64,000 nucleotides of DNA. It comes from Streptomyces sp. QL37. Its GTDB lineage: Bacteria; Actinomycetota; Actinomycetes; Streptomycetales; Streptomycetaceae. The notes under the pieces are model-generated. The model worked only from the letters and a program-made list of their open reading frames with translations. It was not told the DNA's origin and searched no databases. The stretch covers positions 2,852,001-2,916,000 of the forward strand of contig NZ_PTJS01000001.1 in assembly GCF_002941025.1 (NCBI RefSeq), given 5' to 3'. The position numbers were made by a program, and so were the translations under genes. This document shows, piece by piece, positions 1-64,000 of the stretch. Within the stretch, counting starts at the first letter, position 1, and each line of letters opens with the position of its first letter.

Positions 1-2
1 CC

Positions 3-2075
3 CTGATGCAGGACCCCGGCTCCCCGACACCGGTCCTCTACTGGACGGGGACGCTGCTCCTGGCGCCCGGCACCGGGCCGGCGCTGCTCGACACGATGGG
101 CGAGCCCGAGCTGTACTGGCGTCTCGCTCCCGACCCCTCCGGACTCACCGCGGCCGACGTCCCCCGGCTCCGCGACGCCGTCGCCGGGCTGGAGAACGGC
201 CCGGCGCTGCTGAAGCTGCGTGCCCTGGTGGGGCCCAACGCGACGCTCACCACGGACCTGGACGCGATCCTCGACGCGTACACGGCGATGCGTGCCGCCA
301 TCGGGCCCGTGGTCACGGTGGCCGCCGTGGGGATCGGCGCGGTGGCCGCCGTCGTCCTGCTGATGACGGGCGCGCTGATCGGTGCGCGCCGCCACCACGA
401 ACTGGCCCTGCTGCGCTCCCGGGGCGGGTCGCTGCGGGGCATCGGTGGACGGCTGCTCGCCGAGACGGCGGTGGCCGTGGTGCCCGCTGCCGCTCTCGGG
501 CTGCTGCCGGCCGTCCTCCTCGTCCCCGAGGCCCGGTTGCTGCCCGCGGTGACGGGCGCGGCGGCCGTCGCGCTGCTCGTCTGCCTGGTGCTGCCGCTCC
601 GCACGGCCCTGCACCACCGCAGGCCGCTGCTGCACGGCGCCCGCGAAGACATGGTGGACGCCAGGCCCACCCGCCGTCGTACGGTGGCGGAACTGACCCT
701 GCTCGTCCTGGCGGTCGGCGCCGTCGCCGCGCTGCGCCGCCGTGGCACCTCGACGGGCTCGGGCGCCGATCTGCTGGTGAGTGCCGCGCCCGTCCTGGTG
801 GGGCTGATCGCCGCGCTCGTACTCGTACGGCTGTATCCCCTGCCGCTGCGCCTCGCGGCCCGCCCGGTGGCGCGGCTGCGCGGAGCGGTCGGCTTCCTGT
901 CGCTGGCCCGCGCGGGCAGGGCGTCGTCGAGCGGCACGCTGCCCCTGCTGGCCCTGCTGATCGCGCTGACCACCGCCGCGTTCGGCGGCTCGGTGCTCGC
1001 GGGGGTCGCGGACGCCCGTGACGAGGCGTCGCTGCGGGTCGTCGGCGCGGACGCCAGGATCAGCGCGGAGGGCGGGCTCTCCCCGCTCTCCGAAAGCTTC
1101 GTCCGTGAGGTGCGGGCGGTGGACGGCGTCGAGGACGTCGCCCCCCTGCGCATCGAGTACGGCACCCCGCTGGCGGCCGGCCTGGACGTCAGGTCGGACA
1201 CGAAGCGCGCGACGCTGATGGGCGTCGAACCGGAGTCGTACGCGCGCCTTGCCCGCACCACCGGGCTCCCGGCCTTCCCCGTGTCCGCGCTGAGGAGCGG
1301 GCCGGGGCAGGACGAGGTGCTTCCCGCGCTCGTCTCACCCGCCCTCGCCGAGCGGCTCGGTGAGCGGCCGCACACCATCCGGTCGCAGGCGGGTGACATC
1401 AGGGTGCGGGTCGCCGGGGTGCTGACGCGCACCTCCGCCGTGACCGGCTCCGAGTTCCTGGTCGTGGACGCTAAGGAGCTCGCCCAGCCGGACCCCACGA
1501 CCCTGCTGGTCACCGGTTCCTCGCTCGACGGGCGCCGGCTGACGGCCGCCGCGCGCGACGAGGGCCCGGAGTACGGCGTGCGGCTGCGGTCGGCGGAACG
1601 CGAGAGGTTCGTGGACACCCCGATGCAGTCGGGCGCCGAACGGATCTACGGGGCCGCGGTCGCGGCCGGCGCCGGATACGCGCTGCTCGCCGTGGGCCTC
1701 TCCCTGCTGCAGACCGCCCCGGAGCGCACCACGCTCCTGGCCCGGCTGCGCACCATGGGGCTGACGACGCGGCAGGGGCGGCGGCTGCTCGCGTTCGAGG
1801 CGATGCCGCAGGCGCTGCTGGCCGCGTTCGGCGGCCTCCTCGTCGGCTGGGCGACCATCGCCCTGCTGGCACCGGGCGTCGATCTGGGCGCGCTGGCACT
1901 GGCCGGTGGCGACCCCTCGACGCCTCACACCGCTTCGCTGCGGGCCGACCTGCTGTCGCTGGCGCTCCCGGCGGCCGGGGTGGTCCTCCTCGCCGCGGCC
2001 GTGGCCGGAGTCCAGGCGTGGTGGGCGAGCCGCCGTGGATCGATCAAGGAACTCAGGGCAGGAGACACCCGGTGA
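3..2075 (+). CDS. FtsX-like ABC transporter permease (5' end outside window)
   Basis: Membrane subunit of a MacB/FtsX-type ABC exporter. The reading frame is open to the window edge and the first in-frame ATG (position 6) lies inside the protein, so the gene starts upstream. Visible membrane segments lie near residues 95-125, 150-196, 225-240, 258-285 and 312-335, with a second FtsX-like block near 550-680 (three segments). A long extracytoplasmic region lies between the two halves, at about residues 340-540. The stop overlaps the GTG of the ATPase gene (GTGA), so the two are translationally coupled. Substrate unknown; family assignment is secure, function inferred. Confidence 0.9.
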   Translation: MMQDPGSPTPVLYWTGTLLLAPGTGPALLDTMGEPELYWRLAPDPSGLTAADVPRLRDAVAGLENGPALLKLRALVGPNATLTTDLDAILDAYTAMRAAIGPVVTVAAVGIGAVAAVVLLMTGALIGARRHHELALLRSRGGSLRGIGGRLLAETAVAVVPAAALGLLPAVLLVPEARLLPAVTGAAAVALLVCLVLPLRTALHHRRPLLHGAREDMVDARPTRRRTVAELTLLVLAVGAVAALRRRGTSTGSGADLLVSAAPVLVGLIAALVLVRLYPLPLRLAARPVARLRGAVGFLSLARAGRASSSGTLPLLALLIALTTAAFGGSVLAGVADARDEASLRVVGADARISAEGGLSPLSESFVREVRAVDGVEDVAPLRIEYGTPLAAGLDVRSDTKRATLMGVEPESYARLARTTGLPAFPVSALRSGPGQDEVLPALVSPALAERLGERPHTIRSQAGDIRVRVAGVLTRTSAVTGSEFLVVDAKELAQPDPTTLLVTGSSLDGRRLTAAARDEGPEYGVRLRSAERERFVDTPMQSGAERIYGAAVAAGAGYALLAVGLSLLQTAPERTTLLARLRTMGLTTRQGRRLLAFEAMPQALLAAFGGLLVGWATIALLAPGVDLGALALAGGDPSTPHTASLRADLLSLALPAAGVVLLAAAVAGVQAWWASRRGSIKELRAGDTR

Positions 2076-3028
2076 CATCGTCGACAGAGACCACCCTGGC
2101 GGAACTCGAACAACGGGCCGCTGCCCGCCGTGACCGGCCTTCGTACGGGCACGACGCCCTGATCGCCTGCGACCGGCTGGTGCGCATCTTCTCCACGGAC
2201 GGCGTGGAGGTGCAGGCGCTCCAGGGACTCGATCTGCTGGTCACCGAGGGCGAGTTGATGGCCCTGGTCGGCGCCTCGGGCAGCGGGAAGTCGACCCTGA
2301 TGAACATCCTGGCGGGCCTGGACGTCCCCACGGCCGGGTCGGCGAAGGTCGCGGGCTGCGACCTCCTGGGGATGGGGCCGAAGGAGCGGCTGCGCTACCG
2401 CCGCGACGTCGTCGGGTTCGTGTGGCAGCAGACCTCCCGCAATCTGCTGTCGTACCTGACCGCCGTACAGAACATCACGCTCCCCATGCAGCTGCGTGGC
2501 GGCGGCCGGAACCGCGAACGGGCCGCGCGGGCCGAGTCGTTGCTGGAGATGCTGGAGATCGCGGACTGCCGCGACCGCCGCCCCGCCCAGATGTCCGGGG
2601 GCCAGCAGCAGCGGGTGGCGATCGCGGTGGCCCTGGCCAACAACCCGTCGGTGCTGCTCGCCGACGAGCCGACCGGTGAGCTGGACTCCGCGACGGGCGA
2701 GCAGGTGTTCGCCGCGTTCCGGCGTGCCAACGAGGAGCTCGGCACGACGATCGTCATCGTCACCCACGACCAGGCGGTGGCGAGCGAGGTGCGCCGCACG
2801 GTCGCGATACGCGACGGCCGTACGTCCTCCGAGGTGCTGCGGCGCACCGAGGTGGACGCGGCGACCGGGCAGGAGTCCCAGGTGGCCCGGGAGTACGCGA
2901 TGCTCGACCGGGCGGGGCGGCTCCAGCTGCCGGCCGACTACACGGAGGCGCTGGGGATGGAGCACCGGGTGATGCTGGAGCTGGAGCGGGACCACATCGG
3001 GGTGTGGCCCGACGCCCCGAAGGAGTAG
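2072..3028 (+). CDS. ABC transporter ATP-binding protein (MacB/LolD type)
   Basis: ATPase partner of the upstream permease. The GTG start at 2072 overlaps the permease stop and is preceded by GGAGA, giving 318 aa; an ATG at 2018 would lie inside the permease. Walker A GASGSGKST is at residues 67-75, followed by signature MSGGQQQR, Walker B VLLADEPTGELDS and H-loop IVTHD. An unusual C-terminal tail of about 60 residues follows the ATPase domain. The gene ends 3 bp before the stop of the convergent gene, leaving no room for a separate terminator. Confidence 0.93.
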   Translation: MTSSTETTLAELEQRAAARRDRPSYGHDALIACDRLVRIFSTDGVEVQALQGLDLLVTEGELMALVGASGSGKSTLMNILAGLDVPTAGSAKVAGCDLLGMGPKERLRYRRDVVGFVWQQTSRNLLSYLTAVQNITLPMQLRGGGRNRERAARAESLLEMLEIADCRDRRPAQMSGGQQQRVAIAVALANNPSVLLADEPTGELDSATGEQVFAAFRRANEELGTTIVIVTHDQAVASEVRRTVAIRDGRTSSEVLRRTEVDAATGQESQVAREYAMLDRAGRLQLPADYTEALGMEHRVMLELERDHIGVWPDAPKE

Positions 3029-3031
3029 GCC

Positions 3032-3715
3032 TCAGACGGTGCCGACGGTCACGGCCAGCGTGCCGAGGCCGCCGCCCGCGCCGCGCAGCGCGATCGAGCC
3101 GAACGGTGTACGCAGCCGCAGCCAGGATCCCGCCGTGAGCAGCGCGACGGGGAAGTCGGGCGCCGGGCGGAGGAAGCCGAGGGACTGGGCGGCGTGGACG
3201 GCGCGCAGCGGGAGCTCGGTGTCCCCGACCGTCCGCGACCAGATGTCGTGGCCGATCAGGTCGCGTTCCGCCCGGGTGCGCCGGTCCTCGGGCAGCGCCG
3301 CGTCACGGGACCGGAACTCGGCCACGGCGTCGGTGAGCCGGGTACGCAGGTCGACGGGGCCCGGCAGCCCGGGGCGCTCCTGCCAGCCGCTCCGCGGCGG
3401 CAGCAGTCCGGCCCACGGCGGGCCGGTGACGGGGGCCGGCAGGGCGGTGCCGTCGGCCCCGTCCGTGTCGAGGGCTTCGAGGAGTTCACCGGCCGAGACC
3501 GTGACATCGAAGTCGTGCGCCCCGGCCAGCCGGGCCGTCCGGATCGCGAGGACCTCGAACGACGGAGGCCGGCCGAAGACGGCCAGCGCGCCGCCGCCCG
3601 CCTGGAGACGGACGGCGGCGGCCCGGTCGTAGTGCAGGAGACGGCCGAGGAAGGCGGCGAGATCGGCCGCCTCCCTCGCGTCGGCGAACCGCGCCGACCG
3701 CACAGGCACTGTCAT
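3032..3715 (-). CDS. conserved hypothetical protein, 227 aa
   Basis: The protein starts MTVPVRSARF at an ATG that overlaps the stop of the upstream thioesterase gene (ATGA), indicating translational coupling. No transmembrane segment, signal peptide or recognised catalytic motif is visible. The sequence alternates leucine/alanine-rich helices with an arginine-rich acidic middle (about residues 120-170). Proteins of this kind sit downstream of the thioesterase in actinomycetes, but I cannot assign a function. A longer upstream frame exists but runs antiparallel to nothing conserved and is rejected. Confidence 0.75.
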   Translation of the reverse strand: MTVPVRSARFADAREAADLAAFLGRLLHYDRAAAVRLQAGGGALAVFGRPPSFEVLAIRTARLAGAHDFDVTVSAGELLEALDTDGADGTALPAPVTGPPWAGLLPPRSGWQERPGLPGPVDLRTRLTDAVAEFRSRDAALPEDRRTRAERDLIGHDIWSRTVGDTELPLRAVHAAQSLGFLRPAPDFPVALLTAGSWLRLRTPFGSIALRGAGGGLGTLAVTVGTV

Positions 3716-4134
3716 GCGACGGCGGGCTCCTGGTCGAGGTACTCCTGCAGGAAGAACTTCTCCTCGGCGGTGATCCGCCGGGGCCGCTCCTCGGCCAGGT
3801 TGTACGGCACGACGACCGTCGACGCCCGTACGTACACCTGCTCGGGGTCCTTGACCTCGTAGGCGATCGTCAGCGACGCCGCGGTGATCTTCGTGACCCA
3901 GGACTCGATGGTCACCGGGGCGTGCCGGTGGACCAGCGGGCGCACGTAGTCGATCTCGTGCCGGGCCACGACGGACCCGCCGGCGAAGGACGGCGAGCCG
4001 TCCCCCGGCGCCAGCCGGAACATGAAGTCGATGCGCGCCTCCTCCAGGTAGCGGAGGAAGACCACGTTGTTCACGTGGCCGAAGGCATCCATGTCCGACC
4101 AGCGCAGCGGGCAGCTGTAGATGTGACGGGCCAA
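3712..4134 (-). CDS. acyl-CoA thioesterase, 4HBT hotdog family
   Basis: Single-domain hotdog thioesterase of about 140 aa hydrolysing acyl-CoA. Residues RWSDMDAFGHVNN near the N-terminus form the 4HBT active-site motif (D-x-x-G-H-x-N). The TTG start at 4134 is chosen because GAGG lies 9 bp upstream and the product then matches the family length; it lies 5 bp after the ettA stop. The gene is part of the operon ettA-thioesterase-unknown protein. Substrate cannot be told from sequence. Confidence 0.88.
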   Translation of the reverse strand: MARHIYSCPLRWSDMDAFGHVNNVVFLRYLEEARIDFMFRLAPGDGSPSFAGGSVVARHEIDYVRPLVHRHAPVTIESWVTKITAASLTIAYEVKDPEQVYVRASTVVVPYNLAEERPRRITAEEKFFLQEYLDQEPAVA

Positions 4135-4139
4135 GTCGA

Positions 4140-5804
<1,665 letters not shown>

Positions 5805-5944
5805 GAGAAACCGTCCGGCAGCAATAGAGGTGTGGGCAGATACACCCATCTTGCCTGACGTCCGCACCCGGACGGAAACCCGTCCGGGTCCCGGTACGGG
5901 CCCGGCCCCTCCGGGCGGCCCGTCCGGAGGGGCCCGGGAAACAC

Positions 5945-5980
5945 GAAGGGCCTGGTACGGAGGTCCGTACCAGGCCCTTC
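5945..5980 (-). terminator. intrinsic hairpin downstream of the thioester-domain gene
   Basis: Perfect 17-bp inverted repeat (arms 5945-5961 and 5964-5980, two-base centre) between the stop of the surface-protein gene (6012) and the start of ettA. No T-tract follows, as is usual in Streptomyces. A second GC-only inverted repeat lies at about 5910-5935. Confidence 0.8.
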
Positions 5981-6011
5981 ACCGGCGCATTCCCGCTGCG
6001 CCTGTGCTCAG

Positions 6012-7481
6012 TCACTCACCGCTGGTCCGCGGCTTCTTCCGGCGGAGCAGGAAGACCGCGCCGCCGCCGAGGACGACGAGGGCGATGGCGACACCCGCGA
6101 TGACGGGGGTGGCGCTGGAACCACCGGTCGCGGCGAGGTCACCCTCGGTGTCCGGGGCGCTCGCGGCGGGCGCGGGCGTCGGCTCGGAACCGGTCTGGGT
6201 CGTGGTGTCGTCACCCGGGGCGGGGGTGCCGGCGGTCTCGCAGTCCAGGACACCCTTGAAGTTCTTGCTGAAGCCGCCGGGGCCGGTGATCGTGAAGTCG
6301 TAGGCCTCGTCCTCGCCGACCGGGACGGTCACCGTGCGGGTCTCACCGGCCGGGATGGTGTGCTCGGTACCGGCCAGCTCGAAGGTGAACGCCTCGTCAC
6401 CGGTGTTGCTCGCGGTGATGTCGACGCCGCCCTTGGCGCAGTTCTTCTGCGCGGTCACCGCCGGGACGGCACCCTTCTCGGCCCAGGTGGCGGTCGCCGT
6501 CGCGGAGACGGTCGACTCGCTGGAACCGGCGAGGATCATGGTCTGGCTCTTGGTGAGTCCGGCGAAGACCCGGCCGACGGGCACGGACGTGGTGGCCTGG
6601 ACGGTCAGCGAGGCGGAGCCGTCGGTGGCGTCTTCGGGGACGGAGAAGTAGAGGTCGGATCCGTCGGCGGCCTCGGTGACGGGCTTGCCGGCCTTGTCGG
6701 TGACCTGTACCCCGCTGGCGGCGGCGTCGGCGGGCGGTGCCACCGCGACCTGGCCGGCGTCGGTGTGGACGGTGATCGGGCCCAGCTTCTCACCGGCCTT
6801 GCCGGAGACCGCGGCCGGAGAAAGCCCCACGGACGCCTTGGGCTCCGCGACGTTCTGGGCGTTCGCCTCCAGCCAGTCGGCGAGCTTCTCGGCATTCGCG
6901 TCCTCGGCCGTCACGTCGGCCTTGTCCGAGAAGCGCCAGATGGCGACCTGGGTGCCGGCGGCGGCGGTCTTCTCGTCGAGCGGGCCGGTACCGGCCTTCT
7001 CGGCGAGCGCCGCGAAGTCGTTGACCTGCGGGTAGGAGTGCTGAAGGATCCAGCGCACCTTGCCGGCGTCCGCGTTGGCGCCGAGCGAGGACTGGTCCCA
7101 GGGGGTCTCCAGGTACTTCGCGCCGTCCTTGGTGGGCGTGTGGAAGTCGATGCAGTACGTCTGGATCGTGCCGCCGCCGTCGACCTTCATCTCGAACAGG
7201 CCGGCGGGCAGCTCCTGGGGCTTCTTGCCCTCACCGGTGTTGAGCTGGGCGGTGCCGTAGGTCTTGAGACCGTCCAGTACGGCGACCGCACCACCCTGGT
7301 GCTGATCCGACTCGTCCGCGGGCGCGGCCGTGGCGGCCGTCGCTCCGACGATCGTTCCCGCGGCGACCAGCCCGGTGGCCAGCATCGCGGCGGCTGCCCT
7401 GGCGAGACCGCGGCCCCTGCTCCGGCTCACCGGTGCGCCCTCCGTCGACGACGAAGTGAAGGCTGAAGACACAGAAATCAC
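6012..7481 (-). CDS. Cys-Gln thioester bond (TQXA) surface protein with LAATG sorting tail
   Basis: Secreted, wall-anchored adhesin-like protein of 489 aa. The GTG at 7481 is preceded by GGAGGGG at 6 bp. Residues 1-53 form a long signal peptide with an Arg-rich start and an Ala-rich hydrophobic core. The thioester domain has Cys110 (TYCIDFHT) and Gln178 (GTQVAIW), the pair expected to form the internal thioester. Repeated Ig-like beta domains follow, then LAATG (449-453), a hydrophobic segment and a RRKK tail, the class E sortase signal. It ends at a strong hairpin terminator and is monocistronic. Confidence 0.9.
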   Translation of the reverse strand: MISVSSAFTSSSTEGAPVSRSRGRGLARAAAAMLATGLVAAGTIVGATAATAAPADESDQHQGGAVAVLDGLKTYGTAQLNTGEGKKPQELPAGLFEMKVDGGGTIQTYCIDFHTPTKDGAKYLETPWDQSSLGANADAGKVRWILQHSYPQVNDFAALAEKAGTGPLDEKTAAAGTQVAIWRFSDKADVTAEDANAEKLADWLEANAQNVAEPKASVGLSPAAVSGKAGEKLGPITVHTDAGQVAVAPPADAAASGVQVTDKAGKPVTEAADGSDLYFSVPEDATDGSASLTVQATTSVPVGRVFAGLTKSQTMILAGSSESTVSATATATWAEKGAVPAVTAQKNCAKGGVDITASNTGDEAFTFELAGTEHTIPAGETRTVTVPVGEDEAYDFTITGPGGFSKNFKGVLDCETAGTPAPGDDTTTQTGSEPTPAPAASAPDTEGDLAATGGSSATPVIAGVAIALVVLGGGAVFLLRRKKPRTSGE

Positions 7482-7670
7482 AGAATTCCCCTCCGGGCGA
7501 GACCTTCACGCCTTGATGCGCGTGTGGGAGGTGCCTCGCCAGCAAACCCAAGTGCCGCATGAGTACTGGGGAATCGTAAGGAGCGAGCGGAGGGGAATCC
7601 CCCGTCATGCCGTCAGATAAGCATTCCGACTCGTAATCGTTATAGCCCTGTTCGGCGCGCCCCCTCCCCT

Positions 7671-8096
7671 TCAGGACACCGATGCCATTTCCGTGGCTGG
7701 TTTCTGACGATGCGTAGGCGCCGTCAGCGCGGGGTCGGCTCTGGCGACCCGCCGGAACGCCGCCGTGCCTCTGGTCAGGTCGTGCCCCACCGCCACGGCC
7801 TCGATGTCCACGGAGGTCTTCCAGACCCCGTCCCTCTCCTCCTCGCGCACCTTCAGTCGGCCATGCACGACGAGCGGCTCTCCGACCGAGACCGAGCCGG
7901 ACAGATTCGCCGCGAGCGTCCGCCGCGCCCACACCGTGTAGAAGCTGGTAGGGCCGTCCGCCCAGGTCTGCTGCTCCCGGTCCCACCGCCGGGGCGTCAC
8001 AGCCAGACGGAATCGCGCCGTCGGCCCGGCCGCCGTCTCCCGGAAGTCCACCGCTGTCGCGGCGTTTCCCACCAGTGTCACCAACGTCTCGTTCAT
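7671..8096 (-). CDS. single-stranded DNA-binding protein, SsbB-like
   Basis: OB-fold SSB of 141 aa, starting MNETLVTLVGNAAT. The conserved core (RFRLAVTPRRWD, SFYTVWARRTLAANL, VHGRLKVRE) covers residues 1-110. The C-terminus lacks the acidic DDDIPF-like tip that recruits partner proteins and is only about 30 residues long, so this is a second, SsbB-like paralogue rather than the replicative SSB. The 154-bp gap to the GTPase gene has no clear hairpin. Confidence 0.87.
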   Translation of the reverse strand: MNETLVTLVGNAATAVDFRETAAGPTARFRLAVTPRRWDREQQTWADGPTSFYTVWARRTLAANLSGSVSVGEPLVVHGRLKVREEERDGVWKTSVDIEAVAVGHDLTRGTAAFRRVARADPALTAPTHRQKPATEMASVS

Positions 8097-8250
8097 TTCC
8101 GATCCCCCGATTCCCGCCGCTCGCGTCCGCTTTCCGGCCCGCTGTCCGCCCTGCACCGTCGCGGTGCGATGACGTGCGATCCGACGTGTCCGTCCGATCC
8201 GCTGCGAACCATGCTGGACGGAAAGCGGGAATCCCGCCGAGGCCTGTGGA

Positions 8251-10245
8251 TTACCCGCCGGTTGTGGACAACTCCGTCACCGCCACATACCGCTCCCGCA
8301 CCTCGCGGTAGCGCGCCAGCTCCGCCGCCACCGGGTCGAGGACCCTCGCCCTGCCGCACCCGGCGGCGGCCTCGCGGAGCCGCCGTTCCGCCTCCTGCCC
8401 GTACCGGCGCGCGGGCCCGCGCGCCGCCGCCGCGCACGACCACTCGACGAGCGGCCCGCCGACCACACCGGCCAGCATGAGCAGGGCCGGGGTGAGCAGG
8501 CCGGGTTCGAGCACACCCACGATCTGGCCGAGCAGCCACAGCCCGCCGAAGATCTGGAGCAGCGTCATCGAGGCCTGCGCGAGCACCGCCGCGGGCCACC
8601 ACGCCGGCCGGGGCGGCCTGGCGACGCGGCCGCCCAGGGCCCCGGTGGCGGACCCGGTCGCCCTGCCCACGGAACCGGAGACGGAACCCGGGCTACCGGA
8701 GTCACGCTTCCCCTGCCCCGCCGCCGTCCCCACCCCGCCCGGCCCCCGCTCGCCCGGTACGCCCGGGCCCACGGGAGCGGATCCCGTGTCCGCGTTGCCG
8801 CCGCGGCCTCGGCCACCGGCTCCCGCCTGTGCGTTCCGTGAGAGCTCGTCCAGCGCCTCCGGCAGCCCCTTCGCCCCGTTCACCGCCGTCTCGCGCACGG
8901 CCTGCGCCCACGGCACGGGCAGCCCGTCCACCGCGTCGTCCGCCAGCTTCCGTACGGCCTGCTCCACCCGCTGCCGGGCGGTGAGCTCCTCCTCCGGCGG
9001 TGCGAGAGCCTGCGCCATCAGGTCCAGGCCGCCGCCCAGCTGCCGGGTGGACTCGTACCAGCGCCACAGCCGGAGCCAGGGCGTCCCGCAGGCCCTCCCC
9101 GCGTTCCTCCGCCACTCGCGCTCCGCCGCCTGGCCCGCCGCCGCCGCGCCGACGGCTTCCGAGAGCCGGTCGGTGAAGTCCTCGCGGGCCCGCTCGCCGA
9201 GCCCCGGCCGCCCGTCGGCGACGTACACCGGCCGGAGCCGCGCGGCGGCCGCGTCCACGTCGGCGGAGAGCCTGCGCGCCGCCGCCGTACGGGCCTGGAC
9301 GAACCTGCCGAGCACCTCGCGCAGGTCACCCACCCCGGCCCCGGTGAGCGCGGACAGGGACATGACGGTGGCGCCCGGCTCGCCGTGCTCCCCCACCGGC
9401 ATGCCGTCCTCGTCGAGCAGCCGGCGCAGGTCGTCGAGAACCAGGTCGGCGGCCTCCCCGGGCAGCCGGTCGATCTGGTTGAGCACGACGAAGGAGATCT
9501 CGGCGTGCCCGGCTAGGGGCCGCAGATAGCGTTCGTGCAGAGCCGCGTCGGCGTACTTCTCCGGGTCGACGACCCAGATCACCGCGTCGACCAGGGCCAG
9601 CACCCGGTCCACCTGCTCACGGTGGCCGGTCGCCGCCGAGTCGTGGTCGGGCAGGTCCACCAGGACGAGCCCCTGCAGCGCCTCGTCGGTGGGCGTGCCG
9701 CCCTGCACCGGCCTGCGCCGGAGCCGGCCCGGGATGGCCAGCCGGTCGAGCAGTCCGGCGGCGCCGTCGGTCCAGCTGCAGGCGATCGGGGCCGAGGTCG
9801 TCGGCCGGCGCAGCCCGGTGTCGGAGATCTGGACGCCCGCGAGCGCGTTGAAGAGTGTGGACTTGCCGCTGCCGGTGGCCCCCGCGATGGCGACGACCGT
9901 GTGCCTGGAGGAGAGCCGCTGGCGGGCCGACGCCTCGTCGAGCACCCGGCCCGCCTCGGCGAGGGTGTCCCCGTCGAGCCGCGCGCGGGAGAGCCCGACC
10001 AGCTCGCGCAGTGCGTCCAGCCGGGGCCGCAGCGGGCTGCCGGGCAGTCCGTACGCCTCGACCTGGGGCCCCGGCTCGTCGTCCTCGGGAGCCCGCGCCG
10101 CCTCGGCACTCTCATGCGCGGCCTCGGCGGCCCGGCGCGCGATGAGCCCGTCGTCCCAGCGCCTGTCGTCGTCCCGCCCGGTGTCTTCCGCTCCTTCGTG
10201 CCCCGGTCCCTGTCGGTCCCGGTCCTGGTCAGTGACGGCAGTCAT
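8251..10245 (-). CDS. dynamin-like/50S-binding-type GTPase with C-terminal membrane segment
   Basis: GTPase of 664 aa. P-loop GATGSGKS is at residues 122-129, G3-like DLPDHDS and G4 NQID follow. A Gly/Pro-rich linker precedes two hydrophobic segments near residues 555-615, suggesting membrane attachment. The ATG at 10245 overlaps the stop of the upstream GTPase gene (ATGA) and has GGAGAGG upstream. The tandem pair is conserved in streptomycetes; a membrane-remodelling role is inferred from the dynamin-like architecture only. Confidence 0.85.
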
Positions 10246-11885
10246 CGCTGCCACCTCTCCTTCTGCAGTACGGACAGCGCGGCGATGAGTTCGGCCTGCG
10301 GCTCGGGGGCGACGTCGAGCGCGTCCAGCGGGGCGAGGCGCCGGTCGCGCTCACCGTGCATGACCTGGTCCAGGCAGGCGGTGAGCAACGCCCCGCCCTT
10401 GTCGCGGAGGCGCAGCGCCCCCTGGGCGCCGATCCGTTCGGCGAGCTGCTCCCCGGCGCCCCGGGCGCGGCGGCCGCCGAGCAGGGCGGCGGCCAGCAGC
10501 GCGGCCACCGTCTCGGCGTCGGGCGCGGCATTGCGTTCGAGCAGCCGCGCCTCCTCCTCGGCCAGCTCCTCCAGGACGCGCCGCCAGCGCCGTACGGCCA
10601 TGGCGATCCGGCCCTGGATGTCCTCGGCGGGTCCCCATCCGCCGGCCTCCCGGCCGGCGTCCTCGAACCTGAAGATGCCGGCGGCGGGCTCCCGCTGCCA
10701 GACCGTACGAATCTGCTCGTCGGAAGCCGCCACGGCGCACTGGAGCAGAGCGATCAGGCTCTCCACGAGTGCGTCCAGCAGCTCCCCCGCGGTGCTGTAG
10801 AGCGGGTATCCGCGCCACCGGGTGCGGGCGCCGCCGGCGAGCACCGCGCCGTCGCGGAGCCTCCGCCGCACGCGCGACAGCTCCTTCCCGTACGCCTCCT
10901 CGACGACGCCGGTGAGCTTCACGGCGGCGGCGTACTGCGCGGCGACGGCCCCGGCCAGCTCGGGCATCCGTACGTTGAGCGAGTCGATGACCCCGGACGC
11001 CGTACGTCCGACGGCCTGCTGACGGGCCGCCGGGTCCTGCGCCCGGTGCGTGAGCCAGGCGCGCAGGGGTGCGACGGCGGTGGTGGGCAGCAGCCCGCTG
11101 CCGCCGCCCGCGGACTCGGGGAGTTCCGGGATGGTGAAGCGGGGCACGTCGCCGAGGCCGGCCCGGGTCAGCAGGGCGGCGTACTGCCGGGACACCTCGG
11201 CGATCACCTGGTGCGGCACCCGGTCCAGGACGGTGACCAGGGAGGCGTCGTACTCCTTGGCGGTACGCAGCAGATGCCACGGCACGGCGTCCGCGTACCG
11301 CGACGCGGTGGTCACCATGACCCACACGTCGGCCGCGCAGATGAGTTCGGCGGCCAGGACCCGGTTCCGGACGACGAGGGAGTCGATGTCGGGGGCGTCC
11401 AGGAGCGCGAGCCCCCGGGGCAGGGTCGCCGCTGTCTCCACGCGCAGGACGGTGTCGTCCCGGTCGCCCTCGCCCCCGAGGTGGTCGAGCCCGTCCGGGT
11501 CCGGGATCTGTCCCGGCGGCAGCCACACCCGGGTCAGCTGCGGCAGCACCCGCACTCCGGCGAACCAGTGGTGGTCGTCCGGGTGGCAGACGAGTACGGG
11601 GGTGCGGGTGGTCGGGCGCAGCACCCCGGCCTCACTGACCCGGCACCCCACCAGCGAGTTGACGAGCGTGGACTTGCCGGCTCCGGTGGATCCCCCGATC
11701 ACCGCGAGCAGGGGTGCCTCGGGATCCTTGAGACGGGGTACGAGGTAGTCGTCGAGCTGGGCGAGCAGTTCGGTCCGCGTCTGCCGGGCGCGTGGGGCCC
11801 CCGGCAGGGGAAGTGGAAGACGCACGGCAGCGACACGGTCGCGCAGGGCGGAAAGTGCGTCGATGAGCTGGGGCCGTACATCCAT
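10242..11885 (-). CDS. dynamin-like GTPase, first of a coupled pair
   Basis: GTPase of 547 aa with P-loop GGSTGAGKS at residues 64-72, an LRPTTRTPV switch region and LDAPDIDS (G3), followed by a long alpha-helical region without an obvious membrane span. The ATG at 11885 is used here; a GTG at 11894 three codons upstream is equally possible. Translationally coupled to the second GTPase through an ATGA overlap. As in bacterial dynamin pairs, the two products may form a heteromer (inference). Confidence 0.85.
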
Positions 11886-12192
11886 GGTTACCACATGTGA
11901 AGAATGCCCAATTTTGACGCCTTTTTGAAGCGTATAGGCCTCTCTGCGCGGCGGATCCACCCCGGGGGACAGAGGGGACGAGTGGGGCGCAGGCATAACG
12001 AGTGCACAACACCCGGGGCGTGAGGCGCGAAAAGCGATGCATGAATCGCACCCACCTGCGATTATCGGTTCGCTTCACCGAACCTCCACATCGTGCCACG
12101 CAGGTGAAGCAACCGGGACGAGGTGATCTGAGCCCTATCCTTGTCCCCGCAAGGTCACGGATGGCTTGAACCAGCGCCCTCCGGGACAGCCG
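11886..12192. other. intergenic stretch upstream of the GTPase pair and tRNA-Arg
   Basis: About 300 bp between the GTPase start and the divergently oriented tRNA gene. It must hold both promoters, but I see no convincing -35/-10 pair. A small inverted repeat GGTTCG-N6-CGAACC occurs at 12067-12084. Confidence 0.5.
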
Positions 12193-12265
12193 GCCCCCGT
12201 AGCTCAGTGGATAGAGCAGGCGCCTTCTAAGCGCTTGGCCGCAGGTTCGAGTCCTGCCGGGGGCG
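12193..12265 (+). tRNA. tRNA-Arg (anticodon TCT)
   Basis: A complete cloverleaf can be drawn: acceptor GCCCCCG/CGGGGGC, D stem GCTC/GAGC, anticodon stem GGCGC/GCGCT around loop CTTCTAA (anticodon TCT at 12226-12228), T stem GCAGG/CCTGC with TTCGAGT loop. CCA is not encoded. The gene hosts the integrated element, which begins in its anticodon loop and restores an identical 3' half. Confidence 0.97.
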
Positions 12266-12307
12266 CACCACGCGCACCACTGTGAGGCCCTCCGACCCGG
12301 AGGGCCT
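12224..12307 (+). repeat. attL: 84-bp core including tRNA 3' half and terminator
   Basis: Perfectly identical to 28642-28725. It runs from the tRNA anticodon loop through the acceptor end to the last base of the tRNA terminator hairpin. Weaker similarity continues for about 120 bp beyond the exact block at both ends. Confidence 0.95.
12285..12307 (+). terminator. tRNA-Arg terminator hairpin inside the att core
   Basis: Perfect 10-bp stem AGGCCCTCCG/CGGAGGGCCT with a 3-base loop, followed by CTTC. Duplicated at 28703-28725 in attR, where TTTTC follows. Confidence 0.85.
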
Positions 12308-12358
12308 CTTCGCTGGTCAGGGGCACATTACCGAGCGGTGCGTAGCAGGAACGTAAGC

Positions 12359-12396
12359 GCCGGACCGGCCCCATGTGACCACGAGGACGGTCCGGC
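12359..12396 (-). terminator. hairpin downstream of the integrase gene
   Basis: Stem GCCGGACCG/CGGTCCGGC (12359-12367, 12388-12396) lies 72 bp beyond the integrase stop. Related copies occur at 28771-28820 and 29641-29684. Confidence 0.7.
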
Positions 12397-12467
12397 ACTG
12401 TCCGACTGTCACCGGGTTTCTGCGGGTAGCTACGGAGAATCCACGGAGAAGTTCTCCGCACTCCTCA

Positions 12468-13856
12468 TCAGCCTGCGTCGGGCAGATCTGGCAGGTCTTC
12501 CCCGGCTTCCATCCGCTTCTTGAGCTCCGAGAGCTGACCGGACACGCAGCGGGCGTAGATGGCCAGCAGGACCGGCACGCTGTTCCCCGCCCACTCCGCG
12601 ACCTGTGCCGGCGGAATGCCGTCGTTCAGCCACTTCGTCAACCGGGTGTGCCTCAGGTCATACACCCGCTTCCCCAGCGGGGAGCCGAACTCATCAGGTG
12701 TGAAAATCGCGGCGCGGGCCGATCGCCAGGCCCGGCGGATGACGGAACCTGCGAGCAGTTCGCCGCCCTCCCCCTGGAACAGCAAGTCGCCCGGCTTCAG
12801 CTCTTCGGCCCTGATGTGCTCGCGCAGAATTCTCGTGAGCGACGGATGCCCGGGGACGACACGCGTGTCGTCTGCTGCCCGCCCTTTCAGCCCCCGCTCC
12901 TCGTGGATGGCCCCCGTGTCGGTCCAGTTCTTGCCGACCTCCGGCTGAGCCGTGTGGAACAGCAGCTCGCACCACTGATCCTCATCGTCCACCTCCGGCA
13001 GTTGCACGTCCTGCACACGCATCGCCACCGCTTCCTCGGGACGCGGGCCGGCGTAGTAGAGCACCGCGAAGAAGGCATGCAGTCGGGGGCCACCGCGGGT
13101 GCGACCGCGTACCCACCCCAGCAGCCGGGCCGCCTGGCCGGTGTTCAGGATCGCCCGCTTGTCCACGGCGGACGAAGTCTTCGGGGCGGTCCCCCGGCCC
13201 TTCGGCAGGGGGTTCGTCCGCAGGACCTTGCGCTTCACCGCGTGCTCCATGGCGACGTTGAGGACGCGCCGATTGCGCTTGACGGAGCTGGCCGCGGCCC
13301 GGGTTCCGTCCAGCAGGACATCGAAGGCGCGCAACACGTCGTCCACCTTGGCCGGGTCCTCCCAGGCCGCCATGGACAGCGTGTTCCGTTCCACCCACCT
13401 GAGGATGACGGATACTTCCTGCGGCGCCTCCTCGCGCCGCTTGGTGTTGAAGGCGAACTCACGAAGTGCCGTCCGGACGTCGACCGGCTTGAAGCCTGCT
13501 GGCGGCGTTCGCAGCATCGCGATGGTGGTCGCCGTAAGCGCCTTGGCCGTGTTCTTCCGGCTATTGCCAGCCGTACGGTTCCACTGGACGTCCGCGAACT
13601 GGACCGCGAAGTCGTACCAGTTCACAGCCGTCGCGCCCGACTGGTGCGAGACGGGGCGCCCGGTGCTCAGGCTGAACGCCTCGCCGCGCCGGGTCGCGCT
13701 GACCAGCTCGGAGCGGAAGGCGTCCGCGAGCGCTCGTGTCGCGAACGGGGCTCGCTGCTCGTTGCCGTCGAGGGTCCACCGCACGGTGTACGTGGTGCCC
13801 CGCGAACCTTTGTACGTCGCGGTCTTCCAGACCTTGACGTTGTACGTCGTCTCCAT
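12468..13856 (-). CDS. tyrosine recombinase integrase of the AICE
   Basis: Site-specific recombinase of 462 aa that would catalyse integration into tRNA-Arg. An N-terminal arm-binding/AP2-like region (1-100) and a core-binding domain are followed by a catalytic domain with Arg272 (GPRPEEA), Arg402-His403 (YDLRHTRL) and nucleophile Tyr434 (LLAIYARC). The first position of the usual H-x-x-R is Tyr399, an accepted variant. The ATG start overlaps the Xis stop by one base (TGATG), which fixes the start. Adjacent to attL, as expected. Confidence 0.95.
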   Translation of the reverse strand: METTYNVKVWKTATYKGSRGTTYTVRWTLDGNEQRAPFATRALADAFRSELVSATRRGEAFSLSTGRPVSHQSGATAVNWYDFAVQFADVQWNRTAGNSRKNTAKALTATTIAMLRTPPAGFKPVDVRTALREFAFNTKRREEAPQEVSVILRWVERNTLSMAAWEDPAKVDDVLRAFDVLLDGTRAAASSVKRNRRVLNVAMEHAVKRKVLRTNPLPKGRGTAPKTSSAVDKRAILNTGQAARLLGWVRGRTRGGPRLHAFFAVLYYAGPRPEEAVAMRVQDVQLPEVDDEDQWCELLFHTAQPEVGKNWTDTGAIHEERGLKGRAADDTRVVPGHPSLTRILREHIRAEELKPGDLLFQGEGGELLAGSVIRRAWRSARAAIFTPDEFGSPLGKRVYDLRHTRLTKWLNDGIPPAQVAEWAGNSVPVLLAIYARCVSGQLSELKKRMEAGEDLPDLPDAG

Positions 13857-14053
13857 CAAGCAGCGTCCTCATGATCGTCGAGCCAGTTGTCCAAGTCGCT
13901 CCGCCGTACGCGCAGGTCGCCGTTCGGCAGCTTGATGCAGCGGGGGGCGCGGCCCTTCTGGCGCCAGTCGTAGAACGTGGACCGCGAGACGTGCAGCTCT
14001 TCGCAGACTTCGGGGAGGGTGAGCATCTTGGAAGATCCGGTCTTGCTGGGCAT
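13856..14053 (-). CDS. excisionase (Xis), MerR/AlpA-like helix-turn-helix
   Basis: Small DNA-binding protein of 65 aa. LTLPEVCEELHVSRSTFYDW forms the helix-turn-helix (about 12-31), followed by the wing PNGDLRVRRSDLDNWL. The ATG at 14053 has GAGGAGG upstream; the longer frame reads into the repeat region and is rejected. The stop overlaps the integrase ATG, the classical xis-int arrangement of pSAM2-type elements. Acts with Int in excision. Confidence 0.92.
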   Translation of the reverse strand: MPSKTGSSKMLTLPEVCEELHVSRSTFYDWRQKGRAPRCIKLPNGDLRVRRSDLDNWLDDHEDAA

Positions 14054-14092
14054 TGGGCGTGCCTCCTCGGCCGTGCCTCTTGTCCTGGTGGA

Positions 14093-14342
14093 TCCGCCAC
14101 GTCCGCCACGCCGCCACACCGCAGGTCAGAGCCCTGCATTTGTGGCGGATAGCGATTCTGTGGCGGATAGGTGCCGCCACACACGTGGTGTGGCGGCACC
14201 TAGTGGCGCTGGGGTTCAGCCCGCGACCGGAAAGAGCGGTGTGGCGGTTTCCGTAGACATGTGGCGGATGGCTGTGGCGCTATCCGCCACGGATTCACCC
14301 CCGCTGACCTGCGGTGTGGCGGATGTGGCGGACGTGGCGGAT
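14093..14342. repeat. iteron-like TGTGGCGGAT repeats and a 13-bp hairpin, possible replication origin
   Basis: TGTGGCGGAT or one-mismatch copies occur at 14141, 14159, 14240, 14260, 14315, 14324 and 14333 (the last three in a 9-bp tandem), with inverted copies near 14093, 14101 and 14281. A perfect hairpin GGTGCCGCCACAC-N5-GTGTGGCGGCACC spans 14170-14200. Part of the array lies in the 3' end of the DUF3631 gene, where it encodes Ser-Ala-Thr repeats. Confidence 0.6.
14120..14136 (+). repeat. 17-bp repeat shared with the attR side
   Basis: CGCAGGTCAGAGCCCTG occurs here, upstream of xis, and again at 28602-28618, 24 bp inside attR. Could be an arm-type site for Int or Xis. Confidence 0.5.
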
Positions 14343-15463
14343 TCCTCCGGGGGTGGAGGGCAGTACCGGGTCCAGGCGTCGGTGAGGTCTTCCGCGTAGT
14401 AGCCCTTGGGGAAGCCGGACGGGGTACGGATGCCGCGCGGCTTGATGGGCTTGTTGGCGGGGGTGACGTACTGGGCGAGGAGCCGGGCCAGGGTGCGGGA
14501 GTTGATCGGCTTGTCGTCCAGATCTCCCCAGGGGGCGTCATCCATGGCCAGCAGGCCTTCCAGGACGACGGCGGTCGGCACGCGGTCCGCGCCGCAGAAG
14601 ACCCGGTCGCGGAGGTCGGTCAGCAGCCGTACTCCGAGGGAGGCTTCGTCGTTGTCGTGGGCGGCGCTGATCAGTTCCAGGCACGCGGTGCGGGCCCGTG
14701 CGGGCCAGTCGCCCCCGGCGGCGTCGGCGACGGCGAGGAGGGGCTCCCAGACGTCGGCGGGCCGGTCGGTGACTCCGTCGGGCATCTCGGGCCAGGCGTC
14801 GGCGACCTGGTCGCGGACGGTGTCGGCCCACGCCGCGAGCTGGTCGCGCAGTTCGTGGCCCTGCTTCTCGTGGATGCGCTGCCGGTAGGGCTCCACCCGC
14901 TCGTTCGGGGCGCGCTTGCGCATGCGGACGATGACCGAGCGGGTCAGCACCGTGTCGGGCAGGGAGCCGAGCCCGGCCATGGCGACCGCGCAGTAGGAGC
15001 CGAAGACCTGCGCGTTCTGGTTGGAGCCTTCCCCGACGCACCGCAGGGCACCGCCGATGCGCCGGTACCCGGCGTTCAGGAACCCGCGCAAGGCTTCGTC
15101 CGCGCCGGCCTTCGGGCCGAAGATGGTGTCCACCTCGTCGAAGAGCACCGTGGGCAGCCCGGCAGCAGAGTCGACGAGCCGGTACAGGGCGTTCGCGGAT
15201 GCCGAGACCGTGCTGACCGGCCGTGGGGTGAGAAGTTCCACGATCTCCAGCGCCCGGGACTTCCCCGACCCCGGCTCCGGGGAGAGGAACGCGATCCGGG
15301 GTGTGGTCTCGAAGCACTCCACCAGGTGAGCGTGAGCGTCCCACAGCGTGACGGCGACGTAGGCGGCCTCGGTGGGGAAGACGTTGAACCTGCGGTGGAA
15401 GGTCTCCACGTCGTTGAGCACGGCGGCGCCGTCGAGATTTGCTGCGGGTGGTGTCGCGTTCAT
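14216..15463 (-). CDS. DUF3631-domain ATPase, replication protein of the AICE
   Basis: P-loop protein of 415 aa with Walker A SPEPGSGKS (about residues 57-65) and Walker B VLFDEVD, followed by the DUF3631 region common in actinomycete plasmid and phage replication modules. The tail carries three Ser-Ala-Thr triplets encoded by the TGTGGCGGA repeats. Starts at ATG 15463, overlapping the stop of the next upstream gene (ATGA). Paired with the primase/polymerase gene, it probably supplies helicase/ATPase function in element replication. Confidence 0.85.
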   Translation of the reverse strand: MNATPPAANLDGAAVLNDVETFHRRFNVFPTEAAYVAVTLWDAHAHLVECFETTPRIAFLSPEPGSGKSRALEIVELLTPRPVSTVSASANALYRLVDSAAGLPTVLFDEVDTIFGPKAGADEALRGFLNAGYRRIGGALRCVGEGSNQNAQVFGSYCAVAMAGLGSLPDTVLTRSVIVRMRKRAPNERVEPYRQRIHEKQGHELRDQLAAWADTVRDQVADAWPEMPDGVTDRPADVWEPLLAVADAAGGDWPARARTACLELISAAHDNDEASLGVRLLTDLRDRVFCGADRVPTAVVLEGLLAMDDAPWGDLDDKPINSRTLARLLAQYVTPANKPIKPRGIRTPSGFPKGYYAEDLTDAWTRYCPPPPEESATSATSATPQVSGGESVADSATAIRHMSTETATPLFPVAG

Positions 15464-15810
15464 ACGGCGGCGCCTTCCTGGTGGGTGCGGAGCGGGCAGA
15501 AGTCGCGGTGGCGGGTGTGGTCTTCGATCAAGGCGAGGGCTTTGCGGTGGCCGGCGGCGAACCGGTTGCGGCCGCACGCGCAGATGCTCGTGGCGGTCGG
15601 GACCGCGCCGCGGGGGGCGCTGATGGTGAGCCAGGCGAGGGCGTAGCGGCCGTCTCCGGTCTGCTGGTCAGGGAGAGCAGCAGTAGGGACGCCTTCGGCG
15701 ACGCCCTTCGCCGCCCCACCGCCGGTGGCGGCCGGGGCCGGTTCGGCGAGGTAGGGGCCGGTGGGGGTGGAGGGCAGGCATTTCAGAGGGGGATTCGGCC
15801 GGGTGCTCAT
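15460..15810 (-). CDS. small cysteine-containing hypothetical protein of the AICE
   Basis: 116 aa, starting MSTRPNPPLKCLP; ATGA overlaps with both neighbours place it in the replication operon. The C-terminal half has CACGRNRFAAGHRKAL followed by HTRHRDFCPL, so Cys and His residues could bind zinc. The N-terminal half is Pro-rich and low in predicted structure. No family recognised; a role as accessory to primase is only suggested by position. Confidence 0.7.
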   Translation of the reverse strand: MSTRPNPPLKCLPSTPTGPYLAEPAPAATGGGAAKGVAEGVPTAALPDQQTGDGRYALAWLTISAPRGAVPTATSICACGRNRFAAGHRKALALIEDHTRHRDFCPLRTHQEGAAV

Positions 15811-16697
15811 GTCGTCTCCCGTGGCCGGCAGGTGCGCAGGGACCAGTTCAGAACGCTGCGCAGAGTCGAGCGGCACTGGGATGCCGGGAGTCCGGCGGTC
15901 TCGCCCGCCCTCTGAAATGCCTCTTCCACCTCGTGCCGCGTGAGGTCGCCCCATGCGACGAAGCGGGCCACCTTCCGGGCGCTCTCGAAGAGTTGCGCTT
16001 CACGGCCGCCCTCGGCGGTGGCGGCCACGAGGGCGGTCTCCCGCTCCAGCGCCGTCTCGGCAGCCCGGTTGCCCCTCCTCGGCGCGGACAGCAACGGGGG
16101 CCCGGTGGGGCGCTCCACGGGCTTGAGAGCGTCCAACAGCCACCCGGGCATCGCAGCCACCGGGGCGTGGTCGATCACCTCGTACGCTCGACCGTTGACG
16201 GTGCTGCCGGGGGCGACGACGTACCCGCCCCACGCCCGGGTGTCGATCGAGGGAGCGAGGAACCCGGCGGTGTTGCCGAGCCGGATGCTGTCCGGGGCGG
16301 TGAAGTACAGGTGCTCTCCACCGCTCGCGGTCCGCACCCGGTACGTGGCCGGGACGGCCTGGCCGGCGCGCTCGCAGAGCGCTCCAAAGGTCGTCACGCC
16401 GCAAGGCGTGTCCGTACTGCTCTTCTGCTTGGGCATGTCGAGGTCGACGACGACCAGCCCGGAGGGGCCGGTGGCGATGCCGATGTTGAACGGCCTGTCG
16501 GCCCAGGCTCGGCGGATGCGGTCCGGGTCGATGGTGGCCCGGTCCTCCCACTTGCGGTGACCACCCGCGCAGTCCCCGATCAGGGGGCAGACGGCTTCAC
16601 CATGGAGCGCGGGGCGCTTGTCAGCGGGCCGGAGCGGGAAGACGTGCCAGCCACGTTCGGCCGCGTCCAGGGCGGCGGTCAGGCGGTGGGTGCTCAT
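15807..16697 (-). CDS. bifunctional DNA primase/polymerase (prim-pol) N-terminal domain protein
   Basis: 296-aa archaeo-eukaryotic-type primase. WHVFPLRPADKRP at residues 17-29 is the typical start of the domain, VVVDLDMP holds the metal-binding D-x-D and GGEHLYFTAP the catalytic His. Start ATG 16697 overlaps the methylase stop. In AICEs this protein with the adjacent ATPase forms the replication initiator module. Confidence 0.9.
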   Translation of the reverse strand: MSTHRLTAALDAAERGWHVFPLRPADKRPALHGEAVCPLIGDCAGGHRKWEDRATIDPDRIRRAWADRPFNIGIATGPSGLVVVDLDMPKQKSSTDTPCGVTTFGALCERAGQAVPATYRVRTASGGEHLYFTAPDSIRLGNTAGFLAPSIDTRAWGGYVVAPGSTVNGRAYEVIDHAPVAAMPGWLLDALKPVERPTGPPLLSAPRRGNRAAETALERETALVAATAEGGREAQLFESARKVARFVAWGDLTRHEVEEAFQRAGETAGLPASQCRSTLRSVLNWSLRTCRPRETT

Positions 16698-17425
16698 GCT
16701 GCGACCTCTCCGGTCCGGGTGCGGCTGAGGAACGTGCGTCCGATCAGCTCGGTGTAGGCAGGCGGGATGGCTTCGGTGAGTTCCTCGCGGACGTCGGTCC
16801 ATGTGATGCCCATGGCCTGCTGCATCTCCGGCACGGTGGCCTTGCCGCCGCCGGCGCCGTACGGGGCGACGTACGGGCCCTCGCGGTAGACGCCGTGCCG
16901 GTGGCCGCGTACGTAGCCCCGGTGCTTCGGGTGTGCCGGCTGCGGCATGCTCCAGCCGCCCAGCTCGAAGTTGCGGTGGCGCAGGACACCGAGACCGAAC
17001 ATCTCTCCGCACAGCCAGACGTCCCGCCGGACGGGGGCCTTCCCTGTGGGCTGCTCGATGACGTACGGGAGGCCCGTTGCGTCGAGCAGGGTGCGGAGTT
17101 CGGGGATGAGCTGGACGTGGGTGCGGCCCCAGCCGCGTGAGGCGTTGGTGCCTACGGTCAGGGAGCATCCGGCCTGGCAGGGCGGGGAGGTGTGTACTCC
17201 CGCGTACTGCTCGATCTCGCCCGAGGCGATGAGCGCGGCGAGGTATTCGAGGGCGTCGGCGCGGTGAAAGGTGAAGGGGTAGTTCGGGCGGTCGGCGATG
17301 TCGATCCCGGTCACCTCGAACCCGGCGCGGTGGTAGCCCATGGCCGCGCCGCCGGCGCAGCAGAAGAGATCGAGCAAGCGGGGCCGGTGGCCCGGGGCTC
17401 GCCGGATCGGGACAGGTTGAGTCAT
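16694..17425 (-). CDS. C5-cytosine methyltransferase-like protein
   Basis: 243 aa. Motif I LLDLFCCAGGAAMGY (residues 17-31) binds SAM; motif IV TSPPCQAGCS carries the catalytic Cys of the PC dipeptide; motif VI is YVIEQP in place of the usual ENV. It is shorter than most C5 methylases and the target-recognition region is reduced. No endonuclease gene is next to it, so it is an orphan methylase that may protect the element from host restriction, as in phages (inference). Confidence 0.85.
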   Translation of the reverse strand: MTQPVPIRRAPGHRPRLLDLFCCAGGAAMGYHRAGFEVTGIDIADRPNYPFTFHRADALEYLAALIASGEIEQYAGVHTSPPCQAGCSLTVGTNASRGWGRTHVQLIPELRTLLDATGLPYVIEQPTGKAPVRRDVWLCGEMFGLGVLRHRNFELGGWSMPQPAHPKHRGYVRGHRHGVYREGPYVAPYGAGGGKATVPEMQQAMGITWTDVREELTEAIPPAYTELIGRTFLSRTRTGEVAA

Positions 17426-17507
17426 GCTGGATCTCTCCAGTTCTCGTGAGAGCGGCTGGACGAGGGCGGCCCCGGTTTCATTGGCGTGAGGTCGGGGGCC
17501 GCTTTCG

Positions 17508-17681
17508 TCAGTTGTGGAAGCGGTTGGACGTGGGGTGTTGGTCGCACCAGTCCTCGGCGCACACCTTGTGGACCGGTTCGCGGTCGTGGCTGCGCATGGG
17601 GGTGGGTTTGCCGCAGAGCACGCACGGCAGGTCTCGGGAGGCGTCGAAGTGGCGGGCGTCCCGCCAGTCCAGGAGCGGCAC
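17508..17681 (-). CDS. 57-aa zinc-finger-like protein
   Basis: Short gene read directly from the sequence: GTG at 17681 with GGGAG 6 bp upstream, stop TGA at 17508. The product contains CVLCGKPTPMRSHD and HKVCAEDWCDQHP, i.e. a C-x2-C plus C/H cluster resembling HNH or ribbon-type zinc binding. In-frame TAA of the upstream gene sits 15 bp before the start. Similar small cysteine-rich proteins are frequent in AICE operons; function unknown. The overlapping alternative frame (17422-17625) is Pro/Arg-rich and rejected. Confidence 0.75.
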   Translation of the reverse strand: MPLLDWRDARHFDASRDLPCVLCGKPTPMRSHDREPVHKVCAEDWCDQHPTSNRFHN

Positions 17682-17696
17682 GACCAGCTCCCGGGG

Positions 17697-18164
17697 TTAG
17701 TGGTGGTTGATGGTGCCGTTGGCCTTGCCGAACATCCCGGACGCGGTGATGTTCTGCGTGATGTGCGTCGTGCCCCGCCCGGTGCCGGCCGCGCTACGGC
17801 CGAGCCGGAGGAGGAGCGGCGCGCCGATGGCTGCGGCGGCGATGAGGGCGACGGCGGCCCAGAGGGCTTGGCTCATGGCGATCAGTCCCGGGGCTGCGTA
17901 GGAGATGCCGATTCCGGCGGCGGCGACGCCTCCGCCGATCGTCGGTGTGAGCAGGGCGGTGGTCTTGGCCCATGTCGGGATCGGCTGTGCGACCGGGACC
18001 GGCGGCGTGGGCGGGGCCTGCTGTGGGGTGTAGGCGAGGGTTCGGATGCCGCCGGGGAGGGTGACCATCTGGACTCCCGGGGGGATCTCGTGGGGCAGCA
18101 TCGTGGGGTGTTGGGTGGGCTGCTGGGGGGTGAGGGTGGTGATCTCGTACGCGGTCTCATGCAC
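17697..18164 (-). CDS. small membrane protein of the AICE transfer region
   Basis: 155 aa beginning MHETAYEITTLTPQQ. A Pro/Thr/Gln-rich N-terminus (1-65) is followed by two hydrophobic segments (about 70-90 and 98-122) and a polar tail ending in NHH. Located between traB and the replication genes after a strong hairpin; likely a membrane accessory of transfer or spread. No named family. Confidence 0.7.
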   Translation of the reverse strand: MHETAYEITTLTPQQPTQHPTMLPHEIPPGVQMVTLPGGIRTLAYTPQQAPPTPPVPVAQPIPTWAKTTALLTPTIGGGVAAAGIGISYAAPGLIAMSQALWAAVALIAAAAIGAPLLLRLGRSAAGTGRGTTHITQNITASGMFGKANGTINHH

Positions 18165-18186
18165 GACGGGGCTCCTTCAGCAGCGC

Positions 18187-18222
18187 GGGGGACCACACCT
18201 TGATGTCAAGGTGTGGTCCCCC
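18187..18222. terminator. strong hairpin between traB and the membrane-protein gene
   Basis: Perfect 17-bp arms GGGGGACCACACCTTGA / TCAAGGTGTGGTCCCCC with a 2-base centre, between the traB downstream repeats and the next gene's ATG (18164). Consistent with transcription stopping after traB. Confidence 0.8.
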
Positions 18223-18224
18223 GT

Positions 18225-18296
18225 GGTTGTCGTGTCGCTTGTCGTCCGGCTTGTCGTGTGGCTTGTCGCTTGTCTTGTCTTGTCGCTTGTCGCCTT
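18225..18296. repeat. six 12-bp direct repeats, candidate clt/TraB recognition locus
   Basis: Units start at 18225, 18237, 18249, 18261, 18273 and 18285 with consensus GCTTGTCGNNNN (minus strand CGACAAGC core); the fifth is degenerate. The array lies 90-160 bp downstream of the traB stop. TraB of pSVH1 is known to bind 8-bp repeats at the clt locus next to traB, so this position and structure fit. Confidence 0.65.
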
Positions 18297-18385
18297 GCAG
18301 GTCACAACCTGTTTTCGGCCCTCACAGGCCCGTGTGGGCGGGTTCTCGGGCGGGGTGGGTGTCAGGCGACAAGCGAGGGGCGGGC

Positions 18386-20476
18386 TCAGGTGTAGCGGCG
18401 GTGGACGTAGCGGGTTTTGGTGCCCTCTCCGACGCGGGCCGCTTCTCCTTCCTCGGCCCATTCCTTGAGCCAGCCGACGACCGTCTGCCGCGAGGTGCCG
18501 TGCTCGTCGGCGAGCGCGCGGGCGATCGCGGAAGCGCCGGTGCCCTCGGGGCCGGCGTCCATGAGGATCCGGAGCGCGGCTTGCCGGGCGGCGTTGTTCT
18601 CCGGCCGCAGGGCGGAGAGGTTCAGCCCCGGTGCGGCGGGACGCTCCGGGTCCTGTCGGGGTTCGGGGGCGGTGCCGAATTGCTGGTCGATCTGCTCCAT
18701 GAACGCCCGTACCGCCGCGTCCTCATCGGCCGCCGGTGCGGGCTGCTGGTCGCGGAGCGCGGACAGGTTCAATCCCGCCCCACTGTTGGCTGCCGACTGC
18801 GCGGCCGGCCCCGCAGCACCCGGGGTGGTGGTGTGGTCGCGCATCCACGCGGTCCGCTCGGGGGCCCACCGACCGGCGTAGGCGCCCCCGGCCGCCTTGG
18901 TCGACGGCTTGTCGAGGGCGGGGTGGATGCTCGAAGTGGCGGTGACGATGTCGCGGATCTGGTTGGGCAGGATCCGCCACGACTTGAACAGCCCGACTTC
19001 GCTCTCGGGAGTGCCCATGAATCCCGATCCCTTGTACGGGGCCTGCTCGGGCTTGAGGCCACGGGAGCCGGGGAACTGCTTGCCCAGGTCCATGCCCTCC
19101 TTCTCACCCCCGGTGAGCGCCACCCGCACCTTGGCTTCCCGGCGGATCATGAGGTTGCCGACCACGCTGCTGGTGGCACCGAGCGCGGTCAGAACAGTGC
19201 GGATGCCCATGGCGCGGGCGATCCGGATGACTTCCAGGATCAGGGCGGCGAGCTTCTTCAGCTCCCGGTCGTTGCTGGAGAGGATCTCCGCACCCTCGTC
19301 CACGACCAGCATGATCTGCGGGATCTGGGCGCTGATCGGGAGCAGGTCCGTGTTCGCCTGTGCCATGAGGTCCTGGTAGGCGGTCTTGCGGTGCTTCGCG
19401 ATCCGCACCGCCGCGTTCAGCATCACCAGCGCCTCCTGGTGGGAGGCGGCCAGCCAGTCGACACCGGGGTGGACCCCGTCCACGGGGTGGCCGTGGGTGT
19501 CGAAGGCGGGGCGGGCCCAGGGCAGGCCGGCCGATCCGGCGTTCAGGTCGATGACCCAGGTCAGCACGTCCTCGGCACGGGCGAACCCGGCCAGGATCGT
19601 GTGGACCATGTTCGTCTTCCCCGACCCCGTCGGCCCCACGACCAAGGCGCACTGCTCGCGCAGGTACGCCTTGATCTCGTCCGCGTTGGTGCGCAGCCCC
19701 CAGGGGATGCCGGTGTGGATGGACAGGCGGCTGTAGTCGGAGGGGTAGAAGACTTCCTGTTCCAGCACGTTCTTGGTGGTGACGTCGATCAGGACGCGGC
19801 CTTGGTCGATGCCGGGTCCGGCGGTGGCGGTGCAGCCGTGCGGGAGGCGGGCATCGGCGCTGAGCTTGGCCGACTCCTGAGCGATCCGCCCGTACGTCGT
19901 GCCGCCGGCGGGGAGTTCGGCGTCGATGGTGAACCCGGTGCCGGTCGGCCACATCTCCACCGCCAGCACCCGCAGCGTGATCCCGCAGACCCGCTGAACG
20001 CGGTCCACCCATTCCGCGGCGATCGCCCGGCGCCCGGCGGACAGCTCGGCGGCGACCTGGCGTTCGGTGGCTGCCAGGGCTTCCAGCTCCCGGGCTTCCT
20101 CGTGGAGGAGCGTGGAGTGGGCGGTGGTCCCGATGCCGACGCCGATGGCGGCGAGGGAGCCGAGCGCGGCCCAGGTCAGGGGCCCGGTGGTCATGGCCCA
20201 GGTGGTCCATCCGGCACCGACGAGCCAGGATGCGGACCGCATGCCGATGGTGCGGGCGGAGAGGCGGTCGCGCAGGCTGCTGATGGTGTGGCCGATCGCG
20301 CCGGTGGCGCCGACGGCGAGGGCCCAGCCGGGGGGCATGCCGGTGGCGGCGCCGGTGGTGGCGAGGGCGAAGGCTCCGGTGGTGGCGGACAGGGCGCCGG
20401 TCACGGGTCCGTGACCAGCAGCCCAGTCCCACACCGGACCACCGGACTGCTTGTTGGTGGTGGTGTTGGTGGTCAT
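18386..20476 (-). CDS. traB: TraB, FtsK/SpoIIIE-type conjugal DNA translocase
   Basis: 696-aa hexameric ATPase expected to move double-stranded plasmid DNA between mycelial cells. Hydrophobic N-terminal segments (about 25-65 and 82-118) anchor it to the membrane. Walker A GPTGSGKT is at 281-288 and Walker B IMLVVDEGAE at 387-396. The C-terminal 70 residues form a winged helix (GTSRQTVVGWLKEW) like FtsK gamma and pSVH1 TraB, used for sequence recognition. The octapeptide GLNLSALR occurs twice in the linker. The upstream disrupted gene ends 1 bp before its ATG. Confidence 0.93.
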   Translation of the reverse strand: MTTNTTTNKQSGGPVWDWAAGHGPVTGALSATTGAFALATTGAATGMPPGWALAVGATGAIGHTISSLRDRLSARTIGMRSASWLVGAGWTTWAMTTGPLTWAALGSLAAIGVGIGTTAHSTLLHEEARELEALAATERQVAAELSAGRRAIAAEWVDRVQRVCGITLRVLAVEMWPTGTGFTIDAELPAGGTTYGRIAQESAKLSADARLPHGCTATAGPGIDQGRVLIDVTTKNVLEQEVFYPSDYSRLSIHTGIPWGLRTNADEIKAYLREQCALVVGPTGSGKTNMVHTILAGFARAEDVLTWVIDLNAGSAGLPWARPAFDTHGHPVDGVHPGVDWLAASHQEALVMLNAAVRIAKHRKTAYQDLMAQANTDLLPISAQIPQIMLVVDEGAEILSSNDRELKKLAALILEVIRIARAMGIRTVLTALGATSSVVGNLMIRREAKVRVALTGGEKEGMDLGKQFPGSRGLKPEQAPYKGSGFMGTPESEVGLFKSWRILPNQIRDIVTATSSIHPALDKPSTKAAGGAYAGRWAPERTAWMRDHTTTPGAAGPAAQSAANSGAGLNLSALRDQQPAPAADEDAAVRAFMEQIDQQFGTAPEPRQDPERPAAPGLNLSALRPENNAARQAALRILMDAGPEGTGASAIARALADEHGTSRQTVVGWLKEWAEEGEAARVGEGTKTRYVHRRYT

Positions 20477-20477
20477 G

Positions 20478-21950
20478 TCAGACGTTCCAGCCCTTCTCGG
20501 CCTCGGGCCCGTTGCGGGGGTCCTCGTGGCGGGCGATGTCGTGGTCGTGGACCCGGCGGAACAGGTCTCCCAGGTCGGCGGACGCGTCCACGGCCCGCAT
20601 CAGGGCGCCGTAGATCTCGTCGAACGCCCCGGCGATGTCCTTCTCCAGCGGGAACTCACTGTCGGACCGCTCAGCGAGGATCCGGAACGTGTTCGCGACG
20701 GAGGTGAGGGCGTGGGGGAGGTTTTCGACCATGGAGAGGATCTCCATGCTGTTCTCGGGCTCGTAGGTGCGGGCCGCGTTCTCCATCTCGGCGGCGGCCT
20801 CTTCGAACTTGAAACCGGACATGCTGACAACCTCCACAGGCGTGTTGGGCTGTGCGGGGAGCAGGTGGAACGGGCGCTGAACGGTGTCGCCGATCTCCGG
20901 GCCATCACCGGCCGCGGCGTCGTCGAGGGCTTTCTCCTCGGCCGCGAGACGCTCGCGTATGGCGGCGTCGCGGGCGGCTTTACGCTCCTCGGCCGAGCGC
21001 ATGAGGTGCTGGTAGAGGCGGCGTCCGGGCTGCTGCAGCCAGGCCCAGCCGAGCCGCTTACCGAGCGGGGTGCTCAGCATCCCGAGCACACCCAACGGGG
21101 CCGCCAGCAGCGCCGCCATAAGGCGACGGCCCTGCTTCCGGAGAGCCGACCTGCGCAACGCCGCGCGGGCGGCCCTGCGGACACCGGCCTTACGAATCCG
21201 GTCCCGACTCGACTCCAGCCGACCCGCAGCCCGCTCATCCCGCGCCGTACGGCCCTTACGGATCGCGGCGTCACGAACAGAACGGGCCTTGCCGAGCGTG
21301 GCCTTACCGGCCCGGCCGAGCAGCCCCGACGACCGGGTCTTGCCGGACCCGCCCGAGGTGCCGGACCTGCCGCCCGTGCCAGTGGTGCTGGGCGTTGTGC
21401 CGGCGCGGGCGGCGCGGCGGGCATCCGCCACCGACCGTCGTGCCTGAGCGGTGCTGGTCCGGGCTGCATTCCGGGTCGGAGACTGCGCGCGGGCCGTATC
21501 GCGCAGGGCACTGACCTGCGCGACATGCCTGCCCAGAGCCCCACGGCCCGCCGTCTTCCCGGCCGCTCCTCGGCCAGCGCCCGTGTGGTTGCCGGTGCCG
21601 GTCCGGCCGCCGGTTGAACCTGCCTCGCGGAGATCGGCTTTGGTACCGCTCCGGGACCGAGACGGGGCGCCTGTGGAGCGGGAGGCCGTGGTGCGGCCCT
21701 GTGAGGGGACGCCCCGGCCGGTGCGGCCGGCGGACGCCTTCCGTACGGTCGGGGCCGCCGTCTTGCCCGCCGTGCGGCGGGTCTTGTTGCGGCGGCGTGC
21801 GGCACCGGCGACGCCGACGACGGCGGCCCCGGAGGCGGCGAGCGCCGCACCGACCGGCCCGCCGACCAGCGCACTGGCGGCGACCAGGCCGATCGTGGAG
21901 TTCGCTCCGGTTACCGCGAGCGGCACTACCGGCCAGCCGCCCGCGGTGTG
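20478..21950 (-). pseudogene. conserved AICE protein, 5' part lost in a scrambled region
   Basis: The C-terminal part is intact: a basic Ala/Arg-rich region with several hydrophobic stretches, then an acidic domain of about 180 residues including GFKFEEAAAEMENAARTYE and ending at 20478. The frame stays open to 22265 but everything beyond 21950 is a reverse-complement copy of the gene itself. The genuine N-terminus is probably the fragment starting at 23313. Position directly before traB suggests a transfer accessory. I treat the break as an assembly problem rather than a biological mutation. Confidence 0.7.
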
Positions 21951-22705
21951 CTCCACGATCGGCCTGGTCGCCGCCAGTGCGCTGGTCGGCGGGCCGGTCG
22001 GTGCGGCGCTCGCCGCCTCCGGGGCCGCCGTCTTGCCCGCCGTGCGGCGGGGCTTTTTTCGGCGGGGGGGGGGGCCCCCCCCCCCGCCGAAAAAAGCCCC
22101 GCCGCACGGCGGGCAAGACGGCGGCCCCGACCGTACGGAAGGCGTCCGCCGGCCGCACCGGCCGGGGCGTCCCCTCACAGGGCCGCACCACGGCCTCCCG
22201 CTCCACAGGCGCCCCGTCTCGGTCCCGGAGCGGTACCAAAGCCGATCTCCGCGAGGCAGGTTCAACCGGCGGCCGGACCGGCACCGGCAACCACACGGGC
22301 GCTGGCCGAGGAGCGGCCGGGAAGACGGCGGGCCGTGGGGCTCTGGGCAGGCATGTCGCGCAGGTCAGTGCCCTGCGCGATACGGCCCGCGCGCAGTCTC
22401 CGACCCGGAATGCAGCCCGGACCAGCACCGCTCAGGCACGACGGTCGGTGGCGGATGCCCGCCGCGCCGCCCGCGCCGGCACAACGCCCAGCACCACTGG
22501 CACGGGCGGCGCCCAGGCCGATCGTGGAGTTCGCTCCGGTTACCGCGAGCGGCACTACCGGCCAGCCGCCCGCGGCCCCCCCCGCGCCCCCCCCGGGGGC
22601 CCCCGGGGGGGCGGGCCCCGCCGCCCCCGGCGCCGCGGGGCCCCCCGTGGGCGGGGGCCCCGGCGCTTCCGCGGGCGCTCAAGCACAGCCGCGACGTCCT
22701 GCCCG

Positions 22706-22903
22706 CTGGTTGCCTACCTCTACCGCATCGACCGGGCCAAGCCCGTCCGGCCGATGACACCGGCCCGGTGGGCGGCACTGGCCAAGGCGAACGCGGCCCG
22801 GCAGGTCTGCCCGAACTGCCACCAGGACGCCGGGTATCGCATCCCGGCATCGCTCGGCATGTGCGTGACCTGCGCCTACCCCGAAGAACAGTGCGCCGCC
22901 TGA
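22706..22903 (+). pseudogene. inverted partial copy of the zinc-ribbon gene at 23660-23998
   Basis: Encodes the last 65 residues of the downstream protein (from LVAYLYRIDR to the stop) on the opposite strand with no start codon of its own. Product of the fold-back duplication. Confidence 0.8.
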
Positions 22904-22947
22904 CCTACGGCAGCCCCGTCCCCTTCTCTTCGATTTGGAGTGCCGGC

Positions 22948-23157
22948 ATGGCCGAGTACCACTTCGTCATCTCCGCCCAGAAGCCCCTGCCGGGTGGCGG
23001 GTTCGCCATGGGCGACTGGTCCAGCCGCATCACCCCGGAACCGGGCTGGAGTCGCCAGGACACCTTCGAGGTGATCCGGACCGAGTTCGCCAAACGCTAC
23101 CCGGAGCTCGGGCGGGCCTGCGTCACGTTCTTCTCGCTCGAACCCAACCAGCTCTGA
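22948..23157 (+). pseudogene. inverted full copy of the 69-aa gene at 23406-23615
   Basis: Perfect reverse-complement copy of the small AICE gene, complete from ATG to TGA. Part of the 486-bp fold-back arm, so probably not a second gene in the real genome. Confidence 0.8.
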
Positions 23158-23245
23158 CCTCGCACCATCTCGCTGCGCGGCGGCCCCCGCGGCGCCGGGG
23201 GCGGCGGGGGGCCCGGTAGGGTGTGCTCGGGATGCTGAGCACCCC

Positions 23246-23313
23246 TTACGGGAAGGGCCAAGGGTGGGGGTGGCAGCGGGGGCTGCTACCGGTTCTGTGC
23301 TGACATCGGTCAT
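23246..23313 (-). pseudogene. orphan N-terminus, likely of the gene ending at 20478
   Basis: ATG at 23313 with GGGAG upstream begins MTDVSTEPVAAPAATPTLG. After about 23 codons it runs into an inverted 27-bp copy of 21067-21093 and then GC-only sequence. It lies where the start of the disrupted pre-traB gene is expected. Confidence 0.6.
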
Positions 23314-23405
23314 GCTGAGCGCACTCCCTTTGTGGAGGAGGCGGTGGCCCGGACCCGGCCGTCCAAGCAGAGGTTCGGGCCGCCGCGCAGCGAGATGGTG
23401 CGAGG

Positions 23406-23615
23406 TCAGAGCTGGTTGGGTTCGAGCGAGAAGAACGTGACGCAGGCCCGCCCGAGCTCCGGGTAGCGTTTGGCGAACTCGGTCCGGATCACCTCGAAGG
23501 TGTCCTGGCGACTCCAGCCCGGTTCCGGGGTGATGCGGCTGGACCAGTCGCCCATGGCGAACCCGCCACCCGGCAGGGGCTTCTGGGCGGAGATGACGAA
23601 GTGGTACTCGGCCAT
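23406..23615 (-). CDS. small conserved AICE protein, 69 aa
   Basis: Starts MAEYHFVISAQKPLPGG. A compact protein with no membrane segment; sequence pattern suggests a mixed alpha/beta fold with a helix TFEVIRTEFAKRYPEL. The longer frame through the upstream intergenic part is rejected. Such proteins occur in the transfer operons of Streptomyces elements but have no assigned function. Duplicated in inverted orientation at 22948-23157. Confidence 0.75.
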   Translation of the reverse strand: MAEYHFVISAQKPLPGGGFAMGDWSSRITPEPGWSRQDTFEVIRTEFAKRYPELGRACVTFFSLEPNQL

Positions 23616-23659
23616 GCCGGCACTCCAAATCGAAGAGAAGGGGACGGGGCTGCCGTAGG

Positions 23660-23998
23660 TCAGGCGGCGCACTGTTCTTCGGGGTAGGCGCAGGTCACGC
23701 ACATGCCGAGCGATGCCGGGATGCGATACCCGGCGTCCTGGTGGCAGTTCGGGCAGACCTGCCGGGCCGCGTTCGCCTTGGCCAGTGCCGCCCACCGGGC
23801 CGGTGTCATCGGCCGGACGGGCTTGGCCCGGTCGATGCGGTAGAGGTAGGCAACCAGCGGGCCCCGACGCTTCCGCGGGCGCTCAAGCACAGCCGCGACG
23901 TCCTGCCCGCCCGGACGCAACTCCATCGCCCGAAGCTGTCGGACGGTCGCGTAGCCGGGCGGTGCCAGGCGCCACCGGTAGACCGGCACCGTGCTCAC
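23660..23998 (-). CDS. RRQRL-type zinc-ribbon protein of the AICE, 112 aa
   Basis: Begins MSTVPVYRWRLAPPG. The C-terminal part has CPNCHQDAGYRIP and CVTCAYPEEQC, two C-x2-C pairs that would bind zinc. The N-terminal half is Arg-rich, fitting nucleic-acid binding. The start overlaps the Spd-like gene's stop (ATGA), so it belongs to the same operon. Function unknown. Confidence 0.78.
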   Translation of the reverse strand: MSTVPVYRWRLAPPGYATVRQLRAMELRPGGQDVAAVLERPRKRRGPLVAYLYRIDRAKPVRPMTPARWAALAKANAARQVCPNCHQDAGYRIPASLGMCVTCAYPEEQCAA

Positions 23999-24999
23999 TG
24001 GCGCGCGCCTTCAAGCGCCCGGGGTGTCGAGTGGTCGCGCAGCTCCTGGTAGCGGGCAGAGACCCAGCCGATCGACCAGCCGGTGAGCTCAGCCGCAGCC
24101 CTCACCGGGAGCCCCGCAGTGAAAGCGGCCTGCACGGTCTCCAGGGCCTGGGGTTCGAGCAGCTTCTTCTTGGGCGGGCCTGCCGCCAGGAGCGCGGCGC
24201 GTTCACGCTCGGCCCGCTCCTGCTGCTCGGCCTGTTCACGGCGTTCACGCTCCTCGCGCTCACGACGCTCCCCAGCACGGCGTTGGGCGGCCTCCCGTTC
24301 GAGGCGTTCACGCTCTACCTGCTGCTGTTCACGCTCGCGTTCACGGCGTTCACGAAGCTCCCGCTCGGCACGCTCCCGAGCCTCCACCCGGGCACGCTCC
24401 TCACGCCGCGCCGCCTCCTCCCGCGCAGTCTGTTCACGGGCCAGCAGCGCTTCGTGCTCACGCTGCTCCCGCACCAACTGGGCGGTGTGCTCGCGCTCCT
24501 CCCGCTCTCGCCGCTCGGCCGCCTCGCGGCGTTGCGCGGCGGCCTGGTCGCGCTCGGCCTGCTCGGCTTTCTGCCGTGCTTCCTGCGCGGTCAGAGCGGC
24601 GGTGATGGCCTGCCGGTAGGCGAGACCGGTCTCCGCGGTGACGATGAGCAGGAGCGGGGCGACCGCGTGCACGGCCACGCCTACCAGCTCTTTCTTCAAA
24701 GCGGAGTCCGCCACGTTCAACGCGAGGGTCATGCCGCCGGTCATCCATCGCAGCGCGATCGGCCACCGGCCTCCGTGCCCCCCGAGGCGGGCCAGGACGG
24801 CATCGAGCCGGACGACGATGACGACCGCGGCGTCCACGACCAGGGGGAGGATCGGGGCGGTCCACTTCCATCCCTCGGGTGTGTGCCGCTCCATGAGCGG
24901 CGTCACCGTGAGAATGGAGAAGAGCATCGCCCCGCCCACGATCAACCACGTCCCGACGGACAACGCCTTCTCCGCTGAACGGATCTGAACACTGTTCAT
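23995..24999 (-). CDS. DUF2637 (SpdB-like) membrane protein with coiled coil and HTH tail
   Basis: 334 aa starting MNSVQIRSAEKAL. Four hydrophobic segments (about 15-35, 43-65, 80-100, 108-128) form the DUF2637 membrane domain. Residues 140-270 are a long Glu/Arg-rich coiled coil of REREER-type repeats. The last 60 residues contain a helix-turn-helix (AAELTGWSIGWVSARYQEL). Plasmid spread proteins (Spd) of Streptomyces elements have this design and help intramycelial spreading. Confidence 0.85.
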   Translation of the reverse strand: MNSVQIRSAEKALSVGTWLIVGGAMLFSILTVTPLMERHTPEGWKWTAPILPLVVDAAVVIVVRLDAVLARLGGHGGRWPIALRWMTGGMTLALNVADSALKKELVGVAVHAVAPLLLIVTAETGLAYRQAITAALTAQEARQKAEQAERDQAAAQRREAAERREREEREHTAQLVREQREHEALLAREQTAREEAARREERARVEARERAERELRERREREREQQQVERERLEREAAQRRAGERREREERERREQAEQQERAERERAALLAAGPPKKKLLEPQALETVQAAFTAGLPVRAAAELTGWSIGWVSARYQELRDHSTPRALEGARQ

Positions 25000-25460
25000 C
25001 CCGCACCCCCCGGCACCGGCAGAACCGGCGTCACCCGACACAGAAACGCATCCGTCGCCGCGTCGAAGATGAACGTGATCGTGGCCCACGGGTCCGCTGC
25101 GGCCGGCGCGCCTGAACACGGCTGCCATCCGTCCGGGACAGCACCCTCAGCGACCGCACGCGCCTTGGCCGCGTGAACACTGCGGTGGATGCTGTGCGGC
25201 TGCCCGTACCGAACCAGCAGCACAACCTCCCCCGGCGCCTGGGCGGCATCCAGCTCGGCCCGCAGGGCGGTGACAACGTCGGCGTAGGCAGCCTTGGCTT
25301 CCTCTGCCTGGACAGCGCGGCCAGTCAGCTCGGCGACCGTACGGAAGTACGTGGAGGAGACGGCATCCGCCTTCGCCTGCACCTCGATCGCACGACTGTG
25401 GGCCTGCTTCGCCTCGGCCGCCATACGGGACAACCGGGCCTTGGTGACGATGCGAATCAT
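24996..25460 (-). CDS. hypothetical AICE protein, 154 aa
   Basis: Begins MIRIVTKARLSRMAAEAKQ. The first 90 residues are an amphipathic, Ala/Gln/Glu-rich helix likely to form a coiled coil; the rest is a small alpha/beta region with VVLLVRYGQPHSIHRSV. ATGA overlaps with both neighbours. No family recognised; transfer-operon context only. Confidence 0.72.
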   Translation of the reverse strand: MIRIVTKARLSRMAAEAKQAHSRAIEVQAKADAVSSTYFRTVAELTGRAVQAEEAKAAYADVVTALRAELDAAQAPGEVVLLVRYGQPHSIHRSVHAAKARAVAEGAVPDGWQPCSGAPAAADPWATITFIFDAATDAFLCRVTPVLPVPGGAG

Positions 25461-25759
25461 GCGGCCACCGCCGCAACTGCGGTCGCCTTGGCCGGGCGCC
25501 GGACCGTACGGCGCGGGCGTCGGCCGTTCATCGGCGTCTTCAGGGGCAGCGTCCGCAGCAGGCTCGCGGCATAAGCCGCGGTCTCCGGGTCGCTCTCCCA
25601 CAGGTCCGCGAGGACCTCGTAGGCGACGTCCAACCTGGCGGCCCGCTCCATCGCGGACTCCGTGGCCGAACCGGTGAACAGCTCCAAGTCGATCCCCAGA
25701 GCCAGCTCAATGAACTCGGTCGCGGTAACAGGCTCGCGACCAGCAACGATGGTCTTCAT
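25457..25759 (-). CDS. hypothetical AICE protein, 100 aa, first gene of the transfer operon
   Basis: Starts MKTIVAGREPVTATEF with GGGAGAG about 8 bp upstream. Acidic N-terminal two thirds are helical (EFIELALGIDLELF, YEVLADLWESDP) and the tail is strongly basic (RRPRRTVRRPAKAT), suggesting DNA or RNA contact. It opens the minus-strand operon that runs through the Spd-like gene to traB. Function unknown. Confidence 0.73.
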   Translation of the reverse strand: MKTIVAGREPVTATEFIELALGIDLELFTGSATESAMERAARLDVAYEVLADLWESDPETAAYAASLLRTLPLKTPMNGRRPRRTVRRPAKATAVAAVAA

Positions 25760-25798
25760 GAGTCGTTCTCTCCCTGTGAAGGTGTGGCGGCTCAACAG

Positions 25799-25824
25799 CG
25801 GCCCCGGGGTGCATCCCGGGGCCG
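25799..25824 (-). promoter_or_regulatory. hairpin in the leader of the transfer operon
   Basis: 10-bp stem CGGCCCCGGG / CCCGGGGCCG with a 6-base loop lies 40 bp upstream of the first gene (25759). May be a leader hairpin or attenuator. Confidence 0.45.
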
Positions 25825-26283
25825 TGCTGTGTTTCAGGTGGTGGTGCGCCTCATCAAGCGGGCAGGCCACCGACGCAACGGCCGATGCCCTGCCCGCATG
25901 ACGAGTGACGGGAAGCCCGTCACTGTCGTGCCGCAGTTCCGTGCGCGCCTTACGCTCCTTCGCTTGGTCGGCGCGTGGTTACTGCGGTCCCTCAGTCGCT
26001 ACTCGCTGAGTGGATCTCCCTCCCTCACGGGTGTCATGGACCGGGTGCAGCCCAACCACCGGGATCTCCGCGATCCGATCCCCCGGGGACTCTCCCGAGG
26101 GCCGACCGACGGCTTAGCCGATGACACCGATCACTCCGTGAAGACGCCGGACTTTTACGTCTCCCCTGCCACTCGAACTGCGTGTAAGCAAGTCCGGCGG
26201 GGTCCCGCTGTTCGTGCGCTTCGAGCAGCCCAAAGAAGGGCCCCTCAGTGCGCACCGGGTGAGCGGGGAAGCCCCGCTCCATC

Positions 26284-26319
26284 TGGTGCGCACCAATAGA
26301 TTGCATCTGGTGCGCACCA
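26284..26319. promoter_or_regulatory. two TGGTGCGCACCA operators in the regulatory region
   Basis: Perfect palindromes at 26284-26295 and 26308-26319, 24 bp apart; a degenerate copy lies at about 26248-26259. The surrounding 748-bp gap (25760-26507) separates the transfer operon from the XRE gene. The same motif (TGGTGCGTACCA) precedes the GntR-Nudix gene, so that protein is the probable ligand. Confidence 0.7.
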
Positions 26320-26385
26320 GAGTCAAGCGGCCTCACCAGTTCGTGTGACGCTCGCTCGCCTTGGTGCACCTCTAGGAGACCGGTA

Positions 26386-26418
26386 ATGAGCACACCTTCG
26401 GTAGCCAACAGCCCTTAA
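26386..26418 (+). CDS. putative 10-codon leader peptide
   Basis: ATG at 26386 is preceded by AGGAG at a 7-bp spacing and encodes MSTPSVANSP before TAA. Its last codons and stop lie inside the left arm of the 15-bp hairpin at 26407-26441. The arrangement resembles an attenuation leader for the XRE gene at 26508. Confidence 0.4.
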   Translation: MSTPSVANSP

Positions 26419-26441
26419 CAGTGGGCCTGTTAAGGGCTGTT
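26407..26441 (+). promoter_or_regulatory. 15-bp hairpin overlapping the leader peptide stop
   Basis: Perfect arms AACAGCCCTTAACAG and CTGTTAAGGGCTGTT with loop TGGGC, followed by TGACC. Could terminate or attenuate transcription into the XRE gene, or act as an operator. Confidence 0.6.
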
Positions 26442-26507
26442 TGACCTGCGGCGATGTGAGGCATGCTGGAACGGTCCGCGAAACGACTGACCGCCGGGTG
26501 GTGACCT

Positions 26508-27644
26508 GTGAGCACAGGACTACGAACTGCGCGAACAGCGCGGAGCTGGTCTCAGGAACGACTGGTCCGGGAGATCGAGCAGTACGCGCGGAGGCACGTC
26601 ACCGATGTCGCATCCACGGGGAGTCTGCGCGTCTACGTTTCCGAGTGGGAGAACGGCAAGCGAGCCATCTCAGACCGCTACGCAACCATCCTCAGACGAC
26701 TCCTCGGCATCACCGATACAGAGCTGAGGAGCAGCCCGCCGAAGACCATTAGCACGCCCGCCACAGCGGACGGATATGACGAACTTCTGAACCGGATCGA
26801 TGCGGCGGGCAGCGTCAGCGAGTCCGTAGTCAAGACGTTCAACGATCAGACCGAATTGCTGCGCACCATGGACCGGCAAATGGGTTCAGCGGGTCTCGTT
26901 GACCAGATGCAGGGGCACCTTGCGGCGCTGGAAGACACTCTGAACTTCGCCGTACTTCCCACTGCGCGGCGCCCCGTAGCGCTCGCCTTGGCCGGCGCCT
27001 CGACTCTGGCGGCCTGGCAGGCCATCGACTCGGGGGCTATTGAACGCGCCTGGCGACACTACGAACTCGCCAAGCGGGCAGCTCGCGATGCGGAAGCACC
27101 GATGTACCTGGCCCACGCAATGGCTGAGCAGGCGTACGTGCTGTGCGCGGCCGGCAGGCCAGCCCTGGGAGTAGAGCTGGTCCGCGATGCGCAGCGCACC
27201 CTGGCCGACGCCGGATCCCCTCGCCTCCGAGCATGGCTGCATGCCACCGAAGCAGAGCTCTGCGCCCACGCCGGCATGCCCGACGACTGCCGACGAGCCC
27301 TTGAGGCAGCCGAGGCGATCATTCCTGCAACTCCGGAGGACCGCGACCCGGACATGCTGAGCATCTTCCTCAACGCCTCCCACCTCACCCGGTGGCGCGG
27401 CAACGTGCTTGCCTTGCTCGGCGACGATGAGGCACTGACCAGCCTTTACGGCGCTCTGGAAGTCATGGATTCGACTTTCATCCGCGCGCAGGCTGGTCTC
27501 TACAGCGATCTCGCTCAAGCGCACCTCGCCCGGGCCGAATACGACGAAGCCAACTCGCACCTGCGGCAGGCACGACTGCTCGCCAATCGCACGGGATCCG
27601 TACGGTATCGGCGCCGCATCGAGCAGCTCAGCGCTCGGCTGTAG
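26508..27644 (+). CDS. XRE-family regulator with TPR-like C-terminal domain
   Basis: 378 aa from a GTG start. An N-terminal helix-turn-helix (SQERLVREIEQYAR to YVSEWENGKRAISDRY, residues 14-58) is followed by a long helical region with TPR-like repeats (170-370: WRHYELAKRAARDAEAP, ADAGSPRLRAWLHATEAE). It is the only plus-strand gene of the element and overlaps the GntR-Nudix gene tail-to-tail by 17 bp. Similar regulators activate replication/transfer genes in AICEs (Pra-like role, inferred). Codon use is less GC-biased than the host genes. Confidence 0.85.
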   Translation: MSTGLRTARTARSWSQERLVREIEQYARRHVTDVASTGSLRVYVSEWENGKRAISDRYATILRRLLGITDTELRSSPPKTISTPATADGYDELLNRIDAAGSVSESVVKTFNDQTELLRTMDRQMGSAGLVDQMQGHLAALEDTLNFAVLPTARRPVALALAGASTLAAWQAIDSGAIERAWRHYELAKRAARDAEAPMYLAHAMAEQAYVLCAAGRPALGVELVRDAQRTLADAGSPRLRAWLHATEAELCAHAGMPDDCRRALEAAEAIIPATPEDRDPDMLSIFLNASHLTRWRGNVLALLGDDEALTSLYGALEVMDSTFIRAQAGLYSDLAQAHLARAEYDEANSHLRQARLLANRTGSVRYRRRIEQLSARL

Positions 27645-28422
27645 CTCCGCGCTTCCCGCGGGTGGCCAGGATGTGGAGTAGCGCCACGAGAGTGCCCGAG
27701 CCCATGAGCTCACCGCGAGCCATCAGGGCTGGAATGTCAGCGAGCGGCACCCACTCGACAAGCCCCGCTTCCTCAACATCGGTGGGCGGACCCACCTGCT
27801 CGGCCCCGTGCCCCACGAAGATCTCGTGGGGCGAGTCGACCATTCCAACCATGGGCTGGTAGGTGACGACGTGTTCCAGCGACTTCGGGCGCCACCCGGT
27901 CTCCTCGACTACCTCACGGAGTGCTGCGGCGCCGGCCTCTTCTCCCTTGTCGACGATCCCGCCGGGAAGTTCCCAGCCCCACTGGCCGGGCACGAAGCGG
28001 TACCGCCACAACATCAACACCCGGTCCCGGTCGTCCACCACTGCCGTGATGGCGACGTGCTGGAGCTTCACCACGTGATGCTCGAAACGCTCCACGCCAG
28101 GCGGCTCTACGTCCCAAAGCTCCAACTTGACCCAGCGGTTGTCGTAGACGCGCCGCTCGCCGTGAATGCGCCAAGCCTCTAGCCCGTCGGGAGCCTTGAC
28201 GGTGACGCTGCTGTCACCCGGAACGCGGTAGGAGCTGCGGTCGCGCACCTCAAGCGCCCCCTCGCCTACCAACCGCGCCAGTACCTGCCGCAGCGCGGTC
28301 CGCCCGATGCCGAGTTCCTCGACAAGGGCGCGCTCCGAAGGCAGCTTGTCGCCGGGGGCGTAATCACCCGAAGCGAGTCGCGCTCGAAGCGTCTCGTAGA
28401 CCTTCGCTGTCTTCGGTCCCAT
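27628..28422 (-). CDS. GntR-Nudix fusion, Pif/KorSA-like immunity and repressor protein
   Basis: 264 aa from the ATG at 28422. Residues 1-70 are a GntR winged helix (YETLRARLASGDYAPGDKLP, LPSERALVEELGIGRTALR). Residues 115-235 are a Nudix hydrolase with an intact box G-x5-E-x7-REVVEETGW. pSAM2 Pif is a Nudix protein that blocks transfer between element-bearing strains and KorSA is a GntR repressor, so this fusion may combine both functions. I prefer 28422 to the upstream ATG 28479 because the TGGTGCGTACCA operator would otherwise lie in the coding sequence. Confidence 0.85.
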   Translation of the reverse strand: MGPKTAKVYETLRARLASGDYAPGDKLPSERALVEELGIGRTALRQVLARLVGEGALEVRDRSSYRVPGDSSVTVKAPDGLEAWRIHGERRVYDNRWVKLELWDVEPPGVERFEHHVVKLQHVAITAVVDDRDRVLMLWRYRFVPGQWGWELPGGIVDKGEEAGAAALREVVEETGWRPKSLEHVVTYQPMVGMVDSPHEIFVGHGAEQVGPPTDVEEAGLVEWVPLADIPALMARGELMGSGTLVALLHILATRGKRGATAER

Positions 28423-28447
28423 GCGCAGAGCACTCTCCGTCCTGAAG

Positions 28448-28459
28448 TGGTGCGTACCA
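28448..28459. promoter_or_regulatory. operator TGGTGCGTACCA upstream of the GntR-Nudix gene
   Basis: Differs by one base from the two palindromes at 26284 and 26308 and lies 26-37 bp before the preferred start codon, fitting negative autoregulation. Confidence 0.65.
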
Positions 28460-28601
28460 GCGTAACGGGCAAGGCTCATGCTGCCTCCGATGGCTGCCTA
28501 TTTCCTGCGGCGCCCAAACCAGTGATGGGCGGGCGGAATGATGTCGTCCGGTGAATACACGGAGACGAAGTGGGCCGGGAAACCGGATTCCATCGCTACT
28601 T

Positions 28602-28618
28602 CGCAGGTCAGAGCCCTG
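28602..28618 (+). repeat. second copy of the 17-bp repeat CGCAGGTCAGAGCCCTG
   Basis: Identical to 14120-14136 near xis and located 24 bp inside attR. Candidate Int/Xis arm site. Confidence 0.5.
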
Positions 28619-28641
28619 AACTGCGGAAAGTGGAGCACTCT

Positions 28642-28725
28642 CTTCTAAGCGCTTGGCCGCAGGTTCGAGTCCTGCCGGGGGCGCACCACGCGCACCACTG
28701 TGAGGCCCTCCGACCCGGAGGGCCT
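28642..28725 (+). repeat. attR: 84-bp direct repeat of tRNA 3' half and terminator
   Basis: Identical to attL. Only the tRNA 3' part (to 28683) is present, so this copy is not a functional tRNA gene. Confidence 0.95.
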
Positions 28726-28770
28726 TTTCACTGGTCGGACGCACTCTAGGGAGTGGGCCGTAGAGCGCGC

Positions 28771-28820
28771 GTAAGCGCCGGACCGGCCCCAGGTGGCTGT
28801 GCGGGCGGTCCGGCGCTTAC
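28771..28820. terminator. 15-bp hairpin downstream of attR
   Basis: Perfect arms GTAAGCGCCGGACCG (28771-28785) and CGGTCCGGCGCTTAC (28806-28820). Closely related to the hairpin at 12355-12396 beyond attL. Confidence 0.7.
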
Positions 28821-28989
28821 GGCTGTCACCGGGTCGGGGGACTTCGAGAGCTCGGAGGCAGGTTCGGGTGCGCCGGCCGTGACGCGCGCTCGCCCGGATG
28901 GCGCGCTCACGCCGCCCCGGCTCGCGGCTTGATTGCGTTCGTCGCCGCCGGCAGGCCCCGGGGCTCCTTCTTCCAGGGACGGCCGGCGA

Positions 28990-29421
28990 TTACTTCCGCA
29001 CCGGCGGGCAGGTGCCCGTGTCCTCACCGATCGAGTTGATCTCGGCGTTCGAGCGGGAGTCGCCCGCGTAGTCGATCTGATCCGTGCACTTCGTGTCGGG
29101 CTCCTTCGGCATGCCCGACGCCTCATCGGACTTCCGCACCGGCGGGCAGGTGCCCGTGTCCTCACCGATCGAGTTGATCTCGGCGTTCGAGCGGGAGTCG
29201 CCCGCGTAGTCGATCTGATCCGTGCACTTCGTGTCGGACTCGGCGGGCGTGCCGGACGACTTGCCCTCCACGGAGTCGGACTGCTGGGTGCTCGTGGCCG
29301 CCGCCGACGAGCTGCTCACAGAGGAGGACGCGTCGGCGCCACCGTCGTTGTCGCATGCCGTCAGCGCCAGGCCGAGGGCCACTGCGGTCATGGTCAGTAC
29401 CGAGATCTTCCGAGTGCGCAT
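28990..29421 (-). CDS. lipoprotein with a recent internal tandem duplication
   Basis: 143 aa with a signal peptide ending in lipobox LTAC (Cys23), then a Ser/Asp-rich linker. The mature part consists of two copies of a 36-residue unit with CTDQIDYAGDSRSNAEINS and TGTCPPVRK; each copy has two Cys. The DNA copies 28992-29099 and 29130-29237 are identical over 108 bp with a 138-bp period, indicating a very recent duplication. The unit looks like a secreted Cys-bridged module (excalibur-like size); function unknown. First gene outside the element. Confidence 0.8.
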   Translation of the reverse strand: MRTRKISVLTMTAVALGLALTACDNDGGADASSSVSSSSAAATSTQQSDSVEGKSSGTPAESDTKCTDQIDYAGDSRSNAEINSIGEDTGTCPPVRKSDEASGMPKEPDTKCTDQIDYAGDSRSNAEINSIGEDTGTCPPVRK

Positions 29422-29640
29422 GCTGGTCTCTGTCCTCTGCGTGGGGCTGTCGCTCGTGGGGAGCGGGCGAGTTGGCCGGGCGTCTGTTCACCCGTGTGGC
29501 TTTCTGTCTTCCCAGACGGCAGGCCCGGCTGCCCGAGTTGCCTCTTGATCGTCTTCAGGACACGTTCGTGACATGACAGTGGTCACGTCGTGAAGTCCGC
29601 ACCGGGCGTGTCGCCCGCGGGGCGGCGTGACGAACGCGTG

Positions 29641-29684
29641 AGTGCCGGGCCGGCCCCCGGTCACGAGGGGGACGGCCCGGCGCT
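29641..29684. terminator. hairpin downstream of the FMN reductase gene
   Basis: Arms AGTGCCGGGCCG and CGGCCCGGCGCT with a 20-base loop. Together with the following GCTGTTCGGCTGTCACGGGG it is a third relative of the hairpins flanking the att sites. Confidence 0.65.
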
Positions 29685-29710
29685 GTTCGGCTGTCACGGG
29701 GTTTCCGCCG

Positions 29711-30307
29711 TCACGCGGGGTAGGGGTTCGCCTCCCGCGCCGTCCGCAGGGCGCCCGCCCACCAGGCCAGCTGCTCGAACAGCGTTTTGGCGTATCCGGG
29801 GACCTCGGGGCCGAGGGGGCGGCCGTCCTCCCACGCCGTGTAGTAGTCCGGGAAGGCGAGACCGTCCCGGATCGTCACGGCGTGCAGTTCGGTCAGCACG
29901 TTCTCCAGGTGCAGCACCGCGTGCCGGCCCCCCGCCGCCCCGCCGTAGCTGACGAAGGCCACGGGCTTGGCCGCCCACTGGGTGAAGTGCCAGTCGATCG
30001 CCGCCTTCAGCGATGCCGGATAACTGTGGTTGTACTCCGGCGACACCACGACGAACGCGTCAGCGCCCTCCAGGGCCGACGTCAGGGCCGCCATCCCGGC
30101 CGGACGGGGGTAATCGTCCCCGGCGTACTTCGGCGAGGCCGCCGGCAGCTCCAAGGGAATGTCGATATCGGCCAGATCGACGGTCTTCACATCGAACCCC
30201 CCGTGATTCACCGCCTGTTCGGCGACCCAGGAGGCCACGACCGGTCCGAACCGTCCTTCGCGGACGCTGCCGACGAGAATCACCAGTCTGTACGTGTCGT
30301 TGTCCAT
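29711..30307 (-). CDS. NADPH-dependent FMN reductase family protein
   Basis: 198-aa flavodoxin-fold oxidoreductase. LVGSVREGRFGPVVASW at the N-terminus binds the FMN phosphate; VVSPEYNHSYPASLKAAIDW and FVSYGGAAGG complete the flavin site. The start MDNDTYRL (30307) is used; upstream codons lack a ribosome site. Divergent from the XRE gene at 30420, so the two may share regulation. A paralogue lies in the polyketide cluster at 50027. Confidence 0.88.
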   Translation of the reverse strand: MDNDTYRLVILVGSVREGRFGPVVASWVAEQAVNHGGFDVKTVDLADIDIPLELPAASPKYAGDDYPRPAGMAALTSALEGADAFVVVSPEYNHSYPASLKAAIDWHFTQWAAKPVAFVSYGGAAGGRHAVLHLENVLTELHAVTIRDGLAFPDYYTAWEDGRPLGPEVPGYAKTLFEQLAWWAGALRTAREANPYPA

Positions 30308-30419
30308 GCCCACCACGATCCGGCGGCTCTGCGGCCGCAACCAGACCGTGCCCAGGCTGGCCCCCGCAGGGCCACCCTGGAGCCTCTGCCGTCCGTGCGC
30401 GCCGCCCTATCCTCGGACC

Positions 30420-31259
30420 ATGGGGACGCCGTTGGGAGATTTCATCCGGGCCAAGCGTGACAGCATCCAGCCGCAGTCGCTGGGGCTGCCGGACCACGGA
30501 CGCCGCAGGGCACCGGGGCTGCGGCGTTCGGACCTCGCGGGGCGGGCCGGTATCAGCGTGGAGTACCTGACCCGTCTGGAGCAGGGCCGCGACCGCAACC
30601 CGTCGGTCGCGGTGGTGAACGCGGTCGCCGACGCGCTCGGTCTCGACACCGCGGAGCGCAGCCATCTGCGCTACCTCGTGAAGATCACCGGCGGGGAGTG
30701 CACCGCCCACACCCGGCCCTCACCGGCGCCCCGCGAGGTCCGTCCGCCGGTCCTGGAGACGTTGCGCCTCCTCGAACCGGGCATCGCCGTGGTGACCAAC
30801 CGGCTGGGCGACGTCCTGGCCCGCACAGGTGCGTACGAGGCGGTGACGAGCGGGACCGGGCTGCTCGACTCCGACTCCCCGAACCTCACCCGCTACGTCT
30901 TCACCGACCCCCGCGCCCGGATGTTCTTCGCCGACTGGGACGACGTCGCGGACGAGCAGGCCTTCGACCTGTGGTTCGCCCCGTCCGTCGAGAACACCGA
31001 GTGGTTCACCGCGGAACTCGCCCCCGTCGCCGGCCCCGACTTCACGGGCCGCCTGAACGGCCATGTGGTTCCGCGACGCGGGGTGCTGCGCCTCAACCAC
31101 CCGTCCGGGGAGGAACTCCGGCTGCTCCGCGAGACGCTCGACCTCTCCTCGGACGCACAGCAACTGGTCGTCCTCCTCCCCGCGGACGAGGGGACGGCCC
31201 AGGCGGTCGCCCGGCTCCGCTCCCTGCCGCCGCACGGCCGGCTCCGCGCCATCTCGTAG
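30420..31259 (+). CDS. XRE-family regulator with MmyB-like ligand domain
   Basis: 279 aa. N-terminal HTH with the conserved RRAPGLRRSDLAGRAGISVEYLTRLEQGR pattern (about residues 29-58, shown here in parts: DLAGRAGISVEYLTRLEQGR) and a C-terminal MmyB-like domain (WFAPSVENTEWFTAEL, RRGVLRLNHP) that binds a fatty-acid-like ligand in relatives. Divergently transcribed from the FMN reductase, which is typical for this family controlling a neighbouring oxidoreductase. Confidence 0.88.
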   Translation: MGTPLGDFIRAKRDSIQPQSLGLPDHGRRRAPGLRRSDLAGRAGISVEYLTRLEQGRDRNPSVAVVNAVADALGLDTAERSHLRYLVKITGGECTAHTRPSPAPREVRPPVLETLRLLEPGIAVVTNRLGDVLARTGAYEAVTSGTGLLDSDSPNLTRYVFTDPRARMFFADWDDVADEQAFDLWFAPSVENTEWFTAELAPVAGPDFTGRLNGHVVPRRGVLRLNHPSGEELRLLRETLDLSSDAQQLVVLLPADEGTAQAVARLRSLPPHGRLRAIS

Positions 31260-31294
31260 AGCATCCCTGGCCACGCCTTACGCCGTCGTGCCCC

Positions 31295-32149
31295 CTACGC
31301 GGCGCTCGCGGTGTCGCGGTGCCCGGGCGGCGTGCCCTCGGCCCTCGCCCCGTGCTTCAGGGCGACGGGGGCGGGGGCGGGAACGGGGGCACTCAGCAGC
31401 CCCGCCGTCAGTGCCTTGCGTACGGCGTCGAGCCGGGAGACGGCTCCCAATTTCCGGAACGCGGAGTGCAGGTGCCGTTTCACCGTTCCCAGGGTGATGC
31501 CCAGCCTGCTGGCGATCTGCTGGTTGGTCATGGCGGCGGCCGCACAGCGCACCACCTGCAACTCACGCGGGGAGAGCGCGATCGGGCTCTCCCTGGCGGC
31601 GTCGCTCTTCGCCGGAGTGGCGAGGTAGCGCGCGGCGGCCAGCAGCGCGCCCGCACCGGCGTCCCTGGCGAGAACGACGTGCGCTCCGGCCTCCAGCAGA
31701 GCCGTCCGGTCACCCGCCCGGTAGGGCGGAATGACCAACAGGGCCGAACGAGGGTGGGCGCGGCGCAGGGACCTGATCGTGCTGACCGAATCGTTCAGTA
31801 TTTCGGAGGGCTCCAGAACGATGACATGGGGACTTTGATCGGCAACCAGTTGCAACGCCTCCACCCTGTGCAGCGTGGCCCCCAGGAGAAGAATATCCTC
31901 TTGCGCGTGAAGTATTCCGGCGACCGAATCCCGAACCAACGCATGGTTGGCTGCGAAAACCATACGGATGGGCGCCCCGGAGACCGTTGTCGACCTGCAT
32001 GAATCCTCCCGGAGCGGCAGGTGAACGCTGGGGGAAGGCGGCGAGGGTGGGATGTGAGGAGTCTTTTCGGATCCGCTCCGAGGTATTCCCGATAAGCTCT
32101 TCCCTGTTTCGGCAACCTCGGTCACGACTTCCCCCATTGCAGTTCCCAT
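31295..32149 (-). CDS. LuxR/NarL-family regulator with degenerate receiver domain
   Basis: 284 aa. The C-terminal LuxR HTH is clear (LSPRELQVVRCAAAAMTNQQ, then IASRLGITLGTVKRHLHSAF). The receiver-like region (62-180) lacks the phospho-acceptor: the usual Asp site reads VIVLEPSE. Orphan, with no kinase nearby. The start is uncertain: ATG 32149 is given, but a GTG at about 32125 has a better GGGGGAAG site. Position between the TetR gene and the chromosome side suggests a link to the cluster, but this is unproven. Confidence 0.8.
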   Translation of the reverse strand: MGTAMGEVVTEVAETGKSLSGIPRSGSEKTPHIPPSPPSPSVHLPLREDSCRSTTVSGAPIRMVFAANHALVRDSVAGILHAQEDILLLGATLHRVEALQLVADQSPHVIVLEPSEILNDSVSTIRSLRRAHPRSALLVIPPYRAGDRTALLEAGAHVVLARDAGAGALLAAARYLATPAKSDAARESPIALSPRELQVVRCAAAAMTNQQIASRLGITLGTVKRHLHSAFRKLGAVSRLDAVRKALTAGLLSAPVPAPAPVALKHGARAEGTPPGHRDTASAA

Positions 32150-32173
32150 GGCATCTACAGCAAGAACGCAGAA

Positions 32174-32204
32174 ACGTTACCAAAACGGCGGGCCCGTCTG
32201 TCAA
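32174..32204 (-). promoter_or_regulatory. sigma-HrdB-like promoter for the LuxR-type gene
   Basis: On the minus strand TTGACA (32204-32199) is followed after 19 bp by TAACGT (32179-32174), ending 25 bp before the ATG at 32149. The rest of the 364-bp gap 32150-32513 shows nothing else; it is less GC-rich than average. Confidence 0.5.
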
Positions 32205-32513
32205 CAAGTTTATTTCGAGGTGCGGTGGAGTCGAGTTGATACGGATATGAACGAAAGCGCCTGACCGGCTCGCCAAGATTTCATGCTGTCATCGGGATTT
32301 CATGAATGGGAAACCCGGTTCAATTGTTTTCGGCCACCTCGCACACACGGGAGACGTCACCACGGGACCGACCCGGAGCCGTCGAAGGAAAACCACCGGC
32401 GGGGGCTTCGATCCGGTCAGTGCCGTCTCGACGGACCGTGCACCCGAGGGCGACCGGGCGGCGGGCACCCTCCGGCCCGGGGCCCCTGCTCGCTCCGGTC
32501 GTCCGGGTGGCGG

Positions 32514-33230
32514 TCATCCGCGCCCCCCTGCCGCACCCGCGCCGTCGGCATCGCTGAACCGGACCGCGGGGGTGGATGCCGCCGGGGAGTACGCGTGGAG
32601 GAACGTACGCACCGCCGCTTCGACCACGTCGTCCAGTTCGCCCTCGGGCAGGGGGCGGGTGCCCAGCACGGACCGGGCCTCCGCCGGACCGGTGAGCAGC
32701 GCGAGGAACTGCTCGGCCGCCACGTCCGGATCCTGGGTGCGCAGCCTGCCCGCCAGGGCCAGCCGGGCGAGGCGGTCGGCCAGGGTCTCCACGAGACGCC
32801 GACCCCCCTGGCGCTGCACGGACTCCAGCAGGTCGGGGAACCTGGCGGCCTCGGCGTACAGGAGTCGCCGCAGGGCCCAGGACTCGTCGGCGCAGTGGCA
32901 CCGCAGCAGCAGCCGGCCCGTCTCCGTCAGCGCGTTCCCGACATCGCCCGAGGGCTCCCGCAAGGGGTCCAGCGCGGCGAGGTTGCGGTCGGCCGTGCGT
33001 ACGGCCACCGTCTCCATCGCCTCACGGAACAGGGACTCCTTGTCGTGCATGTGGTTGTAGATGGTGGGCTTCGCGACACCTGCCTCAGCCGCGATCTCCT
33101 GCACGCAGGACTGTCCGTAGCCCTCCCGTGCGAAGACGCGGAAGGCCGCGTCGAGGATCGCTCGTCGCTTGTCGATGCGCCCGCGCGATGCGTTGCGCCG
33201 GGGCGCCTCGGACGTTCTGGCTTCAGTCAC
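32514..33230 (-). CDS. TetR-family repressor, probable exporter regulator
   Basis: 238 aa from a GTG with AGGATGA upstream. HTH at residues 24-66 (RRAILDAAFRVFAREGYGQS, then AGVAKPTIYNHMHDKESLF). The C-terminal domain has the TetR_C AefR-like pattern. Divergent from a DHA2 MFS pump. The intergenic region carries a perfect palindrome TGAACC-N4-GGTTCA that recurs in front of the second exporter operon, so it likely controls both. Confidence 0.9.
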   Translation of the reverse strand: MTEARTSEAPRRNASRGRIDKRRAILDAAFRVFAREGYGQSCVQEIAAEAGVAKPTIYNHMHDKESLFREAMETVAVRTADRNLAALDPLREPSGDVGNALTETGRLLLRCHCADESWALRRLLYAEAARFPDLLESVQRQGGRRLVETLADRLARLALAGRLRTQDPDVAAEQFLALLTGPAEARSVLGTRPLPEGELDDVVEAAVRTFLHAYSPAASTPAVRFSDADGAGAAGGRG

Positions 33231-33260
33231 CAACTCATCCTACCGCCGAAGCCTTCTAGA

Positions 33261-33339
33261 TGAACCGATTAGTACAAGTTGTTGGGCTGCGCGGTTGCAC
33301 AACGCCGAGCGAGGCCGCTAGCTTGAACCACCTGGTTCA
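33261..33339. promoter_or_regulatory. TetR operators in the divergent tetR-MFS promoter region
   Basis: A full site TGAACC-ACCT-GGTTCA at 33324-33339 (embedded in TTGAACCACCTGGTTCAA) lies 38 bp before the MFS ATG. A degenerate site TGAACC-GATT-AGTACA at 33261-33276 lies 31 bp before the tetR GTG. Confidence 0.7.
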
Positions 33340-33376
33340 AAAGAGCTTCCGTCACGTTCGTACTGGAGTAGCGTCT

Positions 33377-34855
33377 ATGTCTCAAGCTCAGGACGACCGC
33401 CTGGATCCCAGGCTGTTACGGCTGATCGGTGTGGTCCTGCTGGGCGGGATCATGGGAATCCTCGACAGCACGATGGTGGCCGTGGCCGCCGACACCCTCT
33501 CCGAGGAGTTCAACACTTCTCTGACGGCGATCAGCTGGGCCTCCACCGCCTATCTGCTGACCCTCACCGTCACCATCCCCGTCACCAGCTGGGCGATCGG
33601 CCGGTTCGGAGTCAAGAAGCTGTGGCTCTTCGGCCTCGTGCTCTTCCTCGCCGGTTCCCTGGCCTCCGCGCTCGCCTGGAACGTGGAGAGCCTGATCGTC
33701 TTCCGCGTCCTGCAGGGCCTCGGATCCGGTGTGCTCGATCCGCTCGTGCTGGTGATCCTCGCCCGCGCGGCAGGCCCCAGCCGGGCCGGACGCGTCATGG
33801 GAATGATGGGCGTCGTGCTCTCCCTGGGCCCGGTGCTCGGTCCCGTACTGGGCGGCGTGGTCCTCGAAGCCCTGGACTGGCGCTGGATGTTCTTCATCAA
33901 CCTGCCCATCGGCGTCGTCGCCTTCTTCCTGGCCACCCGTGTCATCCCGGCGGACCCGAAGGCCGCGCAGCAGTCCGGCACCGGCCTCGACGTGCTCGGC
34001 TTCGCCCTGATGGCCCCTGGATTCGCCGCCATGGTGCTCGGCCTCACCCAGGCGGGAGAGCACGCCACCTTCGGTACGCCCACCGTGCTCGTGCCGCTCG
34101 GTCTCGGGCTGGTGCTGCTCGTCGCGTACGTGCTGCACGCGCTGCGGGCCCGGCGGACCCCGCCCCTGATCGACGTCCGTCTCTTCAGCAGCCGCAGCTT
34201 CGCCGCGAGCGTGACGGTCCAGGGCCTTGTCGGACTCGCCACCTACGCGGGCCTGTTCGCGCTGCCGCTCTACTACCAGCTGCTGCACGGACACGACGCG
34301 CGCGCGGCCGGGCTGCTGGTCGCCCCGCTGGGGCTCGGCTCGGCGCTGGCCATGCCCCTCGCCGGACGGCTCAGCGACCGCATGGGGGCCAGGAACCTCG
34401 CAGCGGGCGGCGCGGTCATCGCCGGTCTCGGCGGGGTCGCCCTCACTCAGATCGGCGCCGACACCACCGAACTCCTCTCGGCACTCGGCGCGTTCGCCAT
34501 CGGCCTCGGTCTCGGCGCGGTCGGCGCCCCCACCATGGGCGCGCTCTACCGCACGCTCCCCCCGGAGAAGGTCCCCCAGGGCAGCTCGGTGCTGTACAAC
34601 CTCAACCAGCTCGGCGGCGCCTTGGGCGTCGCGGGGGTCGCCCTCATCCTGGCGACCATGAACGCGGACAAGGGCTCCACCGCCGACGCTGTCAGCGGCT
34701 TCCACGGGGTGTACTGGTTCGTGACCGCGGTCTCCGTGGTCATCCTCCTCGCCACCCCGCTGCTTCCCGGCCGCCCGGAGGCGCCGGCCGCACCGGCGGG
34801 GGAAACGCCGACAGGGGAAGCACCGGCGAAGGAGACCGCAGGCCGAGCGGGCTGA
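33377..34855 (+). CDS. MFS drug exporter, DHA2 (14-TM) family
   Basis: 492 aa starting MSQAQDDRLDPRLLRLIG. Fourteen hydrophobic segments; motif A-like IGRFGVKKLWL after TM2, RVLQGLGSG and the antiporter motif C region GPVLGPVLGGVV in TM5 support a proton-driven drug exporter. The C-terminus is a Pro/Glu/Thr-rich tail. Divergent from tetR; probably exports and confers self-resistance to the polyketide. Confidence 0.92.
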   Translation: MSQAQDDRLDPRLLRLIGVVLLGGIMGILDSTMVAVAADTLSEEFNTSLTAISWASTAYLLTLTVTIPVTSWAIGRFGVKKLWLFGLVLFLAGSLASALAWNVESLIVFRVLQGLGSGVLDPLVLVILARAAGPSRAGRVMGMMGVVLSLGPVLGPVLGGVVLEALDWRWMFFINLPIGVVAFFLATRVIPADPKAAQQSGTGLDVLGFALMAPGFAAMVLGLTQAGEHATFGTPTVLVPLGLGLVLLVAYVLHALRARRTPPLIDVRLFSSRSFAASVTVQGLVGLATYAGLFALPLYYQLLHGHDARAAGLLVAPLGLGSALAMPLAGRLSDRMGARNLAAGGAVIAGLGGVALTQIGADTTELLSALGAFAIGLGLGAVGAPTMGALYRTLPPEKVPQGSSVLYNLNQLGGALGVAGVALILATMNADKGSTADAVSGFHGVYWFVTAVSVVILLATPLLPGRPEAPAAPAGETPTGEAPAKETAGRAG

Positions 34856-35129
34856 CGGGCTTGACGGAGCCCGGGCGGGCCGGGAGAGCAGGGCGCCGGT
34901 CCGGCGGGCCTTCCGCAGGACCGGCGCCGGGTCCCGGCAGAACGTACGGCACGACCCCGAGTGCCGCCCCTGCGAGGGCGGTCCTCAGTCGTGTGCGCCG
35001 GCGCACTCGCCGACCGGTACCGCGGCCGGGCAGGCGGTCGAGTGCCCGTGGCCCCGTCCACGGCGGCCGCGGCCGGATCCAGGACGCGCACCCGCACCGC
35101 CGACCGGGCGGCGAGCCTTCGCCGGCGCA

Positions 35130-35905
35130 CGGCGACCCTCCTGACGACGGGACGCTCCACCAGCGTGTGGAGCTTCCACGCGCACAGCAGCGAGACGGCG
35201 AACGCACCCAGGACCACCGCCGCGGCCACCGGGGTCGACCGGCTCCTGTCCGCTCCGAGCAGGCGATGCCCGTACACCAGGACGAGGCCGTGCACCATGG
35301 AGAAGCCGAAGGAGACCTCGCCGAGCCAGATCGGCAGGCGGCCGGCGGACGGGGCGCCACGCTCCTGGGCCTTCAGGTCGGCCTGGGTCACCGCTGCGAC
35401 CAGCAGGGCGAGCGGTATCACGGGCAGAGCCACCAGGCTGTACAGGTACGGCGCGTGGCAGGCGAGCCAGTAGCTGCCGACGACCGGAGCGGCAACGGGC
35501 AGCACCCGCAGACGCGGCATGAGGCCCTCGCGCACGAGCCGCGCGGTGAGGATCCCGAGGAGGAACTCCAGCATCCGGGTGGCCGGCAGGACGTAGACGA
35601 ACCTGAACTGATGGACGTCCGTCACCCCGTCGGGCATCGCCGCGACGGGCCCGGCGGGCAGATTCCGCGCGATCAGCGGGACCGCGGCGACGACCAGTAC
35701 GACCGACGCCGCCGAGCCCCACAGATACCTGGGCCCGATCCGTGACACCCAGCGCCACGACTGCTGTGACCAGGTGATTCGGGTACACCTTCGCGACTCT
35801 TCGCTGCCAGAACCCGCGCGGGGTGTCGGTGGGGCGGGCCGTCCGGGCGAGGACGAATCCGCTGAGTACGAAGAAGGACGAGACCCCGATCCATCCCGCC
35901 TTCTG
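35130..35905 (-). pseudogene. acyltransferase-3 (OafA-type) remnant
   Basis: Fragments of a membrane acyltransferase lie in two reading frames. One frame holds GWIGVSSFFVLSGFVLA and FWQRRVAKVYPNHLVTA; after about 35760 the homology continues in another frame with LWGSAASVVLVVAAVPLIA, LPATRMLEFLLGILTARL, LGEVSFGFSMVHGLVLVYG and LVERPVVRR. The conserved N-terminal HxxxFW segment and a central part are missing and no clean stop follows. Frameshift plus internal deletion; the gene is dead. Confidence 0.8.
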
Positions 35906-36260
35906 AAGACGTCGAAGAACCCGTTCTGCACCGTGGAATCGGCGAAGAAACCTTCCACCGCTGCGTGCGGGCCTCACTCCGGCGACGGACAGCCCCGACG
36001 AACCGGCGCACAGAACGCTCGGCGTGGGGAAAGGGGGCCGAGTGTGGCAGCCGGTGTTCAAGGAACGGTCAACGCGCCAGGGGCCCAAGAGGCTCTCGAC
36101 AAGCAGCGGGAGCCGGCCGCGACACCCTCCGCCGGGGCTCCCTTGAACGGGCCTTGGCCGATCGTTGGTCCGTTGCTGCGACGCTCGGTGAGCACGGAAG
36201 CACGGCCCGGAAAGGCCGGGCTGCCGCCCCTTCCATTCAGCTCCCGAGGAGATTCCGCGT

Positions 36261-37298
36261 ATGACTGCGCAGCACCCCCCTGTTGTGGAAGAGCCCTCCA
36301 TCGGCCAGGTCATGGGAATTCTGAGCGGCTACTGGCACACGAAGATCCTGCTGACCGCGACGGAGGCGGACCTCTTCACCGTTCTGTCCGGCGGGTCGGC
36401 CACCGCGGAGGAACTGGCCGACCGGCTGAGGTTCCGGCTGCCGGGAGCCTCCGACTTCCTTCTCGCCCTGGCGGGAATCGGCCTGCTGGAGGCCGCGGAG
36501 GACGGCACCTTCCGTAACTCCGCCGCCGCGGAGGCCTTCCTGGTGAGCGGTCGCCCCGGCTACGTCGGCGGATATCTGAAGTTCTGCGACCGCGAACTGA
36601 ACCCGGCGTGGGACGGTCTCGGGGAGTCGCTGCGTACCGGGCTTCCCCGCAACGCCGCCGCGCGGGAGGGCAATCCGTACCACACCCTCTACCAGGACAC
36701 GGAGGCCACGGACTCCTTCCTGGAGAGCATGGACATGCTCAACACCCCGATCCTGGAACGGGTGGGTGCACTCGACTGGAGCCCGTACGAGTCCTTCGTC
36801 GACGTCGGCGGCGCGCGGGGCAACCTCGCCCATCACCTGACCGGCGCCCACCCGCACCTGAAGGGGGCCGTGTTCGACCTGCCGCCGCTGGCGGAGGCCT
36901 TCGGCACACACATGAAGGCGCTCGGCGGCGGAGACGGGATCGCATTCCACGGCGGGGACTTCTTCAGCGACCCGCTGCCCGGAGCCGATGTGATCGTTCT
37001 CGGACACGTGCTCCACAACTGGGGCCCGAAGGACCGTGCGGCACTGCTCCGCACCGCCTACGACGCGGTGCGCCCCGGCGGGGCGGTACTCGTCTACGAC
37101 CCCATGGTCAGCAACAGCCGACCGCCGCTCTACGCCACGCTGGCCAGTCTCAGCATGCTCGTCTGGTCCGCCGGCGGCGGCGAGTACTCGGTGGCCGAGT
37201 GCCATGCCCTGATGAAGGAAGCCGGGTTCCGCCCCGAGACCGTCGGCCCCGAGGACACCGTCGACGACGTGCTGGTGCTGGGCCACAAGGACCGCTGA
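36261..37298 (+). CDS. SAM-dependent O-methyltransferase
   Basis: 345-aa class I methyltransferase of the aromatic-polyketide O-MT family (TcmO/DnrK relatives). An N-terminal winged-helix dimerisation domain (residues 15-100) precedes the SAM-binding motif FVDVGGARGNLAHHL, with FHGGDFFSDPLPGADVI downstream and a LHNWGPKDRAALLR segment matching the catalytic His region. The ATG has GAGGAG upstream. Begins the long plus-strand biosynthetic operon; it would methylate a phenolic hydroxyl of the polyketide. Confidence 0.92.
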   Translation: MTAQHPPVVEEPSIGQVMGILSGYWHTKILLTATEADLFTVLSGGSATAEELADRLRFRLPGASDFLLALAGIGLLEAAEDGTFRNSAAAEAFLVSGRPGYVGGYLKFCDRELNPAWDGLGESLRTGLPRNAAAREGNPYHTLYQDTEATDSFLESMDMLNTPILERVGALDWSPYESFVDVGGARGNLAHHLTGAHPHLKGAVFDLPPLAEAFGTHMKALGGGDGIAFHGGDFFSDPLPGADVIVLGHVLHNWGPKDRAALLRTAYDAVRPGGAVLVYDPMVSNSRPPLYATLASLSMLVWSAGGGEYSVAECHALMKEAGFRPETVGPEDTVDDVLVLGHKDR

Positions 37299-37363
37299 GT
37301 GCGGCCCCGCGACATTCGCCCTGGATGCACGGCCGGCCCGGGAACGGACGAGAGGAGCGGCAC

Positions 37364-38833
37364 ATGGACGCATCAGTCGTAGTCGTAGGAGCTGGACCGG
37401 CCGGGCTCATGCTCGCCGGGGAACTGCGCCTGGCCGGGATCGACGTGGTGGTCCTGGAGAAACTGGCACGGAGCACAGGCGAGTCCCGCGGCATCGGGTT
37501 CACCCCGCGCACCATGGAGGTGTTCGACCAGCGGGGACTTCTGTCCCGCTTCGGCGACATCGAGAAGAGCGGCCAGGGACACTTCGGCGGCATTCCGCTG
37601 GACTTCGAGGTCCTGGGCGGAGGGGAACTGGCGGCCAGATCGGTGCCGCAGTCCGTCACCGAGAGCGTCCTGGAAGCATGGGCGCGTGAACTCGGGGCCG
37701 ACATCCGCCGGGGCCACGAATTCGCCGGGCTCACGGACCACGGGGACCGGGTCGACGTCCGGGTGCGCGACTCGGGCCACGAGCACACCCTGAGCGCCGC
37801 CTACCTGGTCGGGTGCGACGGAGGCCGCAGCGGCGTGCGCAAGGCCGGCGGGTTCGACTTCCCGGGCACCGCCGCCACCACCGAGCTCTTCCTCGCGGAC
37901 GTACGCGGTGTCGACCTGGAGCCGCGCATGGTGGCCGACCGGGTGACCGACGGCATGGTGATGGTGGGACGGCTCGGCGACGGCGTGCACCGCATCATCG
38001 TCAGCGAGCGCGGCGCACCGCCGCAGCGTCGTACCGGCCCGCCCGCCTTCGCCGAGGTCGCGGACGTGTGGAAGCGGCTCACCGGAATCGACATCTCGCA
38101 CGCCGAGCCGGTCTGGGTCAGCGCCTTCGGCGACGCCAGCCGGCAGGTCACCGAATACCGCAGGGGGCGGGTCCTGCTCTCGGGCGACTCCGCGCACATC
38201 CATCTGCCGGCCGGTGGCCAGGGAATGAACACCAGCGTCCAGGACTCGGTGAACCTCGGCTGGAAGCTGGCCGCGGTGCTGCGCTCCACCGCACCTCCCG
38301 CGCTGCTGGACACGTACCACAGCGAGCGCCACGAGGTCGGACGGCGCCTGCTCGCCAACACACGCGCCCAGAGCCTGCTGCTCCTGGGCAGTGAGGACGT
38401 GCAGCCGCTCCGCGACATGCTCGCCGAACTCGCCCTGCACGAGGAGGTGAGCCGCACCCTCGCGGCCAAGGCGGCGGGACTGGACATCCGTTACGACGTC
38501 GGCAAGGGGGTCAACCCGCTGCTCGGCCGGCGGATGCCCACCTGGGAGCTTCTGCGGGACGGCACCCCCACCACCAGCGCGGAACTGCTCAGGGCAGGCC
38601 GGGGCGTGCTCCTCGACCTGGCCGGCAACCAGCACCTGCGGCGACGTGCCGTCGGCTGGACGGACCGGGTCGACGTCGTGACGGCCACCCGCCGGAGCGA
38701 AGCAGGGGACGGACCGGCGGGCCGGGCGCACGCGGTCCTGATCAGGCCCGACGGGCACGTCGCCTGGATCGCGCCCGGCAGCCACCACGATCTGCCGATG
38801 GCGTTGGAACGCTGGTTCGGACCGGCCAGGTGA
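37364..38833 (+). CDS. FAD-dependent aromatic oxygenase, PgaE/UrdE type
   Basis: 489-aa group A flavoprotein monooxygenase. GAGPAG at 9-14 binds ADP, CDGGRS at 151-156 is the DG motif, and SGDSAHIHLPAGGQG at 273-287 the GD motif that holds FAD. A thioredoxin-like C-terminal domain (about 390-489) completes the family. In angucycline pathways PgaE-type enzymes hydroxylate C12 of the prejadomycin-like intermediate. It precedes the cyclase and KS genes exactly as pgaE does in the gaudimycin cluster. Confidence 0.93.
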   Translation: MDASVVVVGAGPAGLMLAGELRLAGIDVVVLEKLARSTGESRGIGFTPRTMEVFDQRGLLSRFGDIEKSGQGHFGGIPLDFEVLGGGELAARSVPQSVTESVLEAWARELGADIRRGHEFAGLTDHGDRVDVRVRDSGHEHTLSAAYLVGCDGGRSGVRKAGGFDFPGTAATTELFLADVRGVDLEPRMVADRVTDGMVMVGRLGDGVHRIIVSERGAPPQRRTGPPAFAEVADVWKRLTGIDISHAEPVWVSAFGDASRQVTEYRRGRVLLSGDSAHIHLPAGGQGMNTSVQDSVNLGWKLAAVLRSTAPPALLDTYHSERHEVGRRLLANTRAQSLLLLGSEDVQPLRDMLAELALHEEVSRTLAAKAAGLDIRYDVGKGVNPLLGRRMPTWELLRDGTPTTSAELLRAGRGVLLDLAGNQHLRRRAVGWTDRVDVVTATRRSEAGDGPAGRAHAVLIRPDGHVAWIAPGSHHDLPMALERWFGPAR

Positions 38834-39016
38834 GATTCCGGGAGCACGGGAGACCCCGGGCCCACGTGACGCGGTCCGGACGAGGTTCCGCCGGCAGCGG
38901 GACGCGGTAGCCGCACCCACCGGACGCCGCGACGCGACACGGCACCCACGCCACGCAGCGCCCGACACACGCCGCACGCAGGTGCGCAGAGCACACGTGT
39001 GCAGAGAGAAGGAACG

Positions 39017-39343
39017 ATGCCAAGCACTCTGATCGTCGCGCGGATGAACATCGAATCGGCGGACGAAGTCGCCCGGATCTTCTCGGAGTTCGACGACACG
39101 GAAATGCCGCACCTGATGGGGACCCGACGCCGGGAGCTGTTCTCCTACCGCGGCCTGTACTTCCACCTCCAGGACTTCGACGGGGAGAACGGCGGGTCGC
39201 GGATCGAGGAGGCCAAGGCCCACCCGCGGTTCATCAAGGTCAGTGAGGACCTGAAGCCGTTCATCGAGGCCTACGACCCGGCCACCTGGCGCTCGCCGGC
39301 CGACGCCATGGCCCAGCGGTTCTACCATTGGAACGGAAGGTGA
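39017..39343 (+). CDS. polyketide cyclase, TcmI/JadI family
   Basis: 108-aa dimeric alpha/beta-barrel-type cyclase that closes the last ring(s) of the aromatic polyketide. Typical features: TLIVARMN at the start, [20 protein letters not shown] and YFHLQDF. Its stop overlaps the GTG of KS-alpha (GTGA). RBS GAAGGAACG. In angucyclines this family (JadI, PgaF, UrdF) directs the bent fourth-ring closure. Confidence 0.93.
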
Positions 39344-40620
39344 GCGCGCAGCGGGGCCGGCGGGTCGTCATCACCGGTATCGGTGTCACCGCCCCCGGCG
39401 GCTCCGGAACCAAGGGCTTCTGGCAGCTGCTCACCGACGGCCGGACGGCCACCCGCCGGATCTCCCTCTTCGACTCCTCGGCGTTCCGCTCCCAGATCGC
39501 CGCCGAGGTGGACTTCGACGCGGAGGCACTCGGGCTGCGCCCGCAGGAGATCCGCCGGATGGACCGCGCGGCACAGTTCGCCGTGACGACCGCCCGCGAG
39601 GCCGCGGTGGACAGCGGGCTTGAGTTCGCCGCCGTCGACCCGGCCCGTACGGGAGTCTCCCTCGGCACCGCGGTCGGCGCGACGATGGGCCTGGACGAGG
39701 AGTACCGCACCGTCAGCGACGGCGGCCGCCTCGAACTCGTCGACCACGCCTACGCCGTACCGCACCTCTACAGCTACATGGTCCCCAGCTCGTTCGCCGC
39801 CGAGGTGGCCTGGTCCGTCGGCGCCGAGGGGCCGGTCACCGTGGTCTCCACCGGCTGCACCTCCGGGCTCGACGCGGTCGGCCACGCGGCGGACATCATC
39901 AGGGAGGGCTCCGCCGACGTCATGATCGCCGGCGCCGCCGAAGCACCGATCTCCCCGATCACGGTCGCCTGCTTCGACGCGATCAAGGCCACGACGCCCC
40001 GCAACGACGACCCCGAGCACGCCTCGCGGCCCTTCGACGCGAGCCGCAACGGCTTCGTCCTCGGTGAGGGGTCCGCCGTGTTCGTACTGGAGGAACTGGA
40101 GAGCGCCCGGCGCCGGGGCGCCCATGTGTACGCCGAGATCGCCGGCTACGCGACCCGTTCCAACGCCTTCCACATGACCGGCCTGCGCCCCGACGGCGCG
40201 GAGATGGCCGAGGCCATCCGGGTGGCCATGGCGGAGGCACGGGTGAACGCCGAGGACATCGACTACATCAACGCGCACGGATCCGGGACCAAGCAGAACG
40301 ACCGGCACGAGACGGCGGCGTTCAAGCGGAGCCTGGGCGAGGCCGCGTACCGGGTGCCCATCAGCTCCATCAAGTCCATGATCGGCCACTCGCTCGGCGC
40401 GGTCGGCTCCATCGAGCTGGCCGCCTCCGCGCTGGCCATGGAGCATCACGCGGTGCCGCCCACGGCCAATCTGCACACCGCGGACCCGGAGTGCGACCTC
40501 GACTACACGCCGCTGGTCGCCCGCGAGCAGCGGACCGACACCGTGCTGTCGGTCGGCAGCGGATTCGGCGGGTTCCAGAGCGCGGTGGTGCTCGCCCGGC
40601 CCGACAGGAGTCAGCGATGA
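39340..40620 (+). CDS. type II PKS ketosynthase alpha
   Basis: 426-aa catalytic KS of the minimal PKS; it extends the chain with malonyl-ACP. Active-site Cys173 in [12 protein letters not shown], His313 in [12 protein letters not shown], and Lys345/His350 in SIKSMIGHS are all present, so the enzyme is intact. The GTG start overlaps the cyclase stop; the stop overlaps the KS-beta ATG (ATGA), keeping equimolar synthesis of the heterodimer. Confidence 0.97.
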
Positions 40621-41837
40621 ACGTCAGCACAGTGGTGACGGGCCTGGGAATCGCCGCGCCCAACGGGCTGGGCCTGGAGGAGTACTGGTCCGCCACCCTC
40701 GCGGGCCGCAGCGGCATCGGCCCGGTGTCACGCTTCGACGCCTCCTCCTACCCGGCCCGGCTCGCGGGCGAGATCGACGGCTTCGTCGCCGAGGACCATC
40801 TGCCGGGGCGGCTCCTGCCCCAGACCGACCGGATGACACAACTCGCCCTGGTGGCCGCCGGATGGGCGCTGGACGACGCGGGCGTCGTGCCCGGCGATCT
40901 CCCCGAGTACGACATGGGTGTGATCACCGCCAGCCACTCCGGCGGATTCGAGTTCGGCCAGAACGAACTCAGGGCGCTGTGGAGCAAGGGCGGCAAGTAC
41001 GTGAGCGCCTACCAGTCCTTCGCCTGGTTCTACGCGGTCAACAGCGGCCAGATATCCATCCGCAACGGCATGCGGGGGCCGAGCGGTGTCGTCGTCAGCG
41101 ACCAGGCGGGCGGCCTCGACGCACTCGCCCAGGCCCGGCGGCAGATCCGCAAGGGCACACCGCTGATCGTCTCCGGCGCCGTCGACGCGTCCATCTGCCC
41201 CTGGGGGTGGGTGGCCCAGCTCGCGAGCGACCGGCTCAGCCACGGCGACGTACCCGAGCGCGCCTACCTGCCCTTCGACGACTCCGCGGCCGGGCACGTG
41301 GCCGGCGAGGGTGGAGCCCTGCTCGTCCTGGAGGAGGAGAGCCACGCCCGCGCCCGGGACGCTCGGCGGATCTACGGCCGGATCGCGGGCCACGCCGCCA
41401 CCTTCGACCCGCCGCGGGACAGCGGGCGGGCCCCCGCCGTGCAGACGGTGATCGATCAGGCGCTGGCGGACGCCGCCGTCACCGCGGAGGAGGTGGACGT
41501 GGTCTTCGCGGACGCCGCCGGCCTGCCCGGCCTCGACCGGGTGGAGGCCGAGGCGATCTCCAAGGTGTTCGGCCCGCGAGGGGTGCCGGTGACGGCTCCC
41601 AAGACCATGACCGGGCGGCTCTACTCGGGGTCGGCGCCGCTGGACGTGGCGACCGCCTGCCTCAGCATCCGGGACGCGGTGATTCCGCCCACCGTGCACA
41701 CCTCGCCCTCGGGCCGGTACGACATCGACCTGGTGACCGGCGCCCCACGCGAGGCGACCGTGCGGTACGCGCTCGTGATCGCCCGCGGATACGGCGGCTT
41801 CAACTCGGCGGTCGTCGTCGGCGCACCGCACGGCTGA
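40617..41837 (+). CDS. type II PKS chain length factor (KS-beta)
   Basis: 406 aa. The KS fold is kept but the active-site Cys is replaced by Gln163 ([11 protein letters not shown]), the hallmark of CLFs, which decarboxylates malonyl-ACP to start the chain and sets its length. The angucycline context predicts a decaketide. Translationally coupled to KS-alpha. Confidence 0.97.
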
Positions 41838-41920
41838 CGAAGGAGAGCCGGAGCGCGGAGACGGATACCGCCACGACACCTCCTGTACACACCCACCCCT
41901 CTCGGAGAGCAGGAACAGCC

Positions 41921-42193
41921 ATGCCCGAACAGACCGTCTTCACCGTGGACGCGCTCAAGCAGATCCTGCGCGACGGAGCAGGAGCGGACGAGAGTGCCGC
42001 CCTCGACGGCGACATCCTCGACACCTCCTTCGACGCGCTGGGCTACGAGTCCCTCGCACTGCTCGAAACGGCCAGCCGCATCGAGCGGGCGTACGACATC
42101 AGCCTGGACGAGGAGGCGTTCGGCGAGGCGGTCACGCCCCGCGCGCTGATCGATCTCGTCAACTCACACCTGCCGGTCGAGCAGTCCGCCTGA
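41921..42193 (+). CDS. acyl carrier protein of the type II PKS
   Basis: 90 aa. Ser44 in LGYESLALLE is the phosphopantetheine attachment site; the usual Asp before Ser is Glu here, a conservative change. Acidic four-helix protein starting MPEQTVFTVDALKQ. Follows KS-beta after 83 bp. Activated by a PPTase such as the one at 51261. Confidence 0.96.
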   Translation: MPEQTVFTVDALKQILRDGAGADESAALDGDILDTSFDALGYESLALLETASRIERAYDISLDEEAFGEAVTPRALIDLVNSHLPVEQSA

Positions 42194-42264
42194 GGCCCGG
42201 GGCCCGAGTGACGAGCTCCGAGTTCCCCACGCACACCCGCCGATCCACCCAGGAGACGAAGAGC

Positions 42265-43050
42265 ATGACGAACGACGTGAGCAGGGTCGCCCTCGTGACC
42301 GGAGCGACCAGTGGAATCGGTCTGGCCGTCAGCCGCCTGCTGGCACAGCAGGGACACCGGGTCTACCTGTGCGCGCGCACGCAGGAGTCCGTGACCAGGA
42401 CCGTCAAGCAGCTCCAGAGCGAGGGACTGTCCGTGGACGGAACCGTCGCCGACGTGGGCTCGAAGGAGGACGTCAGGCACCTCGTGGAGAGCGCCGTGGC
42501 CCGTTTCGGGGCCATCGACGTCCTGGTCAACAACGCCGGCCGCAGCGGCGGCGGCGTGACCGCCGACATCGCGGACGAGCTGTGGCTGGACGTGATCAAC
42601 ACCAACCTCAACAGCGTCTTCTACCTCACCCGTGAAGTCCTGACGGCGGGCGGCATGCGGAAGAAGGACCGAGGACGGATCATCAACATCGCTTCCACGG
42701 CCGGAAAGCAGGGAGTCGTACTGGGCGCGCCGTACTCCGCCTCGAAGCACGGAGTCGTCGGCTTCACCAAGGCGCTCGGCAACGAGCTCGCGCCGACCGG
42801 CATCACCGTCAACGCCGTCTGCCCCGGCTATGTGGAAACCCCCATGGCACAGCGGGTCCGGGCGGGTTATGCCGCCGCGTACGACGCGAGCGAGGAGCAG
42901 ATCATGGAGAAGTTCACGGCCAAGATCCCGCTCGGCCGCTACTCCACGCCCGAGGAGGTCGCGGGCCTCGTCGGCTATCTGGCCTCCGACCCCGCCGCCC
43001 CGATCACCGCGCAGGCACTGAACGTGTGCGGCGGTCTGGGCAACTTCTGA
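42265..43050 (+). CDS. C9 ketoreductase (ActIII type)
   Basis: 261-aa SDR. NADPH loop TGATSGIG at 12-19; catalytic Ser144, Tyr157 and Lys161 (YSASK) align exactly with actinorhodin KR numbering, and RSGGG at 93-97 corresponds to the XGG stereocontrol loop. Reduces the C9 carbonyl of the nascent polyketide after first-ring closure. Start MTNDVSRVALVTG chosen over the longer frame by homology. Confidence 0.96.
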   Translation: MTNDVSRVALVTGATSGIGLAVSRLLAQQGHRVYLCARTQESVTRTVKQLQSEGLSVDGTVADVGSKEDVRHLVESAVARFGAIDVLVNNAGRSGGGVTADIADELWLDVINTNLNSVFYLTREVLTAGGMRKKDRGRIINIASTAGKQGVVLGAPYSASKHGVVGFTKALGNELAPTGITVNAVCPGYVETPMAQRVRAGYAAAYDASEEQIMEKFTAKIPLGRYSTPEEVAGLVGYLASDPAAPITAQALNVCGGLGNF

Positions 43051-43091
43051 TCCGGCCGGGCAACCAGCCACCACACAGCAGGGAGTTGACC

Positions 43092-44039
43092 ATGACCGAG
43101 CAGGAAGCCCGCGAAGTCGAGCACGAGATCACCGTCCGAGCACCCGCCGAGGACGTCTACCGTCTCCTCGCCGAGGTGGAGAACTGGCCCAGGCTCTTCC
43201 CCCCGTCCGTGTACGTGGACTACGCGGAGAAGAACGGCAACGAGGAGCGCATCCGGATCTGGGCCACCGCCAACGGCGAGGCGAAGCACTGGACCTCACG
43301 CCGTGAGCTCGACCCCGAGGGCCGCCGCATCACCTTCTGGCAGGAGGTGTCCGCGCCGCCGGTGGCGCGGATGAGCGGCACCTGGATCATCGAACCGCAG
43401 GGCCCCGAGCAGACCCGGGTGCGGCTCCTGCACACCTATCGGGCGATCGATGACGATCCCGAAGGGCTCGCCTGGATCGACCGGGCCGTGGACCGCAACA
43501 GCAGGGCAGAACTGCCCGCACTGAAGGAGAACCTGGAGCTCGCCTCGCTCTCCGCCGACCTGACGCTGTCCTTCGAGGACACCGTGCGGATCGACGGATC
43601 GGCCAAGGACGTCTTCGCGTTCATCAACGAGGCCCAGCTGTGGACCGAGCGGCTCCCGCACGTGCACGACGTCACACTGACCGAGAGCACTCCGGGCGTC
43701 CAGACCCTCCGGATGGACACCGTCGCCAAGGACGGCTCGACCCACACCACGGAATCGGTACGGGTCTGCTTCCCCGACCACCGGATCGCCTACAAGCAGA
43801 CGACGCTGCCGGCGCTGATGAAACTGCACACCGGCTACTGGCAGTTCAGCGAGGGTGACGACGGTGTCACCACCGCCACTTCCCAGCACACGGTGACGGT
43901 CGACGTCGAGAACATCGCGAAGGTCCTCGGTCCCGCCGCCGGAGTGGCGGAGGCTCGCGCGTTCCTGCGCGAGGCGCTCGGGACCAACAGCCGGGCCACT
44001 CTGGGGCACGCCAAGGCCTTCGCCGAAGCACGGCGCTGA
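43092..44039 (+). CDS. didomain aromatase/cyclase
   Basis: 315 aa with two SRPBCC (START-like) domains: residues 1-150 (VEHEITVRAPAEDVYRLLAE) and 165-310 (LSFEDTVRIDGSAKDVFAFI). Reducing-PKS didomain aromatases of this kind aromatise the first ring of C9-reduced decaketides. Found between KR and the oxygenase-reductase fusion as in pgaL and urdL loci. Confidence 0.93.
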   Translation: MTEQEAREVEHEITVRAPAEDVYRLLAEVENWPRLFPPSVYVDYAEKNGNEERIRIWATANGEAKHWTSRRELDPEGRRITFWQEVSAPPVARMSGTWIIEPQGPEQTRVRLLHTYRAIDDDPEGLAWIDRAVDRNSRAELPALKENLELASLSADLTLSFEDTVRIDGSAKDVFAFINEAQLWTERLPHVHDVTLTESTPGVQTLRMDTVAKDGSTHTTESVRVCFPDHRIAYKQTTLPALMKLHTGYWQFSEGDDGVTTATSQHTVTVDVENIAKVLGPAAGVAEARAFLREALGTNSRATLGHAKAFAEARR

Positions 44040-44042
44040 CCC

Positions 44043-46010
44043 GTGGGCACCACGCGCGACGCGGACGTGCTCGTCGTGGGCGCAGGCCCGGTGGGGCTCC
44101 TGCTGGCCGGCGATCTGGCCGGCAGCGGCGCCGGAGTGATCGTGCTGGAGCAGCTCAGCGCCCCGACCGCCGAGTCCAAGGCGTCGATACTGCACGCCCG
44201 TACGCGAGAGATCTTCGCCGCCCGCGGCATCCTCGACCGGATGGGCACCGTCCCGGACGGCGGGCGCGGCCACTTCGGGGGCATTCCACTCGATCTGCGG
44301 GAGGCGGACCCGGAGCATCCGTACGCCGGACAGGCCGAGTACCTGCAGAGCCGGCTCGAACCCGTACTGCAGGACTGGGCCGCGGAACGGGGCGCCGTGG
44401 TGCGCCGCGGGCACCGCGTCACCGCGCTGGTGCGGCAGTCCGACGGGGTGGAGCTGGAGACGGTGGGGCCGGACGAGCGGCCCCGGCGCCTCACGGCACG
44501 CTACGTCGTCGGGTGCGACGGTACCCGGAGCACGGTACGGCAGCTCGCCGGCTTCGACTTCGCGGGCGACTCCGCCACCCGGGAGATGCTCCGCGCCGAC
44601 GTGGCGGGCATCGACGTCCCCGACCGGCGACTGCGCCGGTACCCCCGGGGAACCGCGACCTCCTACCGCCGCGGCGACGGCACCACCCGGCTGATGGTGC
44701 ACGCACGAGCCGCGACCCCCGGCACGGGCAGGCCCGGATTCGCCGAGGTCGTGGCGGCATGGGCACAGGTGACGGGCGAGGACATCGGCAGCGGGGAGCC
44801 GCGCTGGCTCGACAGATTCGACGACACGCGGCGCCAGGCCACCCGTTACCGCCAAGGCCGCGTCCTGCTGGCAGGCGACGCGGCCCACGCGCAGATGCCC
44901 GTCGGCGGACAGGCGCTCAACCTGGGACTGCAGGACGCGGCCGCCCTGGGCCCCCGGCTCGCCGCACGGGTGTCGGGCGCCGCCGACGACCACGTACTGG
45001 ACGACTACCACCGCGAACGCCATGCGGCGGGCGCCCGCACGCTGACCAACATCCAGGCCCAGTCGCTGCTGCTCTTCGGCGGTCAGGAGGTCGACGGGGC
45101 ACGGGACGTCTTCCGGGAGCTCCTGGACCTCGCCCCCGTCCGCCGGCACCTCGCCCGCACGATCAGCGGCCTGGACACCCCCTACCGCCCTCCGGCCGAG
45201 CGCCGGAGCCGGTCCACCCCCTCACCGCAGGAGAGCTCCACCATGAGCAGGCTCACGGGCAAGAACGCACTGGTCACCGGCTCCAGCCGGGGCATCGGGC
45301 GGGCCACCGCCGTACGGCTGGCGCGCGAAGGCGCCCTGGTCGCGGTGCACTACGCGAGCAACGAGGCGGCGGCCGACGAGACGGTCGCCCAGATCGAACG
45401 GGAAGGCGGCCGCGCCTTCCCCGTACGCGCCGAACTCGGCGTCGCCGGCGACGTCCACGAGCTCTTCCTCGGCCTGGAGCAGGGCCTGAAGGAGAGGACG
45501 GGGGAGACCACCCTCGACATCCTCGTCAACAACGCGGCCGTCACCGGAGTGGACGGCATACTCCCCGAGGACGTCACCGCCGAGCAGCTCGACCGTTACT
45601 ACGCGGTGAACGCGAAGGCTCCGTTCCTCCTCGTTCAGCGGGCGGTCAGGAACATGCCGGACGGCGGCAGGATCATCAACATCTCGTCCGGTCTCACCCG
45701 CTGCGCCGTGCCGGAGCAGGTCGCGTACTCGATGACCAAGGGTGCCCTGGAGCAGATCACCCTGCACATGGCCAAACACCTCGCCCCGCGCGGCATCACC
45801 GTCAACAGCGTGGCACCGGGAATCACCGACAACGGCGGAGCGGTCTTCGACATCCCCGAGATCGTGGAGCAGATGGCGCAGAGTTCCGCCTTCAAGCGCG
45901 TGGGCGAGGCCGGGGACGTCGCGGACGTGGTGACCTTCATCGCCACCGACGAGTCGCGCTGGATCACCGGCGCCTTCATCGACGCGAGCGGCGGGACGCT
46001 CCTCGGATGA
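44043..46010 (+). CDS. fused FAD oxygenase-short-chain reductase, PgaM/UrdM/JadF type
   Basis: 655 aa from a GTG start 3 bp after the aromatase stop. Residues 1-390 are a flavoprotein monooxygenase: GAGPVG 13-18, CDGTRS 158-163, AGDAAHAQMPVGGQ 277-290; the C-terminal thioredoxin-like domain of free oxygenases is absent. From residue 401 follows a complete SDR: TGSSRGIG 412-419, later ISSG and YSMTK. An internal ATG (45243) with AGGAGAG upstream could give a separate reductase, as described for PgaM. This fusion is a diagnostic angucycline enzyme. Confidence 0.93.
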   Translation: MGTTRDADVLVVGAGPVGLLLAGDLAGSGAGVIVLEQLSAPTAESKASILHARTREIFAARGILDRMGTVPDGGRGHFGGIPLDLREADPEHPYAGQAEYLQSRLEPVLQDWAAERGAVVRRGHRVTALVRQSDGVELETVGPDERPRRLTARYVVGCDGTRSTVRQLAGFDFAGDSATREMLRADVAGIDVPDRRLRRYPRGTATSYRRGDGTTRLMVHARAATPGTGRPGFAEVVAAWAQVTGEDIGSGEPRWLDRFDDTRRQATRYRQGRVLLAGDAAHAQMPVGGQALNLGLQDAAALGPRLAARVSGAADDHVLDDYHRERHAAGARTLTNIQAQSLLLFGGQEVDGARDVFRELLDLAPVRRHLARTISGLDTPYRPPAERRSRSTPSPQESSTMSRLTGKNALVTGSSRGIGRATAVRLAREGALVAVHYASNEAAADETVAQIEREGGRAFPVRAELGVAGDVHELFLGLEQGLKERTGETTLDILVNNAAVTGVDGILPEDVTAEQLDRYYAVNAKAPFLLVQRAVRNMPDGGRIINISSGLTRCAVPEQVAYSMTKGALEQITLHMAKHLAPRGITVNSVAPGITDNGGAVFDIPEIVEQMAQSSAFKRVGEAGDVADVVTFIATDESRWITGAFIDASGGTLLG

Positions 46011-46104
46011 GCCGTCCTCGGTGCACCCGTATCCGGGCCCTGGCCCGTACCCACACCGCGGGGTCCGCGAGGCACCGGGCCCGGTTCCCGACCGAAGGAG
46101 ACCT

Positions 46105-46890
46105 GTGACCACCCAGCCCGCTCCGCACATCCCGTCCGGCACCCGCGTGGCACTCGTGACCGGTGCCAACAAAGGCATCGGTCGGGCCGTCGCCGGACAA
46201 CTCGGCGCGCTCGGCATGCGCGTCTACCTGGGCGCCCGCGACGACGAACGCGGGCGCGCCGCCGAGAGGGACCTGCGCGCCGAGGACCTCGACGTCCGCT
46301 TCGTCAGGCTCGACGTCACGGACGAGACCTCCGTGACCCTTGCCGCCAAGCACATCGGCGAGGAATCGGGCCGCCTGGACGTGCTGGTCAACAACGCCGG
46401 CACCGGCGCCCCCGTGGGTGCCCCCAGCGAGACGGCGGTGCAGGACGTGCGCAGCACGTTCGAGACGAACGTCTTCGGCACCATCGCGGTGACGAACGCG
46501 ATGATCCCGCTGCTGCGCCGCTCGGAGGCCGGACGCATCGTGAACGTCAGCAGCGTCCTGGGCTCCCTCACCCACGCCGCGGCACGGGAGGACCCGTCGG
46601 GTGTCTTCCCGCCGGGCGTCTTCCCCGCGGTGCTCGACTACAACACCTCCAAGGCCGCCCTGAACGCCATCACCGTGACGTACGCGAACGAGCTGCGCGA
46701 CGAGGGAATCCTGGTGAACGCGGTGTCCCCCGGGTTCGTCGCCACCGACATCAACGGCCACCGCGGACACCTCACCACGGAGCAGGGAGCCCGCCTTCCC
46801 GTACGGATGGCGACCCTTGGCGCGGACGGGCCGACCGCCACCTTCGTCGGTGAGGACGGCACGCCGGCCGGACAGCGGCTGGCCTGGTGA
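46105..46890 (+). CDS. short-chain dehydrogenase/reductase
   Basis: 261 aa from a GTG with GAAGGAG upstream. NAD(P)-binding TGANKGIG near residue 20, NNAG, and catalytic YNTSK. Similar to carbonyl reductase-like SDRs with a short substrate lid. In angucycline clusters a free SDR beside the oxygenase-reductase fusion performs late ketone reduction (LanV/UrdMred-like), which is the likely role here. Confidence 0.88.
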   Translation: MTTQPAPHIPSGTRVALVTGANKGIGRAVAGQLGALGMRVYLGARDDERGRAAERDLRAEDLDVRFVRLDVTDETSVTLAAKHIGEESGRLDVLVNNAGTGAPVGAPSETAVQDVRSTFETNVFGTIAVTNAMIPLLRRSEAGRIVNVSSVLGSLTHAAAREDPSGVFPPGVFPAVLDYNTSKAALNAITVTYANELRDEGILVNAVSPGFVATDINGHRGHLTTEQGARLPVRMATLGADGPTATFVGEDGTPAGQRLAW

Positions 46891-46918
46891 AGGACGTACG
46901 TGACGACAGGACGGGAGC

Positions 46919-48499
46919 GTGAGGATCTTGGACGACGTACCGCAGGCCACCGGGGCATCCGCCCTGCTGGACAGGCTGTCGGAGCTCAAGGGACAGGCCT
47001 GGGACGGCCCCGGCCCGCAGGCCACCGAACGACAGCACGCCAAGGGCAAACTCACGGCGCGCGAGCGCATCGCACTGCTTCTCGACAAGGGCAGCTTCAC
47101 CGAGGTCGAAACCCTGCGCAGGCACCGGGCGACCGGCTTCGGACTGGAGCACAAGCGGCCGTACACCGACGGTGTGGTGACCGGATGGGGAACGGTCGAG
47201 GGCCGGACGGTCTTCGTCTACGCCCACGACTTCCGCATCTTCGGGGGTGCGCTCGGCGAGGCCCACGCGGAGAAGATCCACAAACTGATGGACATGGCCG
47301 TCTCCGTGGGCGCACCGCTCGTCTCGCTCAACGACGGGGCGGGCGCCCGGATCCAGGAAGGCGTGTCCGCCCTGGCCGGGTACGGAGGCATCTTCCGCAG
47401 GAACACCCGGGCTTCGGGGATGGTCCCGCAGATCAGTGTGATGCTGGGGCCGTGCGCGGGAGGCGCCGCCTACTCGCCGGCCCTCACCGACTTCGTCTTC
47501 GCGGTCCGTGGCATCTCGCAGATGTTCATCACAGGCCCTGACGTGGTCAAGACGGTGACCGGCGAGGACATCTCGCAGGACGGCCTCGGCGGCGCCGACG
47601 TCCACAGCGGCGTCTCCGGGGTGGCCCACTTCGCCTACGACGACGAGGAGACCTGCCTGGCGGAAGTGCGCTACCTGCTGTCGCTGCTGCCGTCCAACAA
47701 CCGCGAACTGCCCCCACCCGCCGCCACCACGGACCCGGCAGACCGTCGCTGCGACGCCCTGATCGACCTCGTCCCCGCCGACGGGAGCCGGTCGTACGAC
47801 ATCCGGGCGGTCATCGAGGAACTCGTCGACGACGGCGAGCACATGGAGGTCCATTCCACCTGGGCCCCCAACCTGGTGTGCGCCCTCGCCAGGCTGGACG
47901 GCCAGGTGGTGGGCATCGTCGCGAACCAGCCGGCCGCGATGGCGGGGGTGCTGGACATCAGGGCCTCCGAGAAGGGGGCGAGGTTCGTCCAGTTCTGCGA
48001 CGCGTTCAACATCCCGCTCGTCACTCTCGTCGACGTCCCCGGTTTCCTCCCCGGAGTGGAGCAGGAGCACGAGGGGATCATCCGGCGGGGCGCCAAGCTG
48101 CTGTACGCCTACTGCAACGCGACCGTGCCACGGATCTCGGTGGTGCTCCGCAAGGCGTACGGCGGCGCGTACATCGTGATGGACTCCCGCTCGATCGGCG
48201 CCGACCTCGCGCTCGCCTGGCCGGGCAACGAGATCGCCGTCATGGGCGCGGAGGGTGCGGCGAACGTGGTCTTCCGGAAGGAGATCGCGGCGGCCGCCGA
48301 CCCGGAGGCAGTGCGCCGCCGGAAGATCGACGCCTACAGGCAGGAGCTGGCGCACCCGTACTACTCGGCGGAGCGCGGGTTGGTCGACGACGTCATCGAC
48401 CCCCGGGACACCCGGTCCGTGCTCATCAACTCGCTCGCCATGCTGCGCAGCAAGGACTCCGAGCTGCCGCGCCGCAAACACGGCAACCCCCCACAGTGA
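46919..48499 (+). CDS. acyl-CoA carboxylase beta (carboxyltransferase) subunit
   Basis: 526-aa carboxyltransferase of the AccB/PccB family. Biotin- and CoA-binding halves are complete (GARIQEGVSALAGYGGIF, GPCAGGAAYSPAL, DVPGFLPGVEQEHEGII, KAYGGAYIVM, ENEIAV-like GNEIAVMGAEGAANV). It supplies malonyl-CoA for the PKS together with a biotinylated alpha subunit, which is not in the window. Start GTG 46919 with GGGAG upstream; next gene is the epsilon subunit. Confidence 0.93.
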   Translation: MRILDDVPQATGASALLDRLSELKGQAWDGPGPQATERQHAKGKLTARERIALLLDKGSFTEVETLRRHRATGFGLEHKRPYTDGVVTGWGTVEGRTVFVYAHDFRIFGGALGEAHAEKIHKLMDMAVSVGAPLVSLNDGAGARIQEGVSALAGYGGIFRRNTRASGMVPQISVMLGPCAGGAAYSPALTDFVFAVRGISQMFITGPDVVKTVTGEDISQDGLGGADVHSGVSGVAHFAYDDEETCLAEVRYLLSLLPSNNRELPPPAATTDPADRRCDALIDLVPADGSRSYDIRAVIEELVDDGEHMEVHSTWAPNLVCALARLDGQVVGIVANQPAAMAGVLDIRASEKGARFVQFCDAFNIPLVTLVDVPGFLPGVEQEHEGIIRRGAKLLYAYCNATVPRISVVLRKAYGGAYIVMDSRSIGADLALAWPGNEIAVMGAEGAANVVFRKEIAAAADPEAVRRRKIDAYRQELAHPYYSAERGLVDDVIDPRDTRSVLINSLAMLRSKDSELPRRKHGNPPQ

Positions 48500-48513
48500 A
48501 CAGGAGCCCGAGG

Positions 48514-48750
48514 ATGACTGGACCGACCGGACCGGCAGGACCGCCGCGACAAGAACTCCTGCGGGTGGAGCGGGGGCACCCCGACGCCGAGGAGCTGGCC
48601 GCGCTCACCGCTGTGCTGCTCGTCCGCACCGCGGCCGTACGCGACACCGCGACCGTGCACGGCCCGTCCCCTGCCGGCGCCCGCTGGCGCCGACCGGAGC
48701 GGACACCGGCCTTCGCGAACCCACGGGCCTGGCGCCGGGAAACCGGCTGA
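48514..48750 (+). CDS. acyl-CoA carboxylase epsilon subunit
   Basis: 78-aa small subunit. LRVERGHPDAEELAALTAVL is the family core helix and WRRPERTPAFANPRAWRRE the conserved tail. Epsilon subunits stabilise actinomycete ACC complexes. The gene lies 14 bp after the beta subunit and 12 bp before the MFS gene. Confidence 0.9.
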   Translation: MTGPTGPAGPPRQELLRVERGHPDAEELAALTAVLLVRTAAVRDTATVHGPSPAGARWRRPERTPAFANPRAWRRETG

Positions 48751-48762
48751 AGTGGCGGGGAA

Positions 48763-50013
48763 ATGAATCCGAAGCACACGAGCACCCCGCCGGACGCGGA
48801 CGCCGATCCGGGGAGTTGGGGCGCCCGCTGGTGGACCCTGCTGTTCGTCCTCTCCGGGAACATGGTGCTGGACGCCGTCGAGGTCTCCGTCGTCCTCGTC
48901 GCACTCCCTTCCATCGGCGCCGACCTCGGTCTCTCCCTCCTGTCGGTGCAGTGGCTGATGAGCGGCTTCGCGCTCGGGTTCGCCGCGCTGCTCACGCTCG
49001 GCCCCCGGGTCAACGCACGTTTCGGAAGAAGGCGTGCGTACCTCGGGGCCATGCTGGTCTTCGCGGCGGCCTCGGTGGCGGGCGGGTTCGCGGAAAGTGA
49101 AGGACCGCTGATCGCGACCCGGGTGGTCAAGGGGTTCTGCGCGGCGCTCACCGCGCCCACCGGGCTGGCCATCATCAGCACCACCTTCCAGGAGGGGCCC
49201 GGGCGGCGTCGGGCGGTCTCGGTGTACTCCCTGTTCGGCGCGGTCGGATTCACCGTCGGGGTGCTGCTCTCGGCGGTGGCCCTGGAATCCAGCTGGCGCT
49301 GGACCTTCCTCTTTCCCGCCCCCGTCGCCCTCCTGCTGTTCTTCCTCGCGATGCGGTTGATTCCGCGGGACCCGGACCCGGCGCGGGTGCCGTCGCGCGG
49401 ACTCGCGCCGCTCCTCCGCGACGGATGGCTCGTACGCTCGGGGCTGGGCGCCGCGACCCTCAACGGGACCTACGCCGGGATGCTGCTCCTGGTCACCTTC
49501 CTCCTGCAGGAGCGGTGGGGCTGGTCCCCCTGGCAGTGCGCCCTCGCGCTGCTGCCCGCCTGCGTGCCACTGGCCGTGGCCGTTCCCTTCGCCGGCCGGC
49601 TCGTCGGCAGGTTCGGTACGGCCAGGCTTACAGCGGCGGGGGCCCTCGCTCCGGTCATCGGCTGCGGGCTGTGCCTGTGGAGGATCGCGGACGGCGGCTA
49701 CTGGACCGCGGTGCTGCCCATGCTCCTCCTGGTCGAAGCCGGGTTCGTCCTCTCGTTCGCCGCACTGAACATGCAGGCCACGTCGACGGTCGAAGCCGCC
49801 GACCGGGCCCGCGCCGTCCCGCTCTACCAGACCGGAGTACAGCTCGGCGGTGTGCTGACGCTGCCGCTGGTCGCGCTGCTGATGACGGTGTACGACGGCT
49901 ACTCCGCCGCGTTGTCCCTGCTCACCGCGGTGGGAACAGTGGGGTTCCTCATCGCGCTCACCGGGCTCCGCCGCGATGCGGCCGTGCCCACCCGTCCCGC
50001 CACCCCTTCCTAG
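48763..50013 (+). CDS. MFS transporter
   Basis: 416 aa with about 12 hydrophobic segments. NARFGRRRAYLGAMLV is motif A, RVVKGFCAALTAPTGLA follows, and GLVGRFGTARL-like repeats the pattern in the second half. Third exporter-type protein of the cluster; probable role in export of the product or an intermediate. No regulator of its own is adjacent. Confidence 0.9.
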   Translation: MNPKHTSTPPDADADPGSWGARWWTLLFVLSGNMVLDAVEVSVVLVALPSIGADLGLSLLSVQWLMSGFALGFAALLTLGPRVNARFGRRRAYLGAMLVFAAASVAGGFAESEGPLIATRVVKGFCAALTAPTGLAIISTTFQEGPGRRRAVSVYSLFGAVGFTVGVLLSAVALESSWRWTFLFPAPVALLLFFLAMRLIPRDPDPARVPSRGLAPLLRDGWLVRSGLGAATLNGTYAGMLLLVTFLLQERWGWSPWQCALALLPACVPLAVAVPFAGRLVGRFGTARLTAAGALAPVIGCGLCLWRIADGGYWTAVLPMLLLVEAGFVLSFAALNMQATSTVEAADRARAVPLYQTGVQLGGVLTLPLVALLMTVYDGYSAALSLLTAVGTVGFLIALTGLRRDAAVPTRPATPS

Positions 50014-50026
50014 GAAAGGCCGACCC

Positions 50027-50611
50027 GTGCAAGAGCAACCGCTCAGACTGGCAGTCGTCGTCGGGAGCGTCCGCGACGGCAGGTTCGCGCCCGCCGTGGC
50101 CGACTGGTTCGCCCTGCGGACCAGGACGCGGGACGACTTCGAGATCGATGTGATCGATCCGGCCGACCACTGTCTGCCGCTGTCCATGCCGTCCGCGCTG
50201 CCGCCGGAGGCCGCCGCGTCGCGGGACGGGCTGTCCGCCAGGCTCGCGGCGGCGGACGCCTTCGTGGTGGTGACGCCCGAGTACAACCACACCTTCCCCG
50301 CGGCGCTGAAGAACCTCCTCGACTGGTTCCTCTCGGAATGGGCGGCCAAGCCCGTCGGGTTCGTGTCCTACGGCGGCATGGCGGGCGGGCTGCGGGCGGT
50401 GGAGCACCTGCGCCAGGTCTTCGCCGAACTGCACGCGGTCACGGTGCGCGACGGTGTCAGCTTCCACAACCCCTGGCAGGAGTTCGCTGATCACGGAGGA
50501 CCCCGCGACGCCGCGGCCGCCGAGGGCGCGGCCAAGACGATGCTCGACCAACTCGCCTGGTGGGGAGAGGCCCTGCGCCGGGCACGACGCCAGCACCCCT
50601 ACTCGCGTTGA
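50027..50611 (+). CDS. NADPH-dependent FMN reductase family protein
   Basis: 194 aa from a GTG 14 bp after the MFS stop. VVGSVRDGRFAPAVADWF, VVTPEYNHTFPAALKNLLDW and FVSYGGMAGGLRAVEHL define the flavodoxin-like fold. Clearly paralogous to the product of 29711-30307. It could supply reduced flavin to the ABM or FAD oxygenases or reduce a quinone intermediate. Confidence 0.9.
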   Translation: MQEQPLRLAVVVGSVRDGRFAPAVADWFALRTRTRDDFEIDVIDPADHCLPLSMPSALPPEAAASRDGLSARLAAADAFVVVTPEYNHTFPAALKNLLDWFLSEWAAKPVGFVSYGGMAGGLRAVEHLRQVFAELHAVTVRDGVSFHNPWQEFADHGGPRDAAAAEGAAKTMLDQLAWWGEALRRARRQHPYSR

Positions 50612-50622
50612 ACGGAGCCGAC

Positions 50623-51264
50623 ATGCCTCGTCAGATCTCTCTCGCGATGCCCGACCTGCGCAGGACCGACGCCACCTCGGTGTTCGTCGCGCAGGTGTAC
50701 GTGCCCGGCAGGGCGAGCGGGCTGGAGACGGCCGCACATCTGGCCGAGCAGTGGAGCCGCCCGGGGCGCCCCTCGTCGGTCCTCTCCTTCAGCTGCTACC
50801 TCAGCACGGGCGAGGACACCGTGCTGACCTACGTCCAGTGCGACGACGGGGATTCCTACCATCCCTTCGTCCGCTCGCTGGAGGGAGCCGCGCAATGGCC
50901 GGCGGTGGAGTACCGGCTGCGCAGGAGCGTACGACCGGCGGGCAACGACGGGCCGCCGGCCTGCGTGGTCGTCGCCACCTTCGACGTCGACGGGGCGGAA
51001 CGCCAGGACCGGGTCATCGACTCGCTGTCCGACGCGATCGAGGGCATGCCGGCCGACCGTACCGAAGGCATGATCTCCGCGAACTTCCATGTGAGCACCG
51101 ACGCCAGCCGCGTCCTCAACTACGCGGAGTGGACCTCGGACGAGGCCCACACGGCCTTCCTCGGCAGCACGACCCGGGAAGCGACCAAGCGGGCCAGCGG
51201 CGGCATCCCGGGGGTGCGGCCCATCGGCTTCAAGCGCTACCACCTGCTGCACGGCATCCGGTGA
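50623..51264 (+). CDS. didomain antibiotic biosynthesis monooxygenase (ABM) protein
   Basis: 213 aa with two ferredoxin-like ABM repeats: SVFVAQVYVPGRASGLETA to SYHPFVRSL, and CVVVATFDVDGAERQDRVID to NFHVSTDASRVLNYAEW. Cofactor-free ABM enzymes oxidise anthrone or quinol carbons. A related didomain protein is encoded at 58207. The stop overlaps the PPTase GTG. Confidence 0.88.
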   Translation: MPRQISLAMPDLRRTDATSVFVAQVYVPGRASGLETAAHLAEQWSRPGRPSSVLSFSCYLSTGEDTVLTYVQCDDGDSYHPFVRSLEGAAQWPAVEYRLRRSVRPAGNDGPPACVVVATFDVDGAERQDRVIDSLSDAIEGMPADRTEGMISANFHVSTDASRVLNYAEWTSDEAHTAFLGSTTREATKRASGGIPGVRPIGFKRYHLLHGIR

Positions 51265-51995
51265 TCGACGAGCTGCTGCCCGCCTGCGTCGCAGCGGCCC
51301 ACACCTTCGGCGACGTGGCGGACGCGGACCTCCTCCCCGAGGAGCTGCGCCACATGGCGGGTGCGGTGGAGAGACGGCGCAGGTCGTTCCGTACGGGACG
51401 GCACTGTGCCCGGCAGGCCCTCGCCTCACTGGGCCGTACCGCCCGCCATCCACTGCTGCCGGGGCCCCACGGGGAACCGTTGTGGCCCCGCGGCGTCGTC
51501 GGCAGCATCACCCACTGCGAGGGCTACCGGGCGGCCGCGGTGGCCGAGGACCGGGACCTGGCCTCTCTCGGCATCGATGCCGAACCGCACGCCGCGCTGC
51601 CCGCGGGGGTGCTCCGCAAGGTCATGTCCCCGCACGAGGGTGGACGGCTGGCCCGGCTCTTCGGCCTGCATCCCGAAGTGCACTGGGACCGGCTGCTGTT
51701 CAGCGCCAAGGAGGCCGTCTACAAGACCTGGTTCCCCCTGACCGGCACCGGGCTCGGTCTCCAGGACATCGAGGTGACGATCGCCCCCGGCCTCCGCGGA
51801 AGTGCTGTAGGCGCCCGCGGTGCCACGGGTTCCGGGGCCGGCGCGGGGACGGGTGCCTTCCACGCCCACGTGCCGCGGTCCCGTATCGGGGCGGGGCGGC
51901 TGTCCGTCCTGCGGGGACACTGGCTGGTGCGCGACGGCCTGCTGGTCACCGCGGCGATCCGCACCAGGGAGGAGCAAACGGTCGAATCCTGGTGA
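51261..51995 (+). CDS. 4'-phosphopantetheinyl transferase, Sfp/EntD (JadM) type
   Basis: 244 aa. Conserved blocks: GSITHCEGYRAA, LGIDAEPHAALP (Mg-binding Asp and Glu) and FSAKEAVYKTWFPLTG. Converts apo-ACP to holo-ACP. The C-terminal part has a Gly/Ala-rich insertion (about 180-200) before FHAHVPRSRIG. GTG overlaps the ABM stop. Dedicated PPTases also occur in jadomycin-type clusters. Confidence 0.94.
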   Translation: MIDELLPACVAAAHTFGDVADADLLPEELRHMAGAVERRRRSFRTGRHCARQALASLGRTARHPLLPGPHGEPLWPRGVVGSITHCEGYRAAAVAEDRDLASLGIDAEPHAALPAGVLRKVMSPHEGGRLARLFGLHPEVHWDRLLFSAKEAVYKTWFPLTGTGLGLQDIEVTIAPGLRGSAVGARGATGSGAGAGTGAFHAHVPRSRIGAGRLSVLRGHWLVRDGLLVTAAIRTREEQTVESW

Positions 51996-52199
51996 AACTC
52001 CTCCGGCCGAAAACCGGGGTCAACCTTGGTGCTATTCGCGGCTCCTGGCCACTTCCCGCATGGCACGCTGCGACGTGCCGCAACCGATGGCGTGCGCAAC
52101 GGCGCGCTGCGAGCATCGGTCCCCGCTCCGGATCCTCCCGGAGCGTCCGACAGCGATTGGCCTGCCCATACCCATCAAGTGAAGTCACAGGAGAAGAAC

Positions 52200-53000
52200 A
52201 TGTCGCACGACCTCGATCTGCTGTGCCGGGCCCACCCCGCCCCGCAACCCCCACCGCGCACTCCGAGGCCGCCCCTGGGGCGGCGCGACCTGACGGCCGT
52301 GGAATCCTGGACCATTCTGGTGGTGTGCGGGGACACGCGGGCGGCGCAGTCCCTCGCCGACGAACTGAGCTGGCACGGCCACACGGTCAGACCGGTCACG
52401 ACGGGCGCCGCCGCCCTGGAGGAGCACCACAGCGTCGACCTCATCCTGCTGGACCTCGCCCTGCCGGACGTGGACGGCCTGCAGGTCTGCCGCACCATCG
52501 CCGCACAGAGCGACATCCCCATCCTCGCCGTCACCGGGCGCAGCACCGAACTCGACCGTGTCCTGGGGCTCCAGGCGGGAGCGGACGACTATGTGACGGA
52601 GCCGTACGGAGTGCGTGAGCTGCTCGCCCGCATGGCCGCGGTGATGCGCCGGGCGAGGCCTCGCCCCCGGACCGCGCCCCGTACGCGGGTGGGGCCGCTC
52701 GTCATCGAGCGGGAGACCCGCGAGGTGCGGCTGCACGGATGTCTCGTCCCGCTCACCCGCAAGGAGTTCGACCTCCTGCAACTGCTGGCCTCCCAGCCCG
52801 GGACGATCTTCCCCCGTCGGCAGTTGTTGCAGCAGATCTGGCACGACACCGACGTGACGCGCAGTCGCACCATCGACACGCACGTCAACAGCCTGCGTCG
52901 TAAGCTCGGTTCGAGCCAGTGGGTGCTCACCGTCCGGGGAGTGGGCTTCAGCCTCTCCGAAAGGCTCGCTCCTTCCTCGGTCGCCATGCGCTGTCCCTGA
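52200..53000 (+). CDS. OmpR-family orphan response regulator, JadR1-like
   Basis: 266 aa with RBS GGAGAAG. Receiver domain (38-150) keeps Asp85 (LILLDLALPD) and Thr112, but the acidic pair is reduced (VVCGDT) and the conserved Lys of the K-P motif is Glu134 (VTEPYG). A trans_reg_C winged helix (165-260) follows. No histidine kinase is nearby. JadR1-type atypical regulators of angucycline clusters respond to pathway products instead of phosphate, which fits these substitutions. The last 53 bp overlap the convergent MFS gene. Confidence 0.9.
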   Translation: MSHDLDLLCRAHPAPQPPPRTPRPPLGRRDLTAVESWTILVVCGDTRAAQSLADELSWHGHTVRPVTTGAAALEEHHSVDLILLDLALPDVDGLQVCRTIAAQSDIPILAVTGRSTELDRVLGLQAGADDYVTEPYGVRELLARMAAVMRRARPRPRTAPRTRVGPLVIERETREVRLHGCLVPLTRKEFDLLQLLASQPGTIFPRRQLLQQIWHDTDVTRSRTIDTHVNSLRRKLGSSQWVLTVRGVGFSLSERLAPSSVAMRCP

Positions 53001-54321
53001 CCTCGGGACCGGAGGCGGTGCCGGTCGGCAGTCCGTCGTACGGATCGGCCGCGGTGACGCCTTGCGGCGCTTCGGCGGTGGTCTCCTTCGGCCGCTCGCG
53101 TCTCCCGGCGCGCACGGCGATGGAGACCCCCCACGCGACGAGGACGGCGACCAGGCACACCGCCCCGGCCACACCCAGTCCGGTGCGTGCTCCTGACCGT
53201 TCCACGAGCCGGCCCGTCAGGAGTGCGCCGAGGGGCGTGGTGCCTTGGTGGACCAGGGTGTAGAGGGCCATCACCCGGCCGCGGTAGGAGGGGGCGGTGC
53301 CGAGCTGCAGGCGGTGGTTGGCCGCTTGCGCGAACACCATCATCGCGAGGCCCGTGAAGCCCAGCGCGACCAGCGCCACCGGGAGGCTGGGAGCCAGCGC
53401 CGAGCAGAGTTCGCACAGGGCGAAGGCACCGGCGCCGAGCAGCACCGTGCGTTCACTCGGTCTGCCGCGGCGCAGCGTGGTCATCAGCGCCGCCACCAGG
53501 GATCCCGCGGCCATGGCCGCGGTCAGCAGCCCGAACGTGGCGGACCCGGTCCCGAACACCGTCTTCGCGAGCAGCGGCAGCGTCACCTGGAAGTTGAACC
53601 CGACCAGCCCGATCACCGCCACCAGCAGCAGCGGCAGCAGGAGGTCGGGCCTGCCCCGGATGTACCGGAGCCCGGCCGCCACCCCGCCGCGGGCCGGCCG
53701 GGCCCCTGAGCGGTGGAGCTCCGAGGGCCGCATGCGCAGGAGTGCCACCAGGGTGCCGAGGTAGCTGACCGCGTTGAGCAGCACCACCGTCGGCACGCCC
53801 CACACGTGGATGAGGATCCCGGCTGCCGCCGGTCCCAGTACGCGCGCGGAGTTGAAGTACGCCGCGCTCAGCGCGGAGGCGTTCGGCAGCAGGTCGGAGC
53901 CCACCATCTCACTGACGAACGCCATCCGTGCGGGTATCTCCACCGCGTTCACCACACCGATGCCCAGCGCGCAGACGACGATGTGCCACAGCCGCGGCTG
54001 CCCGGAGAGGACCACGGCCGCCAGCGCCAGGGCCAGCAGCGCGAGCAGTCCGTTCGCGGCGATCAGCAGCTTGCGCTTGTCGTAGCGGTCCGCCAGCCGG
54101 CCGCCCAGCAGGGTGAGGAGCAGTACGGGCGTGAACTGGGCGGCGGTCACCAGGCCGAGCGCTCCGGCCGAGTCGTCGCTCATCCGCAGCACGAGCCAGT
54201 CCTGCGCGGTGAACATCATCCACGTGCCCGTGACCGAGGCGAGCTGGCCCAGAGTGAAGAGCCGGAAGTTGCGGACCCGTAGCGACGCCGTCATCCTCCG
54301 CAGGACTGCCGTTCGGCTCAT
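52948..54321 (-). CDS. MFS exporter (12 TM), third gene of a TetR-controlled operon
   Basis: 457 aa starting MSRTAVLRRMTASLR. Twelve hydrophobic segments with motif A GGRLADRYDKRKLLIAANG; TM block typical of the MFS_3/enterobactin-exporter-like family. Start overlaps the hydrolase stop (ATGA). Overlaps the 3' end of the response-regulator gene by 53 bp on the opposite strand. Confidence 0.9.
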   Translation of the reverse strand: MSRTAVLRRMTASLRVRNFRLFTLGQLASVTGTWMMFTAQDWLVLRMSDDSAGALGLVTAAQFTPVLLLTLLGGRLADRYDKRKLLIAANGLLALLALALAAVVLSGQPRLWHIVVCALGIGVVNAVEIPARMAFVSEMVGSDLLPNASALSAAYFNSARVLGPAAAGILIHVWGVPTVVLLNAVSYLGTLVALLRMRPSELHRSGARPARGGVAAGLRYIRGRPDLLLPLLLVAVIGLVGFNFQVTLPLLAKTVFGTGSATFGLLTAAMAAGSLVAALMTTLRRGRPSERTVLLGAGAFALCELCSALAPSLPVALVALGFTGLAMMVFAQAANHRLQLGTAPSYRGRVMALYTLVHQGTTPLGALLTGRLVERSGARTGLGVAGAVCLVAVLVAWGVSIAVRAGRRERPKETTAEAPQGVTAADPYDGLPTGTASGPEVRDSAWRPRKERAFRRG

Positions 54322-55238
54322 GCCGGAGCCGCCCGCGGAGGACGGTGGCACATGGCCAGGAAGTCGAGGACGCGGTGGTGATAGGTGCGGGCGGCGTTAC
54401 CCAGACTGATGTTGTGTCCCGCGCCTTCCAGCCGTTCCGTGCGCACCAGCGGCGACGCCAGCCGTGCGGTCATCTCCCGTACCGTCCGCGCGTCGCACCG
54501 CCACCACCGCTCGTGCTCGGCGAAGGTGAAGCGTACGGGGACACGGATCCGCGGCGCGATCGCTGCGAAGGTGGACGGCCAGTACGGTGCCTCTTCCGCC
54601 TCCCGTCGCGGCAGAGGAGCGATCAACGGCGCCGCCAGTTCGAAGGTCCGGGGCGGGTAGAGGGCGAGCGGGCCCCAGTGCAGACCGTGGGTGCCGCGCG
54701 CGCCCGGGCCGGTCAGCCGGGTGGGGCTGACCGCCCAGCGATCACTGATGCCGGAGACGTCGACCCCCAGCAGCCCGCCCTTCCGCCAGCCCGCCGCGGT
54801 GGTGAGCGCCACCTTGCCGCCCAGTGAATGTCCCACCAGGAAGAAGCCGGCCCCGCACGGGTGGGAGCGCCGGTACCCGGCCAACGCCCCCCGGACCACG
54901 GCGGCCTGCTCGGCGAGCCCCATGCCGTGGGGCACCCTTTCCGCCGATCGGCCGTAGCCGGGCCGGTCGAGGGCGAGTGCCGCGTACCCGTGGCGGGCGG
55001 CGAGGGTGAGCAGCGAGGCGCCGGGGTCAGCCCGTCCGTGGAAGTATCCGGCCCGCATGCCTCCGCCGTGCAGGGCGACCACCACGGCCCGGGGCGCCGT
55101 CCGCCCGGGGAGCGCGATGAGCCCGGACAGCGGAACCCCGTAGCCGCTCAGCTCGACGGCCCGGCCCTGGACGCCTTCCTCCGCGGCCGACGGGTACGGC
55201 GCCGGCGGCACGGACGCTGCGGACGGGCGCTCCGGCAT
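54318..55238 (-). CDS. alpha/beta hydrolase
   Basis: 306 aa. VVALHGGGMRAGYFHGRAD forms the oxyanion region, GHSLGG holds the nucleophile Ser (about residue 141), and GAGHNIS the catalytic His. Between SDR and MFS genes with 2-bp gap and ATGA overlap, so co-transcribed. Could hydrolyse an ester or lactone of the product, or release it; substrate unknown. Confidence 0.88.
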   Translation of the reverse strand: MPERPSAASVPPAPYPSAAEEGVQGRAVELSGYGVPLSGLIALPGRTAPRAVVVALHGGGMRAGYFHGRADPGASLLTLAARHGYAALALDRPGYGRSAERVPHGMGLAEQAAVVRGALAGYRRSHPCGAGFFLVGHSLGGKVALTTAAGWRKGGLLGVDVSGISDRWAVSPTRLTGPGARGTHGLHWGPLALYPPRTFELAAPLIAPLPRREAEEAPYWPSTFAAIAPRIRVPVRFTFAEHERWWRCDARTVREMTARLASPLVRTERLEGAGHNISLGNAARTYHHRVLDFLAMCHRPPRAAPA

Positions 55239-55240
55239 GG

Positions 55241-56065
55241 TCAGCGGCCTAGCAGTTCTCGGGTCAGCTCGTCGAGCCGGAGGGCGTCCGCCAGGCGGAA
55301 GGAAGGGTGGTCCAGGCTCATCCGGCGTCCCTCCACGAAGGCGCTCAGCGGCTCCGCCGGAGGGGAGTCCAGACAGGTCACGATGGGCGCGATACCGGCC
55401 TCGACGGACTTGGCCATCCGCTTCATCCCCTCGATGTGCCCCTTCGTCGCCGCGTCGTACTCGCCGGAGAAGCTGGTGGAGACACTGCCCGGGTTGAACA
55501 GGACGTAGCGCGTCCTGCCACCGTCGTACAGGCTGGCGAAGGAGACGCCCAGCAGGTCGTTGGCCTTTCCGCCCTGCATCTGCGCGTCCAGGCCGTGGTA
55601 GTTCCGCTTCAGCTGCAGATCGTCCCAGTGGATCTCACCCATGGGGCTGCCGGGGCCCGCGACATTGACGATCACAGGCCGGTCCGCCTTCTCCAGGTGT
55701 CCGCGCAGTCCGTGGCTGAGCAGGTACCGGCTCAGATAGAAGAGCGCGAGACTGCTCTCGATGCCCTCCGCGGTGTCCCGGCGCGGCGACAGGTAGTGCC
55801 GGGCGCACAGGACCAGCGCGTCCACCACGGGGAACCGTTCGCCGATCTCCTCGACGACCCGGTCGTTCTCGCTCACGAGGCTCAGGTCGGCCTGGAGGAA
55901 AGCGGCCCGGGAGCCTGCTCCCGCGGCGTTCGCCTCGGCGAGGAACGCCTGCCCCTTCGCCTCGCTCCTGCCGATGACGAGGACGGCGTCGCCCCGGTTC
56001 AGGTAGGTGCGGGCGAGGGCGCGGCCCATGCCGTCGGTACCGCCCTGGATGACGATGTTCTTCAC
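55241..56065 (-). CDS. atypical short-chain dehydrogenase
   Basis: 274 aa from GTG 56065 with GGGGAGA upstream. Rossmann loop QGGTDGMGRALA near residue 6; LSLVSENDRVVEEI and VNVAGPGSP follow. The usual Tyr-x3-Lys is not recognisable: the position reads AQMQGGKAND. It may have lost classical catalysis or act by another geometry. First gene of the minus-strand SDR-hydrolase-MFS operon. Confidence 0.82.
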   Translation of the reverse strand: MKNIVIQGGTDGMGRALARTYLNRGDAVLVIGRSEAKGQAFLAEANAAGAGSRAAFLQADLSLVSENDRVVEEIGERFPVVDALVLCARHYLSPRRDTAEGIESSLALFYLSRYLLSHGLRGHLEKADRPVIVNVAGPGSPMGEIHWDDLQLKRNYHGLDAQMQGGKANDLLGVSFASLYDGGRTRYVLFNPGSVSTSFSGEYDAATKGHIEGMKRMAKSVEAGIAPIVTCLDSPPAEPLSAFVEGRRMSLDHPSFRLADALRLDELTRELLGR

Positions 56066-56128
56066 GGATCTCCCCGGGATGGAGCGGAACGCCACGCTTC
56101 GCACGCGGTCGGATGAGCCGGCATGAGA

Positions 56129-56206
56129 TGAACCGGTGAGTTAAACCTAATGACCCAGCACGAAAAAGGCAACGAGCTCGACTACTGGAATGAACCGCAC
56201 GGTTCA
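56129..56206. promoter_or_regulatory. TetR-type operators upstream of the SDR-hydrolase-MFS operon
   Basis: A full site TGAACC-GCAC-GGTTCA at 56191-56206, inside a 20-bp palindrome overlapping the last SARP codons, and a degenerate site TGAACC-GGTG-AGTTAA at 56129-56144, 64 bp before the SDR start. Same spacing and half-sites as at 33261 and 33324. Confidence 0.7.
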
Positions 56207-58119
56207 TTTTCTCTCCGGTCCGCCTGACTGGGCGTCATCGGACGCGGTCCGGGCGCCTGCTCCGGGAGACCGCGTGCGGGAGCGCGGAGCGCGGACGCGC
56301 CAGCTCCGTCCCCGGAGAGCACGACCAGCCGGGTCAGCTCGGGCACCCTGAAGTGCGTCCGGCCGCCCAGGTGATGGAACTGGATGAAGTGTGCGTCGGC
56401 GAGGGACTCCAGCCGTCGGCGCAGCGACACCACTGACTGCCCCGACGCCTCGACGGCTCGCAGCAGGACGTGTTCACCCAGCGGCTGGGGCAGTCGGCAC
56501 AGGAGGTGCAGCAACTGCTGCTCGTCCCTGGGGAGGCGCAGGTGGGCCGACCTGAGCCGGTGCAGGCCGTCGTCCTGGGGACCCTCGAGCACCGCGAGCC
56601 GCCCCGGGTCGCGCAGGGCGCGCCGCAGCAGGTCGGCCAAGGGCAGCTGCGGCCACGCCGACAGGCGCCGCCCCAGCGCGCGGACGGCCAGGGGCAGACC
56701 GTGGTAGAGCTGGACGAGCTCGCGGGCGGCGTGGAGTTCGCGCGCGACCCGCCGGGTGCCGATGAGGCCTCCGAGCAGAGCCACGCCCTCGTCACCGGTC
56801 ATGCCCGACAGGCTCACCCCGGTGACCTTGCCGGGCAGGCCCTCGAGATGCCGCCGGGACGAGACGATCACCGCGCAGCCAGGACTGCTCGGGAGCAGCG
56901 GAAGCACCTGCTCGCGGGAGTGTGCGTCGTCGAGGACGACCAGCATCCGCTGCGTCGACGTCCAGCTGCGGAACAGCCGTGCCATGTCCTCGGTCGAGTC
57001 GGGCAGCCCGTGCTCCGAGTGACCCGAAGACAGGAGCAGGGAGGCCAGGGCGTTCCTGGTGGGAACAGGCGTGCCGTCCGGGTGGTGCAGCGTGGTGAAC
57101 AGCTGTCCGCCGGGATAGGCGGGCCGCATGTGGTGTGCGGCCTGCACCGCCGTGACGGTCTTGCCGGTGCCGGTGCCTCCTGTGACCAGGGCGACGGGCA
57201 CGGCCGACCTCTGGTCCTCGTCCTCGCCGAGGGCGGCCAGGATGGCGGCCACCTCGTGCTCCTGCGCCACGCAGTCCGCCATTTTCGCGGGGAGTTCGGC
57301 GGGGGAGGTGGCCGGGCACGACTCCTCGGCGGGAGCGGGCGCAGGGGTGAGTGGTCGCGTGGTGGGCCCCAAACCGTCCTGGAGGATGTCCTGTTGGACC
57401 TCCTTGACGGTGGCCGAGGGTTCGAGGCCCAGCTCGTCGACCATCGCCACCCGAAGTCGGCTGAACGCGTCCAGGGCGACCTGGCGCTGCCCCGAGTGCC
57501 ACGCCGCCCTCATCAGCTGGCCGCAGATCACCTCGTTGAGCGGGAAGTCGACCGCGAGTCCCTTGAGTTCACTGAGGAGTTCGCGATGGCGCCCCAGGGT
57601 CATGTCGGCCTCGATGCGGTGCTCCAGCGTCCCCATGCGCAGGTCTTCCCACCGCGCCTGGTGCGCCGCGAGGACGGTGCCCACCGAGACCCCCGAGAAC
57701 GGCTGCCCCCTCCACAGGGAGAGTGCCTCGTCGCAGGCCGCGGACGTCGTGAAGGCGTCACCCTTCATCTGGGCGGCCTGCCCCTGCCGGCAGAGCTCCT
57801 GGAACCGCCAGAGGTCGAACTCCCCCTTCTCCACTCGGATCCGGTATCCGCGCGGCTCTGTCGCGACCCGTGGCCTGTCGCCGGTCCTCTCCCCTTCCCG
57901 CAGCGCCTTGCGCACCTGGTAGATGTACGTCTGCACGGTCTTACGGGCGAGCCGTGGCGGCGAGTCGCCCCAGAGCTCCTCGACCAGCTTTTCGAGCGGA
58001 ACCACCCGGTTGGCGTGGGCCAGGAGCAGTAGCAGTACCTGGCGGGCCATGGGAGAGGTCGGAGCGCAGGGCCCGTTCTCCCCACGGACCTCGACCGGGC
58101 CGAGAACGGCGAAGTGCAT
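56182..58119 (-). CDS. SARP-family activator with NB-ARC-like domain
   Basis: 645 aa. Residues 20-95 are the SARP winged helix (KLVEELWGDSPPRLARKTVQ), 100-245 the bacterial transcriptional activator domain, and 290-600 an AAA/NB-ARC-type ATPase with P-loop GGTGTGKT at 314-321 and Walker B MLVVLDDAHS. There are no C-terminal TPRs of the longest AfsR class. Probable pathway-specific activator. Lies 87 bp downstream of the ABM gene on the same strand. Confidence 0.92.
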   Translation of the reverse strand: MHFAVLGPVEVRGENGPCAPTSPMARQVLLLLLAHANRVVPLEKLVEELWGDSPPRLARKTVQTYIYQVRKALREGERTGDRPRVATEPRGYRIRVEKGEFDLWRFQELCRQGQAAQMKGDAFTTSAACDEALSLWRGQPFSGVSVGTVLAAHQARWEDLRMGTLEHRIEADMTLGRHRELLSELKGLAVDFPLNEVICGQLMRAAWHSGQRQVALDAFSRLRVAMVDELGLEPSATVKEVQQDILQDGLGPTTRPLTPAPAPAEESCPATSPAELPAKMADCVAQEHEVAAILAALGEDEDQRSAVPVALVTGGTGTGKTVTAVQAAHHMRPAYPGGQLFTTLHHPDGTPVPTRNALASLLLSSGHSEHGLPDSTEDMARLFRSWTSTQRMLVVLDDAHSREQVLPLLPSSPGCAVIVSSRRHLEGLPGKVTGVSLSGMTGDEGVALLGGLIGTRRVARELHAARELVQLYHGLPLAVRALGRRLSAWPQLPLADLLRRALRDPGRLAVLEGPQDDGLHRLRSAHLRLPRDEQQLLHLLCRLPQPLGEHVLLRAVEASGQSVVSLRRRLESLADAHFIQFHHLGGRTHFRVPELTRLVVLSGDGAGASALRAPARGLPEQAPGPRPMTPSQADRRENEPCGSFQ

Positions 58120-58206
58120 GAGATCCCCCGTTGGTCGTGAGGACGCGCAGGAACGGTGCGCGGGCGTGAGGGGCAGCCCGCACCGCGCCGGCGCAGGCCC
58201 TTCCGC

Positions 58207-58893
58207 TCAGGCGACGGGCCCCTGCGCGGCCCTCCGCGCGGGTTCGCGCGCGGGTTCGCGCGCCGGCTCCCGCACCGGCTTCTGCACCGTGCGGAAGTGT
58301 GCGTACAGGGCGCCCGCGTCACCCCCTCCGGCCTGTCGCAGAAGGGGCAGGATCACTTCCTCTATATGCTCGGCGGCCTCCTTCTCGGATTCCCACTCGG
58401 ACAGCACGAGAACGCCTTTTCCGTCCAGGCTGACATGGAAGTTGGCCGCGATGGCTCCCGGATAGTCGCGGTCCTTTCCCTCGACCTCCTCCTCAGCCTC
58501 CAGCAGTCCGTCGATCCATGCGCGAGAGGCTTCCTCGTCGGGCATGGGGAAGATCGCGGCGGGAAAGCAGCTGGGCGCGGGAGATTCGTCCGACACAGCA
58601 CCGCCCCGGACGACCCTGTAGAGGCGGAAGGGCACGGAGCCGGGCGAACGGGCCTCGTCACCCGAGGGAATCTGCGCCCATTGCTCGTAGATCAGGACCG
58701 ATGTCCCGTCACTGCTCACGTAGCAACTCAGTGAGGCGAGGCCCTCGGGGAATTCACCGGCATGCCAGTGGGCGGTTTTGGCCTCGGCCAGGGATCGCTG
58801 TTCTTCCGGTCCGCTGGTGGAAATCATCTCGACAAGTGCGACGGTGACGTCCGCACGGTCTATTACGGGAAGATGGTCGACAGGGCGGGGCAT
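58207..58893 (-). CDS. second didomain ABM-like protein
   Basis: 228 aa starting MPRPVDHLPVID with GGGAG upstream. Two ABM-type repeats: VTVALVEMISTSGPEEQRS to VLIYEQWAQI, and FPMPDEEASRAWIDGLLEAE to VLVLSEWESEKEA. The C-terminus has a REPAREPAREPA repeat. Related to the product of 50623. Probably a cofactor-free oxygenase or cyclase-like tailoring enzyme; co-transcribed with the SARP gene. Confidence 0.84.
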   Translation of the reverse strand: MPRPVDHLPVIDRADVTVALVEMISTSGPEEQRSLAEAKTAHWHAGEFPEGLASLSCYVSSDGTSVLIYEQWAQIPSGDEARSPGSVPFRLYRVVRGGAVSDESPAPSCFPAAIFPMPDEEASRAWIDGLLEAEEEVEGKDRDYPGAIAANFHVSLDGKGVLVLSEWESEKEAAEHIEEVILPLLRQAGGGDAGALYAHFRTVQKPVREPAREPAREPARRAAQGPVA

Positions 58894-59016
58894 GCGCGAC
58901 TCCCATGAATGGATACGGTACGCGGGGTACGGTTTCCATCCTTGCGCGCCGCCCCCGGAATCCCTCGCACTCCGGGTGAAATGCTCGGACAACAAAGTGA
59001 AAATCTTCGAACGGCA

Positions 59017-59043
59017 CGTCAGCCACCGTCAATTCTGCGTCAA
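59017..59043 (-). promoter_or_regulatory. heptamer direct repeats, possible SARP box
   Basis: On the minus strand TTGACGC, TTGACGG and CTGACGT start 11 and 10 bp apart, about 125-150 bp before the ABM-SARP start at 58893. SARPs bind direct heptamers with 11-bp spacing. The rest of the 322-bp divergent gap 58894-59215 shows no other clear signal. Confidence 0.35.
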
Positions 59044-59215
59044 CCCACCCTCTCGTACGCCCCCGGACCGGCCGCGCTCGGAAGGCTGAGCCGTCACGGC
59101 CGGAGTGCACCGCCCCGATTCGCTCCGTACGCCGGTCGTCCCCGACTTGCCGAACCCGGGCGGATGCGGTGCTCTCGGAGGTGGAAGGGTGCGCCCTTGT
59201 TGGAGGTGAACCACC

Positions 59216-60490
59216 GTGCTGTTCACCGACCGCGCGGACGCCGGGCGGCGGCTCGCCGTGGCGCTGCGGCACCTGGAGCGTCGCGATCCCGTCGTCCTGG
59301 GGCTGCCGCGCGGCGGCGTCCCGGTGGCGTACGAGGTGGCGCGGGCCCTCGGCGCTCCGCTCGATGTGATCGTGGTCCGCAAACTCGGGGTCCCCTACCA
59401 CCCGGAGCTGGGGTTCGGAGCGATCGGCGAGGGCGGGGTGCGGGTCATCAGCGACGAGATCGTCCGCCATGCCGGTGTCCGGGAGAAGGACCTCCGGTCG
59501 GTCGAGCGCGCCGAGGAGGCGGAGCTCGTGCGGCGGGCGCGGACGTACCGGGAGGGCCGGCCGCGGCTGCCGCTGGAGGGGCGCGCGGTGGTCGTGGTGG
59601 ACGACGGGGTCGCCACCGGAGCGACCGCGCGGGCGGCCTGCCAGGTGGTGCGGGCGCAGGGCGCCGCCCATGTCGTACTGGCCGTGCCGGTCGCGTCCCC
59701 GGATGTCGCCGACAGGCTGCGCGAGGACGTCGACGAGGTCGTCTGCCTCTCCACACCGCACCTCTTCTCCGCCGTGGGTGAGTGGTACCGGGACTTCTCC
59801 CAGACCTCCGACGAGGAGGTCGTCTCCCTGTTGGCAGGGGCTTTCGGGGGTGCCGCCACGGCCGAGGAGGTCGAGGTGGACGCGGGCGGGGTCCCGCTCT
59901 CCGGGGACCTCGTGCTGCCCTCGGACGCGGGAGCGGTCGTGGTGTTCGCGCACGGCTCGGGCAGCAGCCGTCACAGCCCGCGCAACCGCGCCGTGGCCAC
60001 GGCGCTGAACCGCGCCGGCCTGGGCACCCTGCTCTTCGACCTGCTCACGCCCGGGGAGGAGGTCTACCGTGCCAACGTCTTCGACATCGGACTGCTGGCC
60101 GGGCGGCTGGCGGACACCACCAGCTGGCTCCGCCGCCGCGTGTCCCTCCCGGTCGGCTCCTTCGGGGCGAGTACGGGCGCGGCCGCCGCACTGCGGGCGG
60201 CCGCCGCGACGGACTCGGGCGTCGGCGCCGTGGTCTCCCGCGGCGGGCGCCCCGACCTGGCCGGAGCGGATCTTTCCGCGGTACGCGCGCCCACCCTGCT
60301 GGTGGTGGGCGGCGCCGACCCCACGGTGATCGGCCTCAACCGGCAGGCTCAGGCGGCGCTGCACTGCGAGAACCGGCTGGAGATCGTGCCGGGCGCCACG
60401 CACCTGTTCGAGGAGCCGGGCGCCCTGGACCGGGTCGCGGAGCTGGCCGAGGGCTGGTTCACCACACACCTGGTCCGGCCGGCCGGCTGA
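59216..60490 (+). CDS. phosphoribosyltransferase-dienelactone hydrolase fusion
   Basis: 424 aa from GTG with GGAGGTG upstream. N-terminal PRTase (1-210): LGLPRGGVPVAYEVA and PRPP loop VVVVDDGVATGAT (125-137). C-terminal alpha/beta hydrolase (225-420): VVFAHGSGSSRHSPRN, nucleophile Ser319 in GASTG, and His in GATHLF. Such fusions are known in actinomycetes but their substrate is not established. Ends within the first of three tandem repeats. Not obviously part of the polyketide cluster. Confidence 0.9.
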   Translation: MLFTDRADAGRRLAVALRHLERRDPVVLGLPRGGVPVAYEVARALGAPLDVIVVRKLGVPYHPELGFGAIGEGGVRVISDEIVRHAGVREKDLRSVERAEEAELVRRARTYREGRPRLPLEGRAVVVVDDGVATGATARAACQVVRAQGAAHVVLAVPVASPDVADRLREDVDEVVCLSTPHLFSAVGEWYRDFSQTSDEEVVSLLAGAFGGAATAEEVEVDAGGVPLSGDLVLPSDAGAVVVFAHGSGSSRHSPRNRAVATALNRAGLGTLLFDLLTPGEEVYRANVFDIGLLAGRLADTTSWLRRRVSLPVGSFGASTGAAAALRAAAATDSGVGAVVSRGGRPDLAGADLSAVRAPTLLVVGGADPTVIGLNRQAQAALHCENRLEIVPGATHLFEEPGALDRVAELAEGWFTTHLVRPAG

Positions 60491-60615
60491 GGCCCCCGGG
60501 GGCCCTGTCCAGGGACGGACCACGGTCGGCCGGCTGAGGCCCGGGGCCCTGTCCAGGAACGGACGACGGCCGGCCGGCTGAGGCCCGGCGGCCCTGCTTC
60601 AGGGACGGACCACCG
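60481..60615. repeat. three tandem 44-47 bp repeats between convergent genes
   Basis: Units begin GGCCGGCTGAGGC at 60481, 60528 and 60572 and continue with a GGCCCTGTCCAGGGACGGAC-like core. The first unit contains the PRTase-hydrolase stop codon and the third contains the stop of the glycosidase gene. The CTGTCCAGGGAC core is itself partly self-complementary. Confidence 0.85.
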
Positions 60616-63600
60616 CCCTCCCGTACGGCACCAGCCGTACCGGCCCCAGCAGGCCGTACTTCTGCCGTTGCGCCACTCCGAACACGGGTGCGTTCGACAC
60701 CCGCAGCCGGTTGAGGAGGGTCGTGGCGACCTCCACCTCGATCGTGTTGGTGCCGCCGCGCAGATACGGGCCCACGTCGACGGTGGTGGTCAGCTGGTCG
60801 GCGGGCGGCAGATGGCGCCCGTTGACCGTGACCCGGTAGGTGTCGAAGACCTCGCCCAGCTCCAGCGTCGCTCCGTGGCCGCCTGTCCAGGGCCCGCCGA
60901 GGCGGACGGTGGCGCGGTAGCGGCCGATGCCGGAGGAATCGGCGAGCTCCGGGATCTCGGACCAGGGCAGGAGCCCGTCCAGCTCGACCGTGCGGCGGGT
61001 CCTGCGCGTGGTGGACGGGGTCGCGCCCGGGGTCCAGTCCTCGGCCGTCAGCGTCCAGCGGGTCAGCGGGACCGGTTCGGCCACGTCCTCGATGCGTGCC
61101 CGGAGCGTACGGCCGTCGCCGAGCGTCGTCGTGCGGATCCCCGGGCGGGTGTCCCTGATCTCGATCCTGCCGTTCCCGGCGCGGCGCACCTCGGCCGCGT
61201 CGGACCCGGTGGCGTGCCACTGCGGGGCCGGGCCGGTGGCCCAACGGCCCGGGCGGGCGGTCGCGATGATCGTGGTGGCGCCGGGTTCCAGGGTGACGCG
61301 CAGCCGCAGTCGCCCGTCGGGGAGGCGCGTGTACACCGCCAGCGGCTCGATGGTGCCGGTCCACGCGTCGAGTCGGTAGGGGACGACGTCGCGGTGGCGG
61401 GTGGTGAGGGTGACGTCGTGGCTGATGCGGGTGCCGGTCGAATTCTTCTTGCTGACGGCGTCGTTGGCGAAGAAGTAGTAGTCGGCGTCGCTGTCGGCAC
61501 GGTGGTTGTGGAGCAGCATCGAGGACTCGGCGTACTCGACGTCGCGGGTGAGTCCGAGCGCGGCGATGCCCTGCGGGACGTCGGGGCGGTCGGGGACGTT
61601 GCTGACGGTCGGCTGAGCGAGCAGCTTCCGGATCAGGGCGAGGAGGCGGTCGTCGTCGCCGGGGCGGGCCATGCCAGGCACATGACCGTCGCTCCAGTCG
61701 CCGATGACGATGATCGGCAGGCCCTCCCGGGCGTAGCCGAGCAGTTTCTCCGCCACGTCCGTCTGGAGGGTGTGCTCACGGCCGATCATGACGTCGCCGT
61801 CGACGAGCAGGGCCTTGTATGCCGGTCCTTCGGGGGCGAGCCTGCCGTTCCTCACCACCGCGCCCGGAAGGCTCAGGAGGCGTGGGCTGAGGAAGAGGTG
61901 GGTCCAGCCCACGGGGATTCCGTCGGCGGTGAACCAGGACGCGCCGAGTCCGGAGCCCGCGTAGCCCTTCTGCCACAGGACGCCGACGTCGACCTTGTTG
62001 ACCCCGGTCTGGAGCACCTGCTGGGTGCGGCTCAAGTAGCCGGCGACGTCGGGGACGTGTCCCCAGGTGGGTTGGCGCGGGCCCCACGCCTCGCCGTAGC
62101 CCGTACCCCCGTTGTAAGGGGAGAAGGCGGCGAAGCCGGGCCAGGCGGCACCGGGTGCCCAGGCGTAGGCGAAGCCGTGGAAGACGGCCTGGTTGACGCC
62201 GGCGGCGTACTGGGTGACGAGCTTCTTGAGCGTGGCGTCCCAGGTGGTGGCGTAGGCGCCGCCCGCGGTGCCCCCGGCCTCGTTGGAGAGGATGAGCTTG
62301 CCGCCCATGTCCCGGCCGCCGGCCAGGGTGCGGAAGTCGTCGAGGTTCTTGAAGCCGAGCGACTCGCCCTCGGAGATGTCGAGGAGGGCCGCCTTGTACA
62401 TGGCGTCGGTCTGGAGGCCGTAGGGCTGGATGCGCAGTTGCAGTCCGAGGCCGTGGGCCCACTTCTGCACCGGCCGCAGATGGTTCTCGACGTACAGCTC
62501 GGTGACGACCTCCATGAAGTCCCGCCGGATCGCCTTGTCGGTGACGGCGTCGAAGGCGAAGACGTACTTCTCCTTCGTCTGGAGGAGTGCGGGAAGGTAC
62601 GGGGCGAGGGCGTAGCCCATGCGGCGTTCGAACTCGGCCGCGATGCCGGGGGTCCAGAGCGTGGCATGGGTCTCCATCTCTATGGAGTCCTCGAAGAGCG
62701 CGCCGCCGTTCTCCCGCAGCAGCGCGCGCATACGGGAGTTGAGGATGTGCTCCTCCCAGTGGTCGATGACCGCGCGGGTGCCGGCCGCACTGAAGTGGTC
62801 GACGACGTAGCTGAGCGGCGTGGTGTGCGCGGGGCCCTCGGGGCGCTGGCCGGACCCTCGCTCCCAGCAGGCGATGAGGACCCAGGTCCCGTCGCCGGGG
62901 GCCGTCCACTCCAGGGTTCCGGCCGCCGGCACCCGGGAGGTGAGGTCGGTGACGGTGTCGAGGTCGAGCCGCACGGGGGTGGCGGTGGGCGAGGTGCCGG
63001 CGGTGACCCGGACGGCCAGGACGCGGTGGAGCGCCCGGACGGTGACGCCCGGGCTCGGTGCGGTGACGGGCTCGGGCAGCGGCCCGGAGAGCGCGGTGCC
63101 GGCCGGGAGGACCGTGACTCCGTGGGCCAGTTCCTTGACCGCGCCCGGGCTGTCGGGCGTGATGCCGGGGACGGCGGCGGGCCAGGCCGGGCCGAGGGTG
63201 AGGTCGACGACGATGTCACGCTTGCGGGCCCGCTTCAGCGCGGTCTCGACGGCGTCGGTCCAGGCGCGGGTGCCCCAGCCGTGCCGCACCGGGTCGATGG
63301 GCTCGGAAAGGCTGTGGGTGACGGCGGCGATCTCGACCCCGCCGAATCCGGCGGCCGCGATCTGGTCGATCTCGCGCTCGATCTCGTCGGCGTCGACGAG
63401 GGCGTCCGGCCACCACCAGCGGAACTTGGGGCGCACGGCGGGGGCGGGTTCGGCGAAGCGACGGGCGAAGGCGCCCTTGGCGGCGGGACCGGACGACGAC
63501 GCGGGCGCGGCCACCGCCGCGACCTCGGAGAGGGGAAGCGCGGCGAGCGCGCCCGCCGCCGCGGCCATCCCGAGGACGGCCCGTCGGCGGAGGCTGGTCT

Positions 63601-63694
63601 GCGGGCCGGTCCCGGCGTCCGCACCGCCACCCGCCCCCGCGTCCGCCGCCGCCTCGCTCGCGACCGTCTCGCCGCGCCCCGGTCCGTTCCGCAT
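60599..63694 (-). CDS. secreted GH106-like glycosidase (alpha-L-rhamnosidase family)
   Basis: 1031 aa from ATG 63694. A twin-arginine signal (TSLRRRAVLGMAAAAGALA) ends near residue 60. KFRWWWPDALVD, AAAGFGGVEIAAV and DLTLGPAWPAAVPGI match the start of GH106-type catalytic domains; EDSIEMETHATLWTPG and LSNEAGGTAGGA hold candidate acidic residues. A C-terminal galactose-binding beta-sandwich (YRVTVNGRHLPPADQL, GTNTIEVEVATTLLNRLRV) is typical. Likely plant-polysaccharide degradation. An ATG at 63730 is an alternative start. Confidence 0.85.
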   Translation of the reverse strand: MRNGPGRGETVASEAAADAGAGGGADAGTGPQTSLRRRAVLGMAAAAGALAALPLSEVAAVAAPASSSGPAAKGAFARRFAEPAPAVRPKFRWWWPDALVDADEIEREIDQIAAAGFGGVEIAAVTHSLSEPIDPVRHGWGTRAWTDAVETALKRARKRDIVVDLTLGPAWPAAVPGITPDSPGAVKELAHGVTVLPAGTALSGPLPEPVTAPSPGVTVRALHRVLAVRVTAGTSPTATPVRLDLDTVTDLTSRVPAAGTLEWTAPGDGTWVLIACWERGSGQRPEGPAHTTPLSYVVDHFSAAGTRAVIDHWEEHILNSRMRALLRENGGALFEDSIEMETHATLWTPGIAAEFERRMGYALAPYLPALLQTKEKYVFAFDAVTDKAIRRDFMEVVTELYVENHLRPVQKWAHGLGLQLRIQPYGLQTDAMYKAALLDISEGESLGFKNLDDFRTLAGGRDMGGKLILSNEAGGTAGGAYATTWDATLKKLVTQYAAGVNQAVFHGFAYAWAPGAAWPGFAAFSPYNGGTGYGEAWGPRQPTWGHVPDVAGYLSRTQQVLQTGVNKVDVGVLWQKGYAGSGLGASWFTADGIPVGWTHLFLSPRLLSLPGAVVRNGRLAPEGPAYKALLVDGDVMIGREHTLQTDVAEKLLGYAREGLPIIVIGDWSDGHVPGMARPGDDDRLLALIRKLLAQPTVSNVPDRPDVPQGIAALGLTRDVEYAESSMLLHNHRADSDADYYFFANDAVSKKNSTGTRISHDVTLTTRHRDVVPYRLDAWTGTIEPLAVYTRLPDGRLRLRVTLEPGATTIIATARPGRWATGPAPQWHATGSDAAEVRRAGNGRIEIRDTRPGIRTTTLGDGRTLRARIEDVAEPVPLTRWTLTAEDWTPGATPSTTRRTRRTVELDGLLPWSEIPELADSSGIGRYRATVRLGGPWTGGHGATLELGEVFDTYRVTVNGRHLPPADQLTTTVDVGPYLRGGTNTIEVEVATTLLNRLRVSNAPVFGVAQRQKYGLLGPVRLVPYGRAVVRP

Positions 63695-63757
63695 CTCGCC
63701 ACCCTGCTGGTCGGCCCTTCCCGCACGCATGTCAGCGACGCAGGAGTGGATAGAGGT

Positions 63758-63992
63758 TTTAAACGATTCAATATTCCACGCTGGAACATATGTGACCACT
63801 ACCTCCGACCACAAGAGGCGCGCACGGTCCCTTCTCCTGCTGACACCCCGATGCGGACGCGTGCCCGACCAACAACACGCGAATAAAGGGACTAACCAGC
63901 ACGTGACGCCCGGTCACCCACGTTCGGTGTGAAGTCTTGACGCTCACCACGGCAGCGCCTAGCTTGCCACCGGACGCCGTAAAACGATTCAA
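63758..63992. promoter_or_regulatory. two AAACGATTCAA boxes upstream of the glycosidase, LacI-like
   Basis: TTTAAACGATTCAA at 63758-63771 and AAAACGATTCAA at 63981-63992. Read on the minus strand TTGAATCGTTTAA is close to the TTGAAACGTTTCAA-type palindrome bound by LacI-family repressors that control Streptomyces glycosidase genes. The 306 bp to the window end hold no other gene. Confidence 0.5.
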
Positions 63993-64000
63993 CTCACCTC

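What the first reader, a model, noticed from the sequence alone, without database searches (positions are those of the whole stretch)
33261..56206. One TetR operator motif links two exporter operons 23 kb apart
TGAACC-N4-GGTTCA occurs perfectly at 33324-33339, in front of the tetR/DHA2-MFS pair, and at 56191-56206, in front of the SDR-hydrolase-MFS operon. Each is accompanied by a degenerate copy (33261 and 56129) with the same 4-base spacer. The sequences are seen directly; that the TetR at 32514 binds both is inference. This would make one ligand-responsive repressor co-ordinate export and self-resistance at both borders of the cluster.
Basis: partly seen in the sequence, partly recalled or inferred. 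Interest (0 to 1): 0.7.

Follow-up and report, generated by a model that had tools for sequence, protein, structure and literature searches.

The report
One repressor, two distant antibiotic-cluster operons
A Streptomyces-type aromatic-polyketide gene cluster carries the same repressor-binding DNA motif in front of two operons 23 kb apart, and related genomes keep both copies, so one repressor very probably controls both; this is a well-supported case of a familiar kind of self-protection switch.

Summary
TGAACC-N4-GGTTCA occurs exactly twice in the 8.78-Mb genome, both times in this window, each with a degenerate partner. A matrix built only from other genomes ranks these four sites 1-4 of the window, more than 10 bits above the rest. 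The motif sits in front of relatives of this TetR (22 of 29 loci examined, against 1 of 343 control windows). The four relatives found with His for Pro in the recognition helix have TGCACY-N4-RGTGCA pairs instead. In three other genomes of the genus the SDR also has its own operator besides the one at tetR; of 20 SDR loci without this tetR nearby none has a site with at most 1 mismatch. Best explanation: a cluster-situated, autoregulated TetR repressor controls export (tetR/DHA2) and an SDR-hydrolase(-MFS_3) operon. Binding, repression, ligand and the SDR's role are inferred. New member of a known kind (SimR/SimX, LanK/LanJ).

The parts
32514..33233 (-). tetR: TetR-family repressor, 239 aa by ORF; TetR_N + TetR_C_7 (AefR-like C-terminal domain); recognition helix VAKPTIYNH
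33261..33276 (.). Operator O2 (2 mismatches), on the tetR side of the divergent region
   Evidence: (22.6 bits, rank 2 of the window)
33295..33328 (+). Predicted DHA2 promoter TTGC-N20-TAGCTT running into O1; TTGC, TA, TT and the operator arms are invariant in 5 aligned genomes
   Evidence: a strict sigma-70 scan found none
33324..33339 (.). Operator O1, perfect TGAACC-ACCT-GGTTCA, at the predicted transcription start of DHA2
   Evidence: 23.7 bits, rank 1
33377..34855 (+). DHA2-family MFS efflux pump (EmrB subfamily, above its curated cut-off); the ORF from 33260 includes both operators and is probably over-long
36261..53000 (+). Type II aromatic polyketide (angucycline-type) core: O-methyltransferase, monooxygenase (37367-38494), cyclase, KSalpha, KSbeta, ACP-like frame (judged by eye), ketoreductase, aromatase, monooxygenase-SDR fusion, SDR, carboxyltransferase, MFS (48763-50013), FMN reductase, ABM oxygenase, OmpR-type regulator (52026-53000)
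   Evidence: 'angucycline-type' is recalled from known gene sets
52948..54351 (-). MFS_3-type exporter, third gene of the second operon; not found in the fetched G019 and G349 regions
54318..55238 (-). Alpha/beta hydrolase (GHSLG nucleophile motif), second gene of the second operon
55241..56065 (-). Atypical SDR, first gene of the second operon (GTG start at 56065; the ORF list extends it to 56104); no YxxxK motif
56129..56144 (.). Operator O4 (2 mismatches, TTAACTCACCGGTTCA on the SDR strand), at the predicted SDR transcription start
   Evidence: (21.0 bits, rank 3)
56140..56172 (-). Predicted SDR-operon promoter TTGC-N19-TAGGTT, same layout as the DHA2 promoter
   Evidence: a strict sigma-70 scan found none
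56191..56206 (.). Operator O3, perfect TGAACC-GCAC-GGTTCA, 62 bp from O4; lies inside the last codons of the SARP ORF
   Evidence: (19.8 bits, rank 4)
56182..58119 (-). SARP/AfsR-like regulator gene directly upstream of the second operon (below the curated AfsR cut-off)

Best explanation
The TetR encoded at 32514-33233 is a cluster-situated, autoregulated repressor. As a dimer it binds TGAACY-N4-RGTTCA sites. It sits on the paired sites O1/O2 between tetR and the DHA2 exporter gene, and on O3/O4 in front of the SDR-hydrolase-MFS_3 operon 23 kb away. In each region one site lies over the predicted -10/+1 of the target promoter and the other 62-63 bp away. When the cluster's polyketide or an intermediate accumulates and binds the C-terminal domain, the repressor leaves both regions and both operons are switched on together. 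Shown computationally: the sites, their rarity, footprint conservation, helix/operator co-change and the conserved dual-operon arrangement. Inferred: binding by this protein, repression rather than activation, the ligand, and the role of the second operon in protection or product handling.
For: (1) Only 2 perfect sites in 8.78 Mb, both here. (2) A matrix from 41 sites in other genomes ranks O1, O2, O4, O3 as the top four of 64 kb at 19.8-23.7 bits; the next scores 9.6. (3) Upstream of 29 other TetR relatives, 22 have a site with at most 2 mismatches (17 perfect) and 18 have two or more, against 1 of 343 control windows. (4) Genomes with the TetR (E<=1e-30) have a perfect site in 31 of 42 cases, those without in 83 of 350, P = 2e-10. 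(5) Of 43 TetR proteins compared, 4 have KHT instead of KPT in the recognition helix, and all 4 have two TGCACY-N4-RGTGCA sites in front of tetR; the tree puts the four in two places. (6) G019, G349 and G037 carry operators both at tetR/DHA2 and in front of the SDR, about 21, 19 and 5 kb apart. (7) 0 of 20 SDR loci without this tetR nearby have a site with at most 1 mismatch. (8) In G385 and G171 the SDR follows DHA2 on the same strand, below the altered operators. (9) The promoter-plus-operator composite occurs only at these two places in the genome.
Against: No binding or expression data exist. In 3 of 10 tetR-linked SDR loci (G350, G224, G258) no operator precedes the SDR. 7 of 29 relatives lack a TGAACC-type site with at most 2 mismatches (3 of these are the KHT ones, 4 are not), as do 7 of 13; of 8 more distant named loci only 2 have one. 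A different TetR gene in the same genome has a near-identical site in front of it (1616873). A strict sigma-70 scan finds no promoter in either region. G019, G349 and G037 each have only one site with at most 2 mismatches before the SDR, not two. The spacing of the two sites varies among relatives, including 58 and 47-48 bp, about 5.5 and 4.5 helical turns, so the same-face placement seen here is not a general feature.
Confidence: 0.87

Rival explanations
1. A different TetR-family protein of the genome, not the one at 32514, binds one or both regions (cross-talk). The TetR-like gene behind the site at genome position 1616873 is the obvious candidate.
For: Site TGAACTGATTGGTTCA scores 27.4 bits with the operator matrix and lies about 50 bp before a TetR-like gene.
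Against: That site is embedded in a longer palindrome (CATCTTGAAC...GTTCAAGATG) that the window sites lack, and that protein's helix reads NRSSIYSS (both read by eye). The operator tracks the relatives of the window's TetR and changes with their recognition helix.
Confidence: 0.06
2. The TetR controls only tetR/DHA2; the sites before the SDR are relics of an older arrangement in which the SDR stood beside tetR or behind DHA2, and have no function now.
For: SDR is directly beside tetR or behind DHA2 in other genomes (G120, G385, G171); O4 has 2 mismatches.
Against: A site with at most 1 mismatch is kept before the SDR in 4 of 4 genomes found with a separate SDR operon near tetR and its own promoter (window, G019, G349, G037), although which of the two positions carries it differs; relics would be expected to decay.
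Confidence: 0.05
3. The palindromes are chance or a generic repeat.
For: The perfect motif occurs in 114 of 392 genomes; at up to 3 mismatches the window shows only a modest excess.
Against: 0.002 perfect sites are expected per 50 kb; promoter position, pairing and conservation.
Confidence: 0.01

Closest known systems
SimR/SimX (simocyclinone cluster)
   Same: Divergent TetR repressor and MFS exporter inside a cluster with an aromatic-polyketide part; [quoted passage not shown] OmpR-type activator in the same cluster (passages read: PMC5812520; PMC3261101).
   Different: The passages describe the simR/simX region only, no second operon under SimR. No chain named SimR was among the 60 of 83 solved-structure matches shown for this TetR. 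Ligand unknown here.
LanK/LanJ (landomycin cluster)
   Same: TetR repressor sharing a promoter region with an exporter gene in an angucycline cluster; landomycins relieve repression (passages read: PMC11766693).
   Different: Sequence relation to LanK not tested. The passages read give no operator sequence and no second operon sharing it.
JadR* (jadomycin cluster)
   Same: TetR repressor in an angucycline cluster that responds to intermediates and controls a non-exporter gene, jadY (passages read: PMC6930871).
   Different: Different target; sequence relation not tested.
NapW-type self-resistance SDR (naphthyridinomycin)
   Same: An SDR encoded with an antibiotic pathway that protects the producer (abstract and outline seen: PMC8648761).
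   Different: No solved structure matched this SDR at E<=1e-8 by sequence, and this SDR lacks the catalytic-type tyrosine.

Membership tests
TetR-family transcriptional repressor | N-terminal TetR_N helix-turn-helix | tested here: met
   PF00440, 53.9 bits, cut-off 24
TetR-family transcriptional repressor | C-terminal ligand-binding-type domain | tested here: met
   PF14246 TetR_C_7, 102.4 bits, cut-off 22
TetR-family transcriptional repressor | Palindromic operator at its own promoter region (autoregulation) | tested here: met
   O1/O2 and pairs in relatives; binding itself not tested
TetR-family transcriptional repressor | Homodimer released from DNA by a ligand | not testable with these tools
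   needs protein
Exporter repressor of the SimR/LanK kind | Divergent from an MFS exporter gene within an antibiotic cluster | tested here: met
Exporter repressor of the SimR/LanK kind | Two operators between repressor and exporter genes | tested here: met
   O1 and O2, 63 bp apart; 18 of 29 relatives also have two or more sites
Exporter repressor of the SimR/LanK kind | Cluster product or intermediate is the inducing ligand | not testable with these tools
   no ligand data
Exporter repressor of the SimR/LanK kind | Sequence orthology to SimR or LanK | tested here: inconclusive
   no chain named SimR among the 60 of 83 solved-structure matches shown; LanK not tested
Two-operon regulon sharing one operator | Second operon keeps the operator in related genomes | tested here: met
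   G019, G349, G037
Angucycline-type type II PKS cluster | Minimal PKS, ketoreductase, cyclase/aromatase, monooxygenase-SDR fusion, ABM oxygenase | tested here: met
   (ACP by eye only); assignment of this gene set to angucyclines is recalled

The most novel reading that the evidence does not exclude
This TetR clade and its atypical SDR form a portable sense-and-protect module of actinobacterial aromatic-polyketide clusters. The module is rearranged freely (SDR divergent from tetR, behind the exporter, or 20 kb away), yet the SDR tends to stay under the operator. The SDR, which lacks the canonical catalytic tyrosine, would be a product-binding or product-modifying protection factor rather than an ordinary ketoreductase. 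The repressor/operator pair has changed specificity, probably twice, by a Pro-to-His change matched by an A-to-C change in the half-site.
Probability: 0.25. Interest if true: 0.6.

Novelty: new member of a known kind. Interest (0 to 1): 0.42.

Why it matters
It turns an eye-read motif into a testable two-operon regulon with a defined operator, a defined repressor and a predicted specificity residue. It links an uncharacterised SDR-hydrolase pair to export and, by inference, to product response. The KPT/TGAACY and KHT/TGCACY pairs would be ready-made orthogonal repressor-operator pairs if binding is confirmed. It is not surprising in kind: repressor control of self-protection genes in antibiotic clusters is well established (review passage, PMC6627628).

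Tried and rejected
Chance or generic palindrome: rejected on rarity and conservation. Up-to-3-mismatch counting in the window was uninformative. Further regulon members in the genome: all nine 1-mismatch sites were fetched as seven stretches. L124 stands before another TetR-like gene. By a G+C-by-codon-position frame test the sites in L126, L127 (three), L128 and L129 fall inside predicted frames, L125 at a frame's edge, and L130 has no predicted frame near the site and was left undecided. Strict sigma-70 scans found no promoter, so the promoter reading rests on alignment and the composite search. A literature search for TetR with both half-sites gave 1,120 papers; 15 were listed, look unrelated by title (the terms also match primers and words such as 'tetracycline') and were not read. 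The MexL search gave two papers, not read. Solved structures gave no sequence match to the SDR (E<=1e-8) or the hydrolase (E<=1e-5). Dropped: the second operon as simply 'another exporter operon', since its MFS_3 was not found in G019 and G349; and same-face pairing of the two operators as a general rule, since spacing in relatives includes 4.5 and 5.5 turns.

Limits of the counts: one search found 47 matches in 42 genomes; loci were returned for 30, one of them the window's own, so 29 were examined. Thirteen more loci (L167-L179) and 8 named ones (L033-L040, of 28 loci) were examined. One search found 37 SDR matches in 32 genomes; 30 loci (each with 1.5 kb on either side) were examined. 'tetR nearby' means a relative within 25 kb. 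The 41 matrix sites were chosen with the pattern itself (at most 2 mismatches). The 31 of 42 and 83 of 350 were tallied by hand. A Fisher test of helix type against operator type used hand tallies of related sequences and is not used. The TGCACY operators of three KHT loci were first seen by eye and then confirmed.
Full report
What is there. Within each pair the sites lie 63 and 62 bp apart, and the perfect copies are 22,867 bp apart. The genome (8,783,195 bases) holds no other perfect copy and none of the reversed control pattern. A looser form, TKWACYNNNNRGTWMA, has 7 copies, 4 of them these. A promoter-plus-operator form, TTGC-N19-21-TANNTTKAAC, has exactly 2 copies, one at each locus. Across the genus the perfect motif is commoner: 114 of 392 genomes have at least one, giving an expectation of 0.002 per 50 kb.

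Surroundings. The left pair lies between tetR (32514-33233, minus; TetR_N plus TetR_C_7) and a DHA2-family efflux gene (33377-34855, plus; above the curated EmrB-subfamily cut-off). The right pair lies in front of an operon on the minus strand: SDR (start GTG 56065), alpha/beta hydrolase, MFS_3 exporter. Between them is a type II polyketide core of angucycline type with an OmpR-type regulator, and beyond the second operon a SARP/AfsR-like regulator gene. The angucycline label rests on recalled gene sets.

Does this TetR own the motif? In 392 genus genomes, 42 encode a relative at E<=1e-30. Of 29 relatives other than the window's own whose surroundings were returned, 22 have a site with at most 2 mismatches in the 250 nt around the gene start, 17 of them perfect, and 18 have two or more sites; 1 of 343 control windows from the same loci does. 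A matrix made from those 41 foreign sites ranks O1, O2, O4 and O3 as the four best positions of the window (23.7, 22.6, 21.0, 19.8 bits; next 9.6). The foreign sites were chosen with the pattern, so high scores for the perfect copies are partly built in; the high rank of the two degenerate copies is less so. Genomes with the TetR hold a perfect motif in 31 of 42 cases, the others in 83 of 350 (P = 2e-10). Conservation fades with distance: of the 7 of 29 without a TGAACC-type site, three are the KHT proteins below and four are not; 7 of 13 have none, and of 8 more distant named loci only 2 have one.

Specificity co-change. The loci with TGAACC-type operators have the recognition helix AKPT.Y[NS]H. 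Four of 43 relatives read AKHT instead (three, one from another taxonomic family), and all four have two TGCACY-N4-RGTGCA sites in front of tetR (G385, G171, G152, G443). The tree of 43 proteins puts three of them in one well-supported clade and the fourth elsewhere, on a branch that is not fully supported, so two separate changes are likely though not proven. This ties the operator to this protein rather than to some other regulator.

Is the second operon really in the regulon? SDR relatives (E<=1e-60) occur in 32 of 392 genomes. Of 30 SDR loci examined, 10 lie within 25 kb of the tetR relative. Four of these (window, G019, G349, G037) have their own site with at most 1 mismatch just before the SDR. 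In G385 and G171 the SDR follows DHA2 on the same strand, below the altered operators. In G120 tetR and SDR are divergent with a 2-mismatch site between. The remaining three (G350, G224, G258) have no operator before the SDR; in G350 a different palindrome stands there, and in G258 a 1-mismatch site lies between the SDR's end and a DHA2-like gene. Of the 20 SDR loci without this tetR nearby, 0 have a site with at most 1 mismatch. As weaker support, ten TetR/SDR pairs among the 120 homologues listed for each share the same longest-contig length, including one from Streptosporangium; that they lie on the same contig is inferred from equal length.

Synteny. G019 has the window's genes in the window's order, and G349 has the same set with the terminal block (OmpR regulator-hydrolase-SDR-SARP) inverted; at E<=1e-15 neither the MFS_3 gene nor the FMN reductase was found in either. 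So the SDR kept an operator although its block was turned round, and the conserved second target is SDR-hydrolase. G037 keeps tetR-DHA2-OmpR regulator-hydrolase-SDR-SARP, but in the 60 kb fetched the only ketosynthase match is 27% identical.

Promoter anatomy. Aligned DHA2 promoters from 5 genomes and SDR promoters from 4 share TTGC, then TA..TT running straight into the operator; in the window the gap between the hexamers is 18 and 17 bases. O1 and O4 take this +1 position; O2 and O3 lie 63 and 62 bp away, about six helical turns. In the SDR promoters the stronger copy is upstream in the window, G349 and G037, and at +1 in G019, a pattern of site turnover with control retained. Among relatives the spacing varies and includes 58 and 47-48 bp, about 5.5 and 4.5 turns, so a same-face arrangement is not general. 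A strict sigma-70 scan finds nothing in either region, so the promoters are a comparative inference.

How it most likely works. An autoregulated TetR dimer blocks RNA polymerase at both promoters until a small molecule binds it; then export and the SDR-hydrolase operon come on together. SimR/SimX (two operators, release by simocyclinone; passages) and LanK/LanJ (passages) are the functional models, JadR*/jadY (passages) the model for a non-exporter target. I put about 0.87 on this TetR controlling both regions, and about 0.65 on the ligand being a product or intermediate of this cluster. The SDR's role is open: SDR-based self-resistance exists (NapW, abstract), but in 16 of 16 aligned homologues, the window's included, no tyrosine stands at the place of the YxxxK tyrosine, so it may not be an ordinary reductase.

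Novelty. The kind of system is known. I found no report of this operator or this two-operon regulon in the searches made, but these covered only the open library, listings were capped, and only passages or abstracts of six papers were seen.

Noticed in passing
55241-56065: The SDR has a GGTDGMG-type nucleotide-binding start but no tyrosine at the YxxxK place; the same holds for 16 of 16 aligned homologues (57-100% identical), with a QGGK-like stretch there in most. Possibly a non-canonical SDR family.
   Followed up: partly
56182-58119: The SARP/AfsR-like ORF runs through operator O3 in its last codons, whereas the SARP frames of G019 and G349 stop before their SDR promoters.
   Followed up: partly
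L124 2874-2889 (genome 1616873): A second, unrelated-looking TetR-like gene has TGAACTGATTGGTTCA within a longer palindrome before it: possible cross-talk.
   Followed up: partly
L098 (G149): A tetR/DHA2 pair with paired operators (71-84% identical to the window's) stands in the 73 kb fetched without a polyketide core or the SDR operon: possibly acquired resistance in a non-producer.
   Followed up: partly
L098, L102, L109, L157: A gene about 47-50% identical to the window's other SDR (46021-46890) lies close beside tetR in G149, G019, G037 and G350; no such gene was seen beside the window's tetR.
   Followed up: no
48763-50013: A third MFS gene inside the cluster has no copy of the operator with at most 2 mismatches in front of it.
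   Followed up: no
L079, L080, L081, L085, L174, L175, L176: In these relatives the two sites are 47-48 bp apart instead of about 60-63, roughly 4.5 helical turns, so the two dimers would face opposite sides.
   Followed up: no
L127 (genome 4677290-4678533): Three near-copies of the motif (TGAACCAGATGGTTGA) lie in predicted frames on both strands, two of them 215 codons long, as in an inverted repeat.
   Followed up: no
L133 (G350): The SDR beside tetR has a different palindrome (AAGTCATCAATCGATGACTT) in its promoter, apparently with another TetR-like gene upstream (read by eye): the SDR may have changed regulator there.
   Followed up: no
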